A DNA stretch of 64,000 nucleotides from Actinophytocola gossypii (GTDB lineage Bacteria > Actinomycetota > Actinomycetes > Mycobacteriales > Pseudonocardiaceae): contig NZ_JAFFZE010000006.1 of assembly GCF_025165815.1 (NCBI RefSeq), positions 310,001 through 374,000 of the forward strand, given 5' to 3'. Of this stretch, positions 1-64,000 are shown in pieces. Position numbers and translations under genes: made by a program. Under the pieces are notes generated by a model. The model saw only the letters and a program-made list of their open reading frames with translations, had not been told where the DNA came from and did not search any database. Each line of letters begins with the position of its first letter. Position 1 is the stretch's first letter.

Positions 1-178
1 CGAGACGGCCGAGTACCTGCCCACCCTGGTCGACCTGGGCCCGCCGATCCGCCTCACCGACCTCACCGAGCCCAACGACGTCGACCCGGCCCGGGCGACC
101 GAGGCACTGAACCGCACCGACGAGGTGGTCGGCTCCCTGGGCGCGCCCCAGGACGGCCTGACCCGCCCCGGCGGCTGA
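1..178 (+). CDS. C-terminal fragment of an unidentified protein
   Basis: An open frame enters from the left edge (codons begin at base 2) and ends at TGA 176-178, giving the last 58 residues of a protein that starts outside the window. The tail is acidic and hydrophilic, with a repeated Leu-Thr-Asp/Glu pattern and a Gly-Gly end. No domain can be recognised from this fragment. It lies on the same strand as the serine hydrolase that follows within about 25 bp, so the two could share a transcript. Confidence 0.6.
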   Translation, partial: ETAEYLPTLVDLGPPIRLTDLTEPNDVDPARATEALNRTDEVVGSLGAPQDGLTRPGG

Positions 179-203
179 GATACGCGTGGGTAACGTCAGT
201 GGT

Positions 204-1013
204 ATGCGAAGTGTGCGCGCGGTGGCCGACTGGCCGGTGGAGAACGTGGCCGCGGCGGTGGTCGGCGTGGACGGCTCGGTGCTGGCCGCGCACGGGCCGA
301 TGGCGCGGGAGTTCAAGCTGGCGTCGGTGACCAAGCCGTTGACCGCGTACGCGACCCTGATCGCGGTCGAGGAGGGTGCCGTCGAGTGGGACCAGCCGGC
401 CGGCCCGAGCGGATCGACGGTGCGGCACCTGATCGCCCACACGTCGGGCCTGGCGTTCGACGAGCACAAGGTGATGGCCGAGCCGGGGACCAGGCGGATG
501 TACTCGAACTCCGGCTTCGAGGTGCTGGCCGACACGGTGCACGAGGCGTCCGGCATCCCGTTCGCCGAGTACCTCACCGAGGCCGTCCTGGAGCCGCTGG
601 GCATGACGTCGTCCCGCCTCGCCGGTACGGCCGGCGCCGGTGCCGTGTCCACCTGCGAGGACCTGGCCCGCTTCGCCGCCGAGTTGCAGGCCCCGACCCT
701 GGTGTCCGAGCAAACCATGGCCGAGGCCACCGCCGTGGCGTTCCCCGGCCTGTCCGGCGTGCTGCCCGGCTACGGCTTCCAGAAGGAGAACGACTGGGGC
801 CTGGGCTTCGAGCTGCGTGACCACAAGAGTCCACACTGGACCGGAAAGCACAGCTCGCCGAGGACGTTCGGCCACTTCGGCCAGTCCGGCACGTTCCTGT
901 GGGTCGACCCCGAGGCCCGCGCCGCGTGCGTGGTCCTCACCGATCGCCCCTTCGGCCAGTGGGCCATCGACACCTGGCCCGGTTTCACCGACGAGGTGCT
1001 GTCCGAACTCTGA
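204..1013 (+). CDS. Beta-lactamase-fold serine hydrolase (class C/esterase type)
   Basis: 269-residue serine hydrolase of the beta-lactamase/penicillin-binding-protein-like family. The SxxK nucleophile motif is SVTK at residues 41-44, the YxN motif is Tyr-Ser-Asn at 100-102, and a C-terminal His-Phe-Gly matches the HxG element. There is no signal peptide, so a cytoplasmic esterase, amidase or peptidase role is more likely than antibiotic resistance. ATG 204 is chosen; an in-frame GTG at 186 would add six residues, and neither has a clear ribosome site. About 270 aa is short for the family, whose members are often 350-450 aa, but all three motifs are present. The substrate cannot be read from sequence. 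Confidence 0.85.
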   Translation: MRSVRAVADWPVENVAAAVVGVDGSVLAAHGPMAREFKLASVTKPLTAYATLIAVEEGAVEWDQPAGPSGSTVRHLIAHTSGLAFDEHKVMAEPGTRRMYSNSGFEVLADTVHEASGIPFAEYLTEAVLEPLGMTSSRLAGTAGAGAVSTCEDLARFAAELQAPTLVSEQTMAEATAVAFPGLSGVLPGYGFQKENDWGLGFELRDHKSPHWTGKHSSPRTFGHFGQSGTFLWVDPEARAACVVLTDRPFGQWAIDTWPGFTDEVLSEL

Positions 1014-1030
1014 CCGGGCACGATGGGCGT

Positions 1031-1468
1031 ATGCATGTGATGGACCGCGCCGAGTGGCTGGCGTTCGCGAACGAAGGCACCAGGACCGGCAAACTGGCCA
1101 CGGTCCGTCCCGACGGGTCCCCGCACGTGGCCCCGGTGTGGTTCCTGATCGACGAAGCGGACGACGGTGACGAGGTCGTCTTCACCACGCACGCGGAGAC
1201 GGTCAAGGGCAGGGCGCTGCGCCGGGACCCGAGGTTCGCGCTGTGCGTGGACCACGAGGAGCCGCCGTACTCGTTCCTCGTCGTGCACGCGGAGGCCCGC
1301 CTGTCCGAGGACCTGGCCGAGATGCTGGTGTGGGCCACCCGCCTTGGCGCCCGCTACATGGGCCACGACCGGGCCGAGGAGTACGGCCGCCGCAACGCCG
1401 TCCCCGGCGAACTCCTCGTCCGCGCCCGCATCACCAAGGTCGTAGCCCAGGCCGCCCTCGCCGGCTGA
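1031..1468 (+). CDS. PPOX-class F420/FMN-dependent oxidoreductase
   Basis: 145-residue protein of the pyridoxamine-5'-phosphate-oxidase-like split-barrel fold. The N-terminal stretch GKLATVRPDGSPHVAPVWF is the usual cofactor-contacting strand pair of actinobacterial PPOX-class enzymes, many of which use F420 while others bind FMN. Length is typical of single-domain members (130-150 aa). It starts at ATG 1031, 17 bp after the serine hydrolase stop, and probably shares its transcript. The reaction is unknown; reduction of a small metabolite or quinone-like substrate is the usual family role. The choice between F420 and FMN cannot be made from sequence alone. Confidence 0.85.
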   Translation: MHVMDRAEWLAFANEGTRTGKLATVRPDGSPHVAPVWFLIDEADDGDEVVFTTHAETVKGRALRRDPRFALCVDHEEPPYSFLVVHAEARLSEDLAEMLVWATRLGARYMGHDRAEEYGRRNAVPGELLVRARITKVVAQAALAG

Positions 1469-1519
1469 CCACCGGAGGGCGTCCCGTGCGAGCGCGCGGG
1501 ATGTGTGGGCGCTCGGTGG

Positions 1520-3184
1520 CTAGCCGGTGATCTCCGGGAGGGCGGGGCCGAGGAAGTCGTCGGCGTCGCGGATGGTGTAGGCGTAGCCCTGTTCGGCCAG
1601 GAAGCGTTGGCGGTGGGCGGCGTAGTCGGAGTCCAGGGTGTCGCGGGACACGACCGAGTAGAAGTGCGCCTGGCGGCCGTCCTCCTTGGGGCGCAACAGC
1701 CTGCCCAGGCGCTGGGCCTCCTCCTGCCGTGACCCGAACGTGCCGGACACCTGCACGGCCACCGTCGCCTCCGGCAGGTCGATCGAGAAGTTCGCCACCT
1801 TCGACACCACGAGCACCCGCAGGTTCCCGCGCCGGAACTCCTCGAACAGGCGCTCGCGCTCGGCGTTGCGGGTCGAGCCCTGGATCACCGGGGCGTCCAG
1901 GGCCTCGCCCAGTTCCTCCAGCTGGTCCAGGTACGCGCCGATCACCAGGGTCGGCTCGTCGGGGTGCTTGGCCAGGATGCTCCGCACCACCGGCAGCTTC
2001 GTCTCCGCCGTCGAGCACAGGCGGTACCGCTCTTCCGGCTCGGCCGTCGCGTACGTCAGGCGCTCGCTGTCGGTCATGGTCACGCGGACCTCGACGCACT
2101 CCGCGGGTGCGATCCAGCCCTGCGCCTCGATGTCCCGCCACGGCACGTCGTACCGCTTCGGGCCGATCAGGGAGAACACGTCGCCCTCGCGGCCGTCCTC
2201 GCGGACCAGGGTCGCGGTCAGGCCCAGGCGCCTGCGGGACTGGAGGTCGGCGGTCATCCGGAACACCGGCGCGGGCAGCAGGTGCACCTCGTCGTAGACG
2301 ACCAGACCCCAGTCGCGGGAGTCGAACAGGTCCAGGTGCTTGTACTCGCCCTTCGAGCGCCTGGTCATCACCTGGTACGTCGCGATCGTGACCGGGCGGA
2401 TCTCCTTGCGCTCGCCGGAGTACTCGCCGATCTCGTCCTCGGTCAGCGACGTCCTGGCGACCAGCTCGCGCTTCCACTGGCGGCCGGCGACCGTGTTGGT
2501 CACCAGGATCAGGGTGGTGGCCTCGGCCTTCGCCATCGCGGCGGCGCCTACCAGGGTCTTGCCGGCGCCGCAGGGGAGTACGACCACGCCGGATCCGCCG
2601 GCCCAGAACGTGTCGGCGGCCTGCCGCTGGTAGTCGCGCAGTGCCCAGCCGTCCTCGTGCAGGGTGATCGGGTGGTGCTCGCCGTCGACGTAGCCGGCCA
2701 GGTCCTCCGCCGGCCAGCCCACCTTGAGGAGCAGCTGCTTGAGGCGGCCGCGCTCACTGGGGTGCACGATCACCGTGTCGTCGTCGATCCGTTCGCCCAG
2801 CATCGGGGCGATCTTCTTGTGCCGGAGCACCTCCTCCAGCACGGCACGGTCGATGGTGGACATGGTCAGGCCGTGCGCGGGGTGGTTCTGCAGCTGCAGC
2901 CGGCCGAACCGGCCCATGGTGTCCACGATGTCGATCAGCAGCGGCTGCGGCACCGGATAGCGGGAGAACCGGGTGAGGGCGTCCACCACCTGCTCGGCGT
3001 CGTGCCCGGCGGCGCGTGCGTTCCACAGCGCCAGCGGCGTGACCCGGTAGGTGTGCACGTGTTCCGGCGCGCGCTCGAGCTCGGCGAACGGCGCCACGGC
3101 CATCCGGGCGTCGTCCGCGCTGGGGTGGTCGACCTCGAGCAGCAGCGTCTTGTCGGACTGCACGATCAACGGGCCGTCGGTCAC
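1520..3184 (-). CDS. XPB/ERCC3-type DNA repair helicase
   Basis: 554-residue 3'-5' superfamily 2 helicase of the bacterial XPB family, acting in DNA repair and unwinding. An N-terminal domain of about 170 residues is followed by the ATPase core: Walker A CGAGKT near residues 205-210, the DEVH box near 298-301, and a C-terminal helicase domain with the QxxGRxxR-type motif (QRLGRLLRP). GTG 3184 is preferred because upstream codons read into low-complexity sequence. M. tuberculosis ercc3 (Rv0861c) abuts Rv0862c; here the Rv0862c-like gene lies 16 kb away at 19196-21463, so a block has entered between them. It is divergent from the proline-rich gene at 3285 with about 100 bp between. Confidence 0.95.
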   Translation of the reverse strand: MTDGPLIVQSDKTLLLEVDHPSADDARMAVAPFAELERAPEHVHTYRVTPLALWNARAAGHDAEQVVDALTRFSRYPVPQPLLIDIVDTMGRFGRLQLQNHPAHGLTMSTIDRAVLEEVLRHKKIAPMLGERIDDDTVIVHPSERGRLKQLLLKVGWPAEDLAGYVDGEHHPITLHEDGWALRDYQRQAADTFWAGGSGVVVLPCGAGKTLVGAAAMAKAEATTLILVTNTVAGRQWKRELVARTSLTEDEIGEYSGERKEIRPVTIATYQVMTRRSKGEYKHLDLFDSRDWGLVVYDEVHLLPAPVFRMTADLQSRRRLGLTATLVREDGREGDVFSLIGPKRYDVPWRDIEAQGWIAPAECVEVRVTMTDSERLTYATAEPEERYRLCSTAETKLPVVRSILAKHPDEPTLVIGAYLDQLEELGEALDAPVIQGSTRNAERERLFEEFRRGNLRVLVVSKVANFSIDLPEATVAVQVSGTFGSRQEEAQRLGRLLRPKEDGRQAHFYSVVSRDTLDSDYAAHRQRFLAEQGYAYTIRDADDFLGPALPEITG

Positions 3185-3284
3185 GTCTGCCTTTCCTCTC
3201 ACGCTAGATTGCCGGGCGGCACACCCTGCCTCCGCGGGCAGCAACCACCACCATACGTCCGGCCGTTGTCGACGCGAGGTGCAC

Positions 3285-4352
3285 ATGAACACGCCCAACC
3301 AGCCGCCACCCGGCCCGTACCGCCCACCGGGGGGCCAACGTCCGCACGGCCCGCCGCCCGGTCACCCCTACGGCCCACCTCCCGGCCACCGCCCCGACGG
3401 CCCCGCCCGTCCCGGCCCGGGCGGCTACCCGCCACCGCAGGGCCGACCGCCCCAAGGCCCGCCACCACCAGGCCGACCGCCGCAGGGCCAGCCACCACAG
3501 GGCCGACCGCCTCAGGCGCGACCGCCGCAGGGGCAGCCGCCGCAGGGCCGACCGCCCCAGGGTCGACCACCGCAGGGGCAGCCGCCGCAGGGCCGGCCAC
3601 CCCAGAGCCCGCCGCCCGGGGGTCGACCGCCGCAAGGTCCGCCGCCCCCGACCCCGCCCGGCGGCCACCCCTACGGCACCCCACCACCCGACCGCCGCGG
3701 CTACGGCACCCCGCCGCCCCCACCGCCCTCCCGGGCACACCAGGCGACCTCCTTCGCCGAGCCCGTCGACCTCCACCCCGAACCCGGCCGCGACCCGGAC
3801 GACTACGACAACCCCTACGACCACCCCCACGACGACGGCGACCAACGCCGGGCCGACAACAAGAGCAAGCTCATCAAGGTCGTCTCGCTCGTCGTGGTTC
3901 TCCTCGTCGTCGTCGGCGTCGCGCTGTGGCTGCAGGGCTCGTCCCCGTCCTCGGCCGAGGTCGGCGACTGCATCAAGATCAACGACGTGGCCGACGCCGA
4001 CATCGAGACCGTGGACTGCGCCAGCCCGGACGCGCTCTACAAGGTCGCCGTCACCCAGGAGGACGACGGCGCGCAGTGCCCCAGCCCCTCCTACCTGGCC
4101 TACACCGAGTCCGGCCGCAACGAGCTGCTGCTCTGCCTGTCGCTCAACGCCAGGACCGGCGACTGCGTCAAGCTCGCCGAGAACACCTACGAGAAGGTCG
4201 ACTGCTCCGCGCCGGACGTCACCTTCAAGGTGTCGAAGGTCGTCGAGGGCAAAGAGGCCCCAGAGGAGTGCGGCGACGCCGCCGACAACGCACTGGTCTA
4301 CCCGGAGCCGCCGACCACCATCTGCCGGGTGCCGCCGGACGCAACGACCTGA
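3285..4352 (+). CDS. Proline-rich membrane protein with LppU-like extracytoplasmic domain
   Basis: 355-residue single-pass membrane protein. Residues 1 to about 170 are a disordered tail of Gly-Arg-Pro-Pro-Gln / Gly-Gln-Pro-Pro-Gln repeats (DNA repeats about 3436-3640). A charged stretch then leads to one membrane helix (VVSLVVVLLVVVGVALWL, about residues 203-221) and an external domain of about 130 residues with paired cysteines (GDC, VDC, CLS, GDC, VDC, EEC, ICR) as in LppU-like actinobacterial proteins. The topology implies a cytoplasmic Pro-rich arm and a disulfide-stabilised outer domain, possibly a scaffold at the cell wall. ATG 3285 is followed directly by the repeats. Function is unknown. 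Confidence 0.8.
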   Translation: MNTPNQPPPGPYRPPGGQRPHGPPPGHPYGPPPGHRPDGPARPGPGGYPPPQGRPPQGPPPPGRPPQGQPPQGRPPQARPPQGQPPQGRPPQGRPPQGQPPQGRPPQSPPPGGRPPQGPPPPTPPGGHPYGTPPPDRRGYGTPPPPPPSRAHQATSFAEPVDLHPEPGRDPDDYDNPYDHPHDDGDQRRADNKSKLIKVVSLVVVLLVVVGVALWLQGSSPSSAEVGDCIKINDVADADIETVDCASPDALYKVAVTQEDDGAQCPSPSYLAYTESGRNELLLCLSLNARTGDCVKLAENTYEKVDCSAPDVTFKVSKVVEGKEAPEECGDAADNALVYPEPPTTICRVPPDATT

Positions 4353-4386
4353 CGATCACCGGTCTGGGGTGAGGTAGCTTGACCGA

Positions 4387-5604
4387 GTGATCCGCTGCCT
4401 CACCCCGCGTCAGCAGGAGCTCGTCGACCTCGCCGGACGACTCGCCGACTCCTTCGCCGAGCGGGCCGCCGGGCACGACCGGGACAACACGTTCCCGGTG
4501 GAGAACTACGACGACCTGCGCGCCGCCGGCTTCCTCCGGCTGACCGTGCCCACCGAACTCGGCGGCCAGGGCGCGTCGCTGGACGAGCTGCTCCCGGTGC
4601 TCGACCGGCTCGCCATGGGCGACGGCGCGACCGCGCTCGCCTACGCCATCCACGTCTCGCCGCTCGGCCAGTGGGCGAGCGTCTGGCGGCACACGAGGAA
4701 CCCCCGCCTGGCCGACCTGCTGCGCCAGGCGGGCGAGGACAAGCTGGTCTGGGCGTCCATCACCAGCGAGCCCGGCATGCGCAACGACCTCACCGACGCG
4801 CGCACCACCGCGGTCAAGGTCGACGGCGGCTTCCGGCTCACCGGCCGCAAGGCCTACGCCACCAACTCGTCGGTCGCCACGCACTGCTCGACCAGCGCGC
4901 GCTGGGAGGACGCCGAGGGCGGCCCGCGCGTGCTGCTGTGCCGGATCGCGCTGGACGCGCCCGGGGTCACCATTCACCGGACGTGGGACACCATGGGCAT
5001 GCGCGGCACGCGGAGTGACGACGTGGAGTACGCGGACGTGTTCGTCGCCGACGAGGACGTGGTGCACTCGCTGCCGGTCGGGCACCTGGACGCGCGGGTG
5101 CTGGAGACCGTCTGGTCGTGGGCGATGGGCGCGTTCGCCGCCGTCTACACGGGGATCGCGGCCGGCGCGCTCGACTGGACCACCCGCCAGCTCACCGGCC
5201 GGGGCAAGGGCGAGGACCCGCTGGTGCAGGACACCGTCGGCGAGTGCGAGATCCTGGTGGAGACGTGCCGGGCGCTCTACCAGCGGCACGCGGCCGAGGT
5301 GTCGTCGCGGCGGCTGTTCGACCTCGGCGTGCAGGAGGGCATCGCCCGCTGCGCGCTGGTGAAGTACGTGGCCAGCAACAACGCGCCGCTCGTGCTGCGC
5401 AGGCTGGTCGACGTGCTTGGCGGCGCCAGCTACGCCCGCGCGCTCCCGTTCGAACGCATGTGGCGCGACGCCCAGGCGGGCACCTTCATGCCGATGAGCA
5501 ACCCGGCCGCCCGCAAGATCATCGGCGCGAGCGCGCTCGGGGTGCGCACCGCCCCGGTCATCGACTTCGACGAAACCGGCCACGACTCGAGGGCGAAAGC
5601 ATGA
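4387..5604 (+). CDS. Acyl-CoA-dehydrogenase-fold flavoprotein
   Basis: 405-residue protein with the full acyl-CoA dehydrogenase layout: N-terminal helical domain, central beta domain with a SITSEPG stretch for flavin contacts, and C-terminal helical bundle with an FAD-contacting VLGGASYARALPFERMWRD-type segment. The usual MCAD catalytic Glu (YEGT) is replaced by FMPMSNP. It may therefore be an oxidase or group D flavin monooxygenase rather than a true dehydrogenase, although some families place Glu elsewhere. The GTG 4387 start is followed by a typical N-terminus. Its stop overlaps the ATG of benzoylformate decarboxylase (ATGA), so the two are translationally coupled and probably act in one pathway. 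Confidence 0.85.
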   Translation: MIRCLTPRQQELVDLAGRLADSFAERAAGHDRDNTFPVENYDDLRAAGFLRLTVPTELGGQGASLDELLPVLDRLAMGDGATALAYAIHVSPLGQWASVWRHTRNPRLADLLRQAGEDKLVWASITSEPGMRNDLTDARTTAVKVDGGFRLTGRKAYATNSSVATHCSTSARWEDAEGGPRVLLCRIALDAPGVTIHRTWDTMGMRGTRSDDVEYADVFVADEDVVHSLPVGHLDARVLETVWSWAMGAFAAVYTGIAAGALDWTTRQLTGRGKGEDPLVQDTVGECEILVETCRALYQRHAAEVSSRRLFDLGVQEGIARCALVKYVASNNAPLVLRRLVDVLGGASYARALPFERMWRDAQAGTFMPMSNPAARKIIGASALGVRTAPVIDFDETGHDSRAKA

Positions 5605-7253
5605 GCACCGTGCGCGAGAGCGACGAGCACGTGAGGAGGGAAGACGGCGTGTCAGCGACTGAGCGAAGCGAACCGTTCGACACCGTTCGTGACGTCACCA
5701 GGGATCTGCTGCGGTCGCTTGGGCTGACCACGATCTTCGGCAACCCCGGCACCACCGAGATCGGGTTCCTGACCGACTTCCCGAACGACTTCCGGTACGT
5801 GCTCGGCCTGCAGGAGTCGGTCGCGGTCGCGATGGCCGACGGGTACGCGCACGCCGCCGGCCGCGCCGTGCTGGTCAACCTGCACTCGGCGGGCGGCGTC
5901 GGGCACGGGCTCGGGCACGTGTTCACCGCGTACCGCAACAACACGCCGATGATCGTGCTCGCCGGCCAGCAGGTCCGCTCGCTGATGCCGAGCGAGCCGT
6001 TCCTCGGCGCCACCGACGCCACCACCTTCCCCCGCCCCTACGTGAAGTGGGCCGTCGAACCGGCGCGCCCGCAGGACGTGCCGGCCGCCATCGCGCACGC
6101 GCACCGGGTCGCCACCCAGCCGCCGTACGGGCCGGTGTTCGTCTCCGTCCCGGCCGACGACTGGGACGCGCCGTGCGACCCGCTGCCCGAGCGCCCGGCG
6201 ATCCCCGGCTTCGGGCCCGATCCGGACGCGCTCGCCGGTCTGGTCGCCGCGCTCGACGCGGCCTCGGCACCCGCGCTGGTCGCCGGGCCGGGCGTGGACG
6301 CCGAGGGCGCGATCGACGACCTGGTCGCCCTCGCCGAGCGGACCAGGGCCGCGGTCTGGGCGAGCCCGATGAACTGGCGCAGCTCCTTCCCGGAGGACCA
6401 CCCGCTGTTCGCCGGGTTCCTGCCGCCGGAGGAGCGCGGCACCGCCGAGACGCTGCGCGCGCACGACCTGGTCGTGGTGCTCGGCGCGCCGGCGTTCCTG
6501 TTCCACGTCTTCCGCGGCCACACCGACCTGCCGCTGCCGCCGTTGTACCTGGTCAGCGATGACGAGCAGGTGCTGGCGCGGGCCCGCGAGGGCACCGCCG
6601 TCCGGTCCGGGGTGCGGGCCGCGATCCGCGCGGTCACCGCCGCGACCTCCGAGCCGGCGCGCGAGACCCCGGCCGGCCGCGTCCGCAGGCCCCGGCCGCC
6701 GGAGACCACGCCGCCACGGGTCGAGTGGGTGTTCTCGATGCTGGCCGACGAGCTCGCCGAGGACACCCTGCTGGTCGAGGAGATCCCCAGCCACCTGCTG
6801 GTGCGCCGGGAGTACCTGCCGGTGCGGGCCCGGCGCGCCGGCCTGCTCAGCACCGGCGGGGGCGCGCTCGGCTACGGGCTGCCGGCCGCCGTCGGCGCCG
6901 CGATCGGGGCGCCGGACCGCAAGGTCGTCGCGGTGCTCGGCGACGGGTCGAGCATGTACTCGATCCAGGGCCTGTGGACCGCGGCGCGCGAGCAGCTCCC
7001 GGTGACGTTCGTGGTGCTGGACAACGGGCTGTACGCGGCCGTGGACATCCTGGCCGGCCCGGAGAACGCCAAGATGCCCGGCGTCGAGCTCGGCGGCATC
7101 GACTTCGTCGCGGTGGCCGGGGGCATGGGGCTGCGGACGCACCGGGTCACCTGCCCGGAGGAGCTGAAGCCGGCCCTCACCGCCGCGCTGGCCGACGACC
7201 GCCCCACCCTGGTGCACGTCACCGTCGACCCGAACCCGACGGTCCTATACTGA
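5601..7253 (+). CDS. mdlC: Benzoylformate decarboxylase (ThDP-dependent)
   Basis: 550-residue thiamine-diphosphate enzyme resembling Pseudomonas putida benzoylformate decarboxylase throughout. It should convert benzoylformate, or a related aryl 2-oxoacid, to aldehyde plus CO2. Catalytic positions align well: Glu72 (E47 in P. putida, activates ThDP), His95 in NLHSAGG (H70) and His267 in FPEDHPLF (H281). The substrate-carboxylate Ser26 is Thr51 here (GNPGTTE). The ThDP/Mg motif is GDG at 447-449 with Asn475. ATG 5601 lies inside the preceding stop (ATGA). The N-terminus is about 25 residues longer than in P. putida. No mandelate racemase or dehydrogenase is in the window, so the source of the oxoacid is unknown. 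Confidence 0.93.
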   Translation: MSTVRESDEHVRREDGVSATERSEPFDTVRDVTRDLLRSLGLTTIFGNPGTTEIGFLTDFPNDFRYVLGLQESVAVAMADGYAHAAGRAVLVNLHSAGGVGHGLGHVFTAYRNNTPMIVLAGQQVRSLMPSEPFLGATDATTFPRPYVKWAVEPARPQDVPAAIAHAHRVATQPPYGPVFVSVPADDWDAPCDPLPERPAIPGFGPDPDALAGLVAALDAASAPALVAGPGVDAEGAIDDLVALAERTRAAVWASPMNWRSSFPEDHPLFAGFLPPEERGTAETLRAHDLVVVLGAPAFLFHVFRGHTDLPLPPLYLVSDDEQVLARAREGTAVRSGVRAAIRAVTAATSEPARETPAGRVRRPRPPETTPPRVEWVFSMLADELAEDTLLVEEIPSHLLVRREYLPVRARRAGLLSTGGGALGYGLPAAVGAAIGAPDRKVVAVLGDGSSMYSIQGLWTAAREQLPVTFVVLDNGLYAAVDILAGPENAKMPGVELGGIDFVAVAGGMGLRTHRVTCPEELKPALTAALADDRPTLVHVTVDPNPTVLY

Positions 7254-7260
7254 GAACCCG

Positions 7261-7470
7261 ATGAGCCAACCGATCCGGACCGTGTGCCACGGGTGCCGGC
7301 AGATGACCCAGTTCCGTGACGACTCCGGATCCATCCGCCCGATGATCCTCCCCGGCAACGGGACGGTCTGGGCCGAGCGAGCGCCCGGCGGCATGGTCGA
7401 ACAACCCTGCCCCGTCTGCGGGGACAGCGACGACCCCGGCTGGGTCGAGGGCTTCGTACTCCCGGTCTGA
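7261..7470 (+). CDS. Small zinc-ribbon protein
   Basis: 69-residue protein with two CxxC knuckles, CHGC near residues 9-12 and CPVC near 46-49, a geometry suited to one structural zinc. The rest is hydrophilic and lacks other known domains. ATG 7261 lies 7 bp after the mdlC stop and a strong terminator follows at 7474, so it is the last gene of the flavoprotein-mdlC unit. It could bind nucleic acid or a partner enzyme; its position suggests a link to the decarboxylase, but nothing in its sequence proves this. Confidence 0.7.
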   Translation: MSQPIRTVCHGCRQMTQFRDDSGSIRPMILPGNGTVWAERAPGGMVEQPCPVCGDSDDPGWVEGFVLPV

Positions 7471-7473
7471 AAG

Positions 7474-7513
7474 CACGAAGGCTCCCTCCACCGTGGTGAA
7501 GGGAGCCTTCGTG
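7474..7513. terminator. Bidirectional intrinsic terminator
   Basis: Perfect 14-bp inverted repeat (arms 7474-7487 and 7500-7513, CACGAAGGCTCCCT), with a 12-nt loop that can fold a further CCA/TGG pair. It lies between the converging zinc-ribbon gene (+) and the 59-aa gene (-) and can serve both. There is no long U tract, as is common in actinobacteria. Confidence 0.85.
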
Positions 7514-7518
7514 AGCAC

Positions 7519-7698
7519 TCAACGCTGCTGGAAGCGGTCCTTGGCCTCCTGCGCCATGTCGGTCGCCCGGTCCCGCAGGTCGCCGCTCTGGTTGCCCTCG
7601 TCGCCCTGCTGGTCGCCCTGCTCGTCGCGCCGCTGGCCCATCCGCTGCTTGGCCTCGTCGGCGACCTGCTCGGCCTGCTCCTTGGTCTTGTCGAACAT
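7519..7698 (-). CDS. Small hydrophilic helical protein (MT0933 antitoxin-like / stress-type)
   Basis: 59-residue protein made almost wholly of charged amphipathic helix: MFDKTKEQAEQVADEAKQ at the start, a Gln/Asp/Gly-rich middle, and a second KTKEQA-like helix near the end. The Phe-Asp-Lys-x-Lys opening resembles MT0933-type antitoxin-like and CsbD/LEA-like stress proteins of actinobacteria. ATG 7698 has a purine-rich GGAGGAGA site about 10 nt upstream, which decides the start. No toxin gene is adjacent, so a stress-protection role is as likely as an antitoxin role. Confidence 0.7.
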   Translation of the reverse strand: MFDKTKEQAEQVADEAKQRMGQRRDEQGDQQGDEGNQSGDLRDRATDMAQEAKDRFQQR

Positions 7699-7809
7699 GT
7701 TCACGGCCGTCTCCTCCCGTGTCGGTTCGGATGAGCGGGGTGGTGCCCCGCCCCTCCGACCGGGAAACCGCCCGGCGCCCGACGCCACTCGAAGGAGTGA
7801 AAGCCCAGG

Positions 7810-8694
7810 TCAGGTCGCCGTCTTCTGGTGCGCCTCCTCGCGCTCGGCGGCCAGGAAGCGCTCCGCGGCCAGCTCGTCGCTCGACGAGGCGGACGCGGCA
7901 GCCGGGGCGGGCTCGGCCGGGGCGGGCTGCCGGTCGTGCAGCAGCCGCGCGATCTCGGTGCGCAGCTCGACGAAGGTCGACGAGCCCCGGGTGGAGATCT
8001 GGTCGCGGTCGGCCGGCAGGTCGACCTTCAGGTCCGCCACGATCGACGCCGGCGACTTCGACAGCACCAGCACCCGGTCGCCCAGGTACACGCTCTCGTC
8101 GATGTCGTGGGTGACCAGCAGCACCGTGCTGCCGTGGTCGCGGCGCACCCGCAGCAGCAGGTCCTCCAGGTCGGCCCTGGTCTGCGCGTCCACCGACGCG
8201 AACGGCTCGTCCATCAGCAGCAGCGCGGGCCGGGTGGCCAGCGCGCGGGCGATCGACACCCGCTGCTGCATGCCGCCGGACAGCTGCCACGGGTACTTGT
8301 TCGCCGCGTCGGACAGCCCGACCCAGCCCAGTGCCTCCTGCGCCCTGGCGCGCCGCTCCGCCCGGCTCCCGACCCGGGTGCGCAGCGGGAACTCGACGTT
8401 GCCGCGCACCGACAGCCACGGGAACAGCGACCGGCTGTAGTCCTGGAACACCACCGCCAGGTCGTCCGGCACGCCGACCACGCGGTCGCCGTGCAGGGAC
8501 ACCTCACCCGCGCTCGGCTTGATCAGGCCGGCGATGCAGCGCAGCAGCGTCGACTTGCCACAGCCGGACGGGCCGACGATGCAGGCCAGCTCGTCCTTGG
8601 CGACGGTGAACGCCAGGTCCTCCACCGCCACGTGGGCGTCCGGGCCCGCACCGTAGCGGTGCGCGAGGCCACGGACCTCCAACATGGTCGACAT
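7810..8694 (-). CDS. ABC importer ATPase, nitrate/sulfonate/taurine type
   Basis: 294-residue ATP-binding subunit of a SsuB/TauB/NrtD-type importer. Walker A is GPSGCGKST (about residues 40-48), the Q-loop is VFQDYSRSLFPW, the signature is LSGGMQQR, Walker B is LLLMDEPF and the switch His is in VTHD. A C-terminal Ala/Pro/Glu-rich tail of about 60 residues goes beyond the usual 240-260 aa. It starts 3 bp after the permease stop (8698) and is last in the order SBP-permease-permease-ATPase. The transported anion or alkylsulfonate-like substrate cannot be assigned. Confidence 0.93.
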   Translation of the reverse strand: MSTMLEVRGLAHRYGAGPDAHVAVEDLAFTVAKDELACIVGPSGCGKSTLLRCIAGLIKPSAGEVSLHGDRVVGVPDDLAVVFQDYSRSLFPWLSVRGNVEFPLRTRVGSRAERRARAQEALGWVGLSDAANKYPWQLSGGMQQRVSIARALATRPALLLMDEPFASVDAQTRADLEDLLLRVRRDHGSTVLLVTHDIDESVYLGDRVLVLSKSPASIVADLKVDLPADRDQISTRGSSTFVELRTEIARLLHDRQPAPAEPAPAAASASSSDELAAERFLAAEREEAHQKTAT

Positions 8695-8697
8695 CGA

Positions 8698-9519
8698 TCA
8701 TCCTCCTGCTTTCGCGGTCTGCTTGGAGTTCGCCGCGCCGGAACGGGTCGGCTGCCAGCGCAGTGCCCGCCGCTCGACGGCGAGCAGCGCGAGGTTGAAG
8801 ACGTACCCGATGATGCCCAGCAGGACGATCCACGCCCACATGCTGGTCAGGTCGAACTGGCGTTGGGCACTGCGCAGTGCGTGGCCGATGCCGGAGGTGG
8901 TACCCACCATCTCGGACACGACCATGAGGATCACCGCGATCGCCAGGCTCAGTCGAAGGCCGGCGAAGATCTTCGGCAGCGCGGCCGGCAGCACCACCAT
9001 CGTCACCCACTGGGTGCGGGGGATGCGGAACGAGCGCGCCGTGTCGGTCTTCACCGCGTCCACCGAGCGTACGCCGTCGACGGTGTTCATCAGTACCGGC
9101 CAGATGCACGCGAACACGATGAGTGCGAGCTTCATCCCGGTCTCGATGCCGAACAGCACGATGAACACCGGCAGCAGCGCGGGGGAGGGCAGCGCCCGGA
9201 AGAACGCGAACAGCGGCCCCACGTAGTCCATCGCGGTGCGCGAACGGCCGAGCGCGGTGCCGAGCGCGACGCCGAGCACGACCGACAGCAACCAGCCGCC
9301 GACGACCCGTCCCAGGCTGGGCAGGATGTCCTCGGTGACGCTCTCGGCGATGGCGACGTTGCCGTCGCCGTCGGTGAACCACAGCGTCCAGCCCTGCTGC
9401 ACGATCTGCCACGGCGTCGGGAAGTAGACGTCCTGGGCGGCCGAGGTGATCAGCTGCCAGGCGATCACGACGACGACGAACACCGCCCAGCGCTGCGCGA
9501 ATCCGGCGACGCGGCTCAT
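8698..9519 (-). CDS. ABC importer permease (SsuC/TauC type), second
   Basis: 273-residue inner-membrane permease of the nitrate/sulfonate/taurine BPD family with about six membrane helices. The cytoplasmic coupling EAA-like loop includes ARSFRIPRTQWVTMVVLPAA. ATG 9519 overlaps the stop of the first permease (ATGA, 9516-9519), so the two should form a heterodimer. It is followed after 3 bp by the ATPase. The cytoplasmic tail ends in Ala/Ser/Lys-rich residues. Substrate class is as for the neighbouring ATPase and binding protein. Confidence 0.92.
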   Translation of the reverse strand: MSRVAGFAQRWAVFVVVVIAWQLITSAAQDVYFPTPWQIVQQGWTLWFTDGDGNVAIAESVTEDILPSLGRVVGGWLLSVVLGVALGTALGRSRTAMDYVGPLFAFFRALPSPALLPVFIVLFGIETGMKLALIVFACIWPVLMNTVDGVRSVDAVKTDTARSFRIPRTQWVTMVVLPAALPKIFAGLRLSLAIAVILMVVSEMVGTTSGIGHALRSAQRQFDLTSMWAWIVLLGIIGYVFNLALLAVERRALRWQPTRSGAANSKQTAKAGG

Positions 9520-10289
9520 GTCAGTGCCTCCGCCCGGGTGGTGTCGCTCCAGCGGAACATCCGGTTGCCGGCCCGTTCGAGGCCCTCGTTGACCAGGTAG
9601 CCGACGAAGCCGATGACGACGGTGCCGGCGAGCACCTCGTCCATTCCGCCGATGGCGATGTACTCGTCGATGATGAACGCGCCGACGCCGATCTGGCTGC
9701 CGGCCAGGTACTCGGTGGAGACCGTGACGATCAGCGCGATCGCCGCGGACAGCCGCAGGCCGGTGTAGGCGAACGGTGCCACGTGCGGCAGCGCCACGGT
9801 GGCGAGCACCCTGGCCCGGCTGTTGCCGAACGACCGCGCGGTGTCCAGCAGCAGCGGGTCGATGTCGTCGAGCGCGTAGATGATGTTGAACAGGATCGGC
9901 CACACCGACGCGTAGAACGCCAGCGTGATCTTGGCGTCGGGCCCCGATCCGATGGTGAGGATGATCAGGGGGATCAGCGCCACCGGCGGGATCGGCCGGA
10001 GGAACTCGATCAGTACCCGGGTCGACGAGCGCAGCCAGGGCAGGCTGCCGAGCAGCAGACCGGCGGGCACGGCGACCGCGATCGAGATGCCCAGCGCGAT
10101 GAGCCAGGCCAGCATGGTCGCGATCACGTCGCGGATGAAGGACTCCTGGCCGAGCAGCCCGACCAGCGTCCCGGCCACCTCGGACGGCGGTGGCAGAGAG
10201 GTCGGGTCGACCAGGCCGACCCGACCGACTCCCTCCCAGATCAGGAAGAAGCCGGCCAGGCCGATCAGGTTGCGGTAGACAGGGCGCAA
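9516..10289 (-). CDS. ABC importer permease (SsuC/TauC type), first
   Basis: 257-residue permease with about six membrane segments and the loop DTARSFGNSRARVLATVALP that contacts the ATPase. It is distinct from the second permease in sequence, so this importer has a heterodimeric channel rather than the SsuC homodimer usual in enterobacteria. It lies 4 bp downstream of the binding-protein gene and overlaps the next permease by 4 bp, consistent with one operon transcribed leftward. Confidence 0.92.
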   Translation of the reverse strand: MRPVYRNLIGLAGFFLIWEGVGRVGLVDPTSLPPPSEVAGTLVGLLGQESFIRDVIATMLAWLIALGISIAVAVPAGLLLGSLPWLRSSTRVLIEFLRPIPPVALIPLIILTIGSGPDAKITLAFYASVWPILFNIIYALDDIDPLLLDTARSFGNSRARVLATVALPHVAPFAYTGLRLSAAIALIVTVSTEYLAGSQIGVGAFIIDEYIAIGGMDEVLAGTVVIGFVGYLVNEGLERAGNRMFRWSDTTRAEALT

Positions 10290-10293
10290 GAGG

Positions 10294-11349
10294 TCAGGAC
10301 TCCGACTCGAGCGGTGCCGTCGGCACGATCATCGTGGACACGTCCAACTTCTCGTTGATGACGCCGAACTCCAACATCAGGTCCGGCACCCGCTGCAGCC
10401 GCGACTCGTCCAGCTTCGACTGGAAGGTCAGCAGCGTCGCCATCTTGGCGGTCTCCTCGTCCACGCCGGCGAACTCCACCAGCAGCGGCTCGACCAGGCC
10501 GCGGTCGCTCAGCGCCAGGTCGGTGGCCCGCTGCATCGCGCGCTGGAAGGCGTCGATGGTGTTCGGGTTCTCCTCGACGAACTGGCCGGTCGAGCCGTAG
10601 CCCGCGGTCGGCATGTCCGCGGTCGGGCCGACCGCGGTGTCGAAGATCGGCGCGGCGCCGGCGCGCTTCTCGGTGTCCTGGATGAACGGCTCGGTGGCGA
10701 ACGCCGCGTCCACGGCGCCCGACGAGAGGACCTCGGCCGTCTGCGGGAACGGCGTCTCGATCCACTGGATGCTCTTGATCTGCTCCTCGTTGAAGCCGTT
10801 GGACTTCAGCGCGGACTTGACGAGCAGGTCGGAGATGGTGTTCTCGGCGGTGACCGCGACCTTGGCCCCCTCCATGTCCTCGATGCGCTTGACCTTCGAG
10901 TTGGATGTCGCCACGACCACGCAGCTGTTCGGTCCGGCGGAGGAGGCGTCCGCGACCAGCTTGATGCCGCCCTTGTCCTGCGCCAACTTCTGGGCTTCCA
11001 TGAGGAAGAACGGGGTGTAGCTGGAGTAGGCGATGTCGACGTCGCCGCCCATGAGCATGTTCAGCGAGTCCTGGCCGCTCGGCGCGTCGACGGGCGTGAC
11101 GTTGAGCCCCTCGTCCTCGAAGAAGCCCTCCTGCATCGCCAGGTGGAACGGCGCGAGGTCGGTCGGCTTCATGATCGAGATCGTGAGGTCGGTCGTCTCC
11201 AGGTTGCCGTTACCACCCGAGGGTGTCTCGGACTCATCGTCCGAACCGCCGAGCAGACCGCAGCTGGACAGCGTCGTGACCAGCGTCAACGCCGTTGCGA
11301 CCAAGGGAAGCCGGGAGCGCAGGCCGCGCCCGGGACTGACATTGGGCAT
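10294..11349 (-). CDS. Lipoprotein substrate-binding protein, NMT1/SsuA-like
   Basis: 351-residue binding lipoprotein. A basic N-terminus and hydrophobic stretch end in the lipobox LSSC near residues 27-30, followed by a Gly/Ser/Asp/Glu linker. The mature part has the NMT1/THI5-SsuA fold (KPTDLAPFHLAMQEGFFEDEG, then SGQDSLNMLMGGDVDIAY), which binds sulfonates, taurine, nitrate or pyrimidine precursors in relatives. ATG 11349 is preceded by AGAGG about 9 nt upstream, so the longer upstream reading is rejected. It is first of the four-gene importer operon. No TPP riboswitch signature is seen upstream, so thiamine-precursor uptake is not supported. Confidence 0.92.
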   Translation of the reverse strand: MPNVSPGRGLRSRLPLVATALTLVTTLSSCGLLGGSDDESETPSGGNGNLETTDLTISIMKPTDLAPFHLAMQEGFFEDEGLNVTPVDAPSGQDSLNMLMGGDVDIAYSSYTPFFLMEAQKLAQDKGGIKLVADASSAGPNSCVVVATSNSKVKRIEDMEGAKVAVTAENTISDLLVKSALKSNGFNEEQIKSIQWIETPFPQTAEVLSSGAVDAAFATEPFIQDTEKRAGAAPIFDTAVGPTADMPTAGYGSTGQFVEENPNTIDAFQRAMQRATDLALSDRGLVEPLLVEFAGVDEETAKMATLLTFQSKLDESRLQRVPDLMLEFGVINEKLDVSTMIVPTAPLESES

Positions 11350-11997
11350 TTGGAGCCTCTCCTCTGTGGGTGAGGTGGTGAAAGCTGATTGTGGTGGTGC
11401 CCCGTACACCAGGTCGCCACTCTAGAGACCTCTGTCCTCGGGTCACAATCAGTGCCCGGGTTCTCCCGTCCAGGTGATGACCATCGGCGAAACGCGTGGT
11501 GACGCCCTTGTTCCCGCTGCGCGGCGTGCCGGTTACTTGCCCACCACGTGCCGACCTGGGGATGGGGCGATGACGCACGGGGAGACCTTCGTCACCCGAT
11601 CGTGATCTCTGAAGAGCTAAACCGATGAAGAAAAATCGTTGCCTGGGTGTGACTTTTCAGACCCTGATGTGTGACCATCCGTCCGGAGGGCTTACATCGA
11701 GAGGTAGACTCCGCTACCTTCTGTGGCCAACAGTGAGGTAGAAGTCCGTCGAAGCGGTGAAGGAGCGCGCCCAGATGTACGTGCGCGTGCTTCCCGGTGG
11801 TGGGAGCCGGGGAGTAGAGCAGCAGGGGTGCGCCACCGCTGGGGGCGCGCGATGGGTCGGGGTCTGTCGCACTGGGGTACTTGTCCGTTCGAGCTGGCGG
11901 GCTACCGGCTTGACAACCAGGGAGAGTGCTGGGAGTGCCCGACCACACTTCTGACGTCCCACCCCGCTCAGGCAACGCGACCGTCTATGGTGCCGCC
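11350..11997. other. Divergent intergenic region between importer and conservon
   Basis: 648 bp without a convincing gene; short open frames here have poor codon use and no homology that I recognise. An inverted pair CTGATTGTG (11385-11393) / CACAATCAG (11444-11452) lies just upstream of the importer and could be an operator or leader stem. On the minus strand TTGTGA followed after 18 nt by TAGAGT is a possible promoter there. The middle (about 11600-11700) is unusually AT-rich for this window and probably holds the conservon promoter. A TTGACA hexamer sits at 11910-11915, about 85 bp before the cvnA start. Confidence 0.5.
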
Positions 11998-14900
11998 GTG
12001 CCCGAGCAGAACCCAGACCGGAAACCGGGTGCCGGTCGTCCACCGGCCGGTCCCAAGGCGATGAAGGGCGGCTCCCGCTTCCGCATGCGGAACTGGCGCC
12101 TGCGCACCAAGGTCATCGCCGTCATCGTGGTGCCGACCCTGACCGCGCTCGCGCTCGGCGGCCTGCGCGCCGCCGACGACCTGAGTCGTGCCGGCGAGTT
12201 CCAGCAGACGGTCAGCCAGGTCGACCTCGCCAGGAACGTGACCAAGGTCGTGCACGAGCTCCAGAAGGAGCGCACCCTCATGGTCGCCTGGGTGGCCGGC
12301 GAGGAGGGCGGCCCGCGCACCGAGCTCGACACGCAGATCGACCTGGTGAACGGGGCGGTCGCCGCGTCGCAGCAGACGGCGAGCGACCTGGACATCGACG
12401 ACGAGACCGCGAAGAACCGGTACAACATCGGTCTGCAGCGGCTGTCCGCGCTCCCGGCCATCCGCACCACCGTCGAGGAGAGCAACTACCCGGCCGCCGC
12501 CGCGTTCGTCACCTACACCCAGGTGCTCGACGCGGTCGTCCGCCTCGGCCGGGAGATCAACAGCGCGGTCACCGACCGGGACCTGCTGCGCGACGGCACG
12601 GTCGTCCAGGCGGTCTCCGAGGCCAAGGAGAGCATCTCCCAGGAGAACGCGATCCTGCAGATCGCGGCCGCGGACAACCGGTTCACCGGCGACATGCTGC
12701 AGCGCCTGCGGGACGCGCAGGCCTCCTACATCGGCTCGCTCGCCGACTTCCGCGCCAACGCCTCGCTCGACCAGCTGCAGCTGTACAACGACACGGTCAG
12801 CGGCGCGGAGGTCGACCTCCGCGAGCGGATCAAGGCCGTGGCCATCACCGCCGCCGAGGAGGGGACCGGTCGGGAGAACCCGCCTCCGCTGAACATCGAC
12901 GGCCCGGACCTGACCAACAACGGCAACGCCACCATCGAGCGGATGCGCACGGTCGAGACCGAGCTGCTCGACCAGCTGCGCTCGGACGCCACCGTGCTGG
13001 CCGACGCGGCCACCACCTCGGCGTGGCAGGAGGCGGCGATCGTGCTGGTCGCCCTGCTGCTCGCGATCGGCCTGATGGCGATCGTCACCCGGTCGCTGCT
13101 GAACCCGCTGCGGGTGCTGCGCCGCGAGGCGCTCGAGGTCGCCAACCGTAGGCTGCCCGCCTCGGTGCAGCGAATCCTGGCCGACCCGGACCCCGCCGAG
13201 GCCGCCAAGCACGCGGTCGAGCCGGTGCCGGTGTTCACCAAGGAGGAGACCGGCCAGCTGGCCCGCTCGTTCGACGCGGTCCAGGAGCAGGCGGTCCTGA
13301 TGGCGACCGAACAGGCCCTCCTGCGCGACAACATCAACTCGATCTTCGTCAACCTGTCCCGCCGGTCCCAGGCGCTGGTCGAACGCCAGCTGTCCCTGAT
13401 CGACCGGCTGGAGCAGGACGAGCAGGACCCGGACCAGCTGGCCAGCCTGTTCGAGCTCGACCACCTCGCCACCCGGATGCGGCGGAACTCGGAAAGCCTG
13501 CTGGTGCTCTCCGGCACCGGCCTGTCCCGCCAGCTCAACCGGCCGGTCCCGGCGTCCGAGGTCGTCGGCGCCGCGGTGTCCGAGGTCGAGCACTACGCCC
13601 GGGTCGAGGTGGCCTCGGCGCCCGACGTCGCGGTCCAGGGCCGTGCGGTCTCCGACCTCGTGCACGTCATCGCCGAGCTGCTGGACAACGCGACCTTCTT
13701 CTCCGAGCCGGAGAAGAAGGTCATCGTCCGGATGGCCATGACCCGCAAGCGGGAGCTCGCCGTCCAGATCACCGACCAGGGCGTCGGCATGTCCGAGGAC
13801 GAGATCGCGGCGGCCAACGCGCGCCTCGCCGACCCGCCGGACCTGGACGTCGCGGTGACCAGGCGAATGGGTCTGTACGTGGTCGCCCGGCTGGCCAAGC
13901 GGCACAACATCGTGGTGCGGCTGCGGGACAACGAGGACATCGAGGGCGGCCTGATCGCCCGGATCAACGTCCCGGCCGACCTGGTGCAGCCGGTCGGCGC
14001 GGCACCGAGGTCGATGTCGGCCACCTCGACGACGTCCTCGCTGCAGGCCGCGGCCATGGACTCGGCGAACGGCCTCGGGGCGAGCATGCCCAACGTGCCG
14101 AACACGCCGGCCCCGGTCCGCAACAGCGGCATCGCCGGCGCGTTCACCGGCGGCATGCCGAGGCTGCGGCCGGACGGCAGCACCGGCGACCCGGCGAGCT
14201 CGTTGGGCGCCGAGACCAGCCAGGACCGCACGCCGGAGCAGGTCGCGGGCTACCCCGCCTACTCGCCCGGCTACGGCGCCGACCAGAACGGGTCCGTGCC
14301 GGCCAACGGTACCGACCCGCACGGTCACCAGGCCGACCAGGGTGACGACCGGGGTGACGCCGACGAGCAGACCACGACCCTGTTCGGCAACCCGATGCCC
14401 GACCCCGGCCCACCTCGGCAGGACGAGGCCGACTACCCGCCACTCGGGGCCGGCCGCGCCGCCGATGAGGTCGACCACAACGTGGACGCGCCGACCGAGC
14501 GCCTGCCGATCTACGAGGCCGTGCTGTCCCAGTGGTTCGAGGCGGCGGACACCGGCTCGCACCAGCGGCAGCCGGCCGAGGGGGAGCAGGCCGGGCACGC
14601 GGCCACGAACGGGGCGGCCAACGGCAACGGCACCAACGGCACGCACGCCACCCACGCCGCGAACGGCACCGGGGCGAACGGCACCCACGGTTCGACGCCG
14701 CCCGCCGAGCCGCAGCACGCCGCCCAGCCGGCGCCCCAGCCGCAGGCCGAGGCGGAGACCACGGCCTGGACCTCGCCCGGTGACGAGGGCTGGCAGGCCG
14801 CCCAGGCGCTGCTCGACAAGCCGGCGGAGGAAACGAAGACCACGGCTGGTCTGCCCAAACGGGTGCCCAAGGCGCACCTGGTGCCCGGCTCGGCCCAGCC

Positions 14901-15090
14901 GCGCCAGACGGCACAGCCCACCGAGGAGCAGTCGGCCCCGCCGCTGCCGCCGCGCACGGCCGACGCCGTCCGTGGTCGAATGTCAAGCTTCCAGCAGGGT
15001 GTGCGGCGTGGGCGGCACGCACTCATCGAGGCATACGCTGGTGACCAGTCCGGTCCCGAGGTCAGCCGTCAAGACGAGGAGCAGGAGTGA
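11998..15090 (+). CDS. cvnA: CvnA-type nitrate/nitrite-sensor-like histidine kinase (conservon)
   Basis: 1030-residue membrane sensor that heads a four-gene conservon. It has a cytoplasmic basic start, membrane helix about 38-56, an extracellular nitrate/nitrite-sensor-like helical domain, a second helix ([19 protein letters not shown]), HAMP, and a HATPase module with N-box LDNATFFSE and G-box [13 protein letters not shown]. The DHp region lacks a standard H-box, as in other CvnA proteins. The last 350 residues are a low-complexity Pro/Ala/Gly/Asn tail. GTG 11998 is chosen because upstream codons look non-coding; ATG 12061 is an alternative. Its stop overlaps cvnB (GTGA). CvnA-D are thought to form a membrane G-protein-coupled-receptor-like complex in Streptomyces. 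Confidence 0.9.
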
Positions 15091-15512
15091 CGACCGCGTC
15101 AACAAACCAGCCCGGTAGCTTCGGGTGGCTCATCACAGATTTCGTCCGTCAAGTGCCCGGGGTGGCGCACGCCGTCGTGGTGTCGGCTGACGGGCTGCTG
15201 CTCGCCGGCTCCCAGGGCCTGCCCCGCGACCGCGCCGAGCAACTCTCGGCGGTGTCCTCCGGCCTGGTCAGCCTGACCCAGGGCGCCGCGAGGTGCTTCG
15301 AGGCGGGTGGGGTGAACCAGACCGTGGTCGAGATGGACCGCGGGTACCTGTTCCTCATGTCGATCTCGGACGGCTCGTGCCTCGCCGTGCTCGCCGCGCC
15401 GAACTGCGACATCGGGCTCGTCGCCTACGAGATGACGTTGCTGGTCGAGCGGGTCGGCCAGCAGATGACTCCGGAACTGCGTGCGCAGCTACAGGGCGCA
15501 CAGCGAAGGTAA
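15087..15512 (+). CDS. cvnB: Roadblock/LC7-domain protein CvnB
   Basis: 141-residue roadblock/LC7 protein. Residues about 12-110 form the domain, with the typical run [18 protein letters not shown] and the last strand [18 protein letters not shown]. In conservons it is thought to regulate the CvnD GTPase, like MglB acting on MglA (known for the family, not shown here). The GTG start at 15087 overlaps the cvnA stop by 4 bp, so translation is coupled. Confidence 0.93.
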
Positions 15513-15630
15513 TCGTGCTCACCGCGATGGCGCGGACTGACAGCGGAGGCTGGGCCCCATGCGACCGACTCGGGGACACCTGCAGCGTCGATTACCGCGC
15601 GCCGGAGAGTCAGAGCGGAGGCAGGTAGAG

Positions 15631-16257
15631 ATGCCGGAGAAAGGTTGGGAGGACCTCCCCGAGCATGACGTCGGCGACGCGCCGAACAGGTTCGACGTCG
15701 ACGGCTTCCGGGCCAGGCTCTTCGGGGGGCCCGGGGCCACGCTGTACGGTGACTCGGGGATTCCGGCGCAGTCCGCGTGGGACAGCAAGGAGATCCCCAC
15801 CGTCGGCCCCAACGAGGACAGCGGCTACCAGAGTGGTTACCACACCGGTCCGCAGAGCGGGTTCCACAGCGGGGTGTTCAACAGCGGCGCGGACCTGCTC
15901 GGCGACTCGGGGCGCGACTCCGGCTCGTTGGTCCGGCCGTACACCAAGACGGGGGGCCGGACGCGGTCCAACTATGATCTTGCCATCGAGGCGCTGGTGT
16001 CGACCAGCGAGCGGGGGAAGGCCCCGGACGCGGCCGTGTTACCGGAACACAGGTCGATCTGTGGCCTGTGTCTCGACACCAGGTCGGTCGCGGAGGTGGC
16101 CGCACACCTGCGGCTCCCCCTCGGCGTGGCCAAGGTGCTGATCGGAGACATGGCAGGTATGGGGCTGGTCCTGATCCACCAGAGCGGCATGGTCGTTGGC
16201 GACCGGCCGTCGATCGAATTCATGGAAAGGGTGCTCAGTGGTCTCCGCAGGCTCTAG
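15631..16257 (+). CDS. cvnC: DUF742 protein CvnC
   Basis: 208-residue protein. The first 105 residues are a low-complexity acidic/Gly/Ser arm with short Ser-Gly-Tyr/Phe-x-Ser-Gly repeats. The C-terminal 105 residues are the DUF742 winged-helix-like domain (LVRPYTKTGGRTR ... LCLDTRSVAEVAAHL ... VLIGDMAGMGLVLIH). GGAGG about 10 nt before ATG 15631 fixes the start. A gap of about 118 bp separates it from cvnB, longer than in many conservons, while its end overlaps cvnD by 20 bp. The extended N-terminal arm is unusual; DUF742 proteins are often 110-130 aa. Confidence 0.92.
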   Translation: MPEKGWEDLPEHDVGDAPNRFDVDGFRARLFGGPGATLYGDSGIPAQSAWDSKEIPTVGPNEDSGYQSGYHTGPQSGFHSGVFNSGADLLGDSGRDSGSLVRPYTKTGGRTRSNYDLAIEALVSTSERGKAPDAAVLPEHRSICGLCLDTRSVAEVAAHLRLPLGVAKVLIGDMAGMGLVLIHQSGMVVGDRPSIEFMERVLSGLRRL

Positions 16258-16846
16258 TCCCCTCAGCCCGCGTGGCGCGGCACCGCAGCCGACGACCTCG
16301 GCAAAGATCGTTGTCGCCGGCGGGTTCGGGGTCGGCAAGACGACCCTCGTCGGCTCGGTGTCGGAAATCGTCCCGCTCACCACGGAAGCGGTGATGACCG
16401 AGGCGAGCGTCGACGTCGACGATCTGACGAACACCCCGAACAAGGTCACCACGACGGTGGCGATGGACTTCGGGCGCGTGTCGCTGGACAGCGACCTGAT
16501 CCTGTACCTGTTCGGTACGCCGGGTCAGCACCGGTTCTGGTTCATGTGGGACGACCTCGTGTACGGCGCCATCGGTGCCGTCGTGCTGGTCGACACCCGC
16601 CGGTTGGCGGACGCGTTCGCGTCGATCGACTTCTTCGAGGACCGGCAGCTGCCCTACGTGGTGGCGGTCAACTGCTTCGACCGGGTGCTGCACCACCGCA
16701 TCGACGACGTGCGGGACGCGCTCACCGTCGACCAGTCGGTCCCGATCGTCACCTGCGACGCGCGCGACCGCGAGTCGACCAAGGAGACGCTGATCACGCT
16801 GGTCGAGCACGCGATGCACCAGCGGATGTCGGCCCGCGCGGGCTGA
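16238..16846 (+). CDS. cvnD: Conservon small GTPase CvnD
   Basis: 202-residue Ras-like GTP-binding protein of the MglA/CvnD type. G1 is GGFGVGKTT (about residues 30-38), G3 is FGTPGQHRF with Gln in the switch II position, and the base-recognition motif is NCFD in place of NKxD, as in other CvnD proteins. It acts with CvnB as likely regulator at the membrane complex. GTG 16238 lies within the end of cvnC (20-bp overlap) with GAAAGG upstream. A strong hairpin follows after the stop. No cytochrome P450 (CvnE/F) follows, unlike several Streptomyces conservons. Confidence 0.92.
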   Translation: MVSAGSSPLSPRGAAPQPTTSAKIVVAGGFGVGKTTLVGSVSEIVPLTTEAVMTEASVDVDDLTNTPNKVTTTVAMDFGRVSLDSDLILYLFGTPGQHRFWFMWDDLVYGAIGAVVLVDTRRLADAFASIDFFEDRQLPYVVAVNCFDRVLHHRIDDVRDALTVDQSVPIVTCDARDRESTKETLITLVEHAMHQRMSARAG

Positions 16847-16859
16847 GCACGCTTCGCAC

Positions 16860-16893
16860 GACGCGCCCTCGGCGGTTCAGCCGAGGGCGCGTC
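16860..16893. terminator. Bidirectional intrinsic terminator after conservon
   Basis: Perfect 14-bp stem (16860-16873 with 16880-16893, GACGCGCCCTCGGC) and a 6-nt loop. It ends the cvn operon and overlaps the last codons and stop of the convergent 94-aa gene (16877-16879), so the same hairpin forms in both transcripts. Confidence 0.85.
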
Positions 16894-17161
16894 GCGCGTA
16901 GTAGGCCATCGACGAGGTCGCCTCGTCGGCCGCGGCCACGTCGTCCGCGGCGAGCGCGCGCAGCGCGTCCGCGGCCCGGCACACGCCCATCAGCGCGTCG
17001 AGCACCCGCTCGTTGTCGCCAGGCCGTTCGTCCGGTTTCGTACGCAGGTCGAGCCGCGCGAGCAGTTTCCGCACGCCCCCGTCGATGACGTCGGCGCGGT
17101 CGAGGAAGTCCGCCCGCATGAGCCGAAGCCGCTCGGGGGTGGCGTGCTCGTCACTGCTCAT
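16877..17161 (-). CDS. Small helical hypothetical protein
   Basis: 94-residue, mostly alpha-helical acidic protein (ADFLDRADVIDGGVRKLLARL ... DALRALAADDVAAADEATSS). No known domain is recognised. ATG 17161 is chosen because upstream codons are Arg-rich and shadow-like. It is divergent from dgdA with 59 bp between the starts. Its 3' end is embedded in the conservon terminator. Confidence 0.6.
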   Translation of the reverse strand: MSSDEHATPERLRLMRADFLDRADVIDGGVRKLLARLDLRTKPDERPGDNERVLDALMGVCRAADALRALAADDVAAADEATSSMAYYARRALG

Positions 17162-17220
17162 GGCGAAACGATGCCCCCGCTCCCTCGAGAACCGGTCGCG
17201 CGTGCGTCGAACCCATTGAC

Positions 17221-18525
17221 ATGTCACGACGGATCAATGAACATGTCAGCGTGAGCTTCCACACGTTGATCCGCTACGGCGGAGACTTCCTCGACGCGGT
17301 GATCGAGCGGGCCGACGGGGCGTGGCTGACCACCGTCGACGGCCGCCGGATCCTCGACTTCACCTCGGGTCAGATGTGCGCGACCCTCGGGCACAACCAC
17401 CCGGCGATCGTGCGGGCCATCGACGAGGCCTGCCGGCGGGTACTGCACCTGCACAGCGGCATGGTCAGCCCGGACGTGCTGGAGCTGGCCGACGAGCTGG
17501 TGGCCCTGCTGCCGGAACCGTTGCGGCGGGCCATGTTCGTCAGCACCGGCGGCGAGTCCAACGAGGCGGCGCTGCGACTGGCGAAGCTCACCACCGGCGG
17601 GTTCGAGGTGGTGGCGTTCACCGGCTCCTGGCACGGCATGACCGCTGGCGCGTCGTCGAGCACCTACAGCGCGGGCCGGAAGAACTACGGCCCTGCGATG
17701 CCGGGGACCGCCGCGCTGCCCACGCCGAACTGCTACCGCTGCCCGATCCAGCACTGCCGCGACCGCTGCGACCTGACGTGCCTGGACGTCGGCATGTCCC
17801 TGGTGGACAGCCAGTCCGTGGGCGCCCAGGCCGCGGTGATCGTCGAGCCGATCCTGTCCAGCGGCGGCATCGTGCCGCTGCCCGACGGCTACCTCGCCCG
17901 CCTGCGCCAACTGGCCGGCGAGCGCGGCATGCTGCTGGTGATCGACGAGGCGCAGACCGCGTTCGGGCGCACCGGCGCGATGTTCGCCTTCGAGCGGCAC
18001 GGCGTGGTGCCCGACGTGCTGACCGTCTCCAAGACCCTCGGCGGCGGTCTCCCGCTCGCCGCGACCGTCACCACCGAGGAACTGGAACAGGACGCCTACG
18101 AGAAGGGCTACCTGTACTTCACCTCGCACGTGTCCGACCCGCTGCCGGCGGCGGTCGGCCGCGCCGTACTGGCCACGATCGTCGCCGACGGCCTGCTGGA
18201 ACGCAGCGCCGCCCTCGGCGAGCACCTGCGCGCGGGCCTGCTGGAACTGGCCGACCGGCACGAGGCCATCGGCGACGTACGCGGCGAGGGCCTGATGATC
18301 GGCGTCGAGCTGGTGGCCGACCGGGACACCCGCGAGCCCGCCGACAAGCTCGGCGTCGCGGTCACCACCCGCTGCCTGGAACTGGGGCTGAACGTCAACA
18401 TCGTGAAGTTCCCGGGCCTCGGCAGCGTCCTCCGCATGGCGCCCCCGATGACCGCCACCACCGCCGAGCTGGACACCGGTCTGGAGATCCTGGACCGCGC
18501 CCTGACCGAGTGCACCGGACGGTAG
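17221..18525 (+). CDS. dgdA: 2,2-Dialkylglycine decarboxylase (class III aminotransferase fold)
   Basis: 434-residue PLP enzyme closely resembling Burkholderia cepacia DgdA. It should decarboxylate 2-aminoisobutyrate or isovaline and pass the amino group to pyruvate. The family hallmarks align: DFTSGQM with Gln51 (the decarboxylase-defining Gln52), His-Ser-Gly at 78-80, Trp138 in SWHGM, IVEPILSSGG, DEAQT near 242-246 and the Schiff-base Lys271 in TVSKTLGGG. A Cys-rich insertion (CYRCPIQHCRDRCDLTC, about 171-187) is not in the Burkholderia enzyme. A gap of 2 bp separates it from the following gntR-type gene, so the pair is one unit. Confidence 0.93.
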   Translation: MSRRINEHVSVSFHTLIRYGGDFLDAVIERADGAWLTTVDGRRILDFTSGQMCATLGHNHPAIVRAIDEACRRVLHLHSGMVSPDVLELADELVALLPEPLRRAMFVSTGGESNEAALRLAKLTTGGFEVVAFTGSWHGMTAGASSSTYSAGRKNYGPAMPGTAALPTPNCYRCPIQHCRDRCDLTCLDVGMSLVDSQSVGAQAAVIVEPILSSGGIVPLPDGYLARLRQLAGERGMLLVIDEAQTAFGRTGAMFAFERHGVVPDVLTVSKTLGGGLPLAATVTTEELEQDAYEKGYLYFTSHVSDPLPAAVGRAVLATIVADGLLERSAALGEHLRAGLLELADRHEAIGDVRGEGLMIGVELVADRDTREPADKLGVAVTTRCLELGLNVNIVKFPGLGSVLRMAPPMTATTAELDTGLEILDRALTECTGR

Positions 18526-18527
18526 CC

Positions 18528-19199
18528 GTGGCCGACCTGCCACTCGGCGAGCACGCCTACCGGACGCTGCGCGGCCTGATCGTGAGCCTGCGGCTGCCGC
18601 CCGGGACTTCGGTGTCCGAGCAGGGCCTGACCTCGGCGTACGGGCTGTCGAAGGCCCCGGTCCGCGCCGCCCTGGTCCGGCTGCGCGCCGAAGGCCTGGT
18701 GACCTCGGTACCCAGGCGCGGGCACGTGGTCTCGGTACTCACCCTGCGCGACGTCGACGAGGTGTTCCGGCTGCGGCTGCTGCTGGAGCCCGAGGCCGCC
18801 GCACTGGCCGCCGGCAACGTCGACCCGGCCGAGGTGGCCGACCTGTCCCACGACCTGGACCAGGCCAGGCGGTCGGTTCCGGACTCGTTCGCCGCCTTCG
18901 TCGCCGCGAACCGGCGGGTGCACGTCCGGGTCGCCGAGGCCAGCGGCAACACCCGCCTGGCCAGGACGATCACCGGCCTGCTGGACGAGGCCGAACGCGC
19001 GATCCACCTGGCCCTGGCCGCCGGCGCGGGCGAACGCGGCCTCCGCGTCCACCACGAACACGCCGAACTGCTGGCCGCCCTCACCGCCCCCGACCCCGAA
19101 GCCGCCCGCCGCCACATGACCGACGCCCTCTCCCGCTTCCACCACGAGCTGGTGACCGTCCTGCGGACCCGCCCCGCCGTCCTCGACGCGGCGCTCTAG
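18528..19199 (+). CDS. GntR-family regulator, FCD/FadR subfamily
   Basis: 223-residue transcription factor. The N-terminal winged helix reads AYRTLRGLIVSLRLPPGTSVSEQGL ... KAPVRAALVRLRAEGLV. The C-terminal all-helical FCD domain has the metal/ligand residues of the family, with the RLLLEPEAA and VHHEHAELLAAL helices. GTG 18528 lies 2 bp after the dgdA stop. It probably controls dgdA in response to the amino acid or 2-oxoacid. In Burkholderia the dgdA regulator (dgdR) is LysR-type and divergent, so this arrangement differs. Its TAG stop shares bases with the convergent helicase-associated gene (19196-19199). Confidence 0.92.
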   Translation: MADLPLGEHAYRTLRGLIVSLRLPPGTSVSEQGLTSAYGLSKAPVRAALVRLRAEGLVTSVPRRGHVVSVLTLRDVDEVFRLRLLLEPEAAALAAGNVDPAEVADLSHDLDQARRSVPDSFAAFVAANRRVHVRVAEASGNTRLARTITGLLDEAERAIHLALAAGAGERGLRVHHEHAELLAALTAPDPEAARRHMTDALSRFHHELVTVLRTRPAVLDAAL

Positions 19200-21463
19200 C
19201 TCCGGGAGATCAGCGACGCCGAGGTGATCCGGTGCAGGGGGTACTGGCGGACGGTGTCGTTGGTGTCGTCGCGGCCCTCGAGGACGCCGCCGCCGACGCG
19301 GAACGGGGTGACCACGCGCTGGGTCGCCACGCCGCGGGAGTCCACGAAGTCGATCAGTACGTGGCCCTGCTGCTCGATCGCCTCGCGGAGCAGGGCCAGG
19401 GTCGCGGCCGTGTCGGCCGCGCCGCCGCCCGCGGCCAGCGACACCGTGCGGCCCCGGCGGGTCGCGGCGGCCGTGTCGCCGGCACGCAGCTGGGCGACGA
19501 TGTCGCGCAGCCGCTCGTCGCTCGGCGGGTTCGGGGTGCCCACCCGCCGGGTGCGGGCGGTCGCGGGCAGCCGGTGGCCCTTCGGCCGCAGGTCGACGAC
19601 CTGACCGTCGGCGCCCTCGGCGGCCGGGGCGAACCCGGCCTTGCGCAGGTCCTCCAGCACGTCGGCCAGCGGCAGCGGGCTGACCAGGACCGTCGGCGCG
19701 ATCCGGCGCAGTTCCAGGGACGCCGCCGTCGGGTGCGCGGCGACCTCGGCCAGCAGCACCGGGTCGTCGCAGCGCAGGAACGACGCCGCCACCCCGCCAC
19801 GGAGCCTGCCGTGCCGGCGGGCGACGTCGTCGATCAGGTAGCTCAGCCCCTGCGGGACCGGCGTACGCGAGCGGGTGCGGAACAGTTCGTGCAGGTCCTC
19901 GGCGGTGCGGCCGGCGTCCAGCGCGCGCCGCACCGACGCCTCGGTCACCCGGTACACGGTCGCGCTGCCGGCCGACTCGACGTCCGCGACCAGCCCGACG
20001 TCCACGGCCAGCGTCGGTTCCAGCGGGCCGGGCGCGACGACGGTCAGGTCGGCCTGCACCAGCACGTGGTCGATCGGCTCCGGCATCGACTCGGCCATCG
20101 CCTTGGCCGCCTGCGCCGGGCCGTCGGCGAGCAGCGCCCGGCCGGCGGCGGTGATCGCGCCGAGTGCGACCAGGCCGAGCGCGGTGGCCTCGGCGAGCGT
20201 CCAGCGGACGATCTCGTCCCGCAGCCGCCCGCCGCGGCGGGGTGCGCGCCAGGCCAGCACGTCGGCCAACTCGTCCGGCGACGCCACCCCGGTGCCGGAC
20301 GGCAGGTCGGCCAGCGCGCCGAGCACCCGGCGGCGCTCGGCCGGGGCGGGCGGACGGCGCAGGTCGTCGGACAGCGGGGCGAGCACCTTGTCCTTGGCGT
20401 CCCGCATGCCGGCGAGGCCGGGCAGGCGGGGCAGGTCGAGCCAGGCGGCGGCGAGCGTCGCCCACTGGTGCTGCGGGGTGGCCACCAACCACGGGTCGAC
20501 GGCCGAGGTCGGCATCCACTCCGGGCTGGTGGCGGTGGCGCTGTCGGCGACCAGGCCGGCACCGAACAGCAGCTCGGCGAGCAGCGCCGCGCCCCGGTCG
20601 TCGGTGTCCAGCTCACGGGCGAGCCGCCGCACGTCCCGCACGCCGAGCCCGCCCGCCTTGAGCACCGCGGCCGGTTCGACCGACCACAGCTCCACGAGCT
20701 TCTCCGCGCGCCGCAACAACTCCAGCGCCTCACCGGCACCGGTCGCGTCCACAGTGGAGTGTTGACGCAGCTGCATCGGCGGCTCATCCAGCCGAACCGT
20801 CCCCAGTGGACTCTCCCCGCGCAGCACCAGCCCGACCTGACGCGGCAGCTCCACCGTCTCGGCGTCCCGGCGCAGCAACAGGCCCCGGGCGAGCAGCCGC
20901 TGCACCGGCGTCTCCGCCCGCTCCAGCGGCACCACCACGGCGGCGTCCCTGGTGCGGCCGACCGGGGAGCCGTGCGCGAGCGTGCCCAGCAGCCTGCGGT
21001 CCGCGTCCGGCAGCTCGGCCAGCACCGCGGCGATGTCCACCCCGTCCAGCGCGGGGGAGGGCTGCCCCAGCCCCGCCGGGTACAGGCCACCGGCCTCGCG
21101 CGCGGCGGGCGCCACCGACAGCGACTCCGGCTCGCCCCAGGCCAGGGCGAGCCCGACCAGCCGGTCGACCGCGGCTCGCACCCGGCTCGCGGGCACCTCG
21201 GGTCCGACCAGCGCGGCGACCTCGTCGAGCGGCACCGGCGCCCGGTCGGCGTCGGCGACCACCAGCGCGTCCAGCACGGCGAGGGTGAAGGTGTCGAGGC
21301 CCTCCGCGGCCCTGGTCACCGAGGCCCGGCTGCCGGCCCGCGCGGCCAGCACCGCGACGTCGGCCGGCGGCGGCGCGGCCAGGTCGGGTCGCGCGCGCAG
21401 CAGGTCGGCCAGCTGCCGGTCGTCCTGACCGCGCAGCCATTCGGTGAGCGGAGCGGCGGGCAC
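19196..21463 (-). CDS. Helicase-associated (helicase_C_3/XPB-Ssl2-N-like) protein
   Basis: 755-residue protein of the actinobacterial helicase-associated family represented by M. tuberculosis Rv0862c. The N-terminal two-thirds is helical with winged-helix-like repeats. The C-terminal third carries the XPB/Ssl2-N-like domain (HVLVQADLTVVAPGPLE, then VYRVTEASVRRALDAG). No Walker motifs were found, so it is not itself an ATPase. It is expected to work with the XPB helicase at 1520-3184, its direct neighbour in mycobacteria but 16 kb away here. GTG 21463 is chosen over upstream shadow codons. Its TAG stop overlaps that of the gntR gene within the palindrome CTAG. Confidence 0.9.
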   Translation of the reverse strand: MPAAPLTEWLRGQDDRQLADLLRARPDLAAPPPADVAVLAARAGSRASVTRAAEGLDTFTLAVLDALVVADADRAPVPLDEVAALVGPEVPASRVRAAVDRLVGLALAWGEPESLSVAPAAREAGGLYPAGLGQPSPALDGVDIAAVLAELPDADRRLLGTLAHGSPVGRTRDAAVVVPLERAETPVQRLLARGLLLRRDAETVELPRQVGLVLRGESPLGTVRLDEPPMQLRQHSTVDATGAGEALELLRRAEKLVELWSVEPAAVLKAGGLGVRDVRRLARELDTDDRGAALLAELLFGAGLVADSATATSPEWMPTSAVDPWLVATPQHQWATLAAAWLDLPRLPGLAGMRDAKDKVLAPLSDDLRRPPAPAERRRVLGALADLPSGTGVASPDELADVLAWRAPRRGGRLRDEIVRWTLAEATALGLVALGAITAAGRALLADGPAQAAKAMAESMPEPIDHVLVQADLTVVAPGPLEPTLAVDVGLVADVESAGSATVYRVTEASVRRALDAGRTAEDLHELFRTRSRTPVPQGLSYLIDDVARRHGRLRGGVAASFLRCDDPVLLAEVAAHPTAASLELRRIAPTVLVSPLPLADVLEDLRKAGFAPAAEGADGQVVDLRPKGHRLPATARTRRVGTPNPPSDERLRDIVAQLRAGDTAAATRRGRTVSLAAGGGAADTAATLALLREAIEQQGHVLIDFVDSRGVATQRVVTPFRVGGGVLEGRDDTNDTVRQYPLHRITSASLISRS

Positions 21464-21536
21464 CCGACCACGGTATACGCGTGACACCCTTCCGGTAGCC
21501 TCAAGGCCCCGACACCGAAGGACAGGGAGGGCATCC

Positions 21537-21725
21537 GTGGCCGCCGATCGCCGCAAGGGCCAGCGCTCGCACCGCATCGACCCGACGTGGCCGGACGTCG
21601 AGCACCCGGTGACCGAGATCGCCGCGGACCGACAGGGCGCGCTGTCGCCCTACGGTGACGTCACCTTCCCGCTCCCGGCCGACGAGGTGGGCTACGTCCA
21701 CCCCGAGACCGAGATCAACAAGTAG
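21537..21725 (+). CDS. Small conserved protein, Rv0863-like by position
   Basis: 62-residue soluble protein (AADRRKGQRSHRIDPTWPDV ... HPETEINK) with no recognised domain. GTG 21537 has AGGGAGG 6 nt upstream, a strong site for this window. It sits where M. tuberculosis has Rv0863, between the helicase-associated gene and moaC, but here malic enzyme intervenes. A 2-bp gap joins it to the malic enzyme start, so they are probably cotranscribed. The match is by size, position and general character; no alignment was run. Confidence 0.7.
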   Translation: MAADRRKGQRSHRIDPTWPDVEHPVTEIAADRQGALSPYGDVTFPLPADEVGYVHPETEINK

Positions 21726-21727
21726 CC

Positions 21728-23128
<1,401 letters not shown>

Positions 23129-23137
23129 GCTCGGGCC

Positions 23138-23617
23138 ATGGGTGAGCTGACTCATGTGAACGAGTCTGGGGCGGCGCGGATGGTGGACGTCTCCGGCAAG
23201 GAGGCGTCCGCGCGGGTCGCGGTGGCCACCGGGACGGTGCGGACCACCGCCGAGGTCGTGTCGCTGCTGCGGTCGAACGGGCTGAAGAAGGGCGACGCGC
23301 TCGCCACCGCGCGGATCGCCGGGATCATGGGCGCCAAGCGCACCCCGGACCTGGTGCCGCTGTGCCACCCGATCGCCATCTCCGGCGTCACCGTGGAGTT
23401 CGCGCTCGGCGATGACCGGGTCGACATCACCGCGACCACGAAGACCACCGACCGCACCGGCGTCGAGATGGAGGCGCTGACCGCGGTCGCGGTCGCCGGG
23501 CTCACCCTGCACGACATGATCAAGGCCGTCGACCCGGCCGCGGTGCTGGACGCCGTGCGGCTGGAGCGCAAGGACGGCGGCAAGACCGGCACCTGGACCC
23601 GACCGGAGGGCAGATGA
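23138..23617 (+). CDS. moaC: Cyclic pyranopterin monophosphate synthase MoaC
   Basis: 159-residue MoaC, which with MoaA makes cPMP in molybdenum-cofactor synthesis. Motifs seen are MVDVSGKEASARVA, the active-site segment VPLCHPI near residues 72-78, and DRTGVEMEALTAVAVAGLTLHDM with the catalytic acidic/Lys region (MIKAVD). Length and start are typical. It overlaps the next gene by 4 bp (ATGA). No moaA is in the window. Confidence 0.97.
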   Translation: MGELTHVNESGAARMVDVSGKEASARVAVATGTVRTTAEVVSLLRSNGLKKGDALATARIAGIMGAKRTPDLVPLCHPIAISGVTVEFALGDDRVDITATTKTTDRTGVEMEALTAVAVAGLTLHDMIKAVDPAAVLDAVRLERKDGGKTGTWTRPEGR

Positions 23618-24528
23618 CCCGCACCGCGCGTGTCGTGACCGCGTCCAACCGCGCGGCCGCCGGGGTCTACGCGGACCGGACCGGGCCGCTGATCGTCGAC
23701 TGGCTGCTCGGCCGCGGCTACGAGGTGCCGGCGCCGGTCGTGGTGCCGGACGGTGAGCCGGTGCTGGCCGCGCTGCGGGCGGCGGTCGCGGACGGCGTGG
23801 ACGTCGTGATCACCACCGGGGGCACCGGGATCAGCCCGACCGACCGCACCCCGGAGGTGACCGCCCAGGTGCTGGACCACGAGGTCCCCGGCCTGGCCGA
23901 CGCGATCCGCGCGGCGGGCCTGCCGGCGGTGCCGACGGCCGTGCTGTCCAGGGGCCGGGCCGGGGTGGCTGGCCGGACGCTGGTGGTGAACCTGCCCGGC
24001 TCGACCGGCGGGGTGCGCGACGGGCTCGGCGTGCTCGACGGCGTCCTGGACCACGCGGTGGAGCAACTGCACGGCGGCGACCACCCGCGGGCGGAGATCG
24101 TGCCGGCCAGGGTGTTGCGCGCGGCCGTCGTCGACGCGGACCTGTCGGTCGACGAGCACGCGACGCTGGTCGGCGAGGCCGCGGCGGGCGCAGTGGTGAC
24201 GTTCGCCGGCGTGGTCCGCGACCACGACGGCGGCCGAGGGGTGCGGGACCTGGACTACGAGGGTCACCCGAGCGCGGAGGCGGTCATCGGGGAGGTGGCG
24301 ACGGCGGTGGCGGCCCGGCACGCGGGGGTGCGGGCGCTGGCGGTCAGCCACCGGATCGGATCGCTGGCGATCGGGGACGTGGCCCTGGCGTGCGCCGTGT
24401 CGGCGGAGCACCGGGCGGAGGCGTTCGCGGCCTGCGCGGAACTCGTCGACGAGGTGAAGCGCCGCCTGCCGATCTGGAAGCACCAGACCTTCACCGACGG
24501 GACCGACGAGTGGGTCAACTGCCCCTGA
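23614..24528 (+). CDS. Mog-MoaE fusion: molybdopterin adenylyltransferase plus MPT synthase large subunit
   Basis: 304-residue fusion of two Moco enzymes that are separate genes (mog, moaE2) in M. tuberculosis. Residues 1 to about 155 are the MogA/MoaB domain, with TTGGTGISPTDRTPE near 67-81 and NLPGSTGGV. From about 160 to the end is MoaE, with VVRDHDGG, LDYEGHP and the C-terminal catalytic Lys region EVKRRLPIWKH followed by EWVNC. One polypeptide therefore spans MPT sulfur insertion and adenylylation. There is no frameshift or linker stop between the halves. It is coupled to moaC by ATGA and ends before a 17-bp terminator stem. Confidence 0.93.
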   Translation: MTRTARVVTASNRAAAGVYADRTGPLIVDWLLGRGYEVPAPVVVPDGEPVLAALRAAVADGVDVVITTGGTGISPTDRTPEVTAQVLDHEVPGLADAIRAAGLPAVPTAVLSRGRAGVAGRTLVVNLPGSTGGVRDGLGVLDGVLDHAVEQLHGGDHPRAEIVPARVLRAAVVDADLSVDEHATLVGEAAAGAVVTFAGVVRDHDGGRGVRDLDYEGHPSAEAVIGEVATAVAARHAGVRALAVSHRIGSLAIGDVALACAVSAEHRAEAFAACAELVDEVKRRLPIWKHQTFTDGTDEWVNCP

Positions 24529-24551
24529 CCCCTTCATCGCGCTGAACCACG

Positions 24552-24594
24552 GAGAAGGGCTCCACCGCCGGGGGATCGCGGTGGAGCCCTTCTC
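24552..24594. terminator. Bidirectional intrinsic terminator between Moco genes and rpf
   Basis: Perfect 17-bp inverted repeat (24552-24568 with 24578-24594, GAGAAGGGCTCCACCGC) with a 9-nt loop, lying between the converging mog-moaE (+) and rpf (-) genes. It is among the longest perfect stems in the window. Confidence 0.88.
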
Positions 24595-24609
24595 GTGAGC
24601 GCGGTCAGC

Positions 24610-25386
<777 letters not shown>

Positions 25387-25713
25387 TGCCTGGTTGGTCG
25401 GGGCCAACCTGAAGCGACGGTACGTAACCGAAAGCGAGATCGGTAATTGAGCGCCACGTGGCGTGGGTCACAGTAACGAGTCAGAAGCTCAAACGATTGG
25501 ACTGTTTCCGCAGGTCGAGCCCATGAACGAAGTCGTTATAGGCGCGTTAACGTACCGAGATAGTTCACGCAAACTGAGTCCTGTGTCACGTCTAAAGAGC
25601 CGGATATCGGCTACTGCAAAACGGCCGGGGCTGCAGTGTGAAAACGAGTGGCTACCCGCCGCGAACCCGCCTCTATTCGATCGGGGTATGCCGATCGAAG
25701 TCGATCTTTGCTT
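25387..25713. other. Rest of rpf-moaD intergenic region
   Basis: About 330 bp with lower GC than its surroundings and no gene that I can support. Both flanking genes are on the minus strand; moaD ends at 25714. The stretch should hold the rpf promoter and the 5' end of its leader, including a small hairpin GGTTGG/CCAACC near 25391-25408 on the RNA. No sigma-factor hexamers are convincing enough to mark. Confidence 0.4.
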
Positions 25714-25986
25714 TCAGCCCCCGGCGAACGGCGGAAGGACGTCGACGCCCGATCCGTCGACAAGAGTGATGCCGTGATCGCGGACACTGATCCCGTCGAG
25801 CAGAAAGCTGCACGCGGTGAGCACGCGGGTGAGTCCGTCACCGTGCCGCGAGCCGAGTTCGGCGACGAGGTCGCGCACGGTGGCACCGGCGGCGAGCCGG
25901 ATGGTTTCCTCGGGGATGCCCGCCGCGGCGCGTGCTCCGGCGAAGTAGCGCACACGCACCGTAGCGTCGGCTGGAGCGGTGGTCAC
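25714..25986 (-). CDS. moaD: Molybdopterin synthase sulfur carrier MoaD
   Basis: 90-residue ubiquitin-fold sulfur carrier. It starts VRVRYFAGARAAAGIPEETI and ends in the C-terminal Gly-Gly (PPFAGG) that is thiocarboxylated. It would partner the MoaE half of the fusion at 23614-24528. GTG 25986 is the start; only 22 bp separate it from the divergent HAD gene start at 26009, so both promoters must overlap or extend into each other's coding ends. It matches M. tuberculosis moaD2 (Rv0868c) in order and strand. Confidence 0.93.
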   Translation of the reverse strand: MTTAPADATVRVRYFAGARAAAGIPEETIRLAAGATVRDLVAELGSRHGDGLTRVLTACSFLLDGISVRDHGITLVDGSGVDVLPPFAGG

Positions 25987-26008
25987 CCCGACAGGTTAGC
26001 GTTTCGGC

Positions 26009-26809
26009 ATGGCCTGGACTTATCTCATGGACATGGACGGGGTCCTGGTGCACGAGGAACACCTCGTGCCGGGCGCGGACAAGCTGATCGCCGAACTGCG
26101 CGAACGGGACCAGCGGTTCCTGGTCCTGACGAACAACTCCATCTACACCCCCCGCGACCTGCGAGCACGCCTGCGCCGCACGGGCCTGGACGTGCCGGAG
26201 TCGGCCATCTGGACCTCCGCGCTGGCGACCGCGACGTTCCTGGAGGCGCAGCGCCCGGAGGGCTCGGCGTACGTGATCGGCGAGTCGGGCCTGACCACGG
26301 CCCTGCACGAGATCGGGTACATCCTGACCGACCGCGACCCCGACTACGTCGTCCTGGGCGAGACCAGGACCTACAGCTTCACCGCTATCACCACCGCGAT
26401 CCGCCTGGTCGAGGGCGGTGCCCGGTTCATCGCCACCAATCCCGACGCGACCGGCCCGTCCCGCGAGGGCTCGTTGCCGGCGACCGGGTCGGTGGCCGCC
26501 CTGATCCAACAGGCGACCGGCCACGCCCCCTACTTCGTGGGCAAACCGAACCCCCTGATGATGCGTAGCGCCCTCCGCGCGCTGGGAGCCCACTCCGAGT
26601 CGACCCTGATGATCGGCGACCGGATGGACACCGATGTCCGTTCAGGCCTGGAAGCCGGCCTGCGGACGATCCTGGTCATGACCGGCATCTCGACCCCCGA
26701 AACGGCCGAACGCTTCCCCTACCGCCCCAGCCTCGTCATCGACTCCGTAGCCGACCTCGTGGGCCGAGCCCACGACCCCTTCGGCGACGGCCCTTGCGAG
26801 GAGAACTGA
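26009..26809 (+). CDS. HAD-IIA (NagD-type) phosphatase
   Basis: 266-residue HAD-superfamily hydrolase of the NagD class. Motif I is LMDMDGVLV (nucleophile Asp near residue 8), motif II is LTNNS, the capped middle domain follows, motif III Lys is in FVGKPNP and motif IV is IGDRMDTDVRSG. Members dephosphorylate small phosphates such as nucleotides, sugars or glycolytic by-products. ATG 26009 is 22 bp from the divergent moaD start. Its TGA stop is inside an iron-box-like palindrome. Confidence 0.93.
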   Translation: MAWTYLMDMDGVLVHEEHLVPGADKLIAELRERDQRFLVLTNNSIYTPRDLRARLRRTGLDVPESAIWTSALATATFLEAQRPEGSAYVIGESGLTTALHEIGYILTDRDPDYVVLGETRTYSFTAITTAIRLVEGGARFIATNPDATGPSREGSLPATGSVAALIQQATGHAPYFVGKPNPLMMRSALRALGAHSESTLMIGDRMDTDVRSGLEAGLRTILVMTGISTPETAERFPYRPSLVIDSVADLVGRAHDPFGDGPCEEN

Positions 26810-26825
26810 AGTTAGGCTAACCTTA
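26807..26825 (+). promoter_or_regulatory. DtxR/IdeR-type iron box
   Basis: A 19-bp site matching 16 of 19 positions of the IdeR/DtxR consensus TTAGGTTAGSCTAACCTAA; the core AGTTAGGCTAACCT is kept. It overlaps the HAD stop codon. TTGCGA (26794-26799) and TAACCT (26818-26823) with an 18-bp spacer form a possible promoter covered by the box, as expected for iron repression. No protein gene lies downstream on this strand before the terminator at 26868. Confidence 0.7.
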
Positions 26826-26829
26826 GCTC

Positions 26830-26915
26830 GTCGCTTCGTGGTGGGAGCGGCAGTCAGTTCGGGAACACACGAGACCCCGGTCCGGTAGGCGGCACTACCG
26901 AACCGGGGTCTCGTG
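26830..26915 (+). ncRNA. Candidate iron-responsive small RNA
   Basis: About 86 nt between the iron-box promoter and a 21-bp hairpin terminator, with no open frame. The cassette (IdeR box, short untranslated segment, strong terminator) is what an iron-controlled sRNA such as mycobacterial MrsI would look like. Start is inferred from the -10 position. No sequence match to MrsI can be claimed here. Confidence 0.4.
26868..26915. terminator. Bidirectional intrinsic terminator
   Basis: 21-bp stem with one mismatch (26868-26888 with 26895-26915) and a 6-nt loop GCGGCA. It lies between converging HAD (+) and MFS (-) genes, ending 8 bp before the MFS stop codon. Confidence 0.88.
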
Positions 26916-26923
26916 CTTCCCGG

Positions 26924-28315
26924 CTACGCGGCGTCCGCGCGTTCCAGTTCCGGTGCCGGGCGCGGCTCGACCCGGCGGCGTACCCACCGCCTCGGCCGGA
27001 CCCGCGGCCGCATCCGTACCCCGCCGCGCCGGGCGAGTACGAACCCGCACACCACCGCCGCCAGTACGGCCACCGCGCCACCGGCCACGAACGGCGAGCG
27101 ACCGCCGAACTCGGCAGCCAGCCAGCCCGTCATCGGCGCCCCGACCGGGTTCCCGCCGACGAACACCAGCATGTACAGCGCCATCACGCGCCCGCGCATC
27201 TCCGGCGCCGTCGCCAGCTGCACCGTGTTGTTCGCCGTGTTCATGAACGTGATCATCGCGACGCCGACCGGCACCAGCGCCAGCCCGAACGCCAGGTACG
27301 TCGGCATCAGCCCGGCGACCACCTCCAGCACGCCGAACGTGAACGCCGACCCCACCAGTAGCCGCATCCCGGGCCGCCGGCGCGTGCTCCGCCGCACCGC
27401 CAGCAGCGCCCCGCCGAGCGTCCCGACCGCCAGCAGCGTCGACAACAACCCGTACCCGTCAGCGTCCCGGCCGAACACGTTCGCCGCCGCGATCGCCAGG
27501 CTGGTGAAGAACGTGAACGCGAACGTGCTCACGAAGAACACCATCACCAGCACCGTCAGGATGTCCGGCCGCCCGCGCACGTACCGCAGCGCCTCGCGCA
27601 GCTGCCCGCGCCGCGACGCCGGCCTCGGCTGGCGGTGCAGCTCGCCGGCGTTCATCCGCGCCAGGTTGACGATCACGGCGACCGTCGTGACCGCGTTGAT
27701 CAGGAAGACCCAGCCGGTGCCGGTCCAGACGATCATCATGCCGGCGAGCGCCGGGCCGACCACGCGCGCGAGGTTGAACATCGTCGAGTTCAGCGCCACC
27801 GCGTTGGTCAGGCGGTCGCGGCCGACCATCTCACCGACGAACGCCTGGCGCACCGGCGGATCGGCCGCGGTGAACATGCCGAACACGAAGCACAGCAGGT
27901 ACACGTGCCACAGCGCCACCAGGCCGGAGACGTCCAGCACGCCCAGCACCAGCGCGCACAGCGCCATCCCGGTCTGCAACACCATCAGCATCCGGCGCTT
28001 GTCGTGCCGGTCGGCCAGCACACCCGCCCACAACGTGAACAGCAGCGTCGGCAGGAACTGCAGCGCCGCGGCCACGCCCAGCGCGACCGGGTCGTAGCCG
28101 GAGAGCTCCAGCACCAGCCAGTCCTGCGCGACCCGCTGCATCCACGTGCCGACGTTGGAGATCACCTGCCCGGACGCGAACAACCGGTAGTTGCGCACCC
28201 GCAGGGATCCGAACATGCCTCGATCGTCCCCATCGGTCTTCGACGCGTCGGCGAGCGCGGCTCGAGGCGGACCGCTCGCACTGGTCGGGTCACACGTTCT
28301 TCTGCTGTCTGTCAC
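26924..28315 (-). CDS. MFS efflux transporter (enterobactin exporter/EntS-like subfamily)
   Basis: 463-residue major facilitator with about 12 helices. The first membrane part has FASGQVISNVGTWMQRVAQDWLVLELSG, the loop 2-3 motif is ADRHDKRRML, and an AADPPVRQAFVGE segment follows, typical of the MFS_3/EntS-like drug or siderophore exporters. The C-terminal tail is Arg-rich. GTG 28315 shares one base with the marR TAG stop, so the pair is an operon; ATG 28216 is an alternative that drops a hydrophilic leader. The nearby iron box lies beyond its 3' end on the opposite side, so it is not its promoter. Confidence 0.9.
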   Translation of the reverse strand: MTDSRRTCDPTSASGPPRAALADASKTDGDDRGMFGSLRVRNYRLFASGQVISNVGTWMQRVAQDWLVLELSGYDPVALGVAAALQFLPTLLFTLWAGVLADRHDKRRMLMVLQTGMALCALVLGVLDVSGLVALWHVYLLCFVFGMFTAADPPVRQAFVGEMVGRDRLTNAVALNSTMFNLARVVGPALAGMMIVWTGTGWVFLINAVTTVAVIVNLARMNAGELHRQPRPASRRGQLREALRYVRGRPDILTVLVMVFFVSTFAFTFFTSLAIAAANVFGRDADGYGLLSTLLAVGTLGGALLAVRRSTRRRPGMRLLVGSAFTFGVLEVVAGLMPTYLAFGLALVPVGVAMITFMNTANNTVQLATAPEMRGRVMALYMLVFVGGNPVGAPMTGWLAAEFGGRSPFVAGGAVAVLAAVVCGFVLARRGGVRMRPRVRPRRWVRRRVEPRPAPELERADAA

Positions 28316-28779
28316 TAATCCTGTTGGCTCGCCAACCGGTCGATGATCTCCGCCGCCTGGGACAGCACGTCCCGGTCGGCGGGACTCAGCTCGGCGAGCC
28401 GCTTGTCCAACCAGGCTTCGCGCGCGGAGATGTCGGCCAGGATGAGCGCGCTCCCCTCCTCGGTGATCTCGACGATGGCCTGCCGGCCGTCACTGGGATG
28501 TGGTCGACGGCTGACGAAACCGAACTCCTCGAGCGCGGCGATCACCCTGGTCATGGACGGGGGTTGGACTACCTCCTTGGCCGCGAGCTCACCAGGGGTG
28601 AGCGGGCCGCACTTGTGCAGGCAGAACAGCGCGGAAAGTTGGGTGAGCGTCACCGAGGAGCTGGTCCGCTGGGCCCGAAGCCTGCGGTTGAGCCGCACGG
28701 TCGCCACGCGCAGACGGCTGGCGAGCGAGCGTTCGGCTACGTCCGGCTCACTGTTCGACACATAGTTAGCATACCTCAC
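28315..28779 (-). CDS. MarR-family regulator
   Basis: 154-residue winged-helix repressor. The segments LTQLSALFCLHKCGPLTPGEL, PPSMTRVIAALEEFGFV and the wing RRPHPSDGRQ are classic MarR. It precedes and overlaps the MFS transporter gene by one base, so it probably represses this efflux unit in response to a small aromatic or drug ligand. GTG 28779 is taken; a second in-frame GTG at 28761 is possible. M. tuberculosis Rv0880 (MarR) lies in the equivalent gene neighbourhood. Confidence 0.92.
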   Translation of the reverse strand: MRYANYVSNSEPDVAERSLASRLRVATVRLNRRLRAQRTSSSVTLTQLSALFCLHKCGPLTPGELAAKEVVQPPSMTRVIAALEEFGFVSRRPHPSDGRQAIVEITEEGSALILADISAREAWLDKRLAELSPADRDVLSQAAEIIDRLASQQD

Positions 28780-28792
28780 GACCTGGCGGAAG

Positions 28793-30247
28793 TCAGGCGA
28801 GGGCTGTCTGGATTGGGCCGATCGCGAAGTACACCACGAACAGCGCGGCGATGACCCACAGTAGCGGGTGCGTGCCGCGCGCCCGGCCGGTGACCGCGCG
28901 CAGCACCACGTAGCTGACGAACCCGGCCCCGATGCCGTTGGCGATCGAGTAGGTGAACGGCATCACCACGATCGTCAGGAACGCCGGCAGCGCGACGGTG
29001 AAGTCGTCGAAGTCGATCTCCCGGATCTGCGCCATCATCAGCACGCCGACGATCACCAGCGCGGGCGCGGCCGCCTCCACCGGCACCGCCTCGTACAGCG
29101 GCGTGAAGAACATCGCGGCGAGGAACAGCAGGCCGGTGACCACGTTCGCGAGCCCGGTGCGGGCGCCCTCGGCGATCCCGGACGCCGACTCGACGTAGAC
29201 GGTGTTGGAACTCGACGACGCCGCGCCGCCCGCGACCGCGCCGAGCCCGTCCACGAACAGCGCCCGGCCGACCCCGGGCAGCTTCCCGTCCCGGCCGATC
29301 AGCCCGGCCTCCTTGCCCAGCCCGGTCATGGTGCCGATGGTGTCGAAGAAGTCGGTCAGCACCAGGCTGAACACCAGCAGCACCGCGGTGATCACCGGCA
29401 CCTGGACCCAGGCGTCCAGGTTGACCTGGCCGACCAGCGACAGGTCCGGCGTGCTCACCACGTCGTCCGGGACGGCCGGGTAGCCGAGGTTCCAGCCGGT
29501 CGGGTCGGTCCCGCCGGACCGGCCGGCGCCCACGACGGCCTCGACGACGATCGCGATCACCGTCGAGCCGAGCACCCCGATCAGGATGGCGCCCTTGACC
29601 CGCTTGGCGACCAGGATCCCGGTCAGCAGCAGCCCGACGACGAACACGGCCGTCGGCCAGGACGCGATCGAGCCGTCGATGCCGAGCCCGACCGGGACCG
29701 TCGTGTTCGCCGCGTCCGGCACCCGGCGCACGAACCCGGCGTCGACCAGGCCGATGAGCGTGATGAACAACCCGATCCCGACCGCGATCGCGGCCTTCAG
29801 CGACGCCGGGACCGCGTTGAACACCATCGTGCGCACCCCGGTGACCACCAGGATCAGCACCACGACCCCGTTGACCAGCACCAGGCCCATCGCGGCCGGC
29901 CAGCTCATCTGCGGCGCGATGGTGACCGCGACGAACGCGTTGATCCCGAGCCCGGTGGCCATCGCGAACGGGTAGTTGGCGACGAGTCCGAACAGGATCG
30001 TCATCACCCCGGCGACCAGCGCGGTGACCGCGGCCACCTGCCCGGCCGGCAGGATCGCGCCGAACGCGTCGTCGTGCGTGGTCGGACTGTCCGGGTCGGC
30101 GGAGAAACTACCGATGATCAGCGGGTTCAGCACGACGATGTAGGCCATCGTGACGAAGGTGACCAGGCCGCCGCGGACCTCCCGGCCCGGGGTCGAGCCG
30201 CGTTCGGAGATCCGGAAGAAACGGTCCAGCGCCGTCCTGGTGCTCAT
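28793..30247 (-). CDS. NCS2 purine permease (AzgA/PbuG-like)
   Basis: 484-residue inner-membrane protein with 12-14 helices of the NCS2 AzgA-like family, which import adenine, guanine or hypoxanthine with protons. Family segments are FVTMAYIVVLNP at the start, GLGINAF, and SSSSNTVYVESASGIAEGART, then LFLAAMFFTPL and GVLMM. ATG 30247 is chosen. Divergent from the DUF2530 gene at 30268 with 20 bp between, and 13 bp upstream of the marR start on the same strand but ending there, so it is a separate unit or leads into marR. Confidence 0.92.
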   Translation of the reverse strand: MSTRTALDRFFRISERGSTPGREVRGGLVTFVTMAYIVVLNPLIIGSFSADPDSPTTHDDAFGAILPAGQVAAVTALVAGVMTILFGLVANYPFAMATGLGINAFVAVTIAPQMSWPAAMGLVLVNGVVVLILVVTGVRTMVFNAVPASLKAAIAVGIGLFITLIGLVDAGFVRRVPDAANTTVPVGLGIDGSIASWPTAVFVVGLLLTGILVAKRVKGAILIGVLGSTVIAIVVEAVVGAGRSGGTDPTGWNLGYPAVPDDVVSTPDLSLVGQVNLDAWVQVPVITAVLLVFSLVLTDFFDTIGTMTGLGKEAGLIGRDGKLPGVGRALFVDGLGAVAGGAASSSSNTVYVESASGIAEGARTGLANVVTGLLFLAAMFFTPLYEAVPVEAAAPALVIVGVLMMAQIREIDFDDFTVALPAFLTIVVMPFTYSIANGIGAGFVSYVVLRAVTGRARGTHPLLWVIAALFVVYFAIGPIQTALA

Positions 30248-30267
30248 GGGACGGTAGCCTCGCAAAC

Positions 30268-30546
30268 GTGCCTGGTGAAGCGGAACCCGACGCGCGGAAG
30301 ATCCCCCCACCGCCGTTGCCGCCACGGCTGCTCGCCCTGGCGCCGATCGTCTACGTCGGCACGACCCTGTGGTTCCTCGCGCTCGCCGTCCTCGCCGTCG
30401 GCCACTACGCCTTCGACGTGTTCCCGCCCATCTGGATGTGGACCGCCCTCGCCGGCTCCGTCCTCGGCCTGATCGGCATCCCGATCATGCTCTGGCAACG
30501 CAACGCCTCCCGCCGCGGCGCCAGAGGCGCCCAGAAGATCCGCTGA
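30268..30546 (+). CDS. DUF2530 membrane protein
   Basis: 92-residue protein with a Pro-rich start (IPPPPLPPRLLALAP) and two membrane helices (VGTTLWFLALAVLAVG and a GSVLGLIGIPIMLW segment), ending in a basic tail. This matches DUF2530, a small actinobacterial membrane family of unknown role. GTG 30268 starts 20 bp from the divergent permease gene. Its TGA is followed after 2 bp by the 22-bp repeat array. Confidence 0.85.
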   Translation: MPGEAEPDARKIPPPPLPPRLLALAPIVYVGTTLWFLALAVLAVGHYAFDVFPPIWMWTALAGSVLGLIGIPIMLWQRNASRRGARGAQKIR

Positions 30547-30548
30547 CC

Positions 30549-30741
30549 CCGCGAGTCGTACCTTCCCGTCGCGCGAGTCGTACGTTCCGGTCGCGCGAGT
30601 CGTACGTTCCGGTCGCGCGAGTCGTACGTTCCGGTCGCGCGAGTCGTACGTTCCGGTCGCGCGAGTCGTACGTTCCGGGAGCGTACGACTCGCCGGACGG
30701 GAGCGTACGACTCGCCGGACGGGAGCGTACGACTCGCGAGG
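30549..30741. repeat. Head-to-head 22-bp repeat array, locus 1
   Basis: Six direct copies of a 22-bp unit with core GCGAGTCGTACGTTCC (GAGTC starts at 30553, 30575, 30597, 30619, 30641, 30663) are followed by three inverted copies (GTACGACTC at 30683, 30705, 30727). Period is exactly 22 bp and there are no spacers. The array fills the space between two converging stop codons (30544-30546 and 30742-30744), and both ends start at a similar distance from the TGA. The whole folds as a long imperfect hairpin in either transcript. Confidence 0.9.
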
Positions 30742-33558
30742 TCAGGGGAGCAGGGTGTCGGGGTCGTCGAGGAGGGCGGCGAAGGTGTGGCGGGCGGGCC
30801 AGTGGGCGGTGGCCCAGGCCAGGGCGCGGGCCAGGCCGGCGGTGGTGTCGGTGCAGTGCACGACGCCGCCGTCCACCCACCAGGGGACCTCGTGGTCGAT
30901 CAGGCCGATGCGGACGGTCAGGCGCTCGTGCACGATCGGTCCGCCGGGTGGGACCGGGACGCCGACCAGGTCGCACGCGTCGACCACCGCGCCGAGGTCG
31001 GTCCAGGCGACCGGCTCCGCGCGCTCACGGACCACGCCGACGACCACCTCGGTGGCCAGGGGCAGGTCGAGCAGGTCGGCCAGGGGCTCGGCTAGGTCGA
31101 AGTCGAGGCCGACGGTCACCGCGCGCTCGGGAGCCAGGACACCCAGCACCCATGGCGCGTCGAGCACCACACCCTCGGCGGCCGGCAGCACGGCGCCGGT
31201 GAGCGTGCGGACCGCGATCGGGGCCTCGACCTCGTCGGCGGCGACGTCGCCGTCGCGTACGGCCCTGGCCAGGGCGGCGTGGGCGCGCATCGTCGCCCCG
31301 GCACCGACCGGGCGGTCCGCGTCGGCCAGGCGGTCGAGCAGGTCCTCCGCGTCGGCCGGGTCGGTGACGTCGAGGTGGTCGCGGACGCCGACGGCACGCA
31401 GCACGGACGGCGCCAGGTCCGGCGGGGCCGCGTCGTACAGGCCGGCCAGGGCGTCGGCGTCCGGCATCCGCAGCGTGCGCGGCGGCTGCCCGTCGAGCAG
31501 GGCGTGCCGGCCGATCCACCAGCCGGTGTAGCCGTGCGGCTCGTGCAGGGCCTGCCAGGTCTCCGGACTCGCCGCCAGCAGCGCCAGCACGGCCGGCCAG
31601 GCGTCGTCGGCGACCAGGTCGAGGTCGCGCACCGCGGTCATCCGGGTCGGCGGCTCGGGCAGCGACTCCCACCAGTCCTGCTCGTCGGCGAGGTCGTGGT
31701 CCGGCCCGGCCGGTGACTCGTCGACGACGACGGCGAACGTGTCGAGCACGCCGACCGCGGTGAGCACGTCCCTGGGCCAGGCGCGCGCGGTGTCGTCGGC
31801 CAGGACGCCGAGCGGGGTGTCCTCGTCGAGCAGGTCGAGCAGGGGAGAGTCGGGCAGGGCCAGTTCGTCGGCGCGGCGCCAGTCGCCCGCGCTGTCGCGG
31901 AGGGCGAGGGCCGCGAGCCAGGGGCGTTCGCCGGGGCGGGCGCCGGTCGCGTCGACGAGCGCCCGGACCGATTCGTGCAGGTCCGTGAGGTCCATGCCGG
32001 ACTCGGCGTCGTCGACGCTGCGTTCCACGTCGTCGCGCAGGGAGTCGAGCAGGTCGTGCGCACCGCCGCGGCGGGCACCGAGGCGTTCGAGCAGCGGGTG
32101 CGCGGCGTCGGGATGCACCGCGTCACCGATGGCGACGGCACCGAGGTCGGCGTCGATCAGCAGGGCGCCGCGCGGGCCGGGGATCGTGCGGCCGTCGACC
32201 ATCGGCACCGGGAGCGCGCCGAGGGCCTCCCGCGCGTCGGCGTCGACCTCGGCGAGCGGGGCCAGGGCGTCGTAGAGCCGGTGCCACCAGGCCGGGTCGC
32301 GGTCGATCCCGGTGACGGCGGCGACGAGGTCGGCGGCGTGCAGGCGCCTGGTGTCGAGCGCGGCGAGGGCGGCGGCGTGCTCGGGCGCGGCGAACTCGGC
32401 GGTGACCAGGCCGGGGACGACGTCGGCGAGCAGGTCGGCCAGGGCCGGGCTGTCGACGGGCAGCAGGGCGGCCGCGGCGGGGGAGACGGGGTCGCCGGTC
32501 GGGCGGGGGAGCCAGGGGGTGGCGCGGAGCGCGCCGAGGACGCCCTGGCGGAGCTTGTCGTCCACTTCGGACAGTGGGAAATCGGGGAGCGGTACCAGGT
32601 TCGTGCGCGCGGCGGGTTCGAGGTGGTCGAGCAGGCGGGGGTAGGCGCGGATCGCGGCGTCGAGCACGAGGTCGGTGGCGGGGCCGGGGGCGACGCGGCG
32701 GCGGGTGGTCTCGACCGGGAGGGTGGCTATCAGCCTGGCGGGCAGGGAGAGCCGCTCGTCGGTCGGCGTCGGCGCGTGCAGGACCGGGTGCTCGGCGCGG
32801 TCCGTGCTGTACGCCCAGCAGATTGTCCACTGTGGACGCTGTTCGGTGGCGGCGACCAGGTTCGCGGGCAGTTCGCCGGAGTCGCGGACGGTGACCCAGC
32901 GGGTGACGCCGTCCGGCGCGTGCAGTTCGTCGCCGTCCCGGTGCCAGACGCGGTCGCCGATCTCGACCCGGGTGAGGCCGTCGAGGGACAGCAGCAGGTC
33001 GACGGCCTGGTCGGCGAACTCGTCGAGCAGGGCGGCGGGGTCGACGTCGTCCCGCAGCGGCAGCCGGACCTCGGTGTCGAAGCCGTCCGGCGGGGGCTCG
33101 TCGGTCGGCCAGGGGAGCCGGAGGACGGGGACGCGGCCGGTGACGTCCGCGGCCTCCCGGGTGCGCTCGGCGGAGAACGCGACGCCGCCGGTCCGGGACA
33201 CCACGCGGGGCGCGTCGGTCACGGTGAGCACCGCGGCGAACCCGACGCCGAACCGCCCGACGCCGTCACGTTTGGCGGACGCGCGCAGGGAGGCGAGCGA
33301 GGCGACCCCGTCGCGGTCCAGCGGTGTGCCGGTGTTGGCGACCCGCAGCTCCCGGTCCACCACGGACACCCGGAGCCGGGCGTCCTGCCCGGCGGCGTCG
33401 GCGGCGTTCTGGGCGAGCTCGACGAGCAGGCGGTCGCGGTAGCCGCCGAGGTAGAGATCCTCCTCGGCGTTGGCGTCCTCGCGGAACCGGGTGGGCGAGG
33501 ACGCCCAGGAGGAGAGCACGGCGTGCCGCAGCCGCGCGGTGTCGAAGGGGTCGTTCAC
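30742..33558 (-). CDS. Sacsin/Hsp90-like GHKL ATPase-domain protein
   Basis: 938-residue protein with an N-terminal sacsin/Hsp90-type ATP-binding domain. The N-box is ELAQNAADA near residues 43-51, the G1-like segment is VANTGTP and the G2-type loop is GRFGVGFAAVL near 108. The remaining 650 residues, mainly acidic with Leu/Asp/Pro patches, match no domain I recognise. Such proteins are widespread in actinobacteria but uncharacterised; a chaperone-like or DNA-related ATPase role is possible. GTG 33558 overlaps the DUF3027 stop (GTGA), so the two are translated together. The 3' end abuts repeat array 1. Confidence 0.82.
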   Translation of the reverse strand: MNDPFDTARLRHAVLSSWASSPTRFREDANAEEDLYLGGYRDRLLVELAQNAADAAGQDARLRVSVVDRELRVANTGTPLDRDGVASLASLRASAKRDGVGRFGVGFAAVLTVTDAPRVVSRTGGVAFSAERTREAADVTGRVPVLRLPWPTDEPPPDGFDTEVRLPLRDDVDPAALLDEFADQAVDLLLSLDGLTRVEIGDRVWHRDGDELHAPDGVTRWVTVRDSGELPANLVAATEQRPQWTICWAYSTDRAEHPVLHAPTPTDERLSLPARLIATLPVETTRRRVAPGPATDLVLDAAIRAYPRLLDHLEPAARTNLVPLPDFPLSEVDDKLRQGVLGALRATPWLPRPTGDPVSPAAAALLPVDSPALADLLADVVPGLVTAEFAAPEHAAALAALDTRRLHAADLVAAVTGIDRDPAWWHRLYDALAPLAEVDADAREALGALPVPMVDGRTIPGPRGALLIDADLGAVAIGDAVHPDAAHPLLERLGARRGGAHDLLDSLRDDVERSVDDAESGMDLTDLHESVRALVDATGARPGERPWLAALALRDSAGDWRRADELALPDSPLLDLLDEDTPLGVLADDTARAWPRDVLTAVGVLDTFAVVVDESPAGPDHDLADEQDWWESLPEPPTRMTAVRDLDLVADDAWPAVLALLAASPETWQALHEPHGYTGWWIGRHALLDGQPPRTLRMPDADALAGLYDAAPPDLAPSVLRAVGVRDHLDVTDPADAEDLLDRLADADRPVGAGATMRAHAALARAVRDGDVAADEVEAPIAVRTLTGAVLPAAEGVVLDAPWVLGVLAPERAVTVGLDFDLAEPLADLLDLPLATEVVVGVVRERAEPVAWTDLGAVVDACDLVGVPVPPGGPIVHERLTVRIGLIDHEVPWWVDGGVVHCTDTTAGLARALAWATAHWPARHTFAALLDDPDTLLP

Positions 33559-34967
33559 CCGTCCGCCGGCCGTTGCCCGGTGCTGTCCTCCGGCCCGTCG
33601 GTCTCCCGCACGTCGGTCTCGGTGGTGACGAGGGGTTCGAGCGGCGCCGCGGGCTCGGCCTCCGGCGGAGGCTCCGGGGAGGATGCGGACGCGAGCGCCC
33701 CCTCGGACGCAGGCTCGGCCTCTGGCTCGGGCGCGGCCTTGGACGCGGCCTTGGACGCGGACTCCGACGCGGACTCCGACGCGGACTCGACCTCGGATGC
33801 GGACTCGGACGCGGGCTCGGACGCGGACGAGGACGAGGACGAGGGCCTCGGCGAAAGCTCGGCCTCCGGCGAAAGCTCGGCCTCCGGCGAGGACGTGGGG
33901 TCGGCCTCGGACGCGGGCTCCGGTGCGGGCGCGGCCTCGGGTGCGGCCTTCGGTGAAGGCGAGGGCGAGGGCTCGGTCTCCGGGGAGGATGTCGGCGCGG
34001 CCTCGGACGCGGATTCCGGTGCGGGCGCGGCCTCGGGTGCGGCCTTCGGTGAAGGCGAGGGCGAGGGCTCGGCCTCCGGGGAGGATGTCGGCGCGGCCCC
34101 GGACGCGGATTCCGGTGCGGGCGCGGCCTCGGGTGCGGCCTTCGGTGAAGGCGAGGGCGAGGGCTCGGCCTCCGGGGAGGATGTCGGCGCGGCCTCGGAC
34201 GCGGGCTCCGGCGTGGGCAGGGGCTCCACGTCCAGTTGGGCGTCGTCGTAGATGAGGTTGGCTACGAGGACGGGGGAGACCTGCTCTACCTCTGCTTCGG
34301 AGTGGGCGCCGCAGCCGTACTCGACGTGTACCACGTGTGCGTCGGCCGGGGACATCTCGTTGCCGCAGGTGCCGAAGGCCGCCCGGAGCGAACCCGCCAG
34401 TGGCAGGTAGAAGCCGCACGTCCCGCACTGGCCGGGCGCCGAGCGGGCCATGTCCGACCGCGGGCCGAACTCGCCGTTGCGCCACCGCGACGCGGCGTCC
34501 TCGCGCGCCGGTCGCGCCATCACCCTGGTCCGGCCGAGGCCGACCTCACGGGCGACCTCCTCCACCGCGGGATCGTCGGAGGCCAGGTACGCGGGCACCA
34601 GCCGAGGATCGTCCGGCGCCGCCGGCAGCAGGTCGCCGACCCCGAGGTCGCCGGCCTGGACCCGGCGCTCCCACGGCACCCAGTCCGGCGCGACCAGCGC
34701 GTCCGGGCCGGGCAGCAGGACGACCTCGCTGACCGTCGCGTCCGTGTCCGGGCCCGCGCTCGCGACCGTCGCCGCCCAGCGCCAGCCCCGGTAGCCGGGC
34801 TTGTGCGCCTCGAACAGGTGGGTGACGGCCGAATCGCCGTCGATCTGCGCGCCGACGTGCGCGCCGACCTCCTCGTCGCCCGCCTCCTGCTGGGCGGCGG
34901 CGCGCGCGAGGTCGACCTCCGCGACCAGCGCGGGGTCGTTCAGCTCGTCGGTCTGCGGCACACTCAT
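33555..34967 (-). CDS. DUF3027 protein with C-terminal 32-residue tandem repeats
   Basis: 470-residue protein. The N-terminal 240 residues are the DUF3027 domain (GYRGWRWAATVA, LVPAYLASDDPAVEEVARE) with a Cys pair region (GQCGTCGFYLPLAGSLRAAFGTCGNE ... EYGCGAHSEA), suggesting zinc binding. The C-terminal 230 residues are acidic Ala/Pro/Ser/Glu repeats of 32 residues. ATG 34967 is used. It overlaps the sacsin-like ATPase downstream and is divergent from the glutaminyl cyclase. The repeats are probably a disordered arm of variable length between strains. Confidence 0.85.
   Translation of the reverse strand: MSVPQTDELNDPALVAEVDLARAAAQQEAGDEEVGAHVGAQIDGDSAVTHLFEAHKPGYRGWRWAATVASAGPDTDATVSEVVLLPGPDALVAPDWVPWERRVQAGDLGVGDLLPAAPDDPRLVPAYLASDDPAVEEVAREVGLGRTRVMARPAREDAASRWRNGEFGPRSDMARSAPGQCGTCGFYLPLAGSLRAAFGTCGNEMSPADAHVVHVEYGCGAHSEAEVEQVSPVLVANLIYDDAQLDVEPLPTPEPASEAAPTSSPEAEPSPSPSPKAAPEAAPAPESASGAAPTSSPEAEPSPSPSPKAAPEAAPAPESASEAAPTSSPETEPSPSPSPKAAPEAAPAPEPASEADPTSSPEAELSPEAELSPRPSSSSSSASEPASESASEVESASESASESASKAASKAAPEPEAEPASEGALASASSPEPPPEAEPAAPLEPLVTTETDVRETDGPEDSTGQRPADG
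33889..34272 (-). repeat. Four 96-bp tandem repeats inside the DUF3027 gene
   Basis: Unit starts (GAGGAYGTSG) fall at 33889, 33985, 34081 and 34177, a period of exactly 96 bp or 32 codons, so copy changes keep the frame. The three right-hand copies are almost identical, pointing to recent duplication. Confidence 0.85.
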
Positions 34968-35006
34968 CACAGACGATTGTGCCGTACGCATGTGAGGCTG
35001 GTTCCC

Positions 35007-35798
35007 GTGAGGGCTCCGTTGACGCTCGTCGCCCTGTTGCTGGTCACCTCGTGCGCCGCCACCCCGCGCGCCGAGACGCCGCCGCCCGCCGCCGCCGACA
35101 CCCTGCGCCCCGAGGTGATCGAGGTCCGCCCGCACGACCCGACCGCGTTCACCCAGGGCCTCGAACTCGCCGACGGCGTCCTCTACGAGGGCACCGGGCT
35201 GGAGGGCCGCTCGGCCATCCGCGCACTCGACCCGGAGACCGGCGAGGTGCGGCGGGCGGAGGCGCTGCCGGGCGACGTCTTCGGCGAGGGCATCACCGTC
35301 GTCGGCGACACGATCTGGCAGCTGACCTGGCGGGACGGCATCGCGTTCCGGCGCGACCGGGCGACCCTCGCCGAGCGGGACCGCGTCTCCTACGAGGGCG
35401 AGGGCTGGGGCCTCTGCCACGACGACACCCGGCTGGTGATGAGCGACGGCACCGCCGAGCTGACCTTCCGCGACCCGGACACCTTCGCCGAGACCGGCAG
35501 CGTCGAGGTCCGGGACGAGGCCGGGAACCCGGTCCAGCGGCTCAACGAACTCGAGTGCGTGGACGGCGCCGTCTACGCGAACGTCTGGCAGACCGACCGG
35601 ATCGTGCGGATCGACCCGGCCACCGGCGACGTCACCGCGACCGTCGACCTCACCGGCCTGCTGCCCGAAGAGGACAGCGCCGGCGCCGACGTGCTCAACG
35701 GGATCGCCGCCGTCCCGGGCACCGACCGGTTCCTGGTGACCGGGAAGCTGTGGCCGAAGATGTTCCTGGTGAGGTTCGTCACCGGTGACGACGGGTGA
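35007..35798 (+). CDS. Secreted glutaminyl-peptide cyclotransferase (plant-type QC), lipoprotein
   Basis: 263-residue enzyme that makes N-terminal pyroglutamate. The signal peptide and lipobox (LLVTSC) end near Cys14. The mature part is the five-bladed plant-type QC propeller: FTQGLELADGVLYEGTGLEG at the active site, then EGEGWGLCHD and LNELECVDG and IAAVPGTDRFLVTGKLWPKMF. GTG 35007 has GAGG about 9 nt upstream; GTG 34992 is a longer option. It is divergent from DUF3027 (start 34967), and the MFS gene follows 55 bp later. Confidence 0.9.
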   Translation: MRAPLTLVALLLVTSCAATPRAETPPPAAADTLRPEVIEVRPHDPTAFTQGLELADGVLYEGTGLEGRSAIRALDPETGEVRRAEALPGDVFGEGITVVGDTIWQLTWRDGIAFRRDRATLAERDRVSYEGEGWGLCHDDTRLVMSDGTAELTFRDPDTFAETGSVEVRDEAGNPVQRLNELECVDGAVYANVWQTDRIVRIDPATGDVTATVDLTGLLPEEDSAGADVLNGIAAVPGTDRFLVTGKLWPKMFLVRFVTGDDG

Positions 35799-35853
35799 AA
35801 TCCCCAGCACGAGGGCCTGGTTCCGGCTCCGGAACCGGTCGAAGTACGGCAGG

Positions 35854-37794
35854 ATGGACGGCGTGATTCGTTCCGGTTCGGGTGAGGAGGAGTCGGAGGG
35901 CCGCCGTGGCCGCTCCCGCTCCGGCCGGAAGCGCCGCCGCTGGACCGACCAGCCGCAGCCGTCGATCCAGAACCCACCTCCGCCCCCGCCGCCGTCCCCG
36001 AAGCCGCCGACCGCGCGCTACCAGGCACCCCCGCCGCCGCCCCGGGACGAGCCGCGCGAGGAGCCGCTGACCAACGCGATCCCGCTGCCGCCGCGCGAGG
36101 AACCGCTCACCAACGCCATCCCGACGGCGAGCCCCTACCCGCCGGACCAGCACCGCACCCGCCCGGTCCACCACGAGCCGCCCCAGCCCGCTCCGCAGTG
36201 GGCACCGCCCCAGCCGACGCAGCGGCGCAACTGGCGTGACGTGCCCCCGCCGCGCCGCCACCTGCCGCCGCATCCCCAGCCGACCCGGCGCGAGGAGTTC
36301 CCCGAGACCTACGGCCCGGACGGCTACGCCCGTCAGCCCGGCCAGGAGCACGAGCCCCCGCCGGAGCACCCGGCCGCCGCGCCGCAGTACCCCAAGAAGC
36401 TCACCGTCACCCGTGTCGCCGCGCTGCGCGGCCGGGAGCTGACCGGCAAGGCCGTGTCCGCGTTCCGCCGCGCCGCGAACGCCGACGGCGCCGACAAGTC
36501 CGGCCTCACCTCGCTCACCTACGCCACGATGCTCAACTACGCCAGCGACGCGGCGATGGCCGTGGCACTGGCGAACACGCTGTTCTTCTCCGCGGCCAGC
36601 GCCGACTCCAGCCGCGGCAAGGTCGCCCTGTACCTGCTGATCACGGTGGCGCCGTTCGCGCTGGTGGCGCCGGTCATCGGCCCCGCGCTCGACCGGATCC
36701 AGCGCGGCCGCCGGCTCGCGATGTGCGCGACGTCGGCCGGGCAGGCGCTGATGTGCGTGGTCATGGCGCTGAACTTCGACTCCTGGCTGCTCTACCCCGC
36801 TGCGCTGGGCAAGATGGTGATGTCCAAGTCGTTCACGGTGCTCAAGGCGGCGGTCACGCCGAGGGTGGTGCCGCCGGACATCACGCTGGCCAAGACCAAC
36901 GCCAGGCTGACCGTGTTCGGCCTGGCCGGCGGGGCCGCGTTCGGCGCGGTCGCGACGCTGGTGCTGCAGCTGTTCGGCTCGCCGGGCGCGCTCTGGTTCA
37001 CCGCCGCGATCTGCGTGTTCGGCGCGTTCCAGGCGATGCGCATCCCGGCCTGGGTCGAGGTCACCGAGGGCGAGGTGCCGGCGTCGCTGTCGGCCAACCC
37101 GCAGCAGCCGAAACGACAACCCATGGGCCGACATGTGGTCGTCGCGTTGTCCGGCAACGCGACGATCCGGATCCTCACCGGGTTCCTGATGATGTTCGCC
37201 GCGTTCGCGGTGCGCGCGCAGACCGAGGGCGACCCGTTCATGCAGCTGCTGCTGCTCGGCGTGATCGCCGGCGCGGCGGGGGCGGGCAGCTTCATCGGCA
37301 ACGGGATCGGCGCGCGGATGCACCTGGGGCACCCCGAGCAGGTGGTGCTGGGGTGCATCGCGGGCTGTCTGGCGTCGACGGTGGTCGCGCTGCTGATGGA
37401 GGGGATCGGGACCGCGGCGATCGTCGGGCTCGTCGGTGCCACGGCCAGCGCGCTGGCCAAGAACAGCCTGGACGCGGTGATCCAGGACGACCTGCCGGAG
37501 GAGTCCCGAGCGTCGGCGTTCGGCCGGTCGGAGACGGTGCTGCAGCTGGCGTGGGTGTTCGGCGGGGCGGTCGGCGTGCTGCTGCCGCCGACGTTCTGGA
37601 TCGGGTTCCTGGTGGTGTCGGTCCTGCTCGCGCTCGGGCTGGCCCAGACCATGCTGACCAGGAAGGGCGCGTCGCTGCTGCCGTGGTTCGGCGGCAACCG
37701 CACGGTCCGGCCGCCCCGGACGCCGACCGCGCCGGGAACGCCGGCCGCCGCGTTCCAGGAGGGGCCGCCGAGCGGGTCGGAGGAGCGCACGTAG
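35854..37794 (+). CDS. MFS-type membrane protein with long Pro-rich N-terminal arm
   Basis: 646-residue transporter-like protein. Residues 1 to about 190 form a basic then Pro/Gln/His-rich disordered arm containing a short repeat (REEPLTNAIP appears twice). The rest has about 11-12 membrane helices with an MFS layout (LLITVAPFALVAPVIGPALDRIQRGRRL). The role is unknown; relatives pair with DUF2771 lipoproteins, as here 10 bp downstream. ATG 35854 is preferred (AGG just upstream); a GTG at 35785 would overlap the QC stop, and GTG 35863 would shorten it by three codons. Confidence 0.82.
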   Translation: MDGVIRSGSGEEESEGRRGRSRSGRKRRRWTDQPQPSIQNPPPPPPPSPKPPTARYQAPPPPPRDEPREEPLTNAIPLPPREEPLTNAIPTASPYPPDQHRTRPVHHEPPQPAPQWAPPQPTQRRNWRDVPPPRRHLPPHPQPTRREEFPETYGPDGYARQPGQEHEPPPEHPAAAPQYPKKLTVTRVAALRGRELTGKAVSAFRRAANADGADKSGLTSLTYATMLNYASDAAMAVALANTLFFSAASADSSRGKVALYLLITVAPFALVAPVIGPALDRIQRGRRLAMCATSAGQALMCVVMALNFDSWLLYPAALGKMVMSKSFTVLKAAVTPRVVPPDITLAKTNARLTVFGLAGGAAFGAVATLVLQLFGSPGALWFTAAICVFGAFQAMRIPAWVEVTEGEVPASLSANPQQPKRQPMGRHVVVALSGNATIRILTGFLMMFAAFAVRAQTEGDPFMQLLLLGVIAGAAGAGSFIGNGIGARMHLGHPEQVVLGCIAGCLASTVVALLMEGIGTAAIVGLVGATASALAKNSLDAVIQDDLPEESRASAFGRSETVLQLAWVFGGAVGVLLPPTFWIGFLVVSVLLALGLAQTMLTRKGASLLPWFGGNRTVRPPRTPTAPGTPAAAFQEGPPSGSEERT

Positions 37795-37804
37795 TCTCGC
37801 TGTC

Positions 37805-38293
37805 GTGCGTCTCGTCGTTCTTGTGGTGGCCGGGTTGCTGCTGGTCGGGTGCGGGCAGTCGGAGCCGCCGCCGGAGGACCCGGAGGTCGCCTTCACCGTC
37901 GGCGACACCGAGGTCAGCGCGAAGCCGTACCTGTACTGCGACGTGCAGGTGCAGGACTGCAAGCGGGACAACACCGCGCAGGTCAGTCTGGAGGTCGCGC
38001 CCGGGACGCCGGTGCTGGTGACCGTGCCGGACGAGGTCGCCAAGACCCCGTGGTCGGTGGTCATCCAGTACAAGACCGGAGCCGGCGAGCAGAAGGCCCC
38101 CGAGACCGTGGCCACGTTCGCCCCCGGCAAGGCGACCACCTTCGAGGCCCTGCCGCCCGGCGCGGGCGCCCAGCTGCAGACCGTCGAGGTCAAGCAGGCG
38201 GGCGCCAAGCTCGTCCGCGACGACAAGGGCGAACCGGCCGCCGTGTCCCGTGGCGTCTGGTCCGCCCAGATCGAGGCTCCGGCGAAGCCCTGA
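37805..38293 (+). CDS. DUF2771 lipoprotein
   Basis: 162-residue lipoprotein: hydrophobic leader and lipobox LLVGC with Cys16, then a compact Ig-like domain typical of DUF2771 (YLYCDVQVQDCK, then VTVPDEVAKTPWSVVIQY). Two extra cysteines may form a disulfide. GTG 37805 lies 10 bp after the MFS gene stop. The family is actinobacterial and of unknown function; the tight link suggests an accessory role for the MFS protein. A strong terminator overlaps its stop codon. Confidence 0.88.
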   Translation: MRLVVLVVAGLLLVGCGQSEPPPEDPEVAFTVGDTEVSAKPYLYCDVQVQDCKRDNTAQVSLEVAPGTPVLVTVPDEVAKTPWSVVIQYKTGAGEQKAPETVATFAPGKATTFEALPPGAGAQLQTVEVKQAGAKLVRDDKGEPAAVSRGVWSAQIEAPAKP

Positions 38294-38337
38294 AGGTGGC
38301 CTTCGGGACGCTCGGCGTCTCGAAGGCCACCTTCAGG
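38289..38337. terminator. Bidirectional intrinsic terminator
   Basis: 17-bp perfect stem (38289-38305 with 38321-38337) capped by a further GACGC/GCGTC 5-bp stem with a 3-nt loop after one mismatch. It lies between DUF2771 (+) and the cold-shock gene (-) and overlaps the DUF2771 stop codon. Confidence 0.9.
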
Positions 38338-38340
38338 ACA

Positions 38341-38727
38341 TTACGGGTCCAGCTCCCGGGCGACGGCCCGGACGACCTCGGCGATGCGCTTGGTGGCCTT
38401 CCGGTCGGGGTAGCGGCCGCGGCGCAGGTCGGGTTGGACCTTCGCCTCCAGGAGCTTGATCATGTCCTCGACCAGCCCGTGCAACTCCTCCGCCGGCCGC
38501 CGCCGGGCCTCCGCCACGGACGGCGGCGGGTCGAGCAGCCGGACCGACAGGGCCTGCGGCCCCCGGCGCCCGTCGGCCACCCCGAACTCGATGCGCTGGC
38601 CGGCTTTCAGCCCCGGCACCCCGGCCGGCAGGGCTGACGACCGGACGTAGACGTCCTCGCCGCCATCCTGTGTGACGAACCCGAAGCCCTTCTCCGAGTC
38701 GTACCACTTGACCTTTCCGGTCGGCAC
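38341..38727 (-). CDS. cspB: Cold-shock-domain protein with C-terminal extension (CspB-like)
   Basis: 128-residue protein. Residues 1-67 are the cold-shock domain with RNP motifs KGFGFV and VYVRS (RNP2 altered from VFVH), preceded by GKVKWYDSE. The C-terminal 60 residues form helices with Arg/Lys and Leu ([21 protein letters not shown]), as in M. tuberculosis CspB (Rv0871), longer than the 67-aa CspA. It should bind single-stranded RNA. GTG 38727 is used. The terminator at 38289 is 3 bp beyond its stop. Confidence 0.9.
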
Positions 38728-38925
38728 AACGACTCACCTCCACACAGACGAACGCGCCCCAGGGCGTACCCAGGACGCGTCCGTCCAGCCTATGCCAACC
38801 AGTCTGCCAGGGGGTAGCCGGTTTGTCCGCCAGCGGCTGCGCGCGAACGCCACGAGGCGGCCAGGTCGTTGCGGAGTGGGTCACCAGCCCGCGCTTTCGT
38901 GCACAGCGTCGCGACCCGTCGGAGG

Positions 38926-40575
38926 TCAGGCGTGCCGGGCGGCGGCGATGTCCTGGAGGCCGAGCAGTTCGACCGACACCTGCCGCATCTCGACCTTGCG
39001 GATCTTGCCGGTGATCGTCATCGGGAACTCGTCCACGACGTGCACGTACCTCGGGATCTTGTAGTGCGCCAGCCGCCCGGCGCAGAACTCGCGCACCGCC
39101 TCGGGTGTCAGCGGTGAGACGCCTTCCCGCATCCGCAGCCAGACCATCAGCTCCTCGCCGTACCGCTCGTCCGGAACGCCGATCACCTGCGCGTCCAGTA
39201 CGTCCGGGTGCGTGTACAGGAACTCCTCGATCTCCCTCGGATACACGTTCTCCCCGCCCCGGATCACCATGTCCTTAATCCGCCCGGTGATGTTCAGGTA
39301 CCCGTCCTCGTCCATCACCGCGAGGTCGCCGGTGTGCATCCAGCGGGCGGCGTCGATGGCCTCGGCGGTCTTCGCCGGTTCCTCCCAGTAGCCGAGCATC
39401 ACCGAGTACCCGCGCGTGCAGAACTCGCCCGGCTCGCCGCGCGGCACGGTGCGGCCGGTTTCCGGGTCGACGACCTTGACCTCCAGGTGCGGGTGCACCC
39501 GCCCGACCGTCGACACCCGCCGCTCCACCGAGTCGTCCGCGCGGGTCTGGGTCGACACCGGCGACGTCTCGGTCATCCCGTAGCAGATGGTGACCTCGGT
39601 CATCCCCATCCGCTCGATGACCTGCTTCATCACCTCCACCGGGCACGGCGACCCGGCCATGATCCCGGTCCGCAGCGACGACAGGTCGTGCTCGCCGAAC
39701 GACGGATCGGCCAGCTCGGCGATGAACATCGTCGGCACCCCGTACAGCGACGTGCACCGCTCCTCGGCCACCGCCGCCAGCGTCGCCGCGGGGTCGAAGC
39801 CGGGCGCGGGGATCACCATGCACGCGCCGTGCGAGGTGGCCGCGAGGTTGCCCATCACCATGCCGAAGCAGTGGTAGAAGGGCACCGGGATGCAGATCCG
39901 GTCCGCCTCGGTGTACCCGCACAGCTCGCCGACGAAGTATCCGTTGTTCAGGATGTTGTGGTGCGACAGCGTCGCGCCCTTGGGGAAGCCGGTGGTGCCC
40001 GAGGTGTACTGGATGTTGATCGGGTCGTCGGCCGACAGCCCGGCCTGGATCTCGGCCAGGTGCGCCGCCGACCCGCCGCGCCCGATCGCGACCAGGCCGT
40101 GCCAGTCGGCCTCGCCGATCAGCAGCACGTCGGTCAGCGCCGGGCACTCCGGCCGGACCTCGTCGATCATGGCCGCGTAGTCGGAGCCCTTGAACGACGG
40201 CGCCGCGACGAGCGTGCGGATCCCGGCCTGCTGGAGCACGTACTTCAGCTCGTGCGTCCGGTACGCGGGGTTGATGTTGACCAGGATCGCCCCGATCTTG
40301 GCCGTCGCGTACTGCGTGAACGTCCACTCGGAACAGTTCGGCGCCCAGATCCCGACCCGGTCGCCGGCCTCCACCCCGAGGTCGACCAGGCCCAGCGCGA
40401 CCGCGTTCACCTCGTCGGCGAGCTGCCGGTACGTCCACCGCCGCCCGGACGTCCGGTCCACGAGCGCGTCCCGGTCCCCGAACGTCGCGACCGCCCGGTC
40501 GAGGTTGTCCCCGATGGTGTCACCGAGCAGCGGCTTGTCCGAGGTCCCGGACACGTAGCTTGGCCTGGTCGTCAT
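38926..40575 (-). CDS. AMP-forming acyl-CoA synthetase (FadD/medium-chain type)
   Basis: 549-residue ANL-superfamily ligase that activates a fatty or aryl acid to acyl-CoA via acyl-AMP. The P-loop is [12 protein letters not shown] near residues 200-211, then YGMTETSP near 331, the hinge/ATP motif [21 protein letters not shown] and the C-terminal catalytic Lys in ITGKIRK. Residues around [12 protein letters not shown] are standard. ATG 40575 is chosen. It is the last gene on this strand after the decayed ATP-grasp gene, 41 bp away. Chain-length preference cannot be read directly. Confidence 0.94.
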
Positions 40576-40616
40576 CGCGCACCTCCCTGTGCTCGACCCC
40601 ATCATGCCGCTCGGGG

Positions 40617-41368
40617 TCAACCGCCGAGGCCGGTCACCAGGTCCGCCGGCGCCACGGTGGCCGGGCGGTCGCTGACCTGCCCGTCGCCCAGCTCGACCAC
40701 CCGCCACCGGCCGTCCTCCCGGCGCGCCAGGTCGACGGTCGCGAACGGCAGCCCGAGGCCGGCGACCAGCGGCTCGACCCGCCGACAGGTCCAGGTCGGC
40801 CGGCGGCGGGTCGTGCGGGGTGTCCGGGTGCGGACCCACCACGCGGCAGCGGCCGCCGACCTACCAGGTGCGCGCCTCGGCCCCGGTGAACGGCTCGTAC
40901 TCGCGCAGCACGAACCCGCGGGCGAAGTCGTCGCCGCGCAGTTCGCGGAGCCGGGACGCCATCCGCCAGGCGTGCTCGCCGTCGGCGAGATCGGGTACGT
41001 ACGCGGCCTCGTCCCAGTGGTGTTTCGCCGACTTGCGGTAGTCGCGCAGCACGGCCGGGCCGCCGCCCAGCTCGGCCCTGGCCCGGTCGAAGGCGTCCCG
41101 GCCGTCACCGACCGTCCACACCGACCTCGGCGTGACCGGCGCGAGGGCGGCGTACCAGCCGGGCAGCTCGTGCGCCCGCCGGTGGGCCTCCGCGCCGGTA
41201 CGCGGGACCACACCCCGCTCGGCCAGCGCGGCGACGAAGCCGGCGTACCGGTCGGCGCCGACCATCCAGCCTCGGTACACGGCATCCTGACCAGCGGGAA
41301 CCTTGGCCACGCCGGCATCGCCGTCGCCACGGGCGAGGGCGCAGGACGTCGCCGGGCACGAGGAGCAT
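40617..41368 (-). pseudogene. Decayed ATP-grasp (DUF4343-like) gene
   Basis: Three frames together spell a typical actinobacterial ATP-grasp protein. ATG 41368 begins MLLVPGDVLRPRP; after a frame break or deletion near 41311-41340 it resumes at VAKVPAGQDAVYRGW (41310) and continues to GAEARTW. There TAG (40861-40863) replaces the expected second Trp (TGG). The same frame reads on as [15 protein letters not shown], then an extra G near 40778-40783 shifts it into [12 protein letters not shown] to the end at 40617. Three independent lesions argue for a true pseudogene rather than one sequencing error. ATG 41368 overlaps the phosphoesterase stop (TGATG), so it was translationally coupled. Confidence 0.85.
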
Positions 41369-42198
41369 CACGAAGGTTTCTCGTCCTCGGCGGGTTTCGG
41401 GTTCCAGGGGAGTGGCACGACCAGGCAGGGGCCGCCGACGAAGACGCCGCCGTCGACGCCGAGGGCCCGGCCGTCCGCGTACTCGTAGGGGCCGTCGACC
41501 AGGGCGGGCGCGATGCCGAGCTGGTCGGCGATGACGCTGTGGCCGTGCACCACCCGCTCGCCGCCCAGCACGGTCAGCAGCTGGCCGGCGGTCTCGGCGC
41601 CGTGCGGGCCGCGGAAGGCGTGCCGGGTGGTGAGTCTGCGCCACACCTCCCACCAGTCGACCAGGTCGTCGGAGCGCAGCACGGCCCGGATGCCCTCGTT
41701 GATCTCGTCGATGTCGCCGCCCCAGACCAGGTACTCGACGGTGTCCGAGTGCATCAGCAGGTGCTCGCCGACCAGCGCCACCGCCGGCCGCTCGGTCAGC
41801 CACTCGACGTGCTCGTCGGTGATCGCGTCCTGGTCGGTGGGCTGCCCGCCGTTCATCTCCCAGCTGCGGGCGAAGCTGCGCGGGCCGAAGTCGGACGGGA
41901 CGTCGGTGTCGCCGAACCGGTGCATGCCGAGCAGCAGGATCTCGTGGTTGCCGAGCAGCGCCTCGACCCGGCCACCCGCCTCCTCGGCCTCGCCGGCCAG
42001 GCGCATGACCAGGTCGATCACGCCGATGCCGTCCGGGCCGCGGTCGACGAAGTCGCCGAGGAACCAGAGGTGCGTGTCACCGCCGGACCAGGTCGTCTCC
42101 TCGTCGACCAGCCCGGCGTCGGCCAGCGCGGCGAGCAACTCGTCCAGGTGCCCGTGCACGTCGCCGACCACGAAAGTGGAGCGCGCGTCTTCCTGCAC
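41368..42198 (-). CDS. Calcineurin-like metallophosphoesterase (PPP-type)
   Basis: 276-residue phosphoesterase with all metal-binding motifs: GDVHGH near residues 12-17, GDFVDRGPD near 48-56, GNHE near 83-86 and HGHS near 218, like bacterial PrpA/ApaH-type PPP phosphatases. It should be a di-metal cytoplasmic phosphatase. ATG 42198 is used. Its TGA overlaps the ATG of the decayed ATP-grasp gene. The coupled partner is lost, so any joint role may be gone. Confidence 0.92.
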   Translation of the reverse strand: MQEDARSTFVVGDVHGHLDELLAALADAGLVDEETTWSGGDTHLWFLGDFVDRGPDGIGVIDLVMRLAGEAEEAGGRVEALLGNHEILLLGMHRFGDTDVPSDFGPRSFARSWEMNGGQPTDQDAITDEHVEWLTERPAVALVGEHLLMHSDTVEYLVWGGDIDEINEGIRAVLRSDDLVDWWEVWRRLTTRHAFRGPHGAETAGQLLTVLGGERVVHGHSVIADQLGIAPALVDGPYEYADGRALGVDGGVFVGGPCLVVPLPWNPKPAEDEKPS

Positions 42199-42238
42199 AA
42201 CGCGACAATATGCCAGGTGGGCAACGGCCGCCGGGTCC

Positions 42239-43735
42239 CTACGGTACCGGCCAGGTGTGCACCGGCTGGTTGGACGCCGCCAGCTCGACGTACCGGCGCA
42301 GCATCCCGACCAGCGCGGCGTCCCGGTCCAGGCCCCGGTCCTCCAGGCCGGCCACGGTCTCCCGCTGCCAGGTCGACCCGGTCCGCTGGGCCAGGCAGCG
42401 CTGCTCGATCACCCCGAGGTACCGCTCGCGGGCCTCGTCGGAGACCTTGCAGTCGCGCAGGCCCTCGTGCGCCATCGGCAGCAGCCGGCGCAGTACCAGC
42501 TCGTCCGGCGGCACCCAGCCGATGCCCGGCCAGTACAGCTGCGCGCCGAACGCGTGCCGGGCGCCGGCGTACAGGTTCTCCTCGGCGGCCTGGAACGACA
42601 TCTGTGTCCACAGTGGACGATCCTCGGCGGCGAGCGCGCGCTGGGCGCCGTAGAAGAACGCGGCGTTGGCGATCATGTCGAGGACGGTCGGGCCGGCCGG
42701 CAGCACCCGGTTCTCCACCCGCAGGTGCGGCACGCCGCCGACCACGTCGTACACCGGGCGGTTCCACCGCCAGATCGTGCCGTTGTGCATCCGCAGCTCG
42801 GCGAGTTTCGGCGCGGTGCCCGAGTCGAGCGCCTCGATCGGGTCCTCGTCGTCGATCTCCGGCAGCAGACCGGGGAAGTAGCGGACGTTCTCCTCGAACA
42901 GGTCGAAGATCGAGGTGATCCACCGCTCGCCGAACCACACCCTCGGCCGCACGCCCTGGTTCTTCAGTTCCTGCGGACGGGTGTCGGTGGCCTGCTGGAA
43001 CAGCGGGATCCTGGTCTCGTGCCACAGCGCCTTGCGCAGCAGGAACGGCGAGTTCGCGGCCATCGCGACCTGCACGCCGGCCAGGCACTGCGCGGCGTTC
43101 CAGTTCGGCGCGAACTCCTCCGGCGGGACCTGCAGGTGCAGCTGCGCGGACGTGCACGCGGCCTCCGGCAGGATCGAGTCGGCGCTGCTGCGCAGCCGCT
43201 CGCCGCGCTGGCCGGGGATCGCCGCGCCCTCCATGTGCAGGACCATGTCCTCACCGCGGGCGGCGAAGATCGTCTCGTTGAGCTGCGTGTAGCGGGGGTT
43301 GCCGGACAGCCACCTCGCCTTGAAGTGCTCCTCGCGCAACGTCGGCAGCATGCCGATCATCACCAGCGACGCGCCGGCGTCCCGGGCCTTGTCGTTGGCG
43401 TCGTCGAGGGAGGCGCGCACCTCCCGCTCCAGCTCGCTCGCCTCGTCGCCGGCGAGCGGGCGGGGCCGCACGTTCAGCTCCAGGTTGTGCTGGCCCAGCT
43501 CGGTGGTGAACGACGGGTCGTCGAGCTTCTCCAGTACGACGCTGTTGGCCATCGCCGGGCGCAGCGCGTCGTCCACCAGGTTCAGCTCGACCTCGAGGCC
43601 GATCTGTGGGGGTGAGGTGGAGAACCCGCCCTCGGTGAGCATCCTCGCCAAGGCGTCAAGGCACCGCTGCACCTTCGTCCGGTAGCGCTGGCGGTCCGAG
43701 CGGTCGAACACGCCGGTCGCCACATCCTGTCCCAT
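42239..43735 (-). CDS. Glutamate-cysteine ligase family (GCS2-like) enzyme
   Basis: 498-residue carboxylate-amine ligase of the glutamate-cysteine-ligase fold. The ATP/Glu site is IGLEVELNLVDD near residues 56-67, then FTTELGQHNLELNVRP, metal residues in CTSAQLHLQVPPEEF and HNGTIWRWNRPVYD. Actinobacterial members make gamma-glutamyl or related amides; the exact acceptor amine is unknown, since actinomycetes use mycothiol rather than glutathione. ATG 43735 has GGGGAGGT about 9 nt upstream and overrides a longer upstream reading. It is divergent from the SpoU gene. Confidence 0.85.
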   Translation of the reverse strand: MGQDVATGVFDRSDRQRYRTKVQRCLDALARMLTEGGFSTSPPQIGLEVELNLVDDALRPAMANSVVLEKLDDPSFTTELGQHNLELNVRPRPLAGDEASELEREVRASLDDANDKARDAGASLVMIGMLPTLREEHFKARWLSGNPRYTQLNETIFAARGEDMVLHMEGAAIPGQRGERLRSSADSILPEAACTSAQLHLQVPPEEFAPNWNAAQCLAGVQVAMAANSPFLLRKALWHETRIPLFQQATDTRPQELKNQGVRPRVWFGERWITSIFDLFEENVRYFPGLLPEIDDEDPIEALDSGTAPKLAELRMHNGTIWRWNRPVYDVVGGVPHLRVENRVLPAGPTVLDMIANAAFFYGAQRALAAEDRPLWTQMSFQAAEENLYAGARHAFGAQLYWPGIGWVPPDELVLRRLLPMAHEGLRDCKVSDEARERYLGVIEQRCLAQRTGSTWQRETVAGLEDRGLDRDAALVGMLRRYVELAASNQPVHTWPVP

Positions 43736-43851
43736 GGTCGGACCTCCCCTCGCCGGACGGGGGAAGTCCGGCGTGTGCGCGGGAGTACCAACGGTTACAT
43801 ACCCGTGAACCCTCAAGCTAGGGGCCAAAAAGGTGCACTACGACACGTCGG

Positions 43852-43892
43852 TTGTTACGCACTGCTAAACATGCGCTGGTGCGACGTAACAA
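43852..43892. promoter_or_regulatory. Interrupted palindrome in GCL-SpoU divergent promoter region
   Basis: TTGTTACG (43852-43859) and CGTAACAA (43885-43892) form an exact 8-bp inverted repeat, with GCAC/GTGC inside that extends pairing after a 2-nt bulge. The element lies about 40 bp before the SpoU start and 117 bp before the GCL start in a 197-bp divergent region. It could be an operator for both genes or a leader stem in the plus-strand transcript. Confidence 0.4.
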
Positions 43893-43932
43893 GCCGGCGG
43901 GTATGTCCGGGCGGCTCCCGCACTGTGGGACC

Positions 43933-44739
43933 ATGCGCCGTGTGATCGAGGTGCGGGACCCGGACGACGAGCGACTGGACGACTTCCGCGCCCTCACCAC
44001 CGCCGACCGCCGGCCCGACCGCCCGGGCGGGCGCGGGTTCGTGATCGCCGAGGGCGTGGTCGTGGTGCGGCGTCTGCTCGCCTCCCGCTACCCGCTGCGC
44101 GCGGTGCTCGGCGTGCCGCGCCGGATCGAGGAGCTCGCCGGCGACCTGGCGCCGCACACCGCGCCGGTGTACGCGACGTCGGCGGAGGTGATGGCCGAGG
44201 TCGTCGGGTTCCACCTGAACCGGGGCGTGCTGGCGGTCGCCGACCGGCCGGTGCCGTGGACCGCCGAGGATGTGGTGGCCGACGCGCGGCGGCTGCTGGT
44301 GCTGGAGGGCGTCGGCGACCACGAGAACCTGGGCTCGCTGTTCCGCAACGCGGCCGCGCTCGGCGTCGACGGCGTGCTGCTCGGGCCTGGCTGCTCGGAC
44401 CCGCTGTACCGGCGCAGTGTGCGGGTGTCGATGGGGAACGTGCTCGCGGTGCCGTTCGCGCCGTTGGAGCCGTGGCCGGTCGGACTGAAGTGGTTGCGGG
44501 ACAAGGGTTTCACCGTACTGGCGATGACCCCGGCGGCGGGCGCGGTGCCGGTCGGGGAGTTCGCCGGCGCCGCGCGGGTGGCGTTGCTGCTCGGGTCGGA
44601 GGGGCCCGGGCTGACCGCCGACGCGGTGGAGGCGGCGGACGCGGCGGTGCGGATCCCGATGGCGGACGGGGTCGACTCGCTGAACGTGGCCACCGCGGGG
44701 GCGGTCGCCTGCTACGCGCTCGGCGGTGCGGATGGCTGA
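43933..44739 (+). CDS. SpoU/TrmH-family RNA methyltransferase
   Basis: 268-residue SPOUT enzyme that 2'-O-methylates rRNA or tRNA. It has an N-terminal L30e-like substrate-binding domain and the knot motifs DHENLGSLFRNAAALGVDGV, LLLGSEGPGLT and IPMADGVDSLNVATAGAVACY near the C-terminus. ATG 43933 is favoured over an upstream in-frame ATG. It overlaps the DUF2537-like gene by 8 bp. M. tuberculosis Rv0881 has the same class and neighbour (Rv0882). Confidence 0.92.
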   Translation: MRRVIEVRDPDDERLDDFRALTTADRRPDRPGGRGFVIAEGVVVVRRLLASRYPLRAVLGVPRRIEELAGDLAPHTAPVYATSAEVMAEVVGFHLNRGVLAVADRPVPWTAEDVVADARRLLVLEGVGDHENLGSLFRNAAALGVDGVLLGPGCSDPLYRRSVRVSMGNVLAVPFAPLEPWPVGLKWLRDKGFTVLAMTPAAGAVPVGEFAGAARVALLLGSEGPGLTADAVEAADAAVRIPMADGVDSLNVATAGAVACYALGGADG

Positions 44740-45325
44740 CGGGGTGCTGTTGCGGATCGAGGGGGAGCGGGCGGTGCTGGTCGGTCGCGACGGCACGGCC
44801 GAGCGCGCGGTCGACCCGCGCCGGCTGCCGTTGGGCGCGGAGCTGACCGAGGCACTGCACGAGTGGGCACGGGTGGCGACCGCGGTCGGCCGGGGCGAGC
44901 AGGAGGCTGGTGCGGCCGCCGGGGCGGTGGTCACCCGCCGGGGACTGCAGCTCGCGGGCCGGGTGGCGGCGACGATGGGGGTGCCGGTCGGCTACCAGGA
45001 CCCGCTGACCGGCGAGCAGCACACGGTCGAGCCACGGCCGGAACCGGCGCGGCCGGTTCGTTCGGCGGAGCCGACGCCGTGGCTGACCGGGCTCACGGTG
45101 TCGGCGGTGAGCCTGGTGCTGGTGCTGATCACGGTGGTCACCCTGGCCGCGACCCTCGCCGAGACGCACGCGCTGCTGGCGGTGGCGTCGAACGTCGTGG
45201 TCACGGCGGGGCTGCTGCCGTCACTGTGGCTGGTGCGCCGGCAACCGGTGTGGCGCTGGGTCGCCTACGGCGTGGCCGCCGCGATCGCCATGGCCTGGCT
45301 CGCGCTCCCGTTCATCCTGGTGTGA
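44732..45325 (+). CDS. DUF2537-like membrane protein
   Basis: 197-residue protein. The first 115 residues are hydrophilic, with a small N-terminal beta-rich part; three membrane helices follow (GLTVSAVSLVLVLITVVTLAATL, VASNVVVTAGLLPSLWLV, VAYGVAAAIAMAWLALPFIL). It follows the SpoU gene with an 8-bp overlap, as Rv0882 follows Rv0881 in M. tuberculosis. ATG 44732 is chosen over GTG 44726. Function unknown; DUF assignment is by position and topology. Confidence 0.72.
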   Translation: MADGVLLRIEGERAVLVGRDGTAERAVDPRRLPLGAELTEALHEWARVATAVGRGEQEAGAAAGAVVTRRGLQLAGRVAATMGVPVGYQDPLTGEQHTVEPRPEPARPVRSAEPTPWLTGLTVSAVSLVLVLITVVTLAATLAETHALLAVASNVVVTAGLLPSLWLVRRQPVWRWVAYGVAAAIAMAWLALPFILV

Positions 45326-45462
45326 AGGCGTCGCCCTGGCGAGCGGTCATGGCCGGCGTGGTCCTCGGCGCGACCCTGCTGATCGGCGCCGTCGCGGGCC
45401 CGTACCCGGCGATGCGCGCCGCCCGCCTGTCCCGCACCGAGGCCTTCGCCCCGTCCGGCTGA
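45322..45462 (+). pseudogene. C-terminal remnant of an FtsX/MacB-like ABC permease
   Basis: A 46-codon frame from GTG 45322 to TGA 45462: a membrane helix (VVLGATLLIGAVAG) followed by PYPAMRAARLSRTEA, the hallmark last-helix and tail of FtsX/MacB-type permeases (P-x-x-RAARLxxxEALR). No upstream part of the permease is found; the DUF2537-like gene directly precedes it and overlaps by 4 bp. It is the stump of a lost gene, with the rest deleted. Confidence 0.6.
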
Positions 45463-45474
45463 GGTGCGCCGCAC

Positions 45475-46017
45475 TCACCACGGGTGTCGGGGTTGCCAGG
45501 CAGCCGGCGGCGGCATGGGGCGGGCCCGGGCCGCCCGCTTGACCGCGAGTCCCCGGGACACCCCGGGCAGGCACCACAGCACCATCAGCGCGAGGAACGG
45601 GACGAGGAACACCAGCCCCCACATGGTGTTCGAACCGCCCTCGAGCGCGCCGTGCACCACCACGCCCATCGGCCCGAGCATCAGGAGCACGCAGAGCACC
45701 CGGGGCCACTGCCGCCCGGTCGCGGTGAGCAGCGCGCACACGCCGAGCAGGGCGATCGCCGCCACGGTGACGTACATGACGATGATCAGGGTCTCGTTGT
45801 ACGCGATGGCCTCCGCGCCGCCCTTGAGTCCCTTGCCGTCGCCGGACGCGCGGCTCGCCACGCCGTCGTACCGCTCCAGGAGCTTCACGTTGTCGTGCAT
45901 CTGGACGACCCGGAGCGTGGCGACCGCGGTCAGCAACACCGACACGACGACGGTGATCCACTTGGTGGTCGTCAGCATGCGGGTCGACGGCGGTGCCGGC
46001 GGCGCGTGGTGGTACAT
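45475..46017 (-). CDS. Four-helix membrane protein of unknown function
   Basis: 180-residue membrane protein: helices near residues 18-40 (TKWITVVVSVLLTAVATLRVV), 75-98, 105-125 and 130-150, with an external loop between the first two (NVKLLERYDGVASRASGDGKG). No named domain is recognised. ATG 46017 is taken; an ATG 13 codons later is possible. It is downstream of the xylanase on the same strand with 77 bp between. It lies between the FtsX stump and the xylanase, a segment with no mycobacterial counterpart, so it may be acquired. Confidence 0.65.
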   Translation of the reverse strand: MYHHAPPAPPSTRMLTTTKWITVVVSVLLTAVATLRVVQMHDNVKLLERYDGVASRASGDGKGLKGGAEAIAYNETLIIVMYVTVAAIALLGVCALLTATGRQWPRVLCVLLMLGPMGVVVHGALEGGSNTMWGLVFLVPFLALMVLWCLPGVSRGLAVKRAARARPMPPPAAWQPRHPW

Positions 46018-46094
46018 GAATCCCTCCCGGTTCCCGGCGAGCCTAGGGACGCCGGGACCGGGAGGGGGTCAGGTGAACACCCGACAGCGCGGGT

Positions 46095-47039
46095 TCAGTT
46101 CGCGCTGCAGGAGACCGTCGGCCAGTTCCAGTTGCCGTTGTGCTGGATGGTGACGCCCCAGTTGTTGCCGTTGCCGTTGGGTCTGGCGACGAGCTGTTGC
46201 GCGCTCGGCCAGTTCGCGTCGATGTTCCAGGTCGCGATGATCGTCGCCGGCGAGGGCACGTTCATCGTCACGGTCCAGTTGTTGGCGCCGGAGACCGCGA
46301 CGTTGAGGTTGTACCGGTCGCTCCACCGGTCACCGGCCGACAGCGACGCCGTGCAGTCACCGCCGCCCGGGTCACCGCCGCCGGGGGTGCCGCCGACGGT
46401 GATGTTGGAGCTCCCGCTGCTCTGGTAGCCCTCGGTGGCCATGATCATGTAGTCGTGGTTGCCCAGGTTCATGCCGTGCCTGGCCCACGCGTCGAAGTGG
46501 TTGCCGGAGGTGATGGAACCGCCGGTTCGCTTGGCCTGGCGCACGCTCCAGTACTGCGGGAACGTCCGGATGCCGTCGATGGACGGGGCGTCGTAGCGCA
46601 TCGTGCGGTAGATGTCGTAGGTGCCGCCGTCGCTGGTGACGGTGCCCTGGTACTCGCCGGTCGGCCGGTAGGTGCCCCAGTTGTCGACGATGTAGTACTC
46701 GACGAGCGGGTTCCTGGTCCACCCGTAGAGGGTCAGGTACGAGTTGCCGGACGGGTTGAAGCTGCCCGAGTAGTTCACCGTCCGGCGCCCGCCGGTGCTC
46801 CAGCCCTTGCCGGCGACGAAGTTCCCGGTGTTGCGCCACGAGGTGCTGTAGTTCCCGCCGGAACCCAGTTCCATCGAGACGGTGCCCTGGCTGTCGGTCC
46901 AGAACGAGTAGAAGTAGCCGCCGTGGTTGCCGGTCTGGTTCTCGGTGACGGCGGCGTGGGCGATGCCGGGGGACACGGCGAGGCCCGCGGCCAGCGCCAC
47001 GACGCCGAGTCTGGTGAGGAGCCGTCTGGCACGGTTCAT
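46095..47039 (-). CDS. Secreted GH11 endo-beta-1,4-xylanase with CBM2
   Basis: 314-residue plant-cell-wall-degrading enzyme. A basic-hydrophobic signal peptide ends near Ala-His-Ala (residue 29). The GH11 jelly-roll domain spans about 33-215, with nucleophile Glu114 in PLVEYYIVD and acid/base Glu203 in [11 protein letters not shown] Gly/Thr/Pro linker ([12 protein letters not shown]) leads to a CBM2 module (about 228-314) with N- and C-terminal Cys and surface Trp residues. ATG 47039 follows a plausible promoter. GH11 catalytic domains are near 185 aa, as here. It cleaves xylan outside the cell. Confidence 0.96.
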
Positions 47040-47082
47040 ACGTGTTTCCTCCTCGTCGAGGAACGCGGTGGGGGTGCCAGTC

Positions 47083-47125
47083 AGTGTTGGTTCGGTCGCG
47101 CCGAGTTGTCAAAGATTTTCAGAAA
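47083..47125 (-). promoter_or_regulatory. Xylanase promoter with TTTCTGAAA operator-like palindrome
   Basis: On the minus strand TTGACA (47112-47107) and AACACT (47088-47083) are separated by 18 nt. Just upstream lies the exact palindrome TTTC-T-GAAA (47117-47125), reminiscent of GAAA/TTTC sites near actinomycete xylanase genes. The -35 is perfect, the -10 is weak. Confidence 0.5.
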
Positions 47126-47243
47126 CGTTGCGGTAGCCAATCGCGTCTTCTGGCGCGTCTTGCCTGCTCAACCAGGCCCGGCGTGGGACGCAGGGCCTGG
47201 CTCGTCGAGCTGTTTCGAGCGCTGATTTCCGGTACTTTTCGGC

Positions 47244-49082
47244 CTACGCCAGTGACTCCAGCCAGGTCCGGTGCAGGGCGGCGAACCGGCCGCCGGACGG
47301 GTGTGCGATCAGCTCCTCCGGGGAGCCGTCCTCCACCACCCGGCCGCCCTCCACCACCAGCACGCGGTCGGCGATCAGCACCGTCGACAGGCGGTGCGCG
47401 ATGATCAGCGCCGTCCGGTCGGCCAGCACCGACTCCAGCGCGCGCTGCACCGCCCGCTCGGTCGGCACGTCCAGGCTGGACGTCGCCTCGTCCAGCACCA
47501 GCACCGCCGGGTCGGCCAGGAACGCCCTGGCGAACGCCACCATCTGCCGCTGCCCCGCGGACAGCCGGCCGCCGCGCTTGCGCACGTCGGTGTCGTACCC
47601 GTCGGGCAGCGCGCGGATGAACTCGTCCGCACCGACCGCCCGCGCCGCCGCCTCGATCTCCGCCCGGCTCGCGGACGGGCGGCCGAGACCGATGTTGTCC
47701 GCGACCGAGCCGGCGAACAGGAAGTTCTCCTGCGTCACCGTGACCACCGCGCGCCGCAGCTCCGCGTCGGCCACCGCCCGCAGGTCGACGCCGTCCAGCG
47801 CGACCGTGCCGACCGGCGGGTCGTAGAACCGGGCCACCAGCTTCGCCAGCGTCGACTTGCCCGCGCCGGTCGCCCCGACCAGCGCCACCGTCTGGCCGGC
47901 CGGGATCGTCAGGTCGAACTCCGGCAGCACCACCGGCCCGGCCGGCGAGTACCGGAACTCCACGCCGGCGAACGTCACCGCGCGCCCGGTGCCGGCGGCC
48001 GGCAGCGCGACCGGGGACTCCGGGTCGACCACGGTCGGCCGCTCCTCCAGCACGCCGGAGATCTTCTCCAGCGCCGCGATCGCCGAGGTGTAGGAGTTCG
48101 CGAACATCGCCAGCTCGTCCAGCGGGTCGTAGAACCGCCGCAGGTACAGCATGAACGCGGTCAGCACGCCCAGCTCAAGGCCGCCGTTCACCACCCGCAC
48201 CGCGCCGATCACCAGCACCAGCGCGAGCGACAGGTTCCCGACCAGCCGCACGGTCATGGTGAACGTGGCCATCACGTCCAGCGCGGTCTTGTTCGCGCGC
48301 CGGAACTCGTCGTTCAGCCCGGCCAGGATCCGCTCGTTGCGCGGCTCCCGGCGGAACGCCTGCACCGCACGCATCCCGTTCATCGTCTCCACGAACTGGA
48401 CGATGATCTTCGCGATGGCGCCTCGGGTGCCGCGGTAGGCGTGCCGCGAACGCAGGTAGAACCAGCGCGTCACCCACAGCACCGGGATCAGCCCGGCCAG
48501 CACCAGCAGACCGAGCGGCGGGTCGAGCACGAGCAGCACGACCGCGATGCCGAACACCGACAGCACCGCGGTCAGCAGCCCGTCGAGGCCGTCCTCGAGC
48601 AGGTCGTGCAGCGAGTCGATGTCGCTGGTCAGCCGCGAGATGACCTTGCCGGAGGTGTACTTCTCGTGGAACGACAGCGACAGCCGCTGCGCGTGGTCGA
48701 ACACCCGCCGGCGCAGGTCGAGCAGCACGTCCTGGCCGAACCGGCCGGACACCTTCAGGAACGCGAACCGCAGCGCGGCGGCGCCGAGCCCGGAGCCGAG
48801 GTAGCCGCCGACGCACCAGGCGAGCGCGGCGGTGTCGCCGTCCAGCGCGTTCGGGATGCCGGTGTCGATGGCGACCGCGATCAGCACCGGCCCGGCGAGC
48901 GTCAGCGCGTTCTCGGCGATCACCAGCAGCAGGGCGAACAGACCGGTGCCAAGCCGGGGGCGCACCAGCGAGCCGAGCAGCACGCGGGAGCGCCTCTGCA
49001 GCCGGGCGCCGACGATCGCGTCGAGTTCCTCGACGTCCTCGGCGGCGACCCCGCGCCACTGCTCCTCGTCGGTCGTGCTCAC
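47244..49082 (-). CDS. Heterodimeric ABC exporter subunit with canonical ATP site
   Basis: 612-residue half-transporter: six membrane helices (residues about 40-330) fused to an ATPase. Walker A is GATGAGKST, the signature is LSAGQRQ (RLSAGQRQMVAFARAFL), Walker B ends in VLVLDEATSSLD with the catalytic Glu, and the switch His is in IAHRLST. It pairs with the coupled upstream gene, whose Walker B is altered. GTG 49082 overlaps that gene's stop (GTGA). Such pairs (TM287/288, LmrCD-like) export drugs, lipids or peptides; the cargo is unknown. Confidence 0.93.
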   Translation of the reverse strand: MSTTDEEQWRGVAAEDVEELDAIVGARLQRRSRVLLGSLVRPRLGTGLFALLLVIAENALTLAGPVLIAVAIDTGIPNALDGDTAALAWCVGGYLGSGLGAAALRFAFLKVSGRFGQDVLLDLRRRVFDHAQRLSLSFHEKYTSGKVISRLTSDIDSLHDLLEDGLDGLLTAVLSVFGIAVVLLVLDPPLGLLVLAGLIPVLWVTRWFYLRSRHAYRGTRGAIAKIIVQFVETMNGMRAVQAFRREPRNERILAGLNDEFRRANKTALDVMATFTMTVRLVGNLSLALVLVIGAVRVVNGGLELGVLTAFMLYLRRFYDPLDELAMFANSYTSAIAALEKISGVLEERPTVVDPESPVALPAAGTGRAVTFAGVEFRYSPAGPVVLPEFDLTIPAGQTVALVGATGAGKSTLAKLVARFYDPPVGTVALDGVDLRAVADAELRRAVVTVTQENFLFAGSVADNIGLGRPSASRAEIEAAARAVGADEFIRALPDGYDTDVRKRGGRLSAGQRQMVAFARAFLADPAVLVLDEATSSLDVPTERAVQRALESVLADRTALIIAHRLSTVLIADRVLVVEGGRVVEDGSPEELIAHPSGGRFAALHRTWLESLA

Positions 49083-50854
49083 GCGACCACCTCGCTGCGT
49101 TCGTCGTCCAGTGTGGACAGCAGGGCGCGGTACTCCGGGTTGGTGGCGAGCAGTTCCGAGTGGGTGCCGACGGCGGCGATCCGCCCCCCGGACAGCAGCG
49201 CGACCCGGTCGGCGAGCTGCACGGTGCTCGGCCGGTGCGCGACGACCAGCGCGGTCACGTCCCGCAGCACGCTGCGCAGGGCCTGCTCGACCTCGGCCTC
49301 GGTGTGCACGTCCAGCGCGGACAGCGGGTCGTCGAGCACCAGCACCGACGGCCGGCCGACCACCGCGCGGGCGAGCGCGAGCCGTTGCCGCTGCCCGCCG
49401 GACAGCGACAGCCCCTGCTCGCCGATGCGGGTGTCCAGGCCCCACGGCAGGTTCTCGACGAACTCCGTCGCCGACGCGACCCGCAGCGCCTGCCGCACGT
49501 CGTCCTCGGTGACGTCGGCGCCGCCGCCGAGCGCGATGTTCTCCCGCACGCTCGCGGAGAACAGCACCGGCTCCTCGAAGGCGGTGGCCACGACCTCACG
49601 CAGCCGGGCCAGTTCCAGGTCGCGCACGTCGACCCCGTCGATGGTGACCCGGCCCGAGGTGACGTCGGCGAGCCGCCCGACCAGCGCGGTCAGCGTCGTC
49701 TTGCCGGACCCGGTGGCACCGACCAGCGCGACCGTCTCACCGGGACGGACGTCGAGCGTGACCCCGCGCAGGGTCTCGCCGTCGGAGCCCGGGTAGGCGA
49801 AGTGCACGTGGTCGAACCGCAGGTGCCCGGTGGCGCTGGGCAGCCGGCGCGGCCGGTCCGGGTCGGTGATCGTGACCGGCGCGTCCCGGACCTCCCAGTA
49901 GCGGATGGCGGCGGTCGCGGCCTGGTTCGACTCGGCCAGCAGCCAGCCGATGGAGTCGGTCGGCCAGCGCAGGTAGGTGGCGACGGCGACCGCGGCGACC
50001 ATGGTGCCGAGCGTCATGGTGCCGTCGGTGATGGCGAAGGCGCCGTAGAGCAGGTGACCGCCGATCGCGATCTCCGGCAGCATGATGATCGCCGCCCAGA
50101 GCAGGCCGATGACGTGCACCTTCCGCAGTTCCGTCCGCCGGAGTTCCCGCGCCTGCGCGGCGAACGTCCCCGCGAGGTGCGGCCCGCGCCCGAACGCCTT
50201 GAGCACCCGGATGCCCAGCACGGACTCCTCGACGGTCGTGGCGAGGTCGCCGTTCTGGTCCTGCGCGCGGCGGGCGAGGACGGCGTACTTCGACTCGTAC
50301 AACGTCGAGATGAGCACGAGCGGCAGGGAGCACAGTGTGGAGATCGTCCCCAGCACCGGATCCAGCACGAACAGCACCACGAGGCCCAGCACGAGCGTCA
50401 GGCTGTTCACGATCAGGAAGATGAACGCGAACGCGATGAACCGCCGCAGGGTGGAGAGGTCGGACACCGCACGCGAGAGCAGCTGTCCGGACTGCCACCG
50501 GTCGTGGAAGCTGATCGGCAGCCGCTGCAGGTGCCGGTACAGATCGTCCCGCAGCTCGGCTTCGATGCGCGTGCTCGGTCCGGAGATGAGCCGCCGCCGG
50601 ATGAAGAAGAACAGCGCCTCGCCCGCGCCGAGCGCCCCGACCGCCGCGATCAGCCAGCCGAGCCCGCTCGTGTCGCCGTCGGCGACGGGCCCGTCCAGAA
50701 TCCGCTGGACGACCAGCGGAATCGTGAGCCCGCAGACCATCGAGGCGAGCACGGCCGTGCCCGAGCCGATCATGCGGGCGCGGACGGGTCGGAGGTAGGG
50801 GGCGAGCCGGCGCAGCGCGGCGATGTTCTGGCCGCGATCCTTAGTGTTGGTCAT
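49079..50854 (-). CDS. Heterodimeric ABC exporter subunit with degenerate ATP site
   Basis: 591-residue half-transporter, six helices then ATPase. Walker A is GATGSGKTT, the signature is LSLSGGQRQRLALARAVV, and Walker B is VLVLDDPLSALD, so the catalytic Glu is Asp. The switch His is present (VAHRPST). A single degenerate site is typical of asymmetric exporters. It starts at ATG 50854 and overlaps the partner gene by 4 bp. The promoter is in the 114-bp divergent gap before the 50969 gene. Confidence 0.93.
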   Translation of the reverse strand: MTNTKDRGQNIAALRRLAPYLRPVRARMIGSGTAVLASMVCGLTIPLVVQRILDGPVADGDTSGLGWLIAAVGALGAGEALFFFIRRRLISGPSTRIEAELRDDLYRHLQRLPISFHDRWQSGQLLSRAVSDLSTLRRFIAFAFIFLIVNSLTLVLGLVVLFVLDPVLGTISTLCSLPLVLISTLYESKYAVLARRAQDQNGDLATTVEESVLGIRVLKAFGRGPHLAGTFAAQARELRRTELRKVHVIGLLWAAIIMLPEIAIGGHLLYGAFAITDGTMTLGTMVAAVAVATYLRWPTDSIGWLLAESNQAATAAIRYWEVRDAPVTITDPDRPRRLPSATGHLRFDHVHFAYPGSDGETLRGVTLDVRPGETVALVGATGSGKTTLTALVGRLADVTSGRVTIDGVDVRDLELARLREVVATAFEEPVLFSASVRENIALGGGADVTEDDVRQALRVASATEFVENLPWGLDTRIGEQGLSLSGGQRQRLALARAVVGRPSVLVLDDPLSALDVHTEAEVEQALRSVLRDVTALVVAHRPSTVQLADRVALLSGGRIAAVGTHSELLATNPEYRALLSTLDDERSEVVA

Positions 50855-50968
50855 GATCTCCCCATCAGTGCCCGTCGACGGTAGGCGAACGGGCCGGGCG
50901 CGGGCATCTGGTTTTCGAGCCTGCGACCTCGAGTGCGGTGGAGGTCAAGGACGCGGGATCATTCCCAC

Positions 50969-51214
50969 ATGACGCGACCGGAGCCGGTGCGTTTCCTGCG
51001 CACCGAGTCATCGATGGCCTTCCCCGACGGCCGCCTCCTGGCCCTCCGCGACGGCCAGCTACACGTCCTGGCCCCGGACGGCTGGACCCGACTGCGATCC
51101 ACCCGCCCACCCGGCACCACCTGGCTGACCCGAGAAGAAGCCGAAGACTGGTGCGACCGCGAAGGCTGGAACCTCCACCTACTGGACGAGGTCCCCACCA
51201 CCCGCACCGTCTGA
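50969..51214 (+). CDS. Small hypothetical protein
   Basis: 81-residue soluble protein (TRPEPVRFLRTESSMAF ... WLTREEAEDWCDREGWNLHLL), beta-rich at the start with an acidic Trp-rich C-terminal helix. No domain recognised. ATG 50969 is chosen from codon use. It is divergent from the ABC exporter and its TGA is followed directly by repeat array 2. Confidence 0.62.
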   Translation: MTRPEPVRFLRTESSMAFPDGRLLALRDGQLHVLAPDGWTRLRSTRPPGTTWLTREEAEDWCDREGWNLHLLDEVPTTRTV

Positions 51215-51581
51215 CCCGCGAGTCCTACGTCCCCATCGCGCGAGTCGTACGTTCTCGTCGCGCGAGTCGTACGTTCTCGTCGCGCGAGTCGTACGTTCTC
51301 GTCGCGCGAGTCGTACGTTCCGGGTGCGCGAGTCGTAGATTCCGGGTGCGCGAGTCGTAGATTCCGGGTGCGCGAGTCGTAGATTCCGGGTGCGCGAGTC
51401 GTACGTTCCGGAGCGTTGGACTCGCCGGACGGGAACCTGGGCTCGCCGGACGGGAGCGTACGACTCGCCGGACGGGAGCGTACGACTCGCCGGACGGGAG
51501 CGTACGACTCGCCGGACGGGAGCGTACGACTCGCCGGACGGGAGCGTACGACTCGCCGGGCGGGAGCGTACGACTCGCGAG
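51215..51581. repeat. Head-to-head 22-bp repeat array, locus 2
   Basis: Nine direct copies (GAGTC starts 51220, 51242, 51264, 51286, 51308, 51330, 51352, 51374, 51396) then eight inverted copies (GACTC or variant at 51419, 51440, 51462, 51484, 51506, 51528, 51550, 51572), period 22 bp. The core is the same as at locus 1 (GCGAGTCGTACGTTC). Direct copies vary at the tail (TTCTCGTC, TTCCGGGT, AGATTCCGGG) in runs, showing amplification of neighbours. It lies between converging genes (stop 51212-51214 and sepH end 51617). The remaining 35 bp to 51616 hold nothing recognised. Confidence 0.9.
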
Positions 51582-51616
51582 CCTTGTGGCGTTGGTGGTG
51601 CTCGCGCGGGGGTGGG

Positions 51617-52999
51617 TCAGCGGTTGGAGCGGGTGCCCAGGAGGACGTCCTCCCACGAGGGGACGATCGGGCGGCTCTTCTTGCCCTTCTTGGCCCGGGC
51701 GGCCGGTTGGGGAGCGGGCTTCGGCTCCTCCTTGGCGGCCGGGGCGGGCTCGGGCTCCGGTTCCGGGGCCGGCTCGGGCTCGGGGGCGGGGGCGGGCTTG
51801 GCCGTCGCGGGCTGGGGAGGCGGGGTGGCGGCTGCGGGCTCCTCGCGGGCCGGGTGGTCGGTCGCGGGTTCCGGGCGGGTGGAGCGGTCGGCTCGCTGGT
51901 CGGCCGGGGGGTCCGGGTGGGTCGAGCGGTCGGGTGCCGGTTGGCGAGGTGCGGCCGACGGGGGCTCGGGGATGCGTGTGGCGCGGGCGGTGGGCCTGGA
52001 CGCCGGAGGCTCGACAACCGGCTCGGCGGCGGGCTCCGGCTCAGGTTCCGACCTCGAATCCGCCTCCGCCGGGGAGGGAGCGGGGGCCGGGACCGGGCGG
52101 GCTGTGGGCGGCTCGGGGGCTGGGCGCTCCTCACGGGTGGGCTCGGGGCGTGTGGCGGCGGGCTTGCGGGGGTGCGGGCTCGGCTTGCGGGGCTCGGGCT
52201 CGGTGAGGGCTATCGGGAGCTCCGGCTCGTCGGTCAGCTCGATGTCCTGGACGAACTCCTGCTCGCTGCGTGGCTCGGGTTCGTCGGCCGGCTCGCGGTG
52301 GGGCGGCTCGTCGCCGCCGACGACCTGGCGGCGTTCGACCGGCTCCAGCGGGGGGCGCTCGGCCTGGAGGGCCTGCGCGGCCAGTTCGGTGACCGGGCGG
52401 ACCGTGCGCAGCTGGCGGTTCGGGTTCGGGTCGAGCAGGTCGACGGCGTGGTCGTCGAGCGGGCTGACGGTGCCGCCGTGCGCGCCGGGGTGGAACGACC
52501 AGTGCGCGCGGTTGTGCGAACGGCCGGCGGTCCAGGTGAGCTGGATCACCCACTTGCCGTCCTCGCCCTTCCAGGAGTCCCAGGTCGCGGCGCTGTAGTC
52601 CTGGCCGCGGGCGGTGAACACCTGCGCCACCACCTCGCCGAGCTCCTGCACGTCGGGGCCGTCCTCGCGGATCGGGTGCGCGCGCTGGGCCAGCTCGGCG
52701 GTGCGGGAACGCTCCAGCAGCACCGGGTAGGCGAACCGCTCCACGCGGTTCGCCGGTACGCCGGCCGCGGCCGCGACCTGCTCTACTGACTCTCCCGCAC
52801 GGATGCGGGACTGGATCTCACGAGGACGCATCTGGCTCTCCAGCTCGATGGCGATCTGGCCGAGTCGGGTGACGTCTCCTCGGGCCGCAGCACGCAGCCG
52901 CTCGTCCGCGGGAATCTGGAAACGCTCGCCGCGCGCCGGGTCCTCGACGATGACGACCTTGCCGTCATCCCCGAGTCCGACGACCCGGAGCGAACGCAT
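51617..52999 (-). CDS. sepH: Septation protein SepH (DUF3071)
   Basis: 460-residue actinobacterial division protein. The N-terminal DUF3071 domain (MRSLRVVGLGDDGKVVIVED ... QIPADERLRAA) contains a helix-turn-helix (SRIRAGESVEQVAAAAGVPANRVERFAYPV). A conserved middle (WDSWKGEDGKWVIQLTW) follows, then a 230-residue Pro/Glu/Ala/Arg-rich disordered tail ending in PSWEDVLLGTRSN. SepH binds FtsZ and stimulates its assembly in Streptomyces. ATG 52999 is the start. The M. tuberculosis counterpart Rv0883c is next to serC, as here apart from purC. Its 3' end faces repeat array 2. Confidence 0.93.
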   Translation of the reverse strand: MRSLRVVGLGDDGKVVIVEDPARGERFQIPADERLRAAARGDVTRLGQIAIELESQMRPREIQSRIRAGESVEQVAAAAGVPANRVERFAYPVLLERSRTAELAQRAHPIREDGPDVQELGEVVAQVFTARGQDYSAATWDSWKGEDGKWVIQLTWTAGRSHNRAHWSFHPGAHGGTVSPLDDHAVDLLDPNPNRQLRTVRPVTELAAQALQAERPPLEPVERRQVVGGDEPPHREPADEPEPRSEQEFVQDIELTDEPELPIALTEPEPRKPSPHPRKPAATRPEPTREERPAPEPPTARPVPAPAPSPAEADSRSEPEPEPAAEPVVEPPASRPTARATRIPEPPSAAPRQPAPDRSTHPDPPADQRADRSTRPEPATDHPAREEPAAATPPPQPATAKPAPAPEPEPAPEPEPEPAPAAKEEPKPAPQPAARAKKGKKSRPIVPSWEDVLLGTRSNR

Positions 53000-53124
53000 C
53001 GCGGCCTCCCTCGAACAGACTTCACCTCGCCAGTTGCCACGCTAGTTCGGCGGGTCGCCTTGACGAGCTAGGCGCGCCGAGTACCGTGCCGTCGGTCCGA
53101 AAACCGATCCTGCCCGACTCCGGC

Positions 53125-55139
<2,015 letters not shown>

Positions 55140-55212
55140 TCACGGCGACGTTGCCGAGGCCAGTCTCCCTCATCGCGCCGGTGCGTGCCTCGACCCCCCA
55201 GGCCGGAAGCCC

Positions 55213-55251
55213 GAGTTGTCCACAACCCACCCGGTTGTCCACATGTCGATC
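55213..55251. repeat. 39-bp element A with two DnaA boxes
   Basis: Two perfect TTGTCCACA boxes (55216-55224, 55235-55243), same orientation, starts 19 bp apart, inside a 39-bp sequence starting GAGTTGTCCACAACCC and ending ATGTCGATC. The element has a near copy (2 mismatches) in opposite orientation at 60356-60394. It lies in the serC upstream gap before the serine hydrolase stop. Confidence 0.85.
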
Positions 55252-55296
55252 ACCAGGGCTTGACAGCCGCCGATTCGCCCAGTTGAGAGGCGTTGA

Positions 55297-56652
55297 TCAG
55301 TGGATGGGCCAGGTGCCGAGGTCGAGACCGCCGGGGATGGGGGCGGCCGGGTCGTACGGGGTGCGGGTGAACACGAACGTCGCCAGGTCGAGGTGGCTGG
55401 GGGCGCCGTCGGCGTGGTGGTGCAGGCGCAGCGTCTCGCCCGCGTAGTAGCCGTCCAGGCCCACCCAGGTCCCGGCGCCGGTCGGGCGGAACCGGGACGC
55501 GCGCCCGCCGCCCGCCGTCGGCCGCAGGTCCAGCCACCCGTCCGGCAGCAGGCGCAGCACGAACGGCGTCGGACCCCAGAACCACTCGCCGGTCAGGGCC
55601 AGCAGCCCCGGATCGACGGACTCCTGCGGCAGCCATTCGGCGGGCAGCGCCGGCTCGTAGTCGTCGACCAGTTTCAGCAGGTCGACGCCAAGGGTGGACA
55701 CGCCGACGCCGGCCGTGCTGTTGGTCAGGACGACCGAGCCGGTGGTGGTCGCCGGGTCCACGACCACGCTCGCCAGGAACCCGGGCATCGACCCGCCGTG
55801 GCCGGTCAGGCGGCGGCCGGAGTCGCGGAAGGTCTGCAGGCCGAGGCCGTAACCGGAGGTCCACGCGTCGCCGTCCTCGACGGCGGCCGGGGCGCGCATC
55901 TCGGCGACCGTGTCCGGGTGCAGCACGTCGCCGGTGTCGCCGGCCAGGAAGCGCAGCCAGCGGGCCAGGTCGGTGATCGTGGACCAGAGCTGTCCGGCGG
56001 GGGCCATCGCGCCGGCGTGCGGGGCCGGTTCGGGCAGCAGCACGTCGGCGTAGGGGTGCACGGCCCAGCCCTGCGCGTGCGGGGCGACCGGGTGCGGGTC
56101 GGTGCGGGTCATCCCGAGCGGCGCGAGCACCTCCTCGCCCAGCGCGGACTGCCAGTCGGCGCCGCGCAGCTCGGCGATCAGCTGGCCGAGCGCGCCGTAG
56201 CCGACGTTGGAGTAGTGGAACCGCTCGCCCGCGCGGTGCAGCGCCTGCTCGCCGGACATGCTGTCCTTCAGCGCCGCCCAGTCGTCACCGGGCGCGCGCT
56301 CCCACCAGGCGCCGGGGGACTCCGAGGTCAGGCCGCCGGTGTGGGACAGCAGCTGCGCCACCGTCAGGTGTCCGAACGACGTGCCGCCGACGTGCTTGTC
56401 CAGCGCGTCGTTGAGGTCCAGCCTGCCCTCGTCGCGCAGGCGCATCACCAGCACGGCGATGAACGTCTTGGTGATCGAGCCGATCCGGTACTGGGTGTCG
56501 ACGGTCGGCGTGGCCCCGTCGACGGCGCCGCGCGCCCCGGTCCAGAGCAGGTCCTGGCCCCGGACGACGCCGGCGACCAGCGACGGAGCCCTGCGCTCCG
56601 CCTGTTCGACGGCGACCCGGCGGAGCAACGCGAACTCGGTGGTCTGCAGCAT
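55297..56652 (-). CDS. Beta-lactamase-fold serine hydrolase
   Basis: 451-residue penicillin-binding-protein-like hydrolase. SITK at residues 59-62 is the SxxK site, Tyr147-Ser-Asn149 is YxN, and HGGSMPGF later gives the HxG motif. The C-terminal 110 residues form a lipocalin-like beta domain (LTGEWFWGPTPFVLRL). No signal peptide is seen. Likely roles are peptidase or esterase. ATG 56652 is chosen although a GTG and ATG slightly upstream exist. It lies 58 bp after the response regulator on the same strand. Confidence 0.9.
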   Translation of the reverse strand: MLQTTEFALLRRVAVEQAERRAPSLVAGVVRGQDLLWTGARGAVDGATPTVDTQYRIGSITKTFIAVLVMRLRDEGRLDLNDALDKHVGGTSFGHLTVAQLLSHTGGLTSESPGAWWERAPGDDWAALKDSMSGEQALHRAGERFHYSNVGYGALGQLIAELRGADWQSALGEEVLAPLGMTRTDPHPVAPHAQGWAVHPYADVLLPEPAPHAGAMAPAGQLWSTITDLARWLRFLAGDTGDVLHPDTVAEMRAPAAVEDGDAWTSGYGLGLQTFRDSGRRLTGHGGSMPGFLASVVVDPATTTGSVVLTNSTAGVGVSTLGVDLLKLVDDYEPALPAEWLPQESVDPGLLALTGEWFWGPTPFVLRLLPDGWLDLRPTAGGGRASRFRPTGAGTWVGLDGYYAGETLRLHHHADGAPSHLDLATFVFTRTPYDPAAPIPGGLDLGTWPIH

Positions 56653-56710
56653 GGCCCGCATTCTCACCCATGCTCCCGCGCGGGCTTAATCGGTCATGGG
56701 TCGTTACCAG

Positions 56711-57328
56711 TTACCGCAGCAGGCCCTGGGCCATCGCGGTCGTCACGGCGGCGGTGCGGTCGGACACGTCGAGTTTGCCGAACGCGCGCAGCAGGTGGGT
56801 CTTCACGGTCGCCTCGGTGATGTGCAGCGCGCGGCCGATCTCGGCGTTCGTCAGGCCCTTCGCGACCAGTTCCAGCACCTCGACCTCGCGGCCGGACAGG
56901 GTCTGCCGCTCGGGCCTGCGCACCCGGTTGACCAGGCGGCCGGCGACCGACGGGGCGAGCACGGTCTCGCCGCGGGCGGCCGCGCGGATCGCGTTCGCCA
57001 GGTCGGCGCGGGAGGCGTCCTTGAGCAGGTAGCCGGACGCGCCCGCCTCGACCGCGCGCAGGATGTCCGCGTCGGTCTCGTAGGTGGTCAGCACCACGAC
57101 GCGGGCCGGGGAGAACGCCAGGATCCGCTCGGTGGCGGCGACGCCGTCGAGGCCGCGCATCCGCAGGTCCATCAGGATCACGTCCGGCTCGACCGCCCTG
57201 GTCCGGGCGACCGCCTCGTCGCCGGAGCCCGCCTCGCCGACCACGGCCAGGTCGGGTTCGGCGTCGAGCATCCCGCGCAGGCCCTCCCGCACCACCGGGT
57301 GATCGTCGACCAGCAGTACGCGGATCAA
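56711..57328 (-). CDS. NarL/LuxR-type response regulator
   Basis: 205-residue two-component regulator. The receiver has the acidic pair DDH (residues 8-10), phospho-acceptor Asp54 in ILMDLRMRG, Thr in LTTYE and Lys in YLLKDAS. The LuxR HTH follows (LSGREVEVLELVAKGLTNAEI). ATG 57328 overlaps the kinase stop (ATGA). It probably controls the ABC-2 transporter genes upstream in the operon. Confidence 0.95.
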   Translation of the reverse strand: MIRVLLVDDHPVVREGLRGMLDAEPDLAVVGEAGSGDEAVARTRAVEPDVILMDLRMRGLDGVAATERILAFSPARVVVLTTYETDADILRAVEAGASGYLLKDASRADLANAIRAAARGETVLAPSVAGRLVNRVRRPERQTLSGREVEVLELVAKGLTNAEIGRALHITEATVKTHLLRAFGKLDVSDRTAAVTTAMAQGLLR

Positions 57329-58515
57329 CGCGGGACCTCCATCTCGATCGTCGTCCCCGACGCTCCACTGTGCACGGTCAGCTTGCCGCCGACCTGGGCG
57401 GCCCGCGAACGCATGCCGCGCAGGCCGTAGGCGGTGTCGAACACGTGGGTCGGGTCGAAACCGGTGCCGTCGTCGGTCACGGTCAGCGTGGTCGTGGTCT
57501 CGCCCGCGTTCAGGCGGACGGTGACCTCGCCGGCTCCGGAGTGCCGGCGCACGTTGGTCAGCGCTTCCTGCACGGCCCGCAGCAGTACCACCTCGATCAC
57601 GGTCGGTAGCTCGCCGAGCTCGCCGTCCACCCGATAGGTGGCTCGAATGGGTGTTTCCTCGGCGAGCCGTTCGAGCTGGCGGTGGATCGCCTGGTCGAGC
57701 GACCCGGTGCCGAGCGCCGACGGCATCAGCCCGGCCACCAGCGCCCGCGCCTCACCCAGGTTCTCCCTGGCGGTCCTGGCCGCGAGCGCGAGGTGCCGGC
57801 GGGCCTTGTCGGTGTTCCGGTCCAGCTCCGACTCCGCGGCCTGGACCAGGGTGACCAGGCTGGTGAAGCCCTGCGCGAGCGTGTCGTGGATCTCCGCGGC
57901 GATCCGGGACCGCTCCGCGGTGACGCCGGCCTCGCGGGAGAGCCGGGTGATCTCCTCCCGGCTCTCCTCGAGCTCCCGGATCAGCAGGGCGCGGTCCTCG
58001 CTCTCGGCGATGATCCGGTGGATCCAGACCCCGACCGCGAGGGCGAACGCGGTGGTGAACAGCGTGCCGGGGCCGAGTACGGCGAGCGTCGTCGACATGC
58101 CGTCGCGGATCATCGTCGACACCGGCGGCAGCAGGTTGACGCCGATGATCACCGGCACCGCTTCCCGCAGCGTCAGGGTCATGAACACCAGCGGGCAGGC
58201 GGCGAACAGCGCGAACGACGCGTTGCCGTCGAACATGACCGCGATCACCAGCAGCAGCACCACCCCGCCGGCGAAGATCCGCCCCTGCCGGATGGTGGCC
58301 GGCACCTTCTCGGTGATCATCGGCCGGCCGAAGAACGTGTACCACGCCGCCATCGCGGCCAGGACGGAGACGGCGCCGATCTTCGCCGTGGTGCTCGCGT
58401 CGGACAGCACCATGAGCAGGCTGACCGCGCAGAAGCCGACCACGAAGTAGACGTCCCACAGCCAGAACCAGCGCACCCACTCGTGGCTGGGTTTCAGCTC
58501 CTGCGGTTCGTCCAC
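57325..58515 (-). CDS. NarL-partner sensor histidine kinase (HisKA_3)
   Basis: 396-residue kinase with five to six N-terminal membrane helices, a coiled coil, the HisKA_3 box ERSRIAAEIHDTLAQGF (phospho-His), and HATPase motifs LTNVRRHS and YGLRGMRSRA. No extracellular sensor domain is present, so it may sense within the membrane, typical of kinases next to ABC-2 exporters. GTG 58515 overlaps the permease stop by 22 bp; GTG 58533 is the other candidate. Confidence 0.93.
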   Translation of the reverse strand: MDEPQELKPSHEWVRWFWLWDVYFVVGFCAVSLLMVLSDASTTAKIGAVSVLAAMAAWYTFFGRPMITEKVPATIRQGRIFAGGVVLLLVIAVMFDGNASFALFAACPLVFMTLTLREAVPVIIGVNLLPPVSTMIRDGMSTTLAVLGPGTLFTTAFALAVGVWIHRIIAESEDRALLIRELEESREEITRLSREAGVTAERSRIAAEIHDTLAQGFTSLVTLVQAAESELDRNTDKARRHLALAARTARENLGEARALVAGLMPSALGTGSLDQAIHRQLERLAEETPIRATYRVDGELGELPTVIEVVLLRAVQEALTNVRRHSGAGEVTVRLNAGETTTTLTVTDDGTGFDPTHVFDTAYGLRGMRSRAAQVGGKLTVHSGASGTTIEMEVPR

Positions 58516-59309
58516 CGGAACGTCGCCAGGCACAGCACCAGGCCGATCACGCACCACGCGCCCAGCATCAGCGCCGTCGTCCCGAGTTCCCATGAGCCAG
58601 CAGCCTCCTGAGCCATCATGCTGTCCGGTAGGAAGACCGAGCGAAAGCCCTGGGCCGCCCACTTGATCGGGAAGAGCGACCCGACCTGCAGCATCCAGTC
58701 CGGGAGCCCAGCGATGGGGATGTAGACCCCGGACATGAACAGCAGCGCGATGAAGGGCAGCTGGGTGACCGCGCCCGCGCTCTGCGCGCTCCTGGCGATC
58801 CCGCTGATCGCGATGCCGAGCAGGGCGCAGCTGATCACGGAGAGTACGAACACCCACGCGAAGGTGAACCAGCGAGCGGCTTCGGTCGGCAGCGACAGGT
58901 CGTAGAGCGCCATGCCGACGGCGAGCAGCAGTACCACCTCGGCCAGACTCGCGACCGCGACCAGCACGATCTTCCCGACGAAGTACGCGGTCGGCGGCAT
59001 GGGGGTGCCGCGCAGCCGTTTCAGCGTGCCGTCCTCCCGGTCCAGCGCGACGCCGGTGCCGAGGTTGACGAAGGAGGTGGAGACGATGCCGGCGCCGATC
59101 ATGCTGGCCGCGAAGACCTGGCCGACCGAGACGCCACCCGGGTAGACGTCGTCGAAGATCGAGCCGAGCAGGACGAGCAGGAACGCCGGCAGGGTGAAGG
59201 TGAAGATCACCTGGTCCTTCTGGCGGAAGAACTGCCTGAGCTCGACGGCGCCGCGGGCGAGGCCGATTCCGGCGGTGGTGGGGAGGGCCGCGGTGGTCAT
59301 GGTGGTCAC
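58494..59309 (-). CDS. ABC-2 type transporter permease
   Basis: 271-residue ABC-2 permease with six helices, including an FSYVF-like middle, an RLRGTPMPPTAYFVGKI loop, and the last helix with GVYIPIAGLPDWML before it. It pairs with the ATPase just upstream and probably exports a drug or lipid. The GTG start overlaps the ATPase stop (GTGA), and its end overlaps the kinase start by 22 bp. Confidence 0.92.
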   Translation of the reverse strand: MTTMTTAALPTTAGIGLARGAVELRQFFRQKDQVIFTFTLPAFLLVLLGSIFDDVYPGGVSVGQVFAASMIGAGIVSTSFVNLGTGVALDREDGTLKRLRGTPMPPTAYFVGKIVLVAVASLAEVVLLLAVGMALYDLSLPTEAARWFTFAWVFVLSVISCALLGIAISGIARSAQSAGAVTQLPFIALLFMSGVYIPIAGLPDWMLQVGSLFPIKWAAQGFRSVFLPDSMMAQEAAGSWELGTTALMLGAWCVIGLVLCLATFRWTNRRS

Positions 59310-60139
59310 GCCGGCTCTCCGATCAGTTCGAGGTAGGCGTCCTCCAGGCTGGGTCTGGTCACGGTCAGCTCGGCGAGCTCGCCGTCCCGGGAGAGCTCGG
59401 CGATCAGGGCCGTCGGGGTGTCGGTGAGCGTCGACCGAGGACCGTCGGCCGTCATCCAGGAGACGGTCGCCTTGGCGGTGGACCGGCCACCCAGCGTGGC
59501 CGGCGTCCCCTCGGCGACGATGCGCCCGCCGGCGATCACCGCGACCCGGTTGGCGAGGGCCTCGGCCTCGTCGAGGTAGTGGGTGGTGAGCAGGATCGTG
59601 GTGCCGGTGCGGGCGAGGTTGCGGATCAGCTCCCAGAACTGTCGTCGGGCTTCGGGGTCGAAGCCGGTGGTCGGCTCGTCGAGAAAGACGAGCTCGGGGC
59701 GGCCGATGATCCCGAGCGCGACGTCGAGGCGCCTGCGCTGGCCGCCGGAGAGGCTCTTGACCCGCGCGCCTGCCTTGGCGGTGAGCCCGACCTGCTCGAT
59801 GACGTCGTCGACGGGGGCGGGGTCGGCGTAGTAGCCGGCGTAGTGCCGGACGCTCTCCCGGACGGTCAACTCGGCGGCGTCGTTGGCGGTCTGCAGGACG
59901 ATCCCGATCCGGCCGCGCCAGGCACGGTTGGCGGTGCCGGGATCGCTGCCGAGCACGGAGACGTCACCGGCGTCGCGGGAGCGGTGGCCCTCGAGGATCT
60001 CGACGGTGGTGGTCTTGCCGGCTCCGTTCGGACCGAGGAGGGCGAACACTTCCCCGGCCCGGATGTCCAGGTCGACACCGTCCACGGCGGGTACGTCGTG
60101 GTAGGACTTGCGCAGTCCCCGAACCTGTATGGCGGTCAT
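59306..60139 (-). CDS. ABC-2 type transporter ATPase
   Basis: 277-residue DrrA/CcmA-type ATPase. Walker A is GPNGAGKTT near residues 38-46, the signature is LSGGQRRRL, Walker B is LVFLDEPTTGFDP and the His switch is TTHYLDEA. Preferred start ATG 60139, a little beyond a non-coding upstream stretch. It heads the four-gene unit ATPase-permease-kinase-regulator, all with overlapping ends: an exporter with its own two-component control. Confidence 0.95.
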   Translation of the reverse strand: MTAIQVRGLRKSYHDVPAVDGVDLDIRAGEVFALLGPNGAGKTTTVEILEGHRSRDAGDVSVLGSDPGTANRAWRGRIGIVLQTANDAAELTVRESVRHYAGYYADPAPVDDVIEQVGLTAKAGARVKSLSGGQRRRLDVALGIIGRPELVFLDEPTTGFDPEARRQFWELIRNLARTGTTILLTTHYLDEAEALANRVAVIAGGRIVAEGTPATLGGRSTAKATVSWMTADGPRSTLTDTPTALIAELSRDGELAELTVTRPSLEDAYLELIGEPA

Positions 60140-60355
60140 ACCCCGAATCGTGTCGCCACGACGCCGCTCGCCGGGACGCCCACAGGACTGAACCCCGCTG
60201 TCAACCGTTCGACGGACACCCGTGCCCCCGGACCCGACAACCGCCCAAGCCGCCCCCATCCTCGCGCGCACACGCACGAAGACAACCCCCACCCGATCCC
60301 GGGGGCGTCCCGCCTTGCCAGTCTATCGGCTCTGGGTCACGGGACGAGGTACCTA

Positions 60356-60394
60356 GATCAACATGTGGACAACCGGGCGGGTTGTGGACAACTC
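60356..60394. repeat. 39-bp element B with two DnaA boxes (inverted copy of A)
   Basis: TGTGGACAA at 60364-60372 and 60383-60391 are DnaA boxes TTGTCCACA on the minus strand, 19 bp apart as in element A. 37 of 39 positions match element A in reverse complement. It overlaps the citA stop codon (60393-60395). Confidence 0.85.
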
Positions 60395-61553
60395 AGCCCT
60401 GGTGGACGGTGTCCCAGCCCTCGACCTCACGGGGATCCCTCGGCTCCGGGCCGACGTACCGCGCCGACGGGCGTACCAACCGACCCGTGCGCTTCTGCTC
60501 CAGGATGTGCGCGCACCACCCGGCCGTCCGCGCACACGTGAACATCGCCGGCATCATGTGCGTTGGCACCTCCGCGAAGTCCAGGATCACGGCCGCCCAG
60601 AACTCCACGTTGGTCTCGATCGCGCGGTCCGGGCGGCGTTCCCTCAGCTCGGTGAGCGCGGCCTGCTCGAGCTCCGCGGCCACCTCGTACCGCTCCGCGC
60701 CCAGTTCCTGGCACGTGCGCCGCAGCACGCGGGCCCGCGGGTCCTCGGCCCGGTACACCCGGTGCCCGAAGCCCATCAGTCGCTCGCCGCGGTCGAGGAT
60801 GCCGGCGACGACCTTCCGCGCGTCGCCGACGTTCTCCACCTCGGCGATCATCGGCAGCACCCTCGCCGGCGCACCGCCGTGCAGCGGGCCCGACATGGCA
60901 CCGATCGCGCCGGACAGGGACGCGGCGACGTCCGCGCCGGTCGAGGCGATCACCCGGGCGGTGAACGTCGACGCGTTCAGACCGTGCTCCGCGGCCGACA
61001 CCCAGTACGCGTCGATCGCCTTCACGTGGGCCGGGTTCGGCTCGCCGTGCCAGCGGGTCATGAAGCGCTCGGTGATCGTGGCGCACTCGTCGATCCGCCG
61101 CTGCGGCACCGCGGGCCGGCCGATGCCGCGCGCGGACTGGGCGACATACGACAACGCCATCACCGACGCCCGCGCCAGCTGCTCGCGCGCCTCGACGTCG
61201 GACACGTCCAGCAGCGGCTGGTAACCCCAGATCGGCGCCAGCATCGCCAGTGCCGCCTGCACGTCGACCCGCACGTCACCGGTGTGCACGGGAATCGGGA
61301 ACGGCTCCGCGGGCGGCAGGCCCTTGCCGAACCGGCCGTCCACCAGCAGCGCCCACACGTCGCCGAAGGTGACCTTGCCGGCGAGGTCCTCGATGTTCAC
61401 ACCCCGGTACCGCAGCGCCCCGCCGTTCCGGTCGGGCTCGGCGATCTCGGTACGGAAGGCGACCACGCCCTCCAGCCCGGGCCGGTAGCCGTCGTCGGCG
61501 TCCGCCACCGACGTCGTCGCGTTCTCGTCGACCTGCCGCACCGCGCCGTGCAT
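60393..61553 (-). CDS. citA: Citrate synthase 2 (CitA-type)
   Basis: 386-residue citrate synthase family enzyme condensing acetyl-CoA with oxaloacetate (or 2-methylcitrate-type activity in relatives). Catalytic segments are NASTFTARVIASTGADVAASLSGA with SGPLHGGAPARV (His), GFGHRVYRAEDPRA (His), and the Asp region in ETNVEFWAAV. ATG 61553 is chosen; an upstream reading has Arg-rich shadow codons. It is equivalent to M. tuberculosis citA (Rv0889c) by type, strand and order. Confidence 0.94.
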   Translation of the reverse strand: MHGAVRQVDENATTSVADADDGYRPGLEGVVAFRTEIAEPDRNGGALRYRGVNIEDLAGKVTFGDVWALLVDGRFGKGLPPAEPFPIPVHTGDVRVDVQAALAMLAPIWGYQPLLDVSDVEAREQLARASVMALSYVAQSARGIGRPAVPQRRIDECATITERFMTRWHGEPNPAHVKAIDAYWVSAAEHGLNASTFTARVIASTGADVAASLSGAIGAMSGPLHGGAPARVLPMIAEVENVGDARKVVAGILDRGERLMGFGHRVYRAEDPRARVLRRTCQELGAERYEVAAELEQAALTELRERRPDRAIETNVEFWAAVILDFAEVPTHMMPAMFTCARTAGWCAHILEQKRTGRLVRPSARYVGPEPRDPREVEGWDTVHQG

Positions 61554-61761
61554 CGTCTCAGCCTCTCCGCCGTTCCCCGAAATTCCCCAACGTGCGGCGC
61601 GCACACTCGACCCGCATCGGGGCGCACCGCGCGGTTAGGCCACCTTCCTCCTGTCCGGTGCCCCGAGGCAATTGCCCGGACCGGTGGTTTCGGTCACGAT
61701 TCAGGAGAACGATTCAGAAACCTGGGGTTACAGGTCTCCGCGCAAGCGTTTGCGGCCGGGC

Positions 61762-62336
61762 TCAGTCCCAATACTTCAGCTCGGCCAGCCGGCTGACGTC
61801 GACGGTGACAGTGGCCGGCTCGACCAGCTTCACGATTCCGGTGGACTCGACGACGGGCTCGTAGGCCCCGTCGACCAGCGTGTGGGCGGTGCGGGTCGCC
61901 GGTTCCTCCAGGTCGATCGTCCAGTAGTGGGGGATGCCCAGCTCCGCGTACTCGCCCGGTTTGACCATCCGGTCGATCCGCCGGCTGCCCGGCGACAGAA
62001 CGTCGACGGCGACGAGCACATCGCCGGCATCGACCCTGGGCGGATTCTCCCGATAGCGGTTCGCGCTTGTGATCGCCACGTCGGGTGCCCGGACAGTGGG
62101 CGGGAACCCGGCCTGGATGACGACCTCGACCTCGGGCAGCGCCGCGAGCGTGGGCGGCAGCTGACGGTTGAGCGCCACCGCGAGGTTCGCCACGGCGATC
62201 TGGTGTTTCGGGGCCGGCCGCGGGGCCACGATGAGGACTCCCTCAGCTAGTTCGAAATGCCGCGAGGTGTCCTCTGGTAAGGCGTCCCACTCCTCGAGGG
62301 AGAGAGAAGGTGATCGGGCCGCGGCTGTGCGGTCAC
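61762..62336 (-). pseudogene. Uma2-family endonuclease gene split by a 2-bp frameshift
   Basis: The body (155 residues: PRPAPKHQIAVANLAVAL ... APDVAI ... AVDVLSPGSRR with Asp and Lys in IDRMVKPGEYAE) is a Uma2 PD-(D/E)XK-like protein. It lacks the usual N-terminal 30 residues. Those are present upstream (EEWDALPEDTSRHFELAEGV) in the body frame, but no start exists there. GTG 62336, with a TAGAAT -10 just upstream (leaderless type), opens TAQPRPDHLLS in another frame. Deleting two bases in CTTCTCTCTCCC (complement of 62298-62309) restores one reading. Alternatively the short form starts at an internal GTG (62229). Confidence 0.7.
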
Positions 62337-62383
62337 GTGCTCGATTCTATGGCTTCCGGTGTGGTCGGACTATTCGGAGCGCC

Positions 62384-63613
62384 TCAGCAGTTCGAGGTGG
62401 TCGGGCGGTCGGCGAAGCGGTCGCCGAGCCAGGTCAGGGCGGCGGGGCCGCCGACACTGACGCCGAGGATGTGCTCCGCCAGCGGGATCGGCTGCCAGCG
62501 GACCTCGGCGCCCCGCGCGCACCACGCCGACCGCAGCTCCTCGCCCACCGCGAACGGGACCACCTCGTCCAGCGTGCCGTGGTACAGGTACACCGGCGCC
62601 GCCGGGACGCGGGTGCCGGCGCTGTTCTCCGCCAGCCGCGCCACCCAGCGCGGGTCGGGCAGCGGGTCCGGCACCGTGACGAAGTCGGCGATGCGGCCGA
62701 ACGGGGCGATCGTTGCCAGCTCGACCGTGCACGCCTCCCGGACCCGCGACACCGCCGCCCGGCCACGCTCGTCGAGGATCTCCTCGAACGGGACGTCCGC
62801 GTACGCCGCGTCGTGGCCGGCCGCGGCGGCGAGCACGAGCGAGAAGCCGGCGTTGCCGTCGTTGAACCTCGCCACCTCCGCCAGGTCCGCCGGGACGCCG
62901 CCGGTGGCCACGCCGACGATGTTCAGCTCCGGCGCGTACGACGGCGCAAGTTCGGCGGCGAACGCCGTCGCCTGCCCGCCCTGCGAGTAGCCGAACAACC
63001 CCACCGGCGCCGTCGGGGACACGCCCGCGCCGGGGATCCGGGCCGCGGCGCGGACGGCGTCGAGCACGGCATGGCCCTCGGACCGGCCGACCGCGTAGGT
63101 GTGCCGGCCCGGTGTCCCGAGGCCCTCGTAGTCGGTCAGCACGACGGCCCAGCCGGCCAGCAGCGCCCGGCCGATCAGCGCGATCTCGTTCTCCGTGCCG
63201 GTGCGCAGCCGATACGACGGCGCGCACTCGTCGCCGAGGCCGTGGGTGCCGACCGCGTAGCCGACCAGCGGCCGGGGACCGCCCGACCACGGTGTTCTCG
63301 GCACCAGCAGGGTTCCGGAGACGGCGTTCGGCGCGCCCGTCGCGGACGTCGAGCGATAAATGAGCTGCCAGGCGTCCACCGGCATCGGGAACAGAGCGAG
63401 CGGGTCGGCGAAGACTTTTACCGCGCGGTGCCGAATGACGTTTCCGGGGACCCCCGACGACTGCTCGATCGGGTGGGTGTAAAACGGGTCCCCCAATGGT
63501 GCGGGAACTCCCACCGGGACGGCGGTGGCCTGACCCGGCACGGTGAACAACGTCGTGACCAGGATCAGCAAACCAACCGACACGCGACCGAACGACCGTG
63601 GGAAGATTCGCAT
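62384..63613 (-). CDS. Secreted lipase (LIP/secretory lipase family)
   Basis: 409-residue secreted alpha/beta hydrolase. The signal peptide reads MRIFPRSFGRVSVGLLILV, ending near Ala-Thr-Ala. Nucleophile Ser is in GYSQGG, acid and His follow in HGTLDEVVPF and AEHILG. It belongs to the LIP secretory lipase family. GGAGG 10 nt before ATG 63613 sets the start; ATG 63640 would add nine codons. It is divergent from a TetR gene across 93 bp that holds a 7-2-7 palindrome. Confidence 0.92.
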   Translation of the reverse strand: MRIFPRSFGRVSVGLLILVTTLFTVPGQATAVPVGVPAPLGDPFYTHPIEQSSGVPGNVIRHRAVKVFADPLALFPMPVDAWQLIYRSTSATGAPNAVSGTLLVPRTPWSGGPRPLVGYAVGTHGLGDECAPSYRLRTGTENEIALIGRALLAGWAVVLTDYEGLGTPGRHTYAVGRSEGHAVLDAVRAAARIPGAGVSPTAPVGLFGYSQGGQATAFAAELAPSYAPELNIVGVATGGVPADLAEVARFNDGNAGFSLVLAAAAGHDAAYADVPFEEILDERGRAAVSRVREACTVELATIAPFGRIADFVTVPDPLPDPRWVARLAENSAGTRVPAAPVYLYHGTLDEVVPFAVGEELRSAWCARGAEVRWQPIPLAEHILGVSVGGPAALTWLGDRFADRPTTSNC

Positions 63614-63646
63614 CGTCGACGACCTCCGCATGGATTCCATTGTTGT

Positions 63647-63662
63647 GAAAATTGAAATTTTC
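63647..63662. promoter_or_regulatory. Palindrome in lipase/TetR divergent region
   Basis: GAAAATT-GA-AATTTTC, perfect 7-bp arms with a 2-nt centre, about midway between the lipase start (63613) and the TetR start (63707). Its AT content stands out from the 70% GC surroundings. It is a likely operator for the TetR protein. Confidence 0.55.
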
Positions 63663-63706
63663 AGAAAGTTGGATTCCCAGCCGTGAGAGCTGAGGGAGAA
63701 GGTCCT

Positions 63707-64000
63707 ATGGGGCAGGGCCCGCACAGCCGCATGTACCGGGGCGTGGACACCGAGCAGCGGCGTGCCGAGCGGCGGGAGCGGCTGCTCGAGGCAGCCCTGG
63801 ACGAGTTCACCACGCGGGGATATCACAAGACGAAGATCGCGGACCTGTGCGCGCGTGCCGGCGTGTCGACGCGCAACTTCTACGAGAAGTTCGCGAGCAA
63901 GGAGGCGTTGCTGCTCGAATTGCACGCGCACATCAACACGGTGGCGATGAAGCGAATGCTGCCGGTGCTCGAGTCGCTCGCCGACGCCGACGCGCTGACC
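63707..64000 (+). CDS. TetR-family regulator, N-terminal part
   Basis: First 98 residues of a TetR regulator running off the right edge. The HTH is complete (RERLLEAALDEFTTRGYHKTKIADLCARAGVSTRNFYEKFASKEALLLE). GAGGGAGAAGG upstream supports ATG 63707. Divergent from the lipase, which it probably represses together with itself. The ligand domain is outside the window. Confidence 0.9.
   Translation, partial: MGQGPHSRMYRGVDTEQRRAERRERLLEAALDEFTTRGYHKTKIADLCARAGVSTRNFYEKFASKEALLLELHAHINTVAMKRMLPVLESLADADALT

Follow-up and report, generated by a model that had tools for sequence, protein, structure and literature searches.

The window, a 64,000-nucleotide stretch of the Actinophytocola gossypii contig NZ_JAFFZE010000006.1, contains two arrays of a 22-bp tandem repeat, both made of direct units on the left and inverted units on the right. 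The features around them, in window coordinates, are:

30316..30546, + strand: DUF2530 gene (Pfam, 76.9 bits against a cut-off of 25.5), its TGA stop lying within the left edge of array 1
30543..30548, + strand: edge box CTGACC holding the DUF2530 stop codon (consensus CTRACC)
30551..30676, + strand: direct part of array 1, six 22-bp units, from core matches
30678..30737, − strand: inverted part of array 1, three 22-bp units; the spacing at the +− centre, where direct units meet inverted ones, is 16 bp
30740..30745, − strand: edge box CTGACC holding the stop codon of the right-hand gene, read from the sequence
30742..33558, − strand: converging gene of 938 aa, whose single weak Pfam match (sacsin domain) is under the cut-off
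50969..51214, + strand: converging 81-aa ORF, without a Pfam match
51211..51216, + strand: edge box CTGACC holding the stop codon of the 81-aa ORF, read from the sequence
51218..51409, + strand: direct part of array 2, nine 22-bp units, from core matches
51410..51578, − strand: inverted part of array 2, eight 22-bp units, of which one is degenerate, with one 1-bp loss
51615..51620, − strand: CTGACC around the stop codon of the DUF3071 gene, 37 bp from array 2
51617..52999, − strand: converging DUF3071 gene (Pfam, 217.3 bits), which we take to be SepH

The original prediction had counted six plus three cores in array 1 and nine plus eight in array 2, and these counts stand; on the − strand of array 2 there are seven cores with up to three mismatches and one more degenerate copy. 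At this threshold the window as a whole holds 25 core matches, compared with a mean of 1.36 and a maximum of 5 in 100 shuffles. The 22-bp period, which had been described as exact, is so throughout both arrays except at the 1-bp loss, near position 51432. Both arrays do lie between converging genes with stop codons close by, as had been proposed, but the right end of array 2 is 40 bp from the right-hand stop. No Rfam family reached its gathering score in the window. In a genome of the same genus (G004) a reading frame that by eye is similar to the 81-aa ORF also faces the DUF3071 gene.

A family of arrays at gene ends

The window arrays belong to a family of 22-bp tandem arrays spread over the whole genome, an observation that far exceeds the window. 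The 7.4-Mb A. gossypii genome has 271 copies of the core at no more than one mismatch, against one for the reversed control; 230 of these lie within the sequence that was inspected and about 41 outside it. Related arrays are present in 37 of 297 genomes of the Pseudonocardiaceae, and none were found in the other genomes of the phylum (396 phylum genomes searched); one of the searches scored 40 of 76 candidates. Of 250 arrays collected, 16 were left out because they are copies of a single array, and one metagenome match (L149) was not used. Outside A. gossypii most arrays were picked up by a pattern in which the majority of core positions are fixed and the dialect base, core base 6 and the linker are free, so that the conservation of the core partly reflects ascertainment. 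Carriage by phage was considered and rejected: all 12 stretches of viral contigs that match a relaxed dimer have a low GC content (0.34–0.45) and a repeat unrelated to the family, and a closer look at one of them showed a small-terminase gene. When two arrays were used as queries against plasmids, one gave a single partial match of 75% in Embleya and the other nothing. A word search of the literature, with subscription papers mostly outside its reach, did not find the family among the matches listed, and the core and its complement as text strings gave an unrelated match only.

With genes called by a codon-score script rather than taken from annotation, the 52 arrays identified in A. gossypii fall into 24 in convergent gaps, 19 in same-strand gaps, four in divergent gaps and five inside ORFs; a second array finder returned 50 arrays, three of them divergent. 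Convergent gaps account for 24 of the 47 intergenic arrays, whereas of 326 gaps without an array 42 are convergent (p = 3e-10), and in 23 of 33 sense-side cases the array starts 4–8 bp behind a stop codon. The placement at gene ends seen in the window therefore holds across the genome, and copies do not occur at equal rates inside genes or in divergent promoters, the pattern named beforehand as contrary evidence. Confinement to convergent gaps, on the other hand, has to be replaced by enrichment, given the same-strand, divergent and in-ORF arrays.

Short extragenic repeats of the REP/BIME/REPIN type, as described in the accessible part of one source, show a similar distribution, being found mainly in convergent and same-strand gaps and downstream of ORFs, sometimes inside genes and often as inverted pairs (PMC3733652). 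The likeness extends to 43 of the 47 intergenic arrays, which are in convergent or same-strand gaps. The 22-bp cores differ in having no GTAG or CGTC tag before a stem, the unit being no tagged palindrome, and in being phased at 22 bp with a stop codon at the edge. The RAYT (Y1) transposase, PF01797, was not found in A. gossypii or in 28 of the 31 other genomes searched; it was matched in three of the 32 (G253, G308 and G343) and in five of 14 control genomes. A REP-type transposase was accordingly rejected as the mobiliser in A. gossypii.

Two of the five in-ORF arrays are in conserved proteins. In a comparison made for the target duplication or clean empty site of an insertion element or MITE, the relatives at the in-ORF sites are distant and the loops differ in length. 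Rickettsia palindromic elements can also sit in-frame inside protein genes; the 22-bp copies differ in that those within ORFs are a minority and come as tandem arrays. At a gap next to a TetR gene the arrays begin at the native stop, and relatives without an array have very short or overlapping convergent ends. Protein ends are similar there whether or not an array is present, so that gene truncation with a new stop supplied by the array is not seen at this gap.

Edges, centres and folding

Three features go beyond the original prediction: the stop-codon edge, preferred spacings at the inverted centres and one-base dialects between genomes. At their edges the arrays carry a CTRACC box into which the stop codon of the adjoining gene is built. 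Across all genomes 143 of 214 sense-side array ends lie 3–14 bp behind a stop, the base before the stop is C at 91% of array edges compared with 45% elsewhere, and CC follows the stop directly at about 94%. The stop itself is TAA at 38% of edges versus 5% elsewhere and TAG at 2% versus 20%, where the background counts a gene twice if its stretch holds two arrays. Without double counting and outside A. gossypii, TAA is found at 51 of 182 stops near arrays and at 34 of 938 background stops. The TAA excess comes from these other genomes, because in A. gossypii alone TAA makes up 4 of 42 stops near arrays and 22 of 304 others; TAG is found there at 0 of 42 and 61 of 304.

The inverted centres of the A. 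gossypii arrays are also regular, with a spacing of 24 bp at all 16 −+ centres and of 16 bp at 10 of 14 +− centres. Of 92 pairs of neighbouring 9-bp linkers 58 are identical, compared with a rate of 0.118 between arrays. This bears out the earlier exclusion of CRISPR, the linkers being short and shared by neighbours rather than unique spacers. It also agrees with the proposed neighbour-to-neighbour amplification in A. gossypii, although two genomes of Saccharothrix give little signal (identical neighbours in 7 of 78 and in 11 of 90 cases, versus 0.034 and 0.029 between arrays).

Two-way arrays fold strongly, with median z of about −8 to −14, far beyond shuffles and on both strands, so the long hairpin envisaged from the window fits these, though it is not supported as a general rule. 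One-way arrays, which make up 28 of 51 multi-copy arrays in A. gossypii and 34 of 81 in the other genomes, show little folding as a group: the medians are −1.7 to −1.9 in A. gossypii, where the unit is self-complementary in part and single arrays reach down to −6.1, and −0.2 to −0.8 elsewhere. That the arrays are bidirectional transcription terminators, acting as RNA hairpins and enlarged in 22-bp steps, would fit the folding of the two-way arrays and their extent in convergent gaps, which they occupy nearly from one stop codon to the other. It would also fit the edge stops of the 34 two-way convergent arrays, which tend to match (TAA–TAA in 9, TGA–TGA in 15, TAA/TGA in 9 and one with TAG; Fisher p = 0.014, n = 33). 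By eye, an ordinary GC-rich hairpin is found behind the DUF3071 gene in several relatives, where A. gossypii and G301 have an array. Set against the poor folding of the one-way arrays, and the lack of a T run on reading past either window array, this explanation appears improbable. An element specific to the RNA sense is likewise unsupported, since the one-way arrays in same-strand gaps comprise 27 sense and 19 antisense, with no RNA strand clearly preferred; one set of 32 one-way arrays divides into 19 sense and 13 antisense.

One-base dialects and a proposed reader

The spelling of the arrays is uniform within a genome and differs by about one base between species, although some genomes are mixed (G262 has A in 87 of 128). 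The dialect base, which is C, T or A, stands before GAGTC. Among orthologous arrays with a partner of a different dialect, in 10 groups and with the largest group set apart, 25 of 26 follow their home genome by majority; of the 107 units in these arrays 97 have the home base and 8 that of the partner. In the cleanest genome pair, G321 and G262, agreement at the dialect base is 0.74 within genomes and 0.24 between them, while agreement at linker positions L1–L4 is 0.56/0.56, 0.55/0.56, 0.43/0.43 and 0.45/0.43 within/between, and a weak signal by genome is seen at L6. The change between these two genomes is thus base-specific rather than one of the whole repeat, and copying of whole repeats is disfavoured as the sole cause of the dialects. 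Arrays that follow the dialect of their own genome, with linkers that in this pair barely do so, argue for a reader acting in trans. Other pairs have linker signal at L3, L4 and L6 (G191 versus G262) or at L1 and L4 (A. gossypii versus G191 and G315), and repeat copying may contribute. For genomes that share a dialect, arrays resemble those of their own genome no more closely than those of the partner (21 of 44 directed pairs, the pairs not being independent).

Spelling that agrees within a genome and differs between species makes it plausible that a DNA-binding factor reads the arrays, and of the roles listed in the original prediction, the dialect data favour a site-specific DNA-binding factor that recognises the repeat. 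We judge it close to an even chance, from sequence comparison, that a species-specific factor of this kind reads the gene-end arrays as a boundary between facing transcription. A putative protein, or less likely a guide RNA, would occupy adjacent cores, each about two helical turns from the next. The bound arrays would halt or slow RNA polymerase where genes end, marking or separating these ends and holding transcription from both sides apart. The in-ORF arrays, including the two in conserved proteins, speak against a strong transcription block, and the short or overlapping ends of the array-free relatives at the TetR gap suggest that a boundary is not needed there. We put forward more tentatively that the Pseudonocardiaceae have a putative reader of stop-anchored arrays whose specificity has shifted by one base between species, with the arrays of the whole chromosome following under selection, to give each species a gene-end code of its own.

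The R6K iteron is 22 bp long. Iterons of plasmid origins are described, in the part of the source available, as directly repeated sites, each about two helical turns long, to which protein can bind side by side (PMC4980987); the 22-bp arrays differ in being dispersed over the chromosome at gene ends instead of at one origin, with 35 and 22 array places spread over the chromosomes of G315 and G287. Sites that are repeated in arrays, change in concert between species and have a stop codon in their edge point to an uncharacterised gene-end recognition system. Dialects of about one base and the many orthologous arrays would allow reader and site to be matched by single-base swaps, making co-evolution directly testable. 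If true, this bears on how compact GC-rich chromosomes keep converging genes apart.

It is rather unlikely, though it has to be weighed against such a reader, that the arrays are a dispersing REP-like repeat without host function. This would spread and survive where it does least harm (behind stops, in convergent gaps and in-frame in loops), with gene conversion or renewed spreading keeping the copies of a genome alike. The patchy presence in the family, the in-ORF arrays, the tandem amplification of identical neighbours in A. gossypii and the linker signal by genome in some pairs are consistent with this, as is the switch between +− and −+ layout in 3 of 81 orthologous array pairs. It accounts less well for G321 and G262, which differ in the dialect base, weakly at L6 and not at L1–L4, for orthologous gaps that keep their arrays while the spelling follows the genome, and for the missing Y1 transposase in A. 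gossypii.

The dialects also recall the DNA uptake sequences (DUS) of the Neisseriaceae, for which the accessible part of the source describes words uniform within species, dialects between species, inverted pairs at terminators and a tree of the reader ComP that is largely congruent with the dialects (PMC3630211). The 22-bp arrays similarly share one word per genome, mixed genomes apart, and the same source describes DUS words that include a stop codon and that form inverted pairs where genes end. That the arrays are marks of self DNA for DNA exchange nevertheless seems very improbable, as the family consists of hundreds of copies, mostly in tandem arrays, versus thousands of single 10–12-mers. 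DUS also have ComP as a known reader, whereas the reader of the arrays is putative. The distribution also argues against it: on the chromosomes of G315 and G287 few array places are in the 40% farthest from dnaA (2/35 and 2/22). As to replichore polarity, the strands of the G315 array places look mixed by eye.

Core copies and their spread among genomes

Two arrays of tandem 22-bp units, each unit a 16-bp core and a linker, lie between converging genes of the window, as first described:

30551-30737, array 1
51218-51578, array 2, facing the DUF3071 gene
51617-52999, minus strand, DUF3071 gene

The genome-wide core search, proposed as a check with the original prediction, found 140 forward and 131 reverse copies of GCGAGTCGTACGNTCC (at most one mismatch), while in the same 7.4-Mb genome the backward-read control pattern gave 0 forward and 1 reverse match at that tolerance. 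Among 120 relatives there were 0-7 copies per genome, with at least one in 51 and none in the five same-genus genomes. A relaxed dimer (GAGTNNTNCGTT twice, 6-14 bases between, variable bases left open) is present in 37 of 297 family genomes, with up to 215 places in one genome; its control had no match among the genomes listed in this search. The period is 22 among the matches listed, which are part of all places, with a single exception of 21. In a draw of 396 phylum genomes, apparently without any other family genome, the 22-bp dimer with one mismatch allowed was found solely in the window's own genome, and its control gave a single match, in a different genome.

The relaxed dimer is absent from the five same-genus genomes. 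Pattern counts miss diverged arrays, because one of these, G005, still has an array behind the same TetR gene, spelled GAGTCCAACACTG with a 22-bp period. A scan of genome contigs gave at least 101 stretches, and the 80 listed come from Saccharothrix, Amycolatopsis and Lentzea plus one metagenome contig, whose match appears unrelated. By these genera the family is Pseudonocardiaceae. In Amycolatopsis suaedae (L180:4100-4600) a same-strand gap holds a 22-bp array and, in addition, short repeats whose spelling is related but not the same.

Two Saccharothrix chromosomes, G315 and G287, were treated as circular, with dnaA marking the origin. Arrays are scarce in the most dnaA-distant 40% of each, with 2 of 35 array places for G315 (p 5e-6) and 2 of 22 for G287 (p 0.002). 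This scarcity fits a link with position or with the conserved core genome.

Arrays at gene ends

Array position was examined in 47 stretches around array positions plus the window, holding 230 of the genome's 271 cores. Convergent gaps hold 24 of the 52 arrays, same-strand gaps 19, divergent gaps 4 and ORFs 5; the gaps free of arrays in these stretches are 42 convergent, 222 same-strand and 62 divergent. The proposed check of confinement to convergent gaps shows a strong excess there (p 3e-10) but no strict rule; divergent sequence, by length, is depleted (p 5e-7). A convergent gap without an array is about 40 bp long on average.

Arrays start at a characteristic edge. At 143 of 214 sense-side ends, all genomes taken together, the array begins 3-14 bp behind a stop codon, and at these ends the stop is set within CTRACC: the preceding base is C in 91% (45% for other genes), and C fills the next two places after it in 94% each (43% and 51%). 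The stops are TAA 54, TGA 86 and TAG 3, against 67, 1050 and 279 elsewhere. In the window's genome alone the TAG deficit holds (0 of 42 near arrays, 61 of 304 otherwise), while TAA is barely raised (4 of 42 and 22 of 304, respectively). Of the 62 close antisense-side ends, 25 share sequence with the stop, the last two letters of which are also the first two of the core.

The gap behind the TetR gene was located in 29 of 30 genomes searched, and arrays occupy it in 12 of these, counting a single inverted pair in G287, as well as in the window's genome. Protein ends are similar with and without arrays. Gaps with arrays measure 105-328 bp (48 bp in G287), and 11 of 14 array-free gaps with a converging neighbour, in some cases another gene, are at most 50 bp. 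The arrays therefore start at the native stop and leave the gene uncut.

Judged from sequence, this placement would fit a putative roadblock, or an insulator, that keeps converging polymerases apart. A strong block to transcription is disfavoured, as arrays also occur inside ORFs and array-free relatives manage without them. Conserved proteins contain two of the in-ORF arrays, an ABC ATPase one of three units and an Hsp70-like protein one of four; loop length at these sites varies between own and related proteins.

Folding, unit spacing and dialects

The long hairpin originally predicted fits two-way arrays (inverted arms, centre +- or -+): on both strands their predicted folding is much stronger than that of shuffles (median z about -8 to -14). 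The same does not hold for one-way arrays as a group, whose median z is -1.7 to -1.9 in the window's genome (28 arrays) and -0.2 to -0.8 elsewhere (34 arrays). In same-strand gaps, one-way arrays are sense in 8 and antisense in 6 cases in the window's genome, and 19 and 13 elsewhere. What the arrays share is therefore a series of double-stranded DNA sites, not a hairpin and not a signal in sense RNA. Our preferred reading, drawn from sequence comparison, is that a putative trans-acting reader would bind adjacent cores at the ends of genes.

In the window's genome 172 of 172 pairs of same-strand neighbours have a 22-bp distance, with a finder that favours 22. For inverted neighbours, where any distance up to 60 bp was admitted, it is 24 bp at 16 of 16 -+ centres and 16 bp at 10 of 14 +- centres. 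At named loci, mostly from Saccharothrix, the arms have a composite structure, in which GAGTCCTACGTTC copies frequently close with one like GAGTTCAACGCTC; the distance there is 19 bp at 13 of 17 -+ centres and 32-34 bp at 20 of 30 +- centres. The first four linker bases carry 0.9-1.9 bits in the window's genome and 0.0-1.4 bits among seven genomes of Saccharothrix, counted behind cores with GAGTC or GTGTC.

Genomes differ in a preferred core base, or dialect.

Base before GAGTC
C: window's genome 224/241, S. yanglingensis 61/67, G315 44/53, G271 30/32
T: Saccharothrix sp. NRRL B-16314 101/110, G308 32/39
A: S. carnea, S. deserti, S. luteola, Saccharothrix sp. NRRL B-16348, G219, G287; looser in Saccharothrix sp. 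S26 (87/128)

Both flanking genes are orthologous for 60 of 234 arrays, in 25 groups. In the 26 arrays (10 groups) with a different-dialect partner, 97 of 107 units carry the home base and 8 a partner's; the majority base matches the own genome in 25 of 26 (TetR group 8/8, others 17/18). Different-dialect arrays differ at 1.77 of 16 positions from own-genome arrays against 3.07 from the ortholog, and are nearer to their own genome in 57 of 60 directed, non-independent pairs. Same-dialect arrays are no nearer to own-genome arrays than to the ortholog (21 of 44 directed pairs). Whole-repeat copying between loci would make linkers genome-specific too. Between strains NRRL B-16314 and S26 (116 units, 62 arrays), linker positions 1-4 are not genome-specific (within/between values 0.56/0.56, 0.55/0.56, 0.43/0.43 and 0.45/0.43), with a weak genome signal at position 6 (0.67/0.52) and a strong one at the dialect base (0.74/0.24); other genome comparisons have some linker signal by genome. 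Orthologous arrays may be old arrays altered in place, or gaps re-occupied; the centre switches between +- and -+ in 3 of 81 orthologous array pairs.

Known systems and other repeats

The 22-bp arrays are grouped here with interspersed extragenic repeats. They occupy the same kinds of genomic place as REP elements but match neither the tagged palindrome nor, in the window's genome, the transposase. With DUS they share dialects and inverted gene-end pairs, although DUS are without tandem arrays and differ in copy number.

Downstream of the DUF3071 gene an array is found in the window's genome (array 2) and in G301. By eye, several other genomes appear to have an ordinary GC-rich hairpin in its place. 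Also by eye, another inverted element, of about 120 bp, recurs downstream of this gene in five genomes of the genus Saccharothrix (L245, L249, L250, L251, L252), starting near GATTTGACATGGG and finishing near its complement. Long G runs directly follow an array or single copy in L100 (behind 3494) and L135 (behind 3521), either a biological or an assembly effect. Low-GC phage contigs (L436-L447) repeat GAACGGAGTACTCC at about 22 bp, for example at L440:144-178, within a small-terminase gene (phrog_509, E 1.8e-72) shortly after its start, possibly as an in-gene packaging site. The window also holds a 96-bp tandem repeat at 33868-34218 (3.7 copies, 93% alike).
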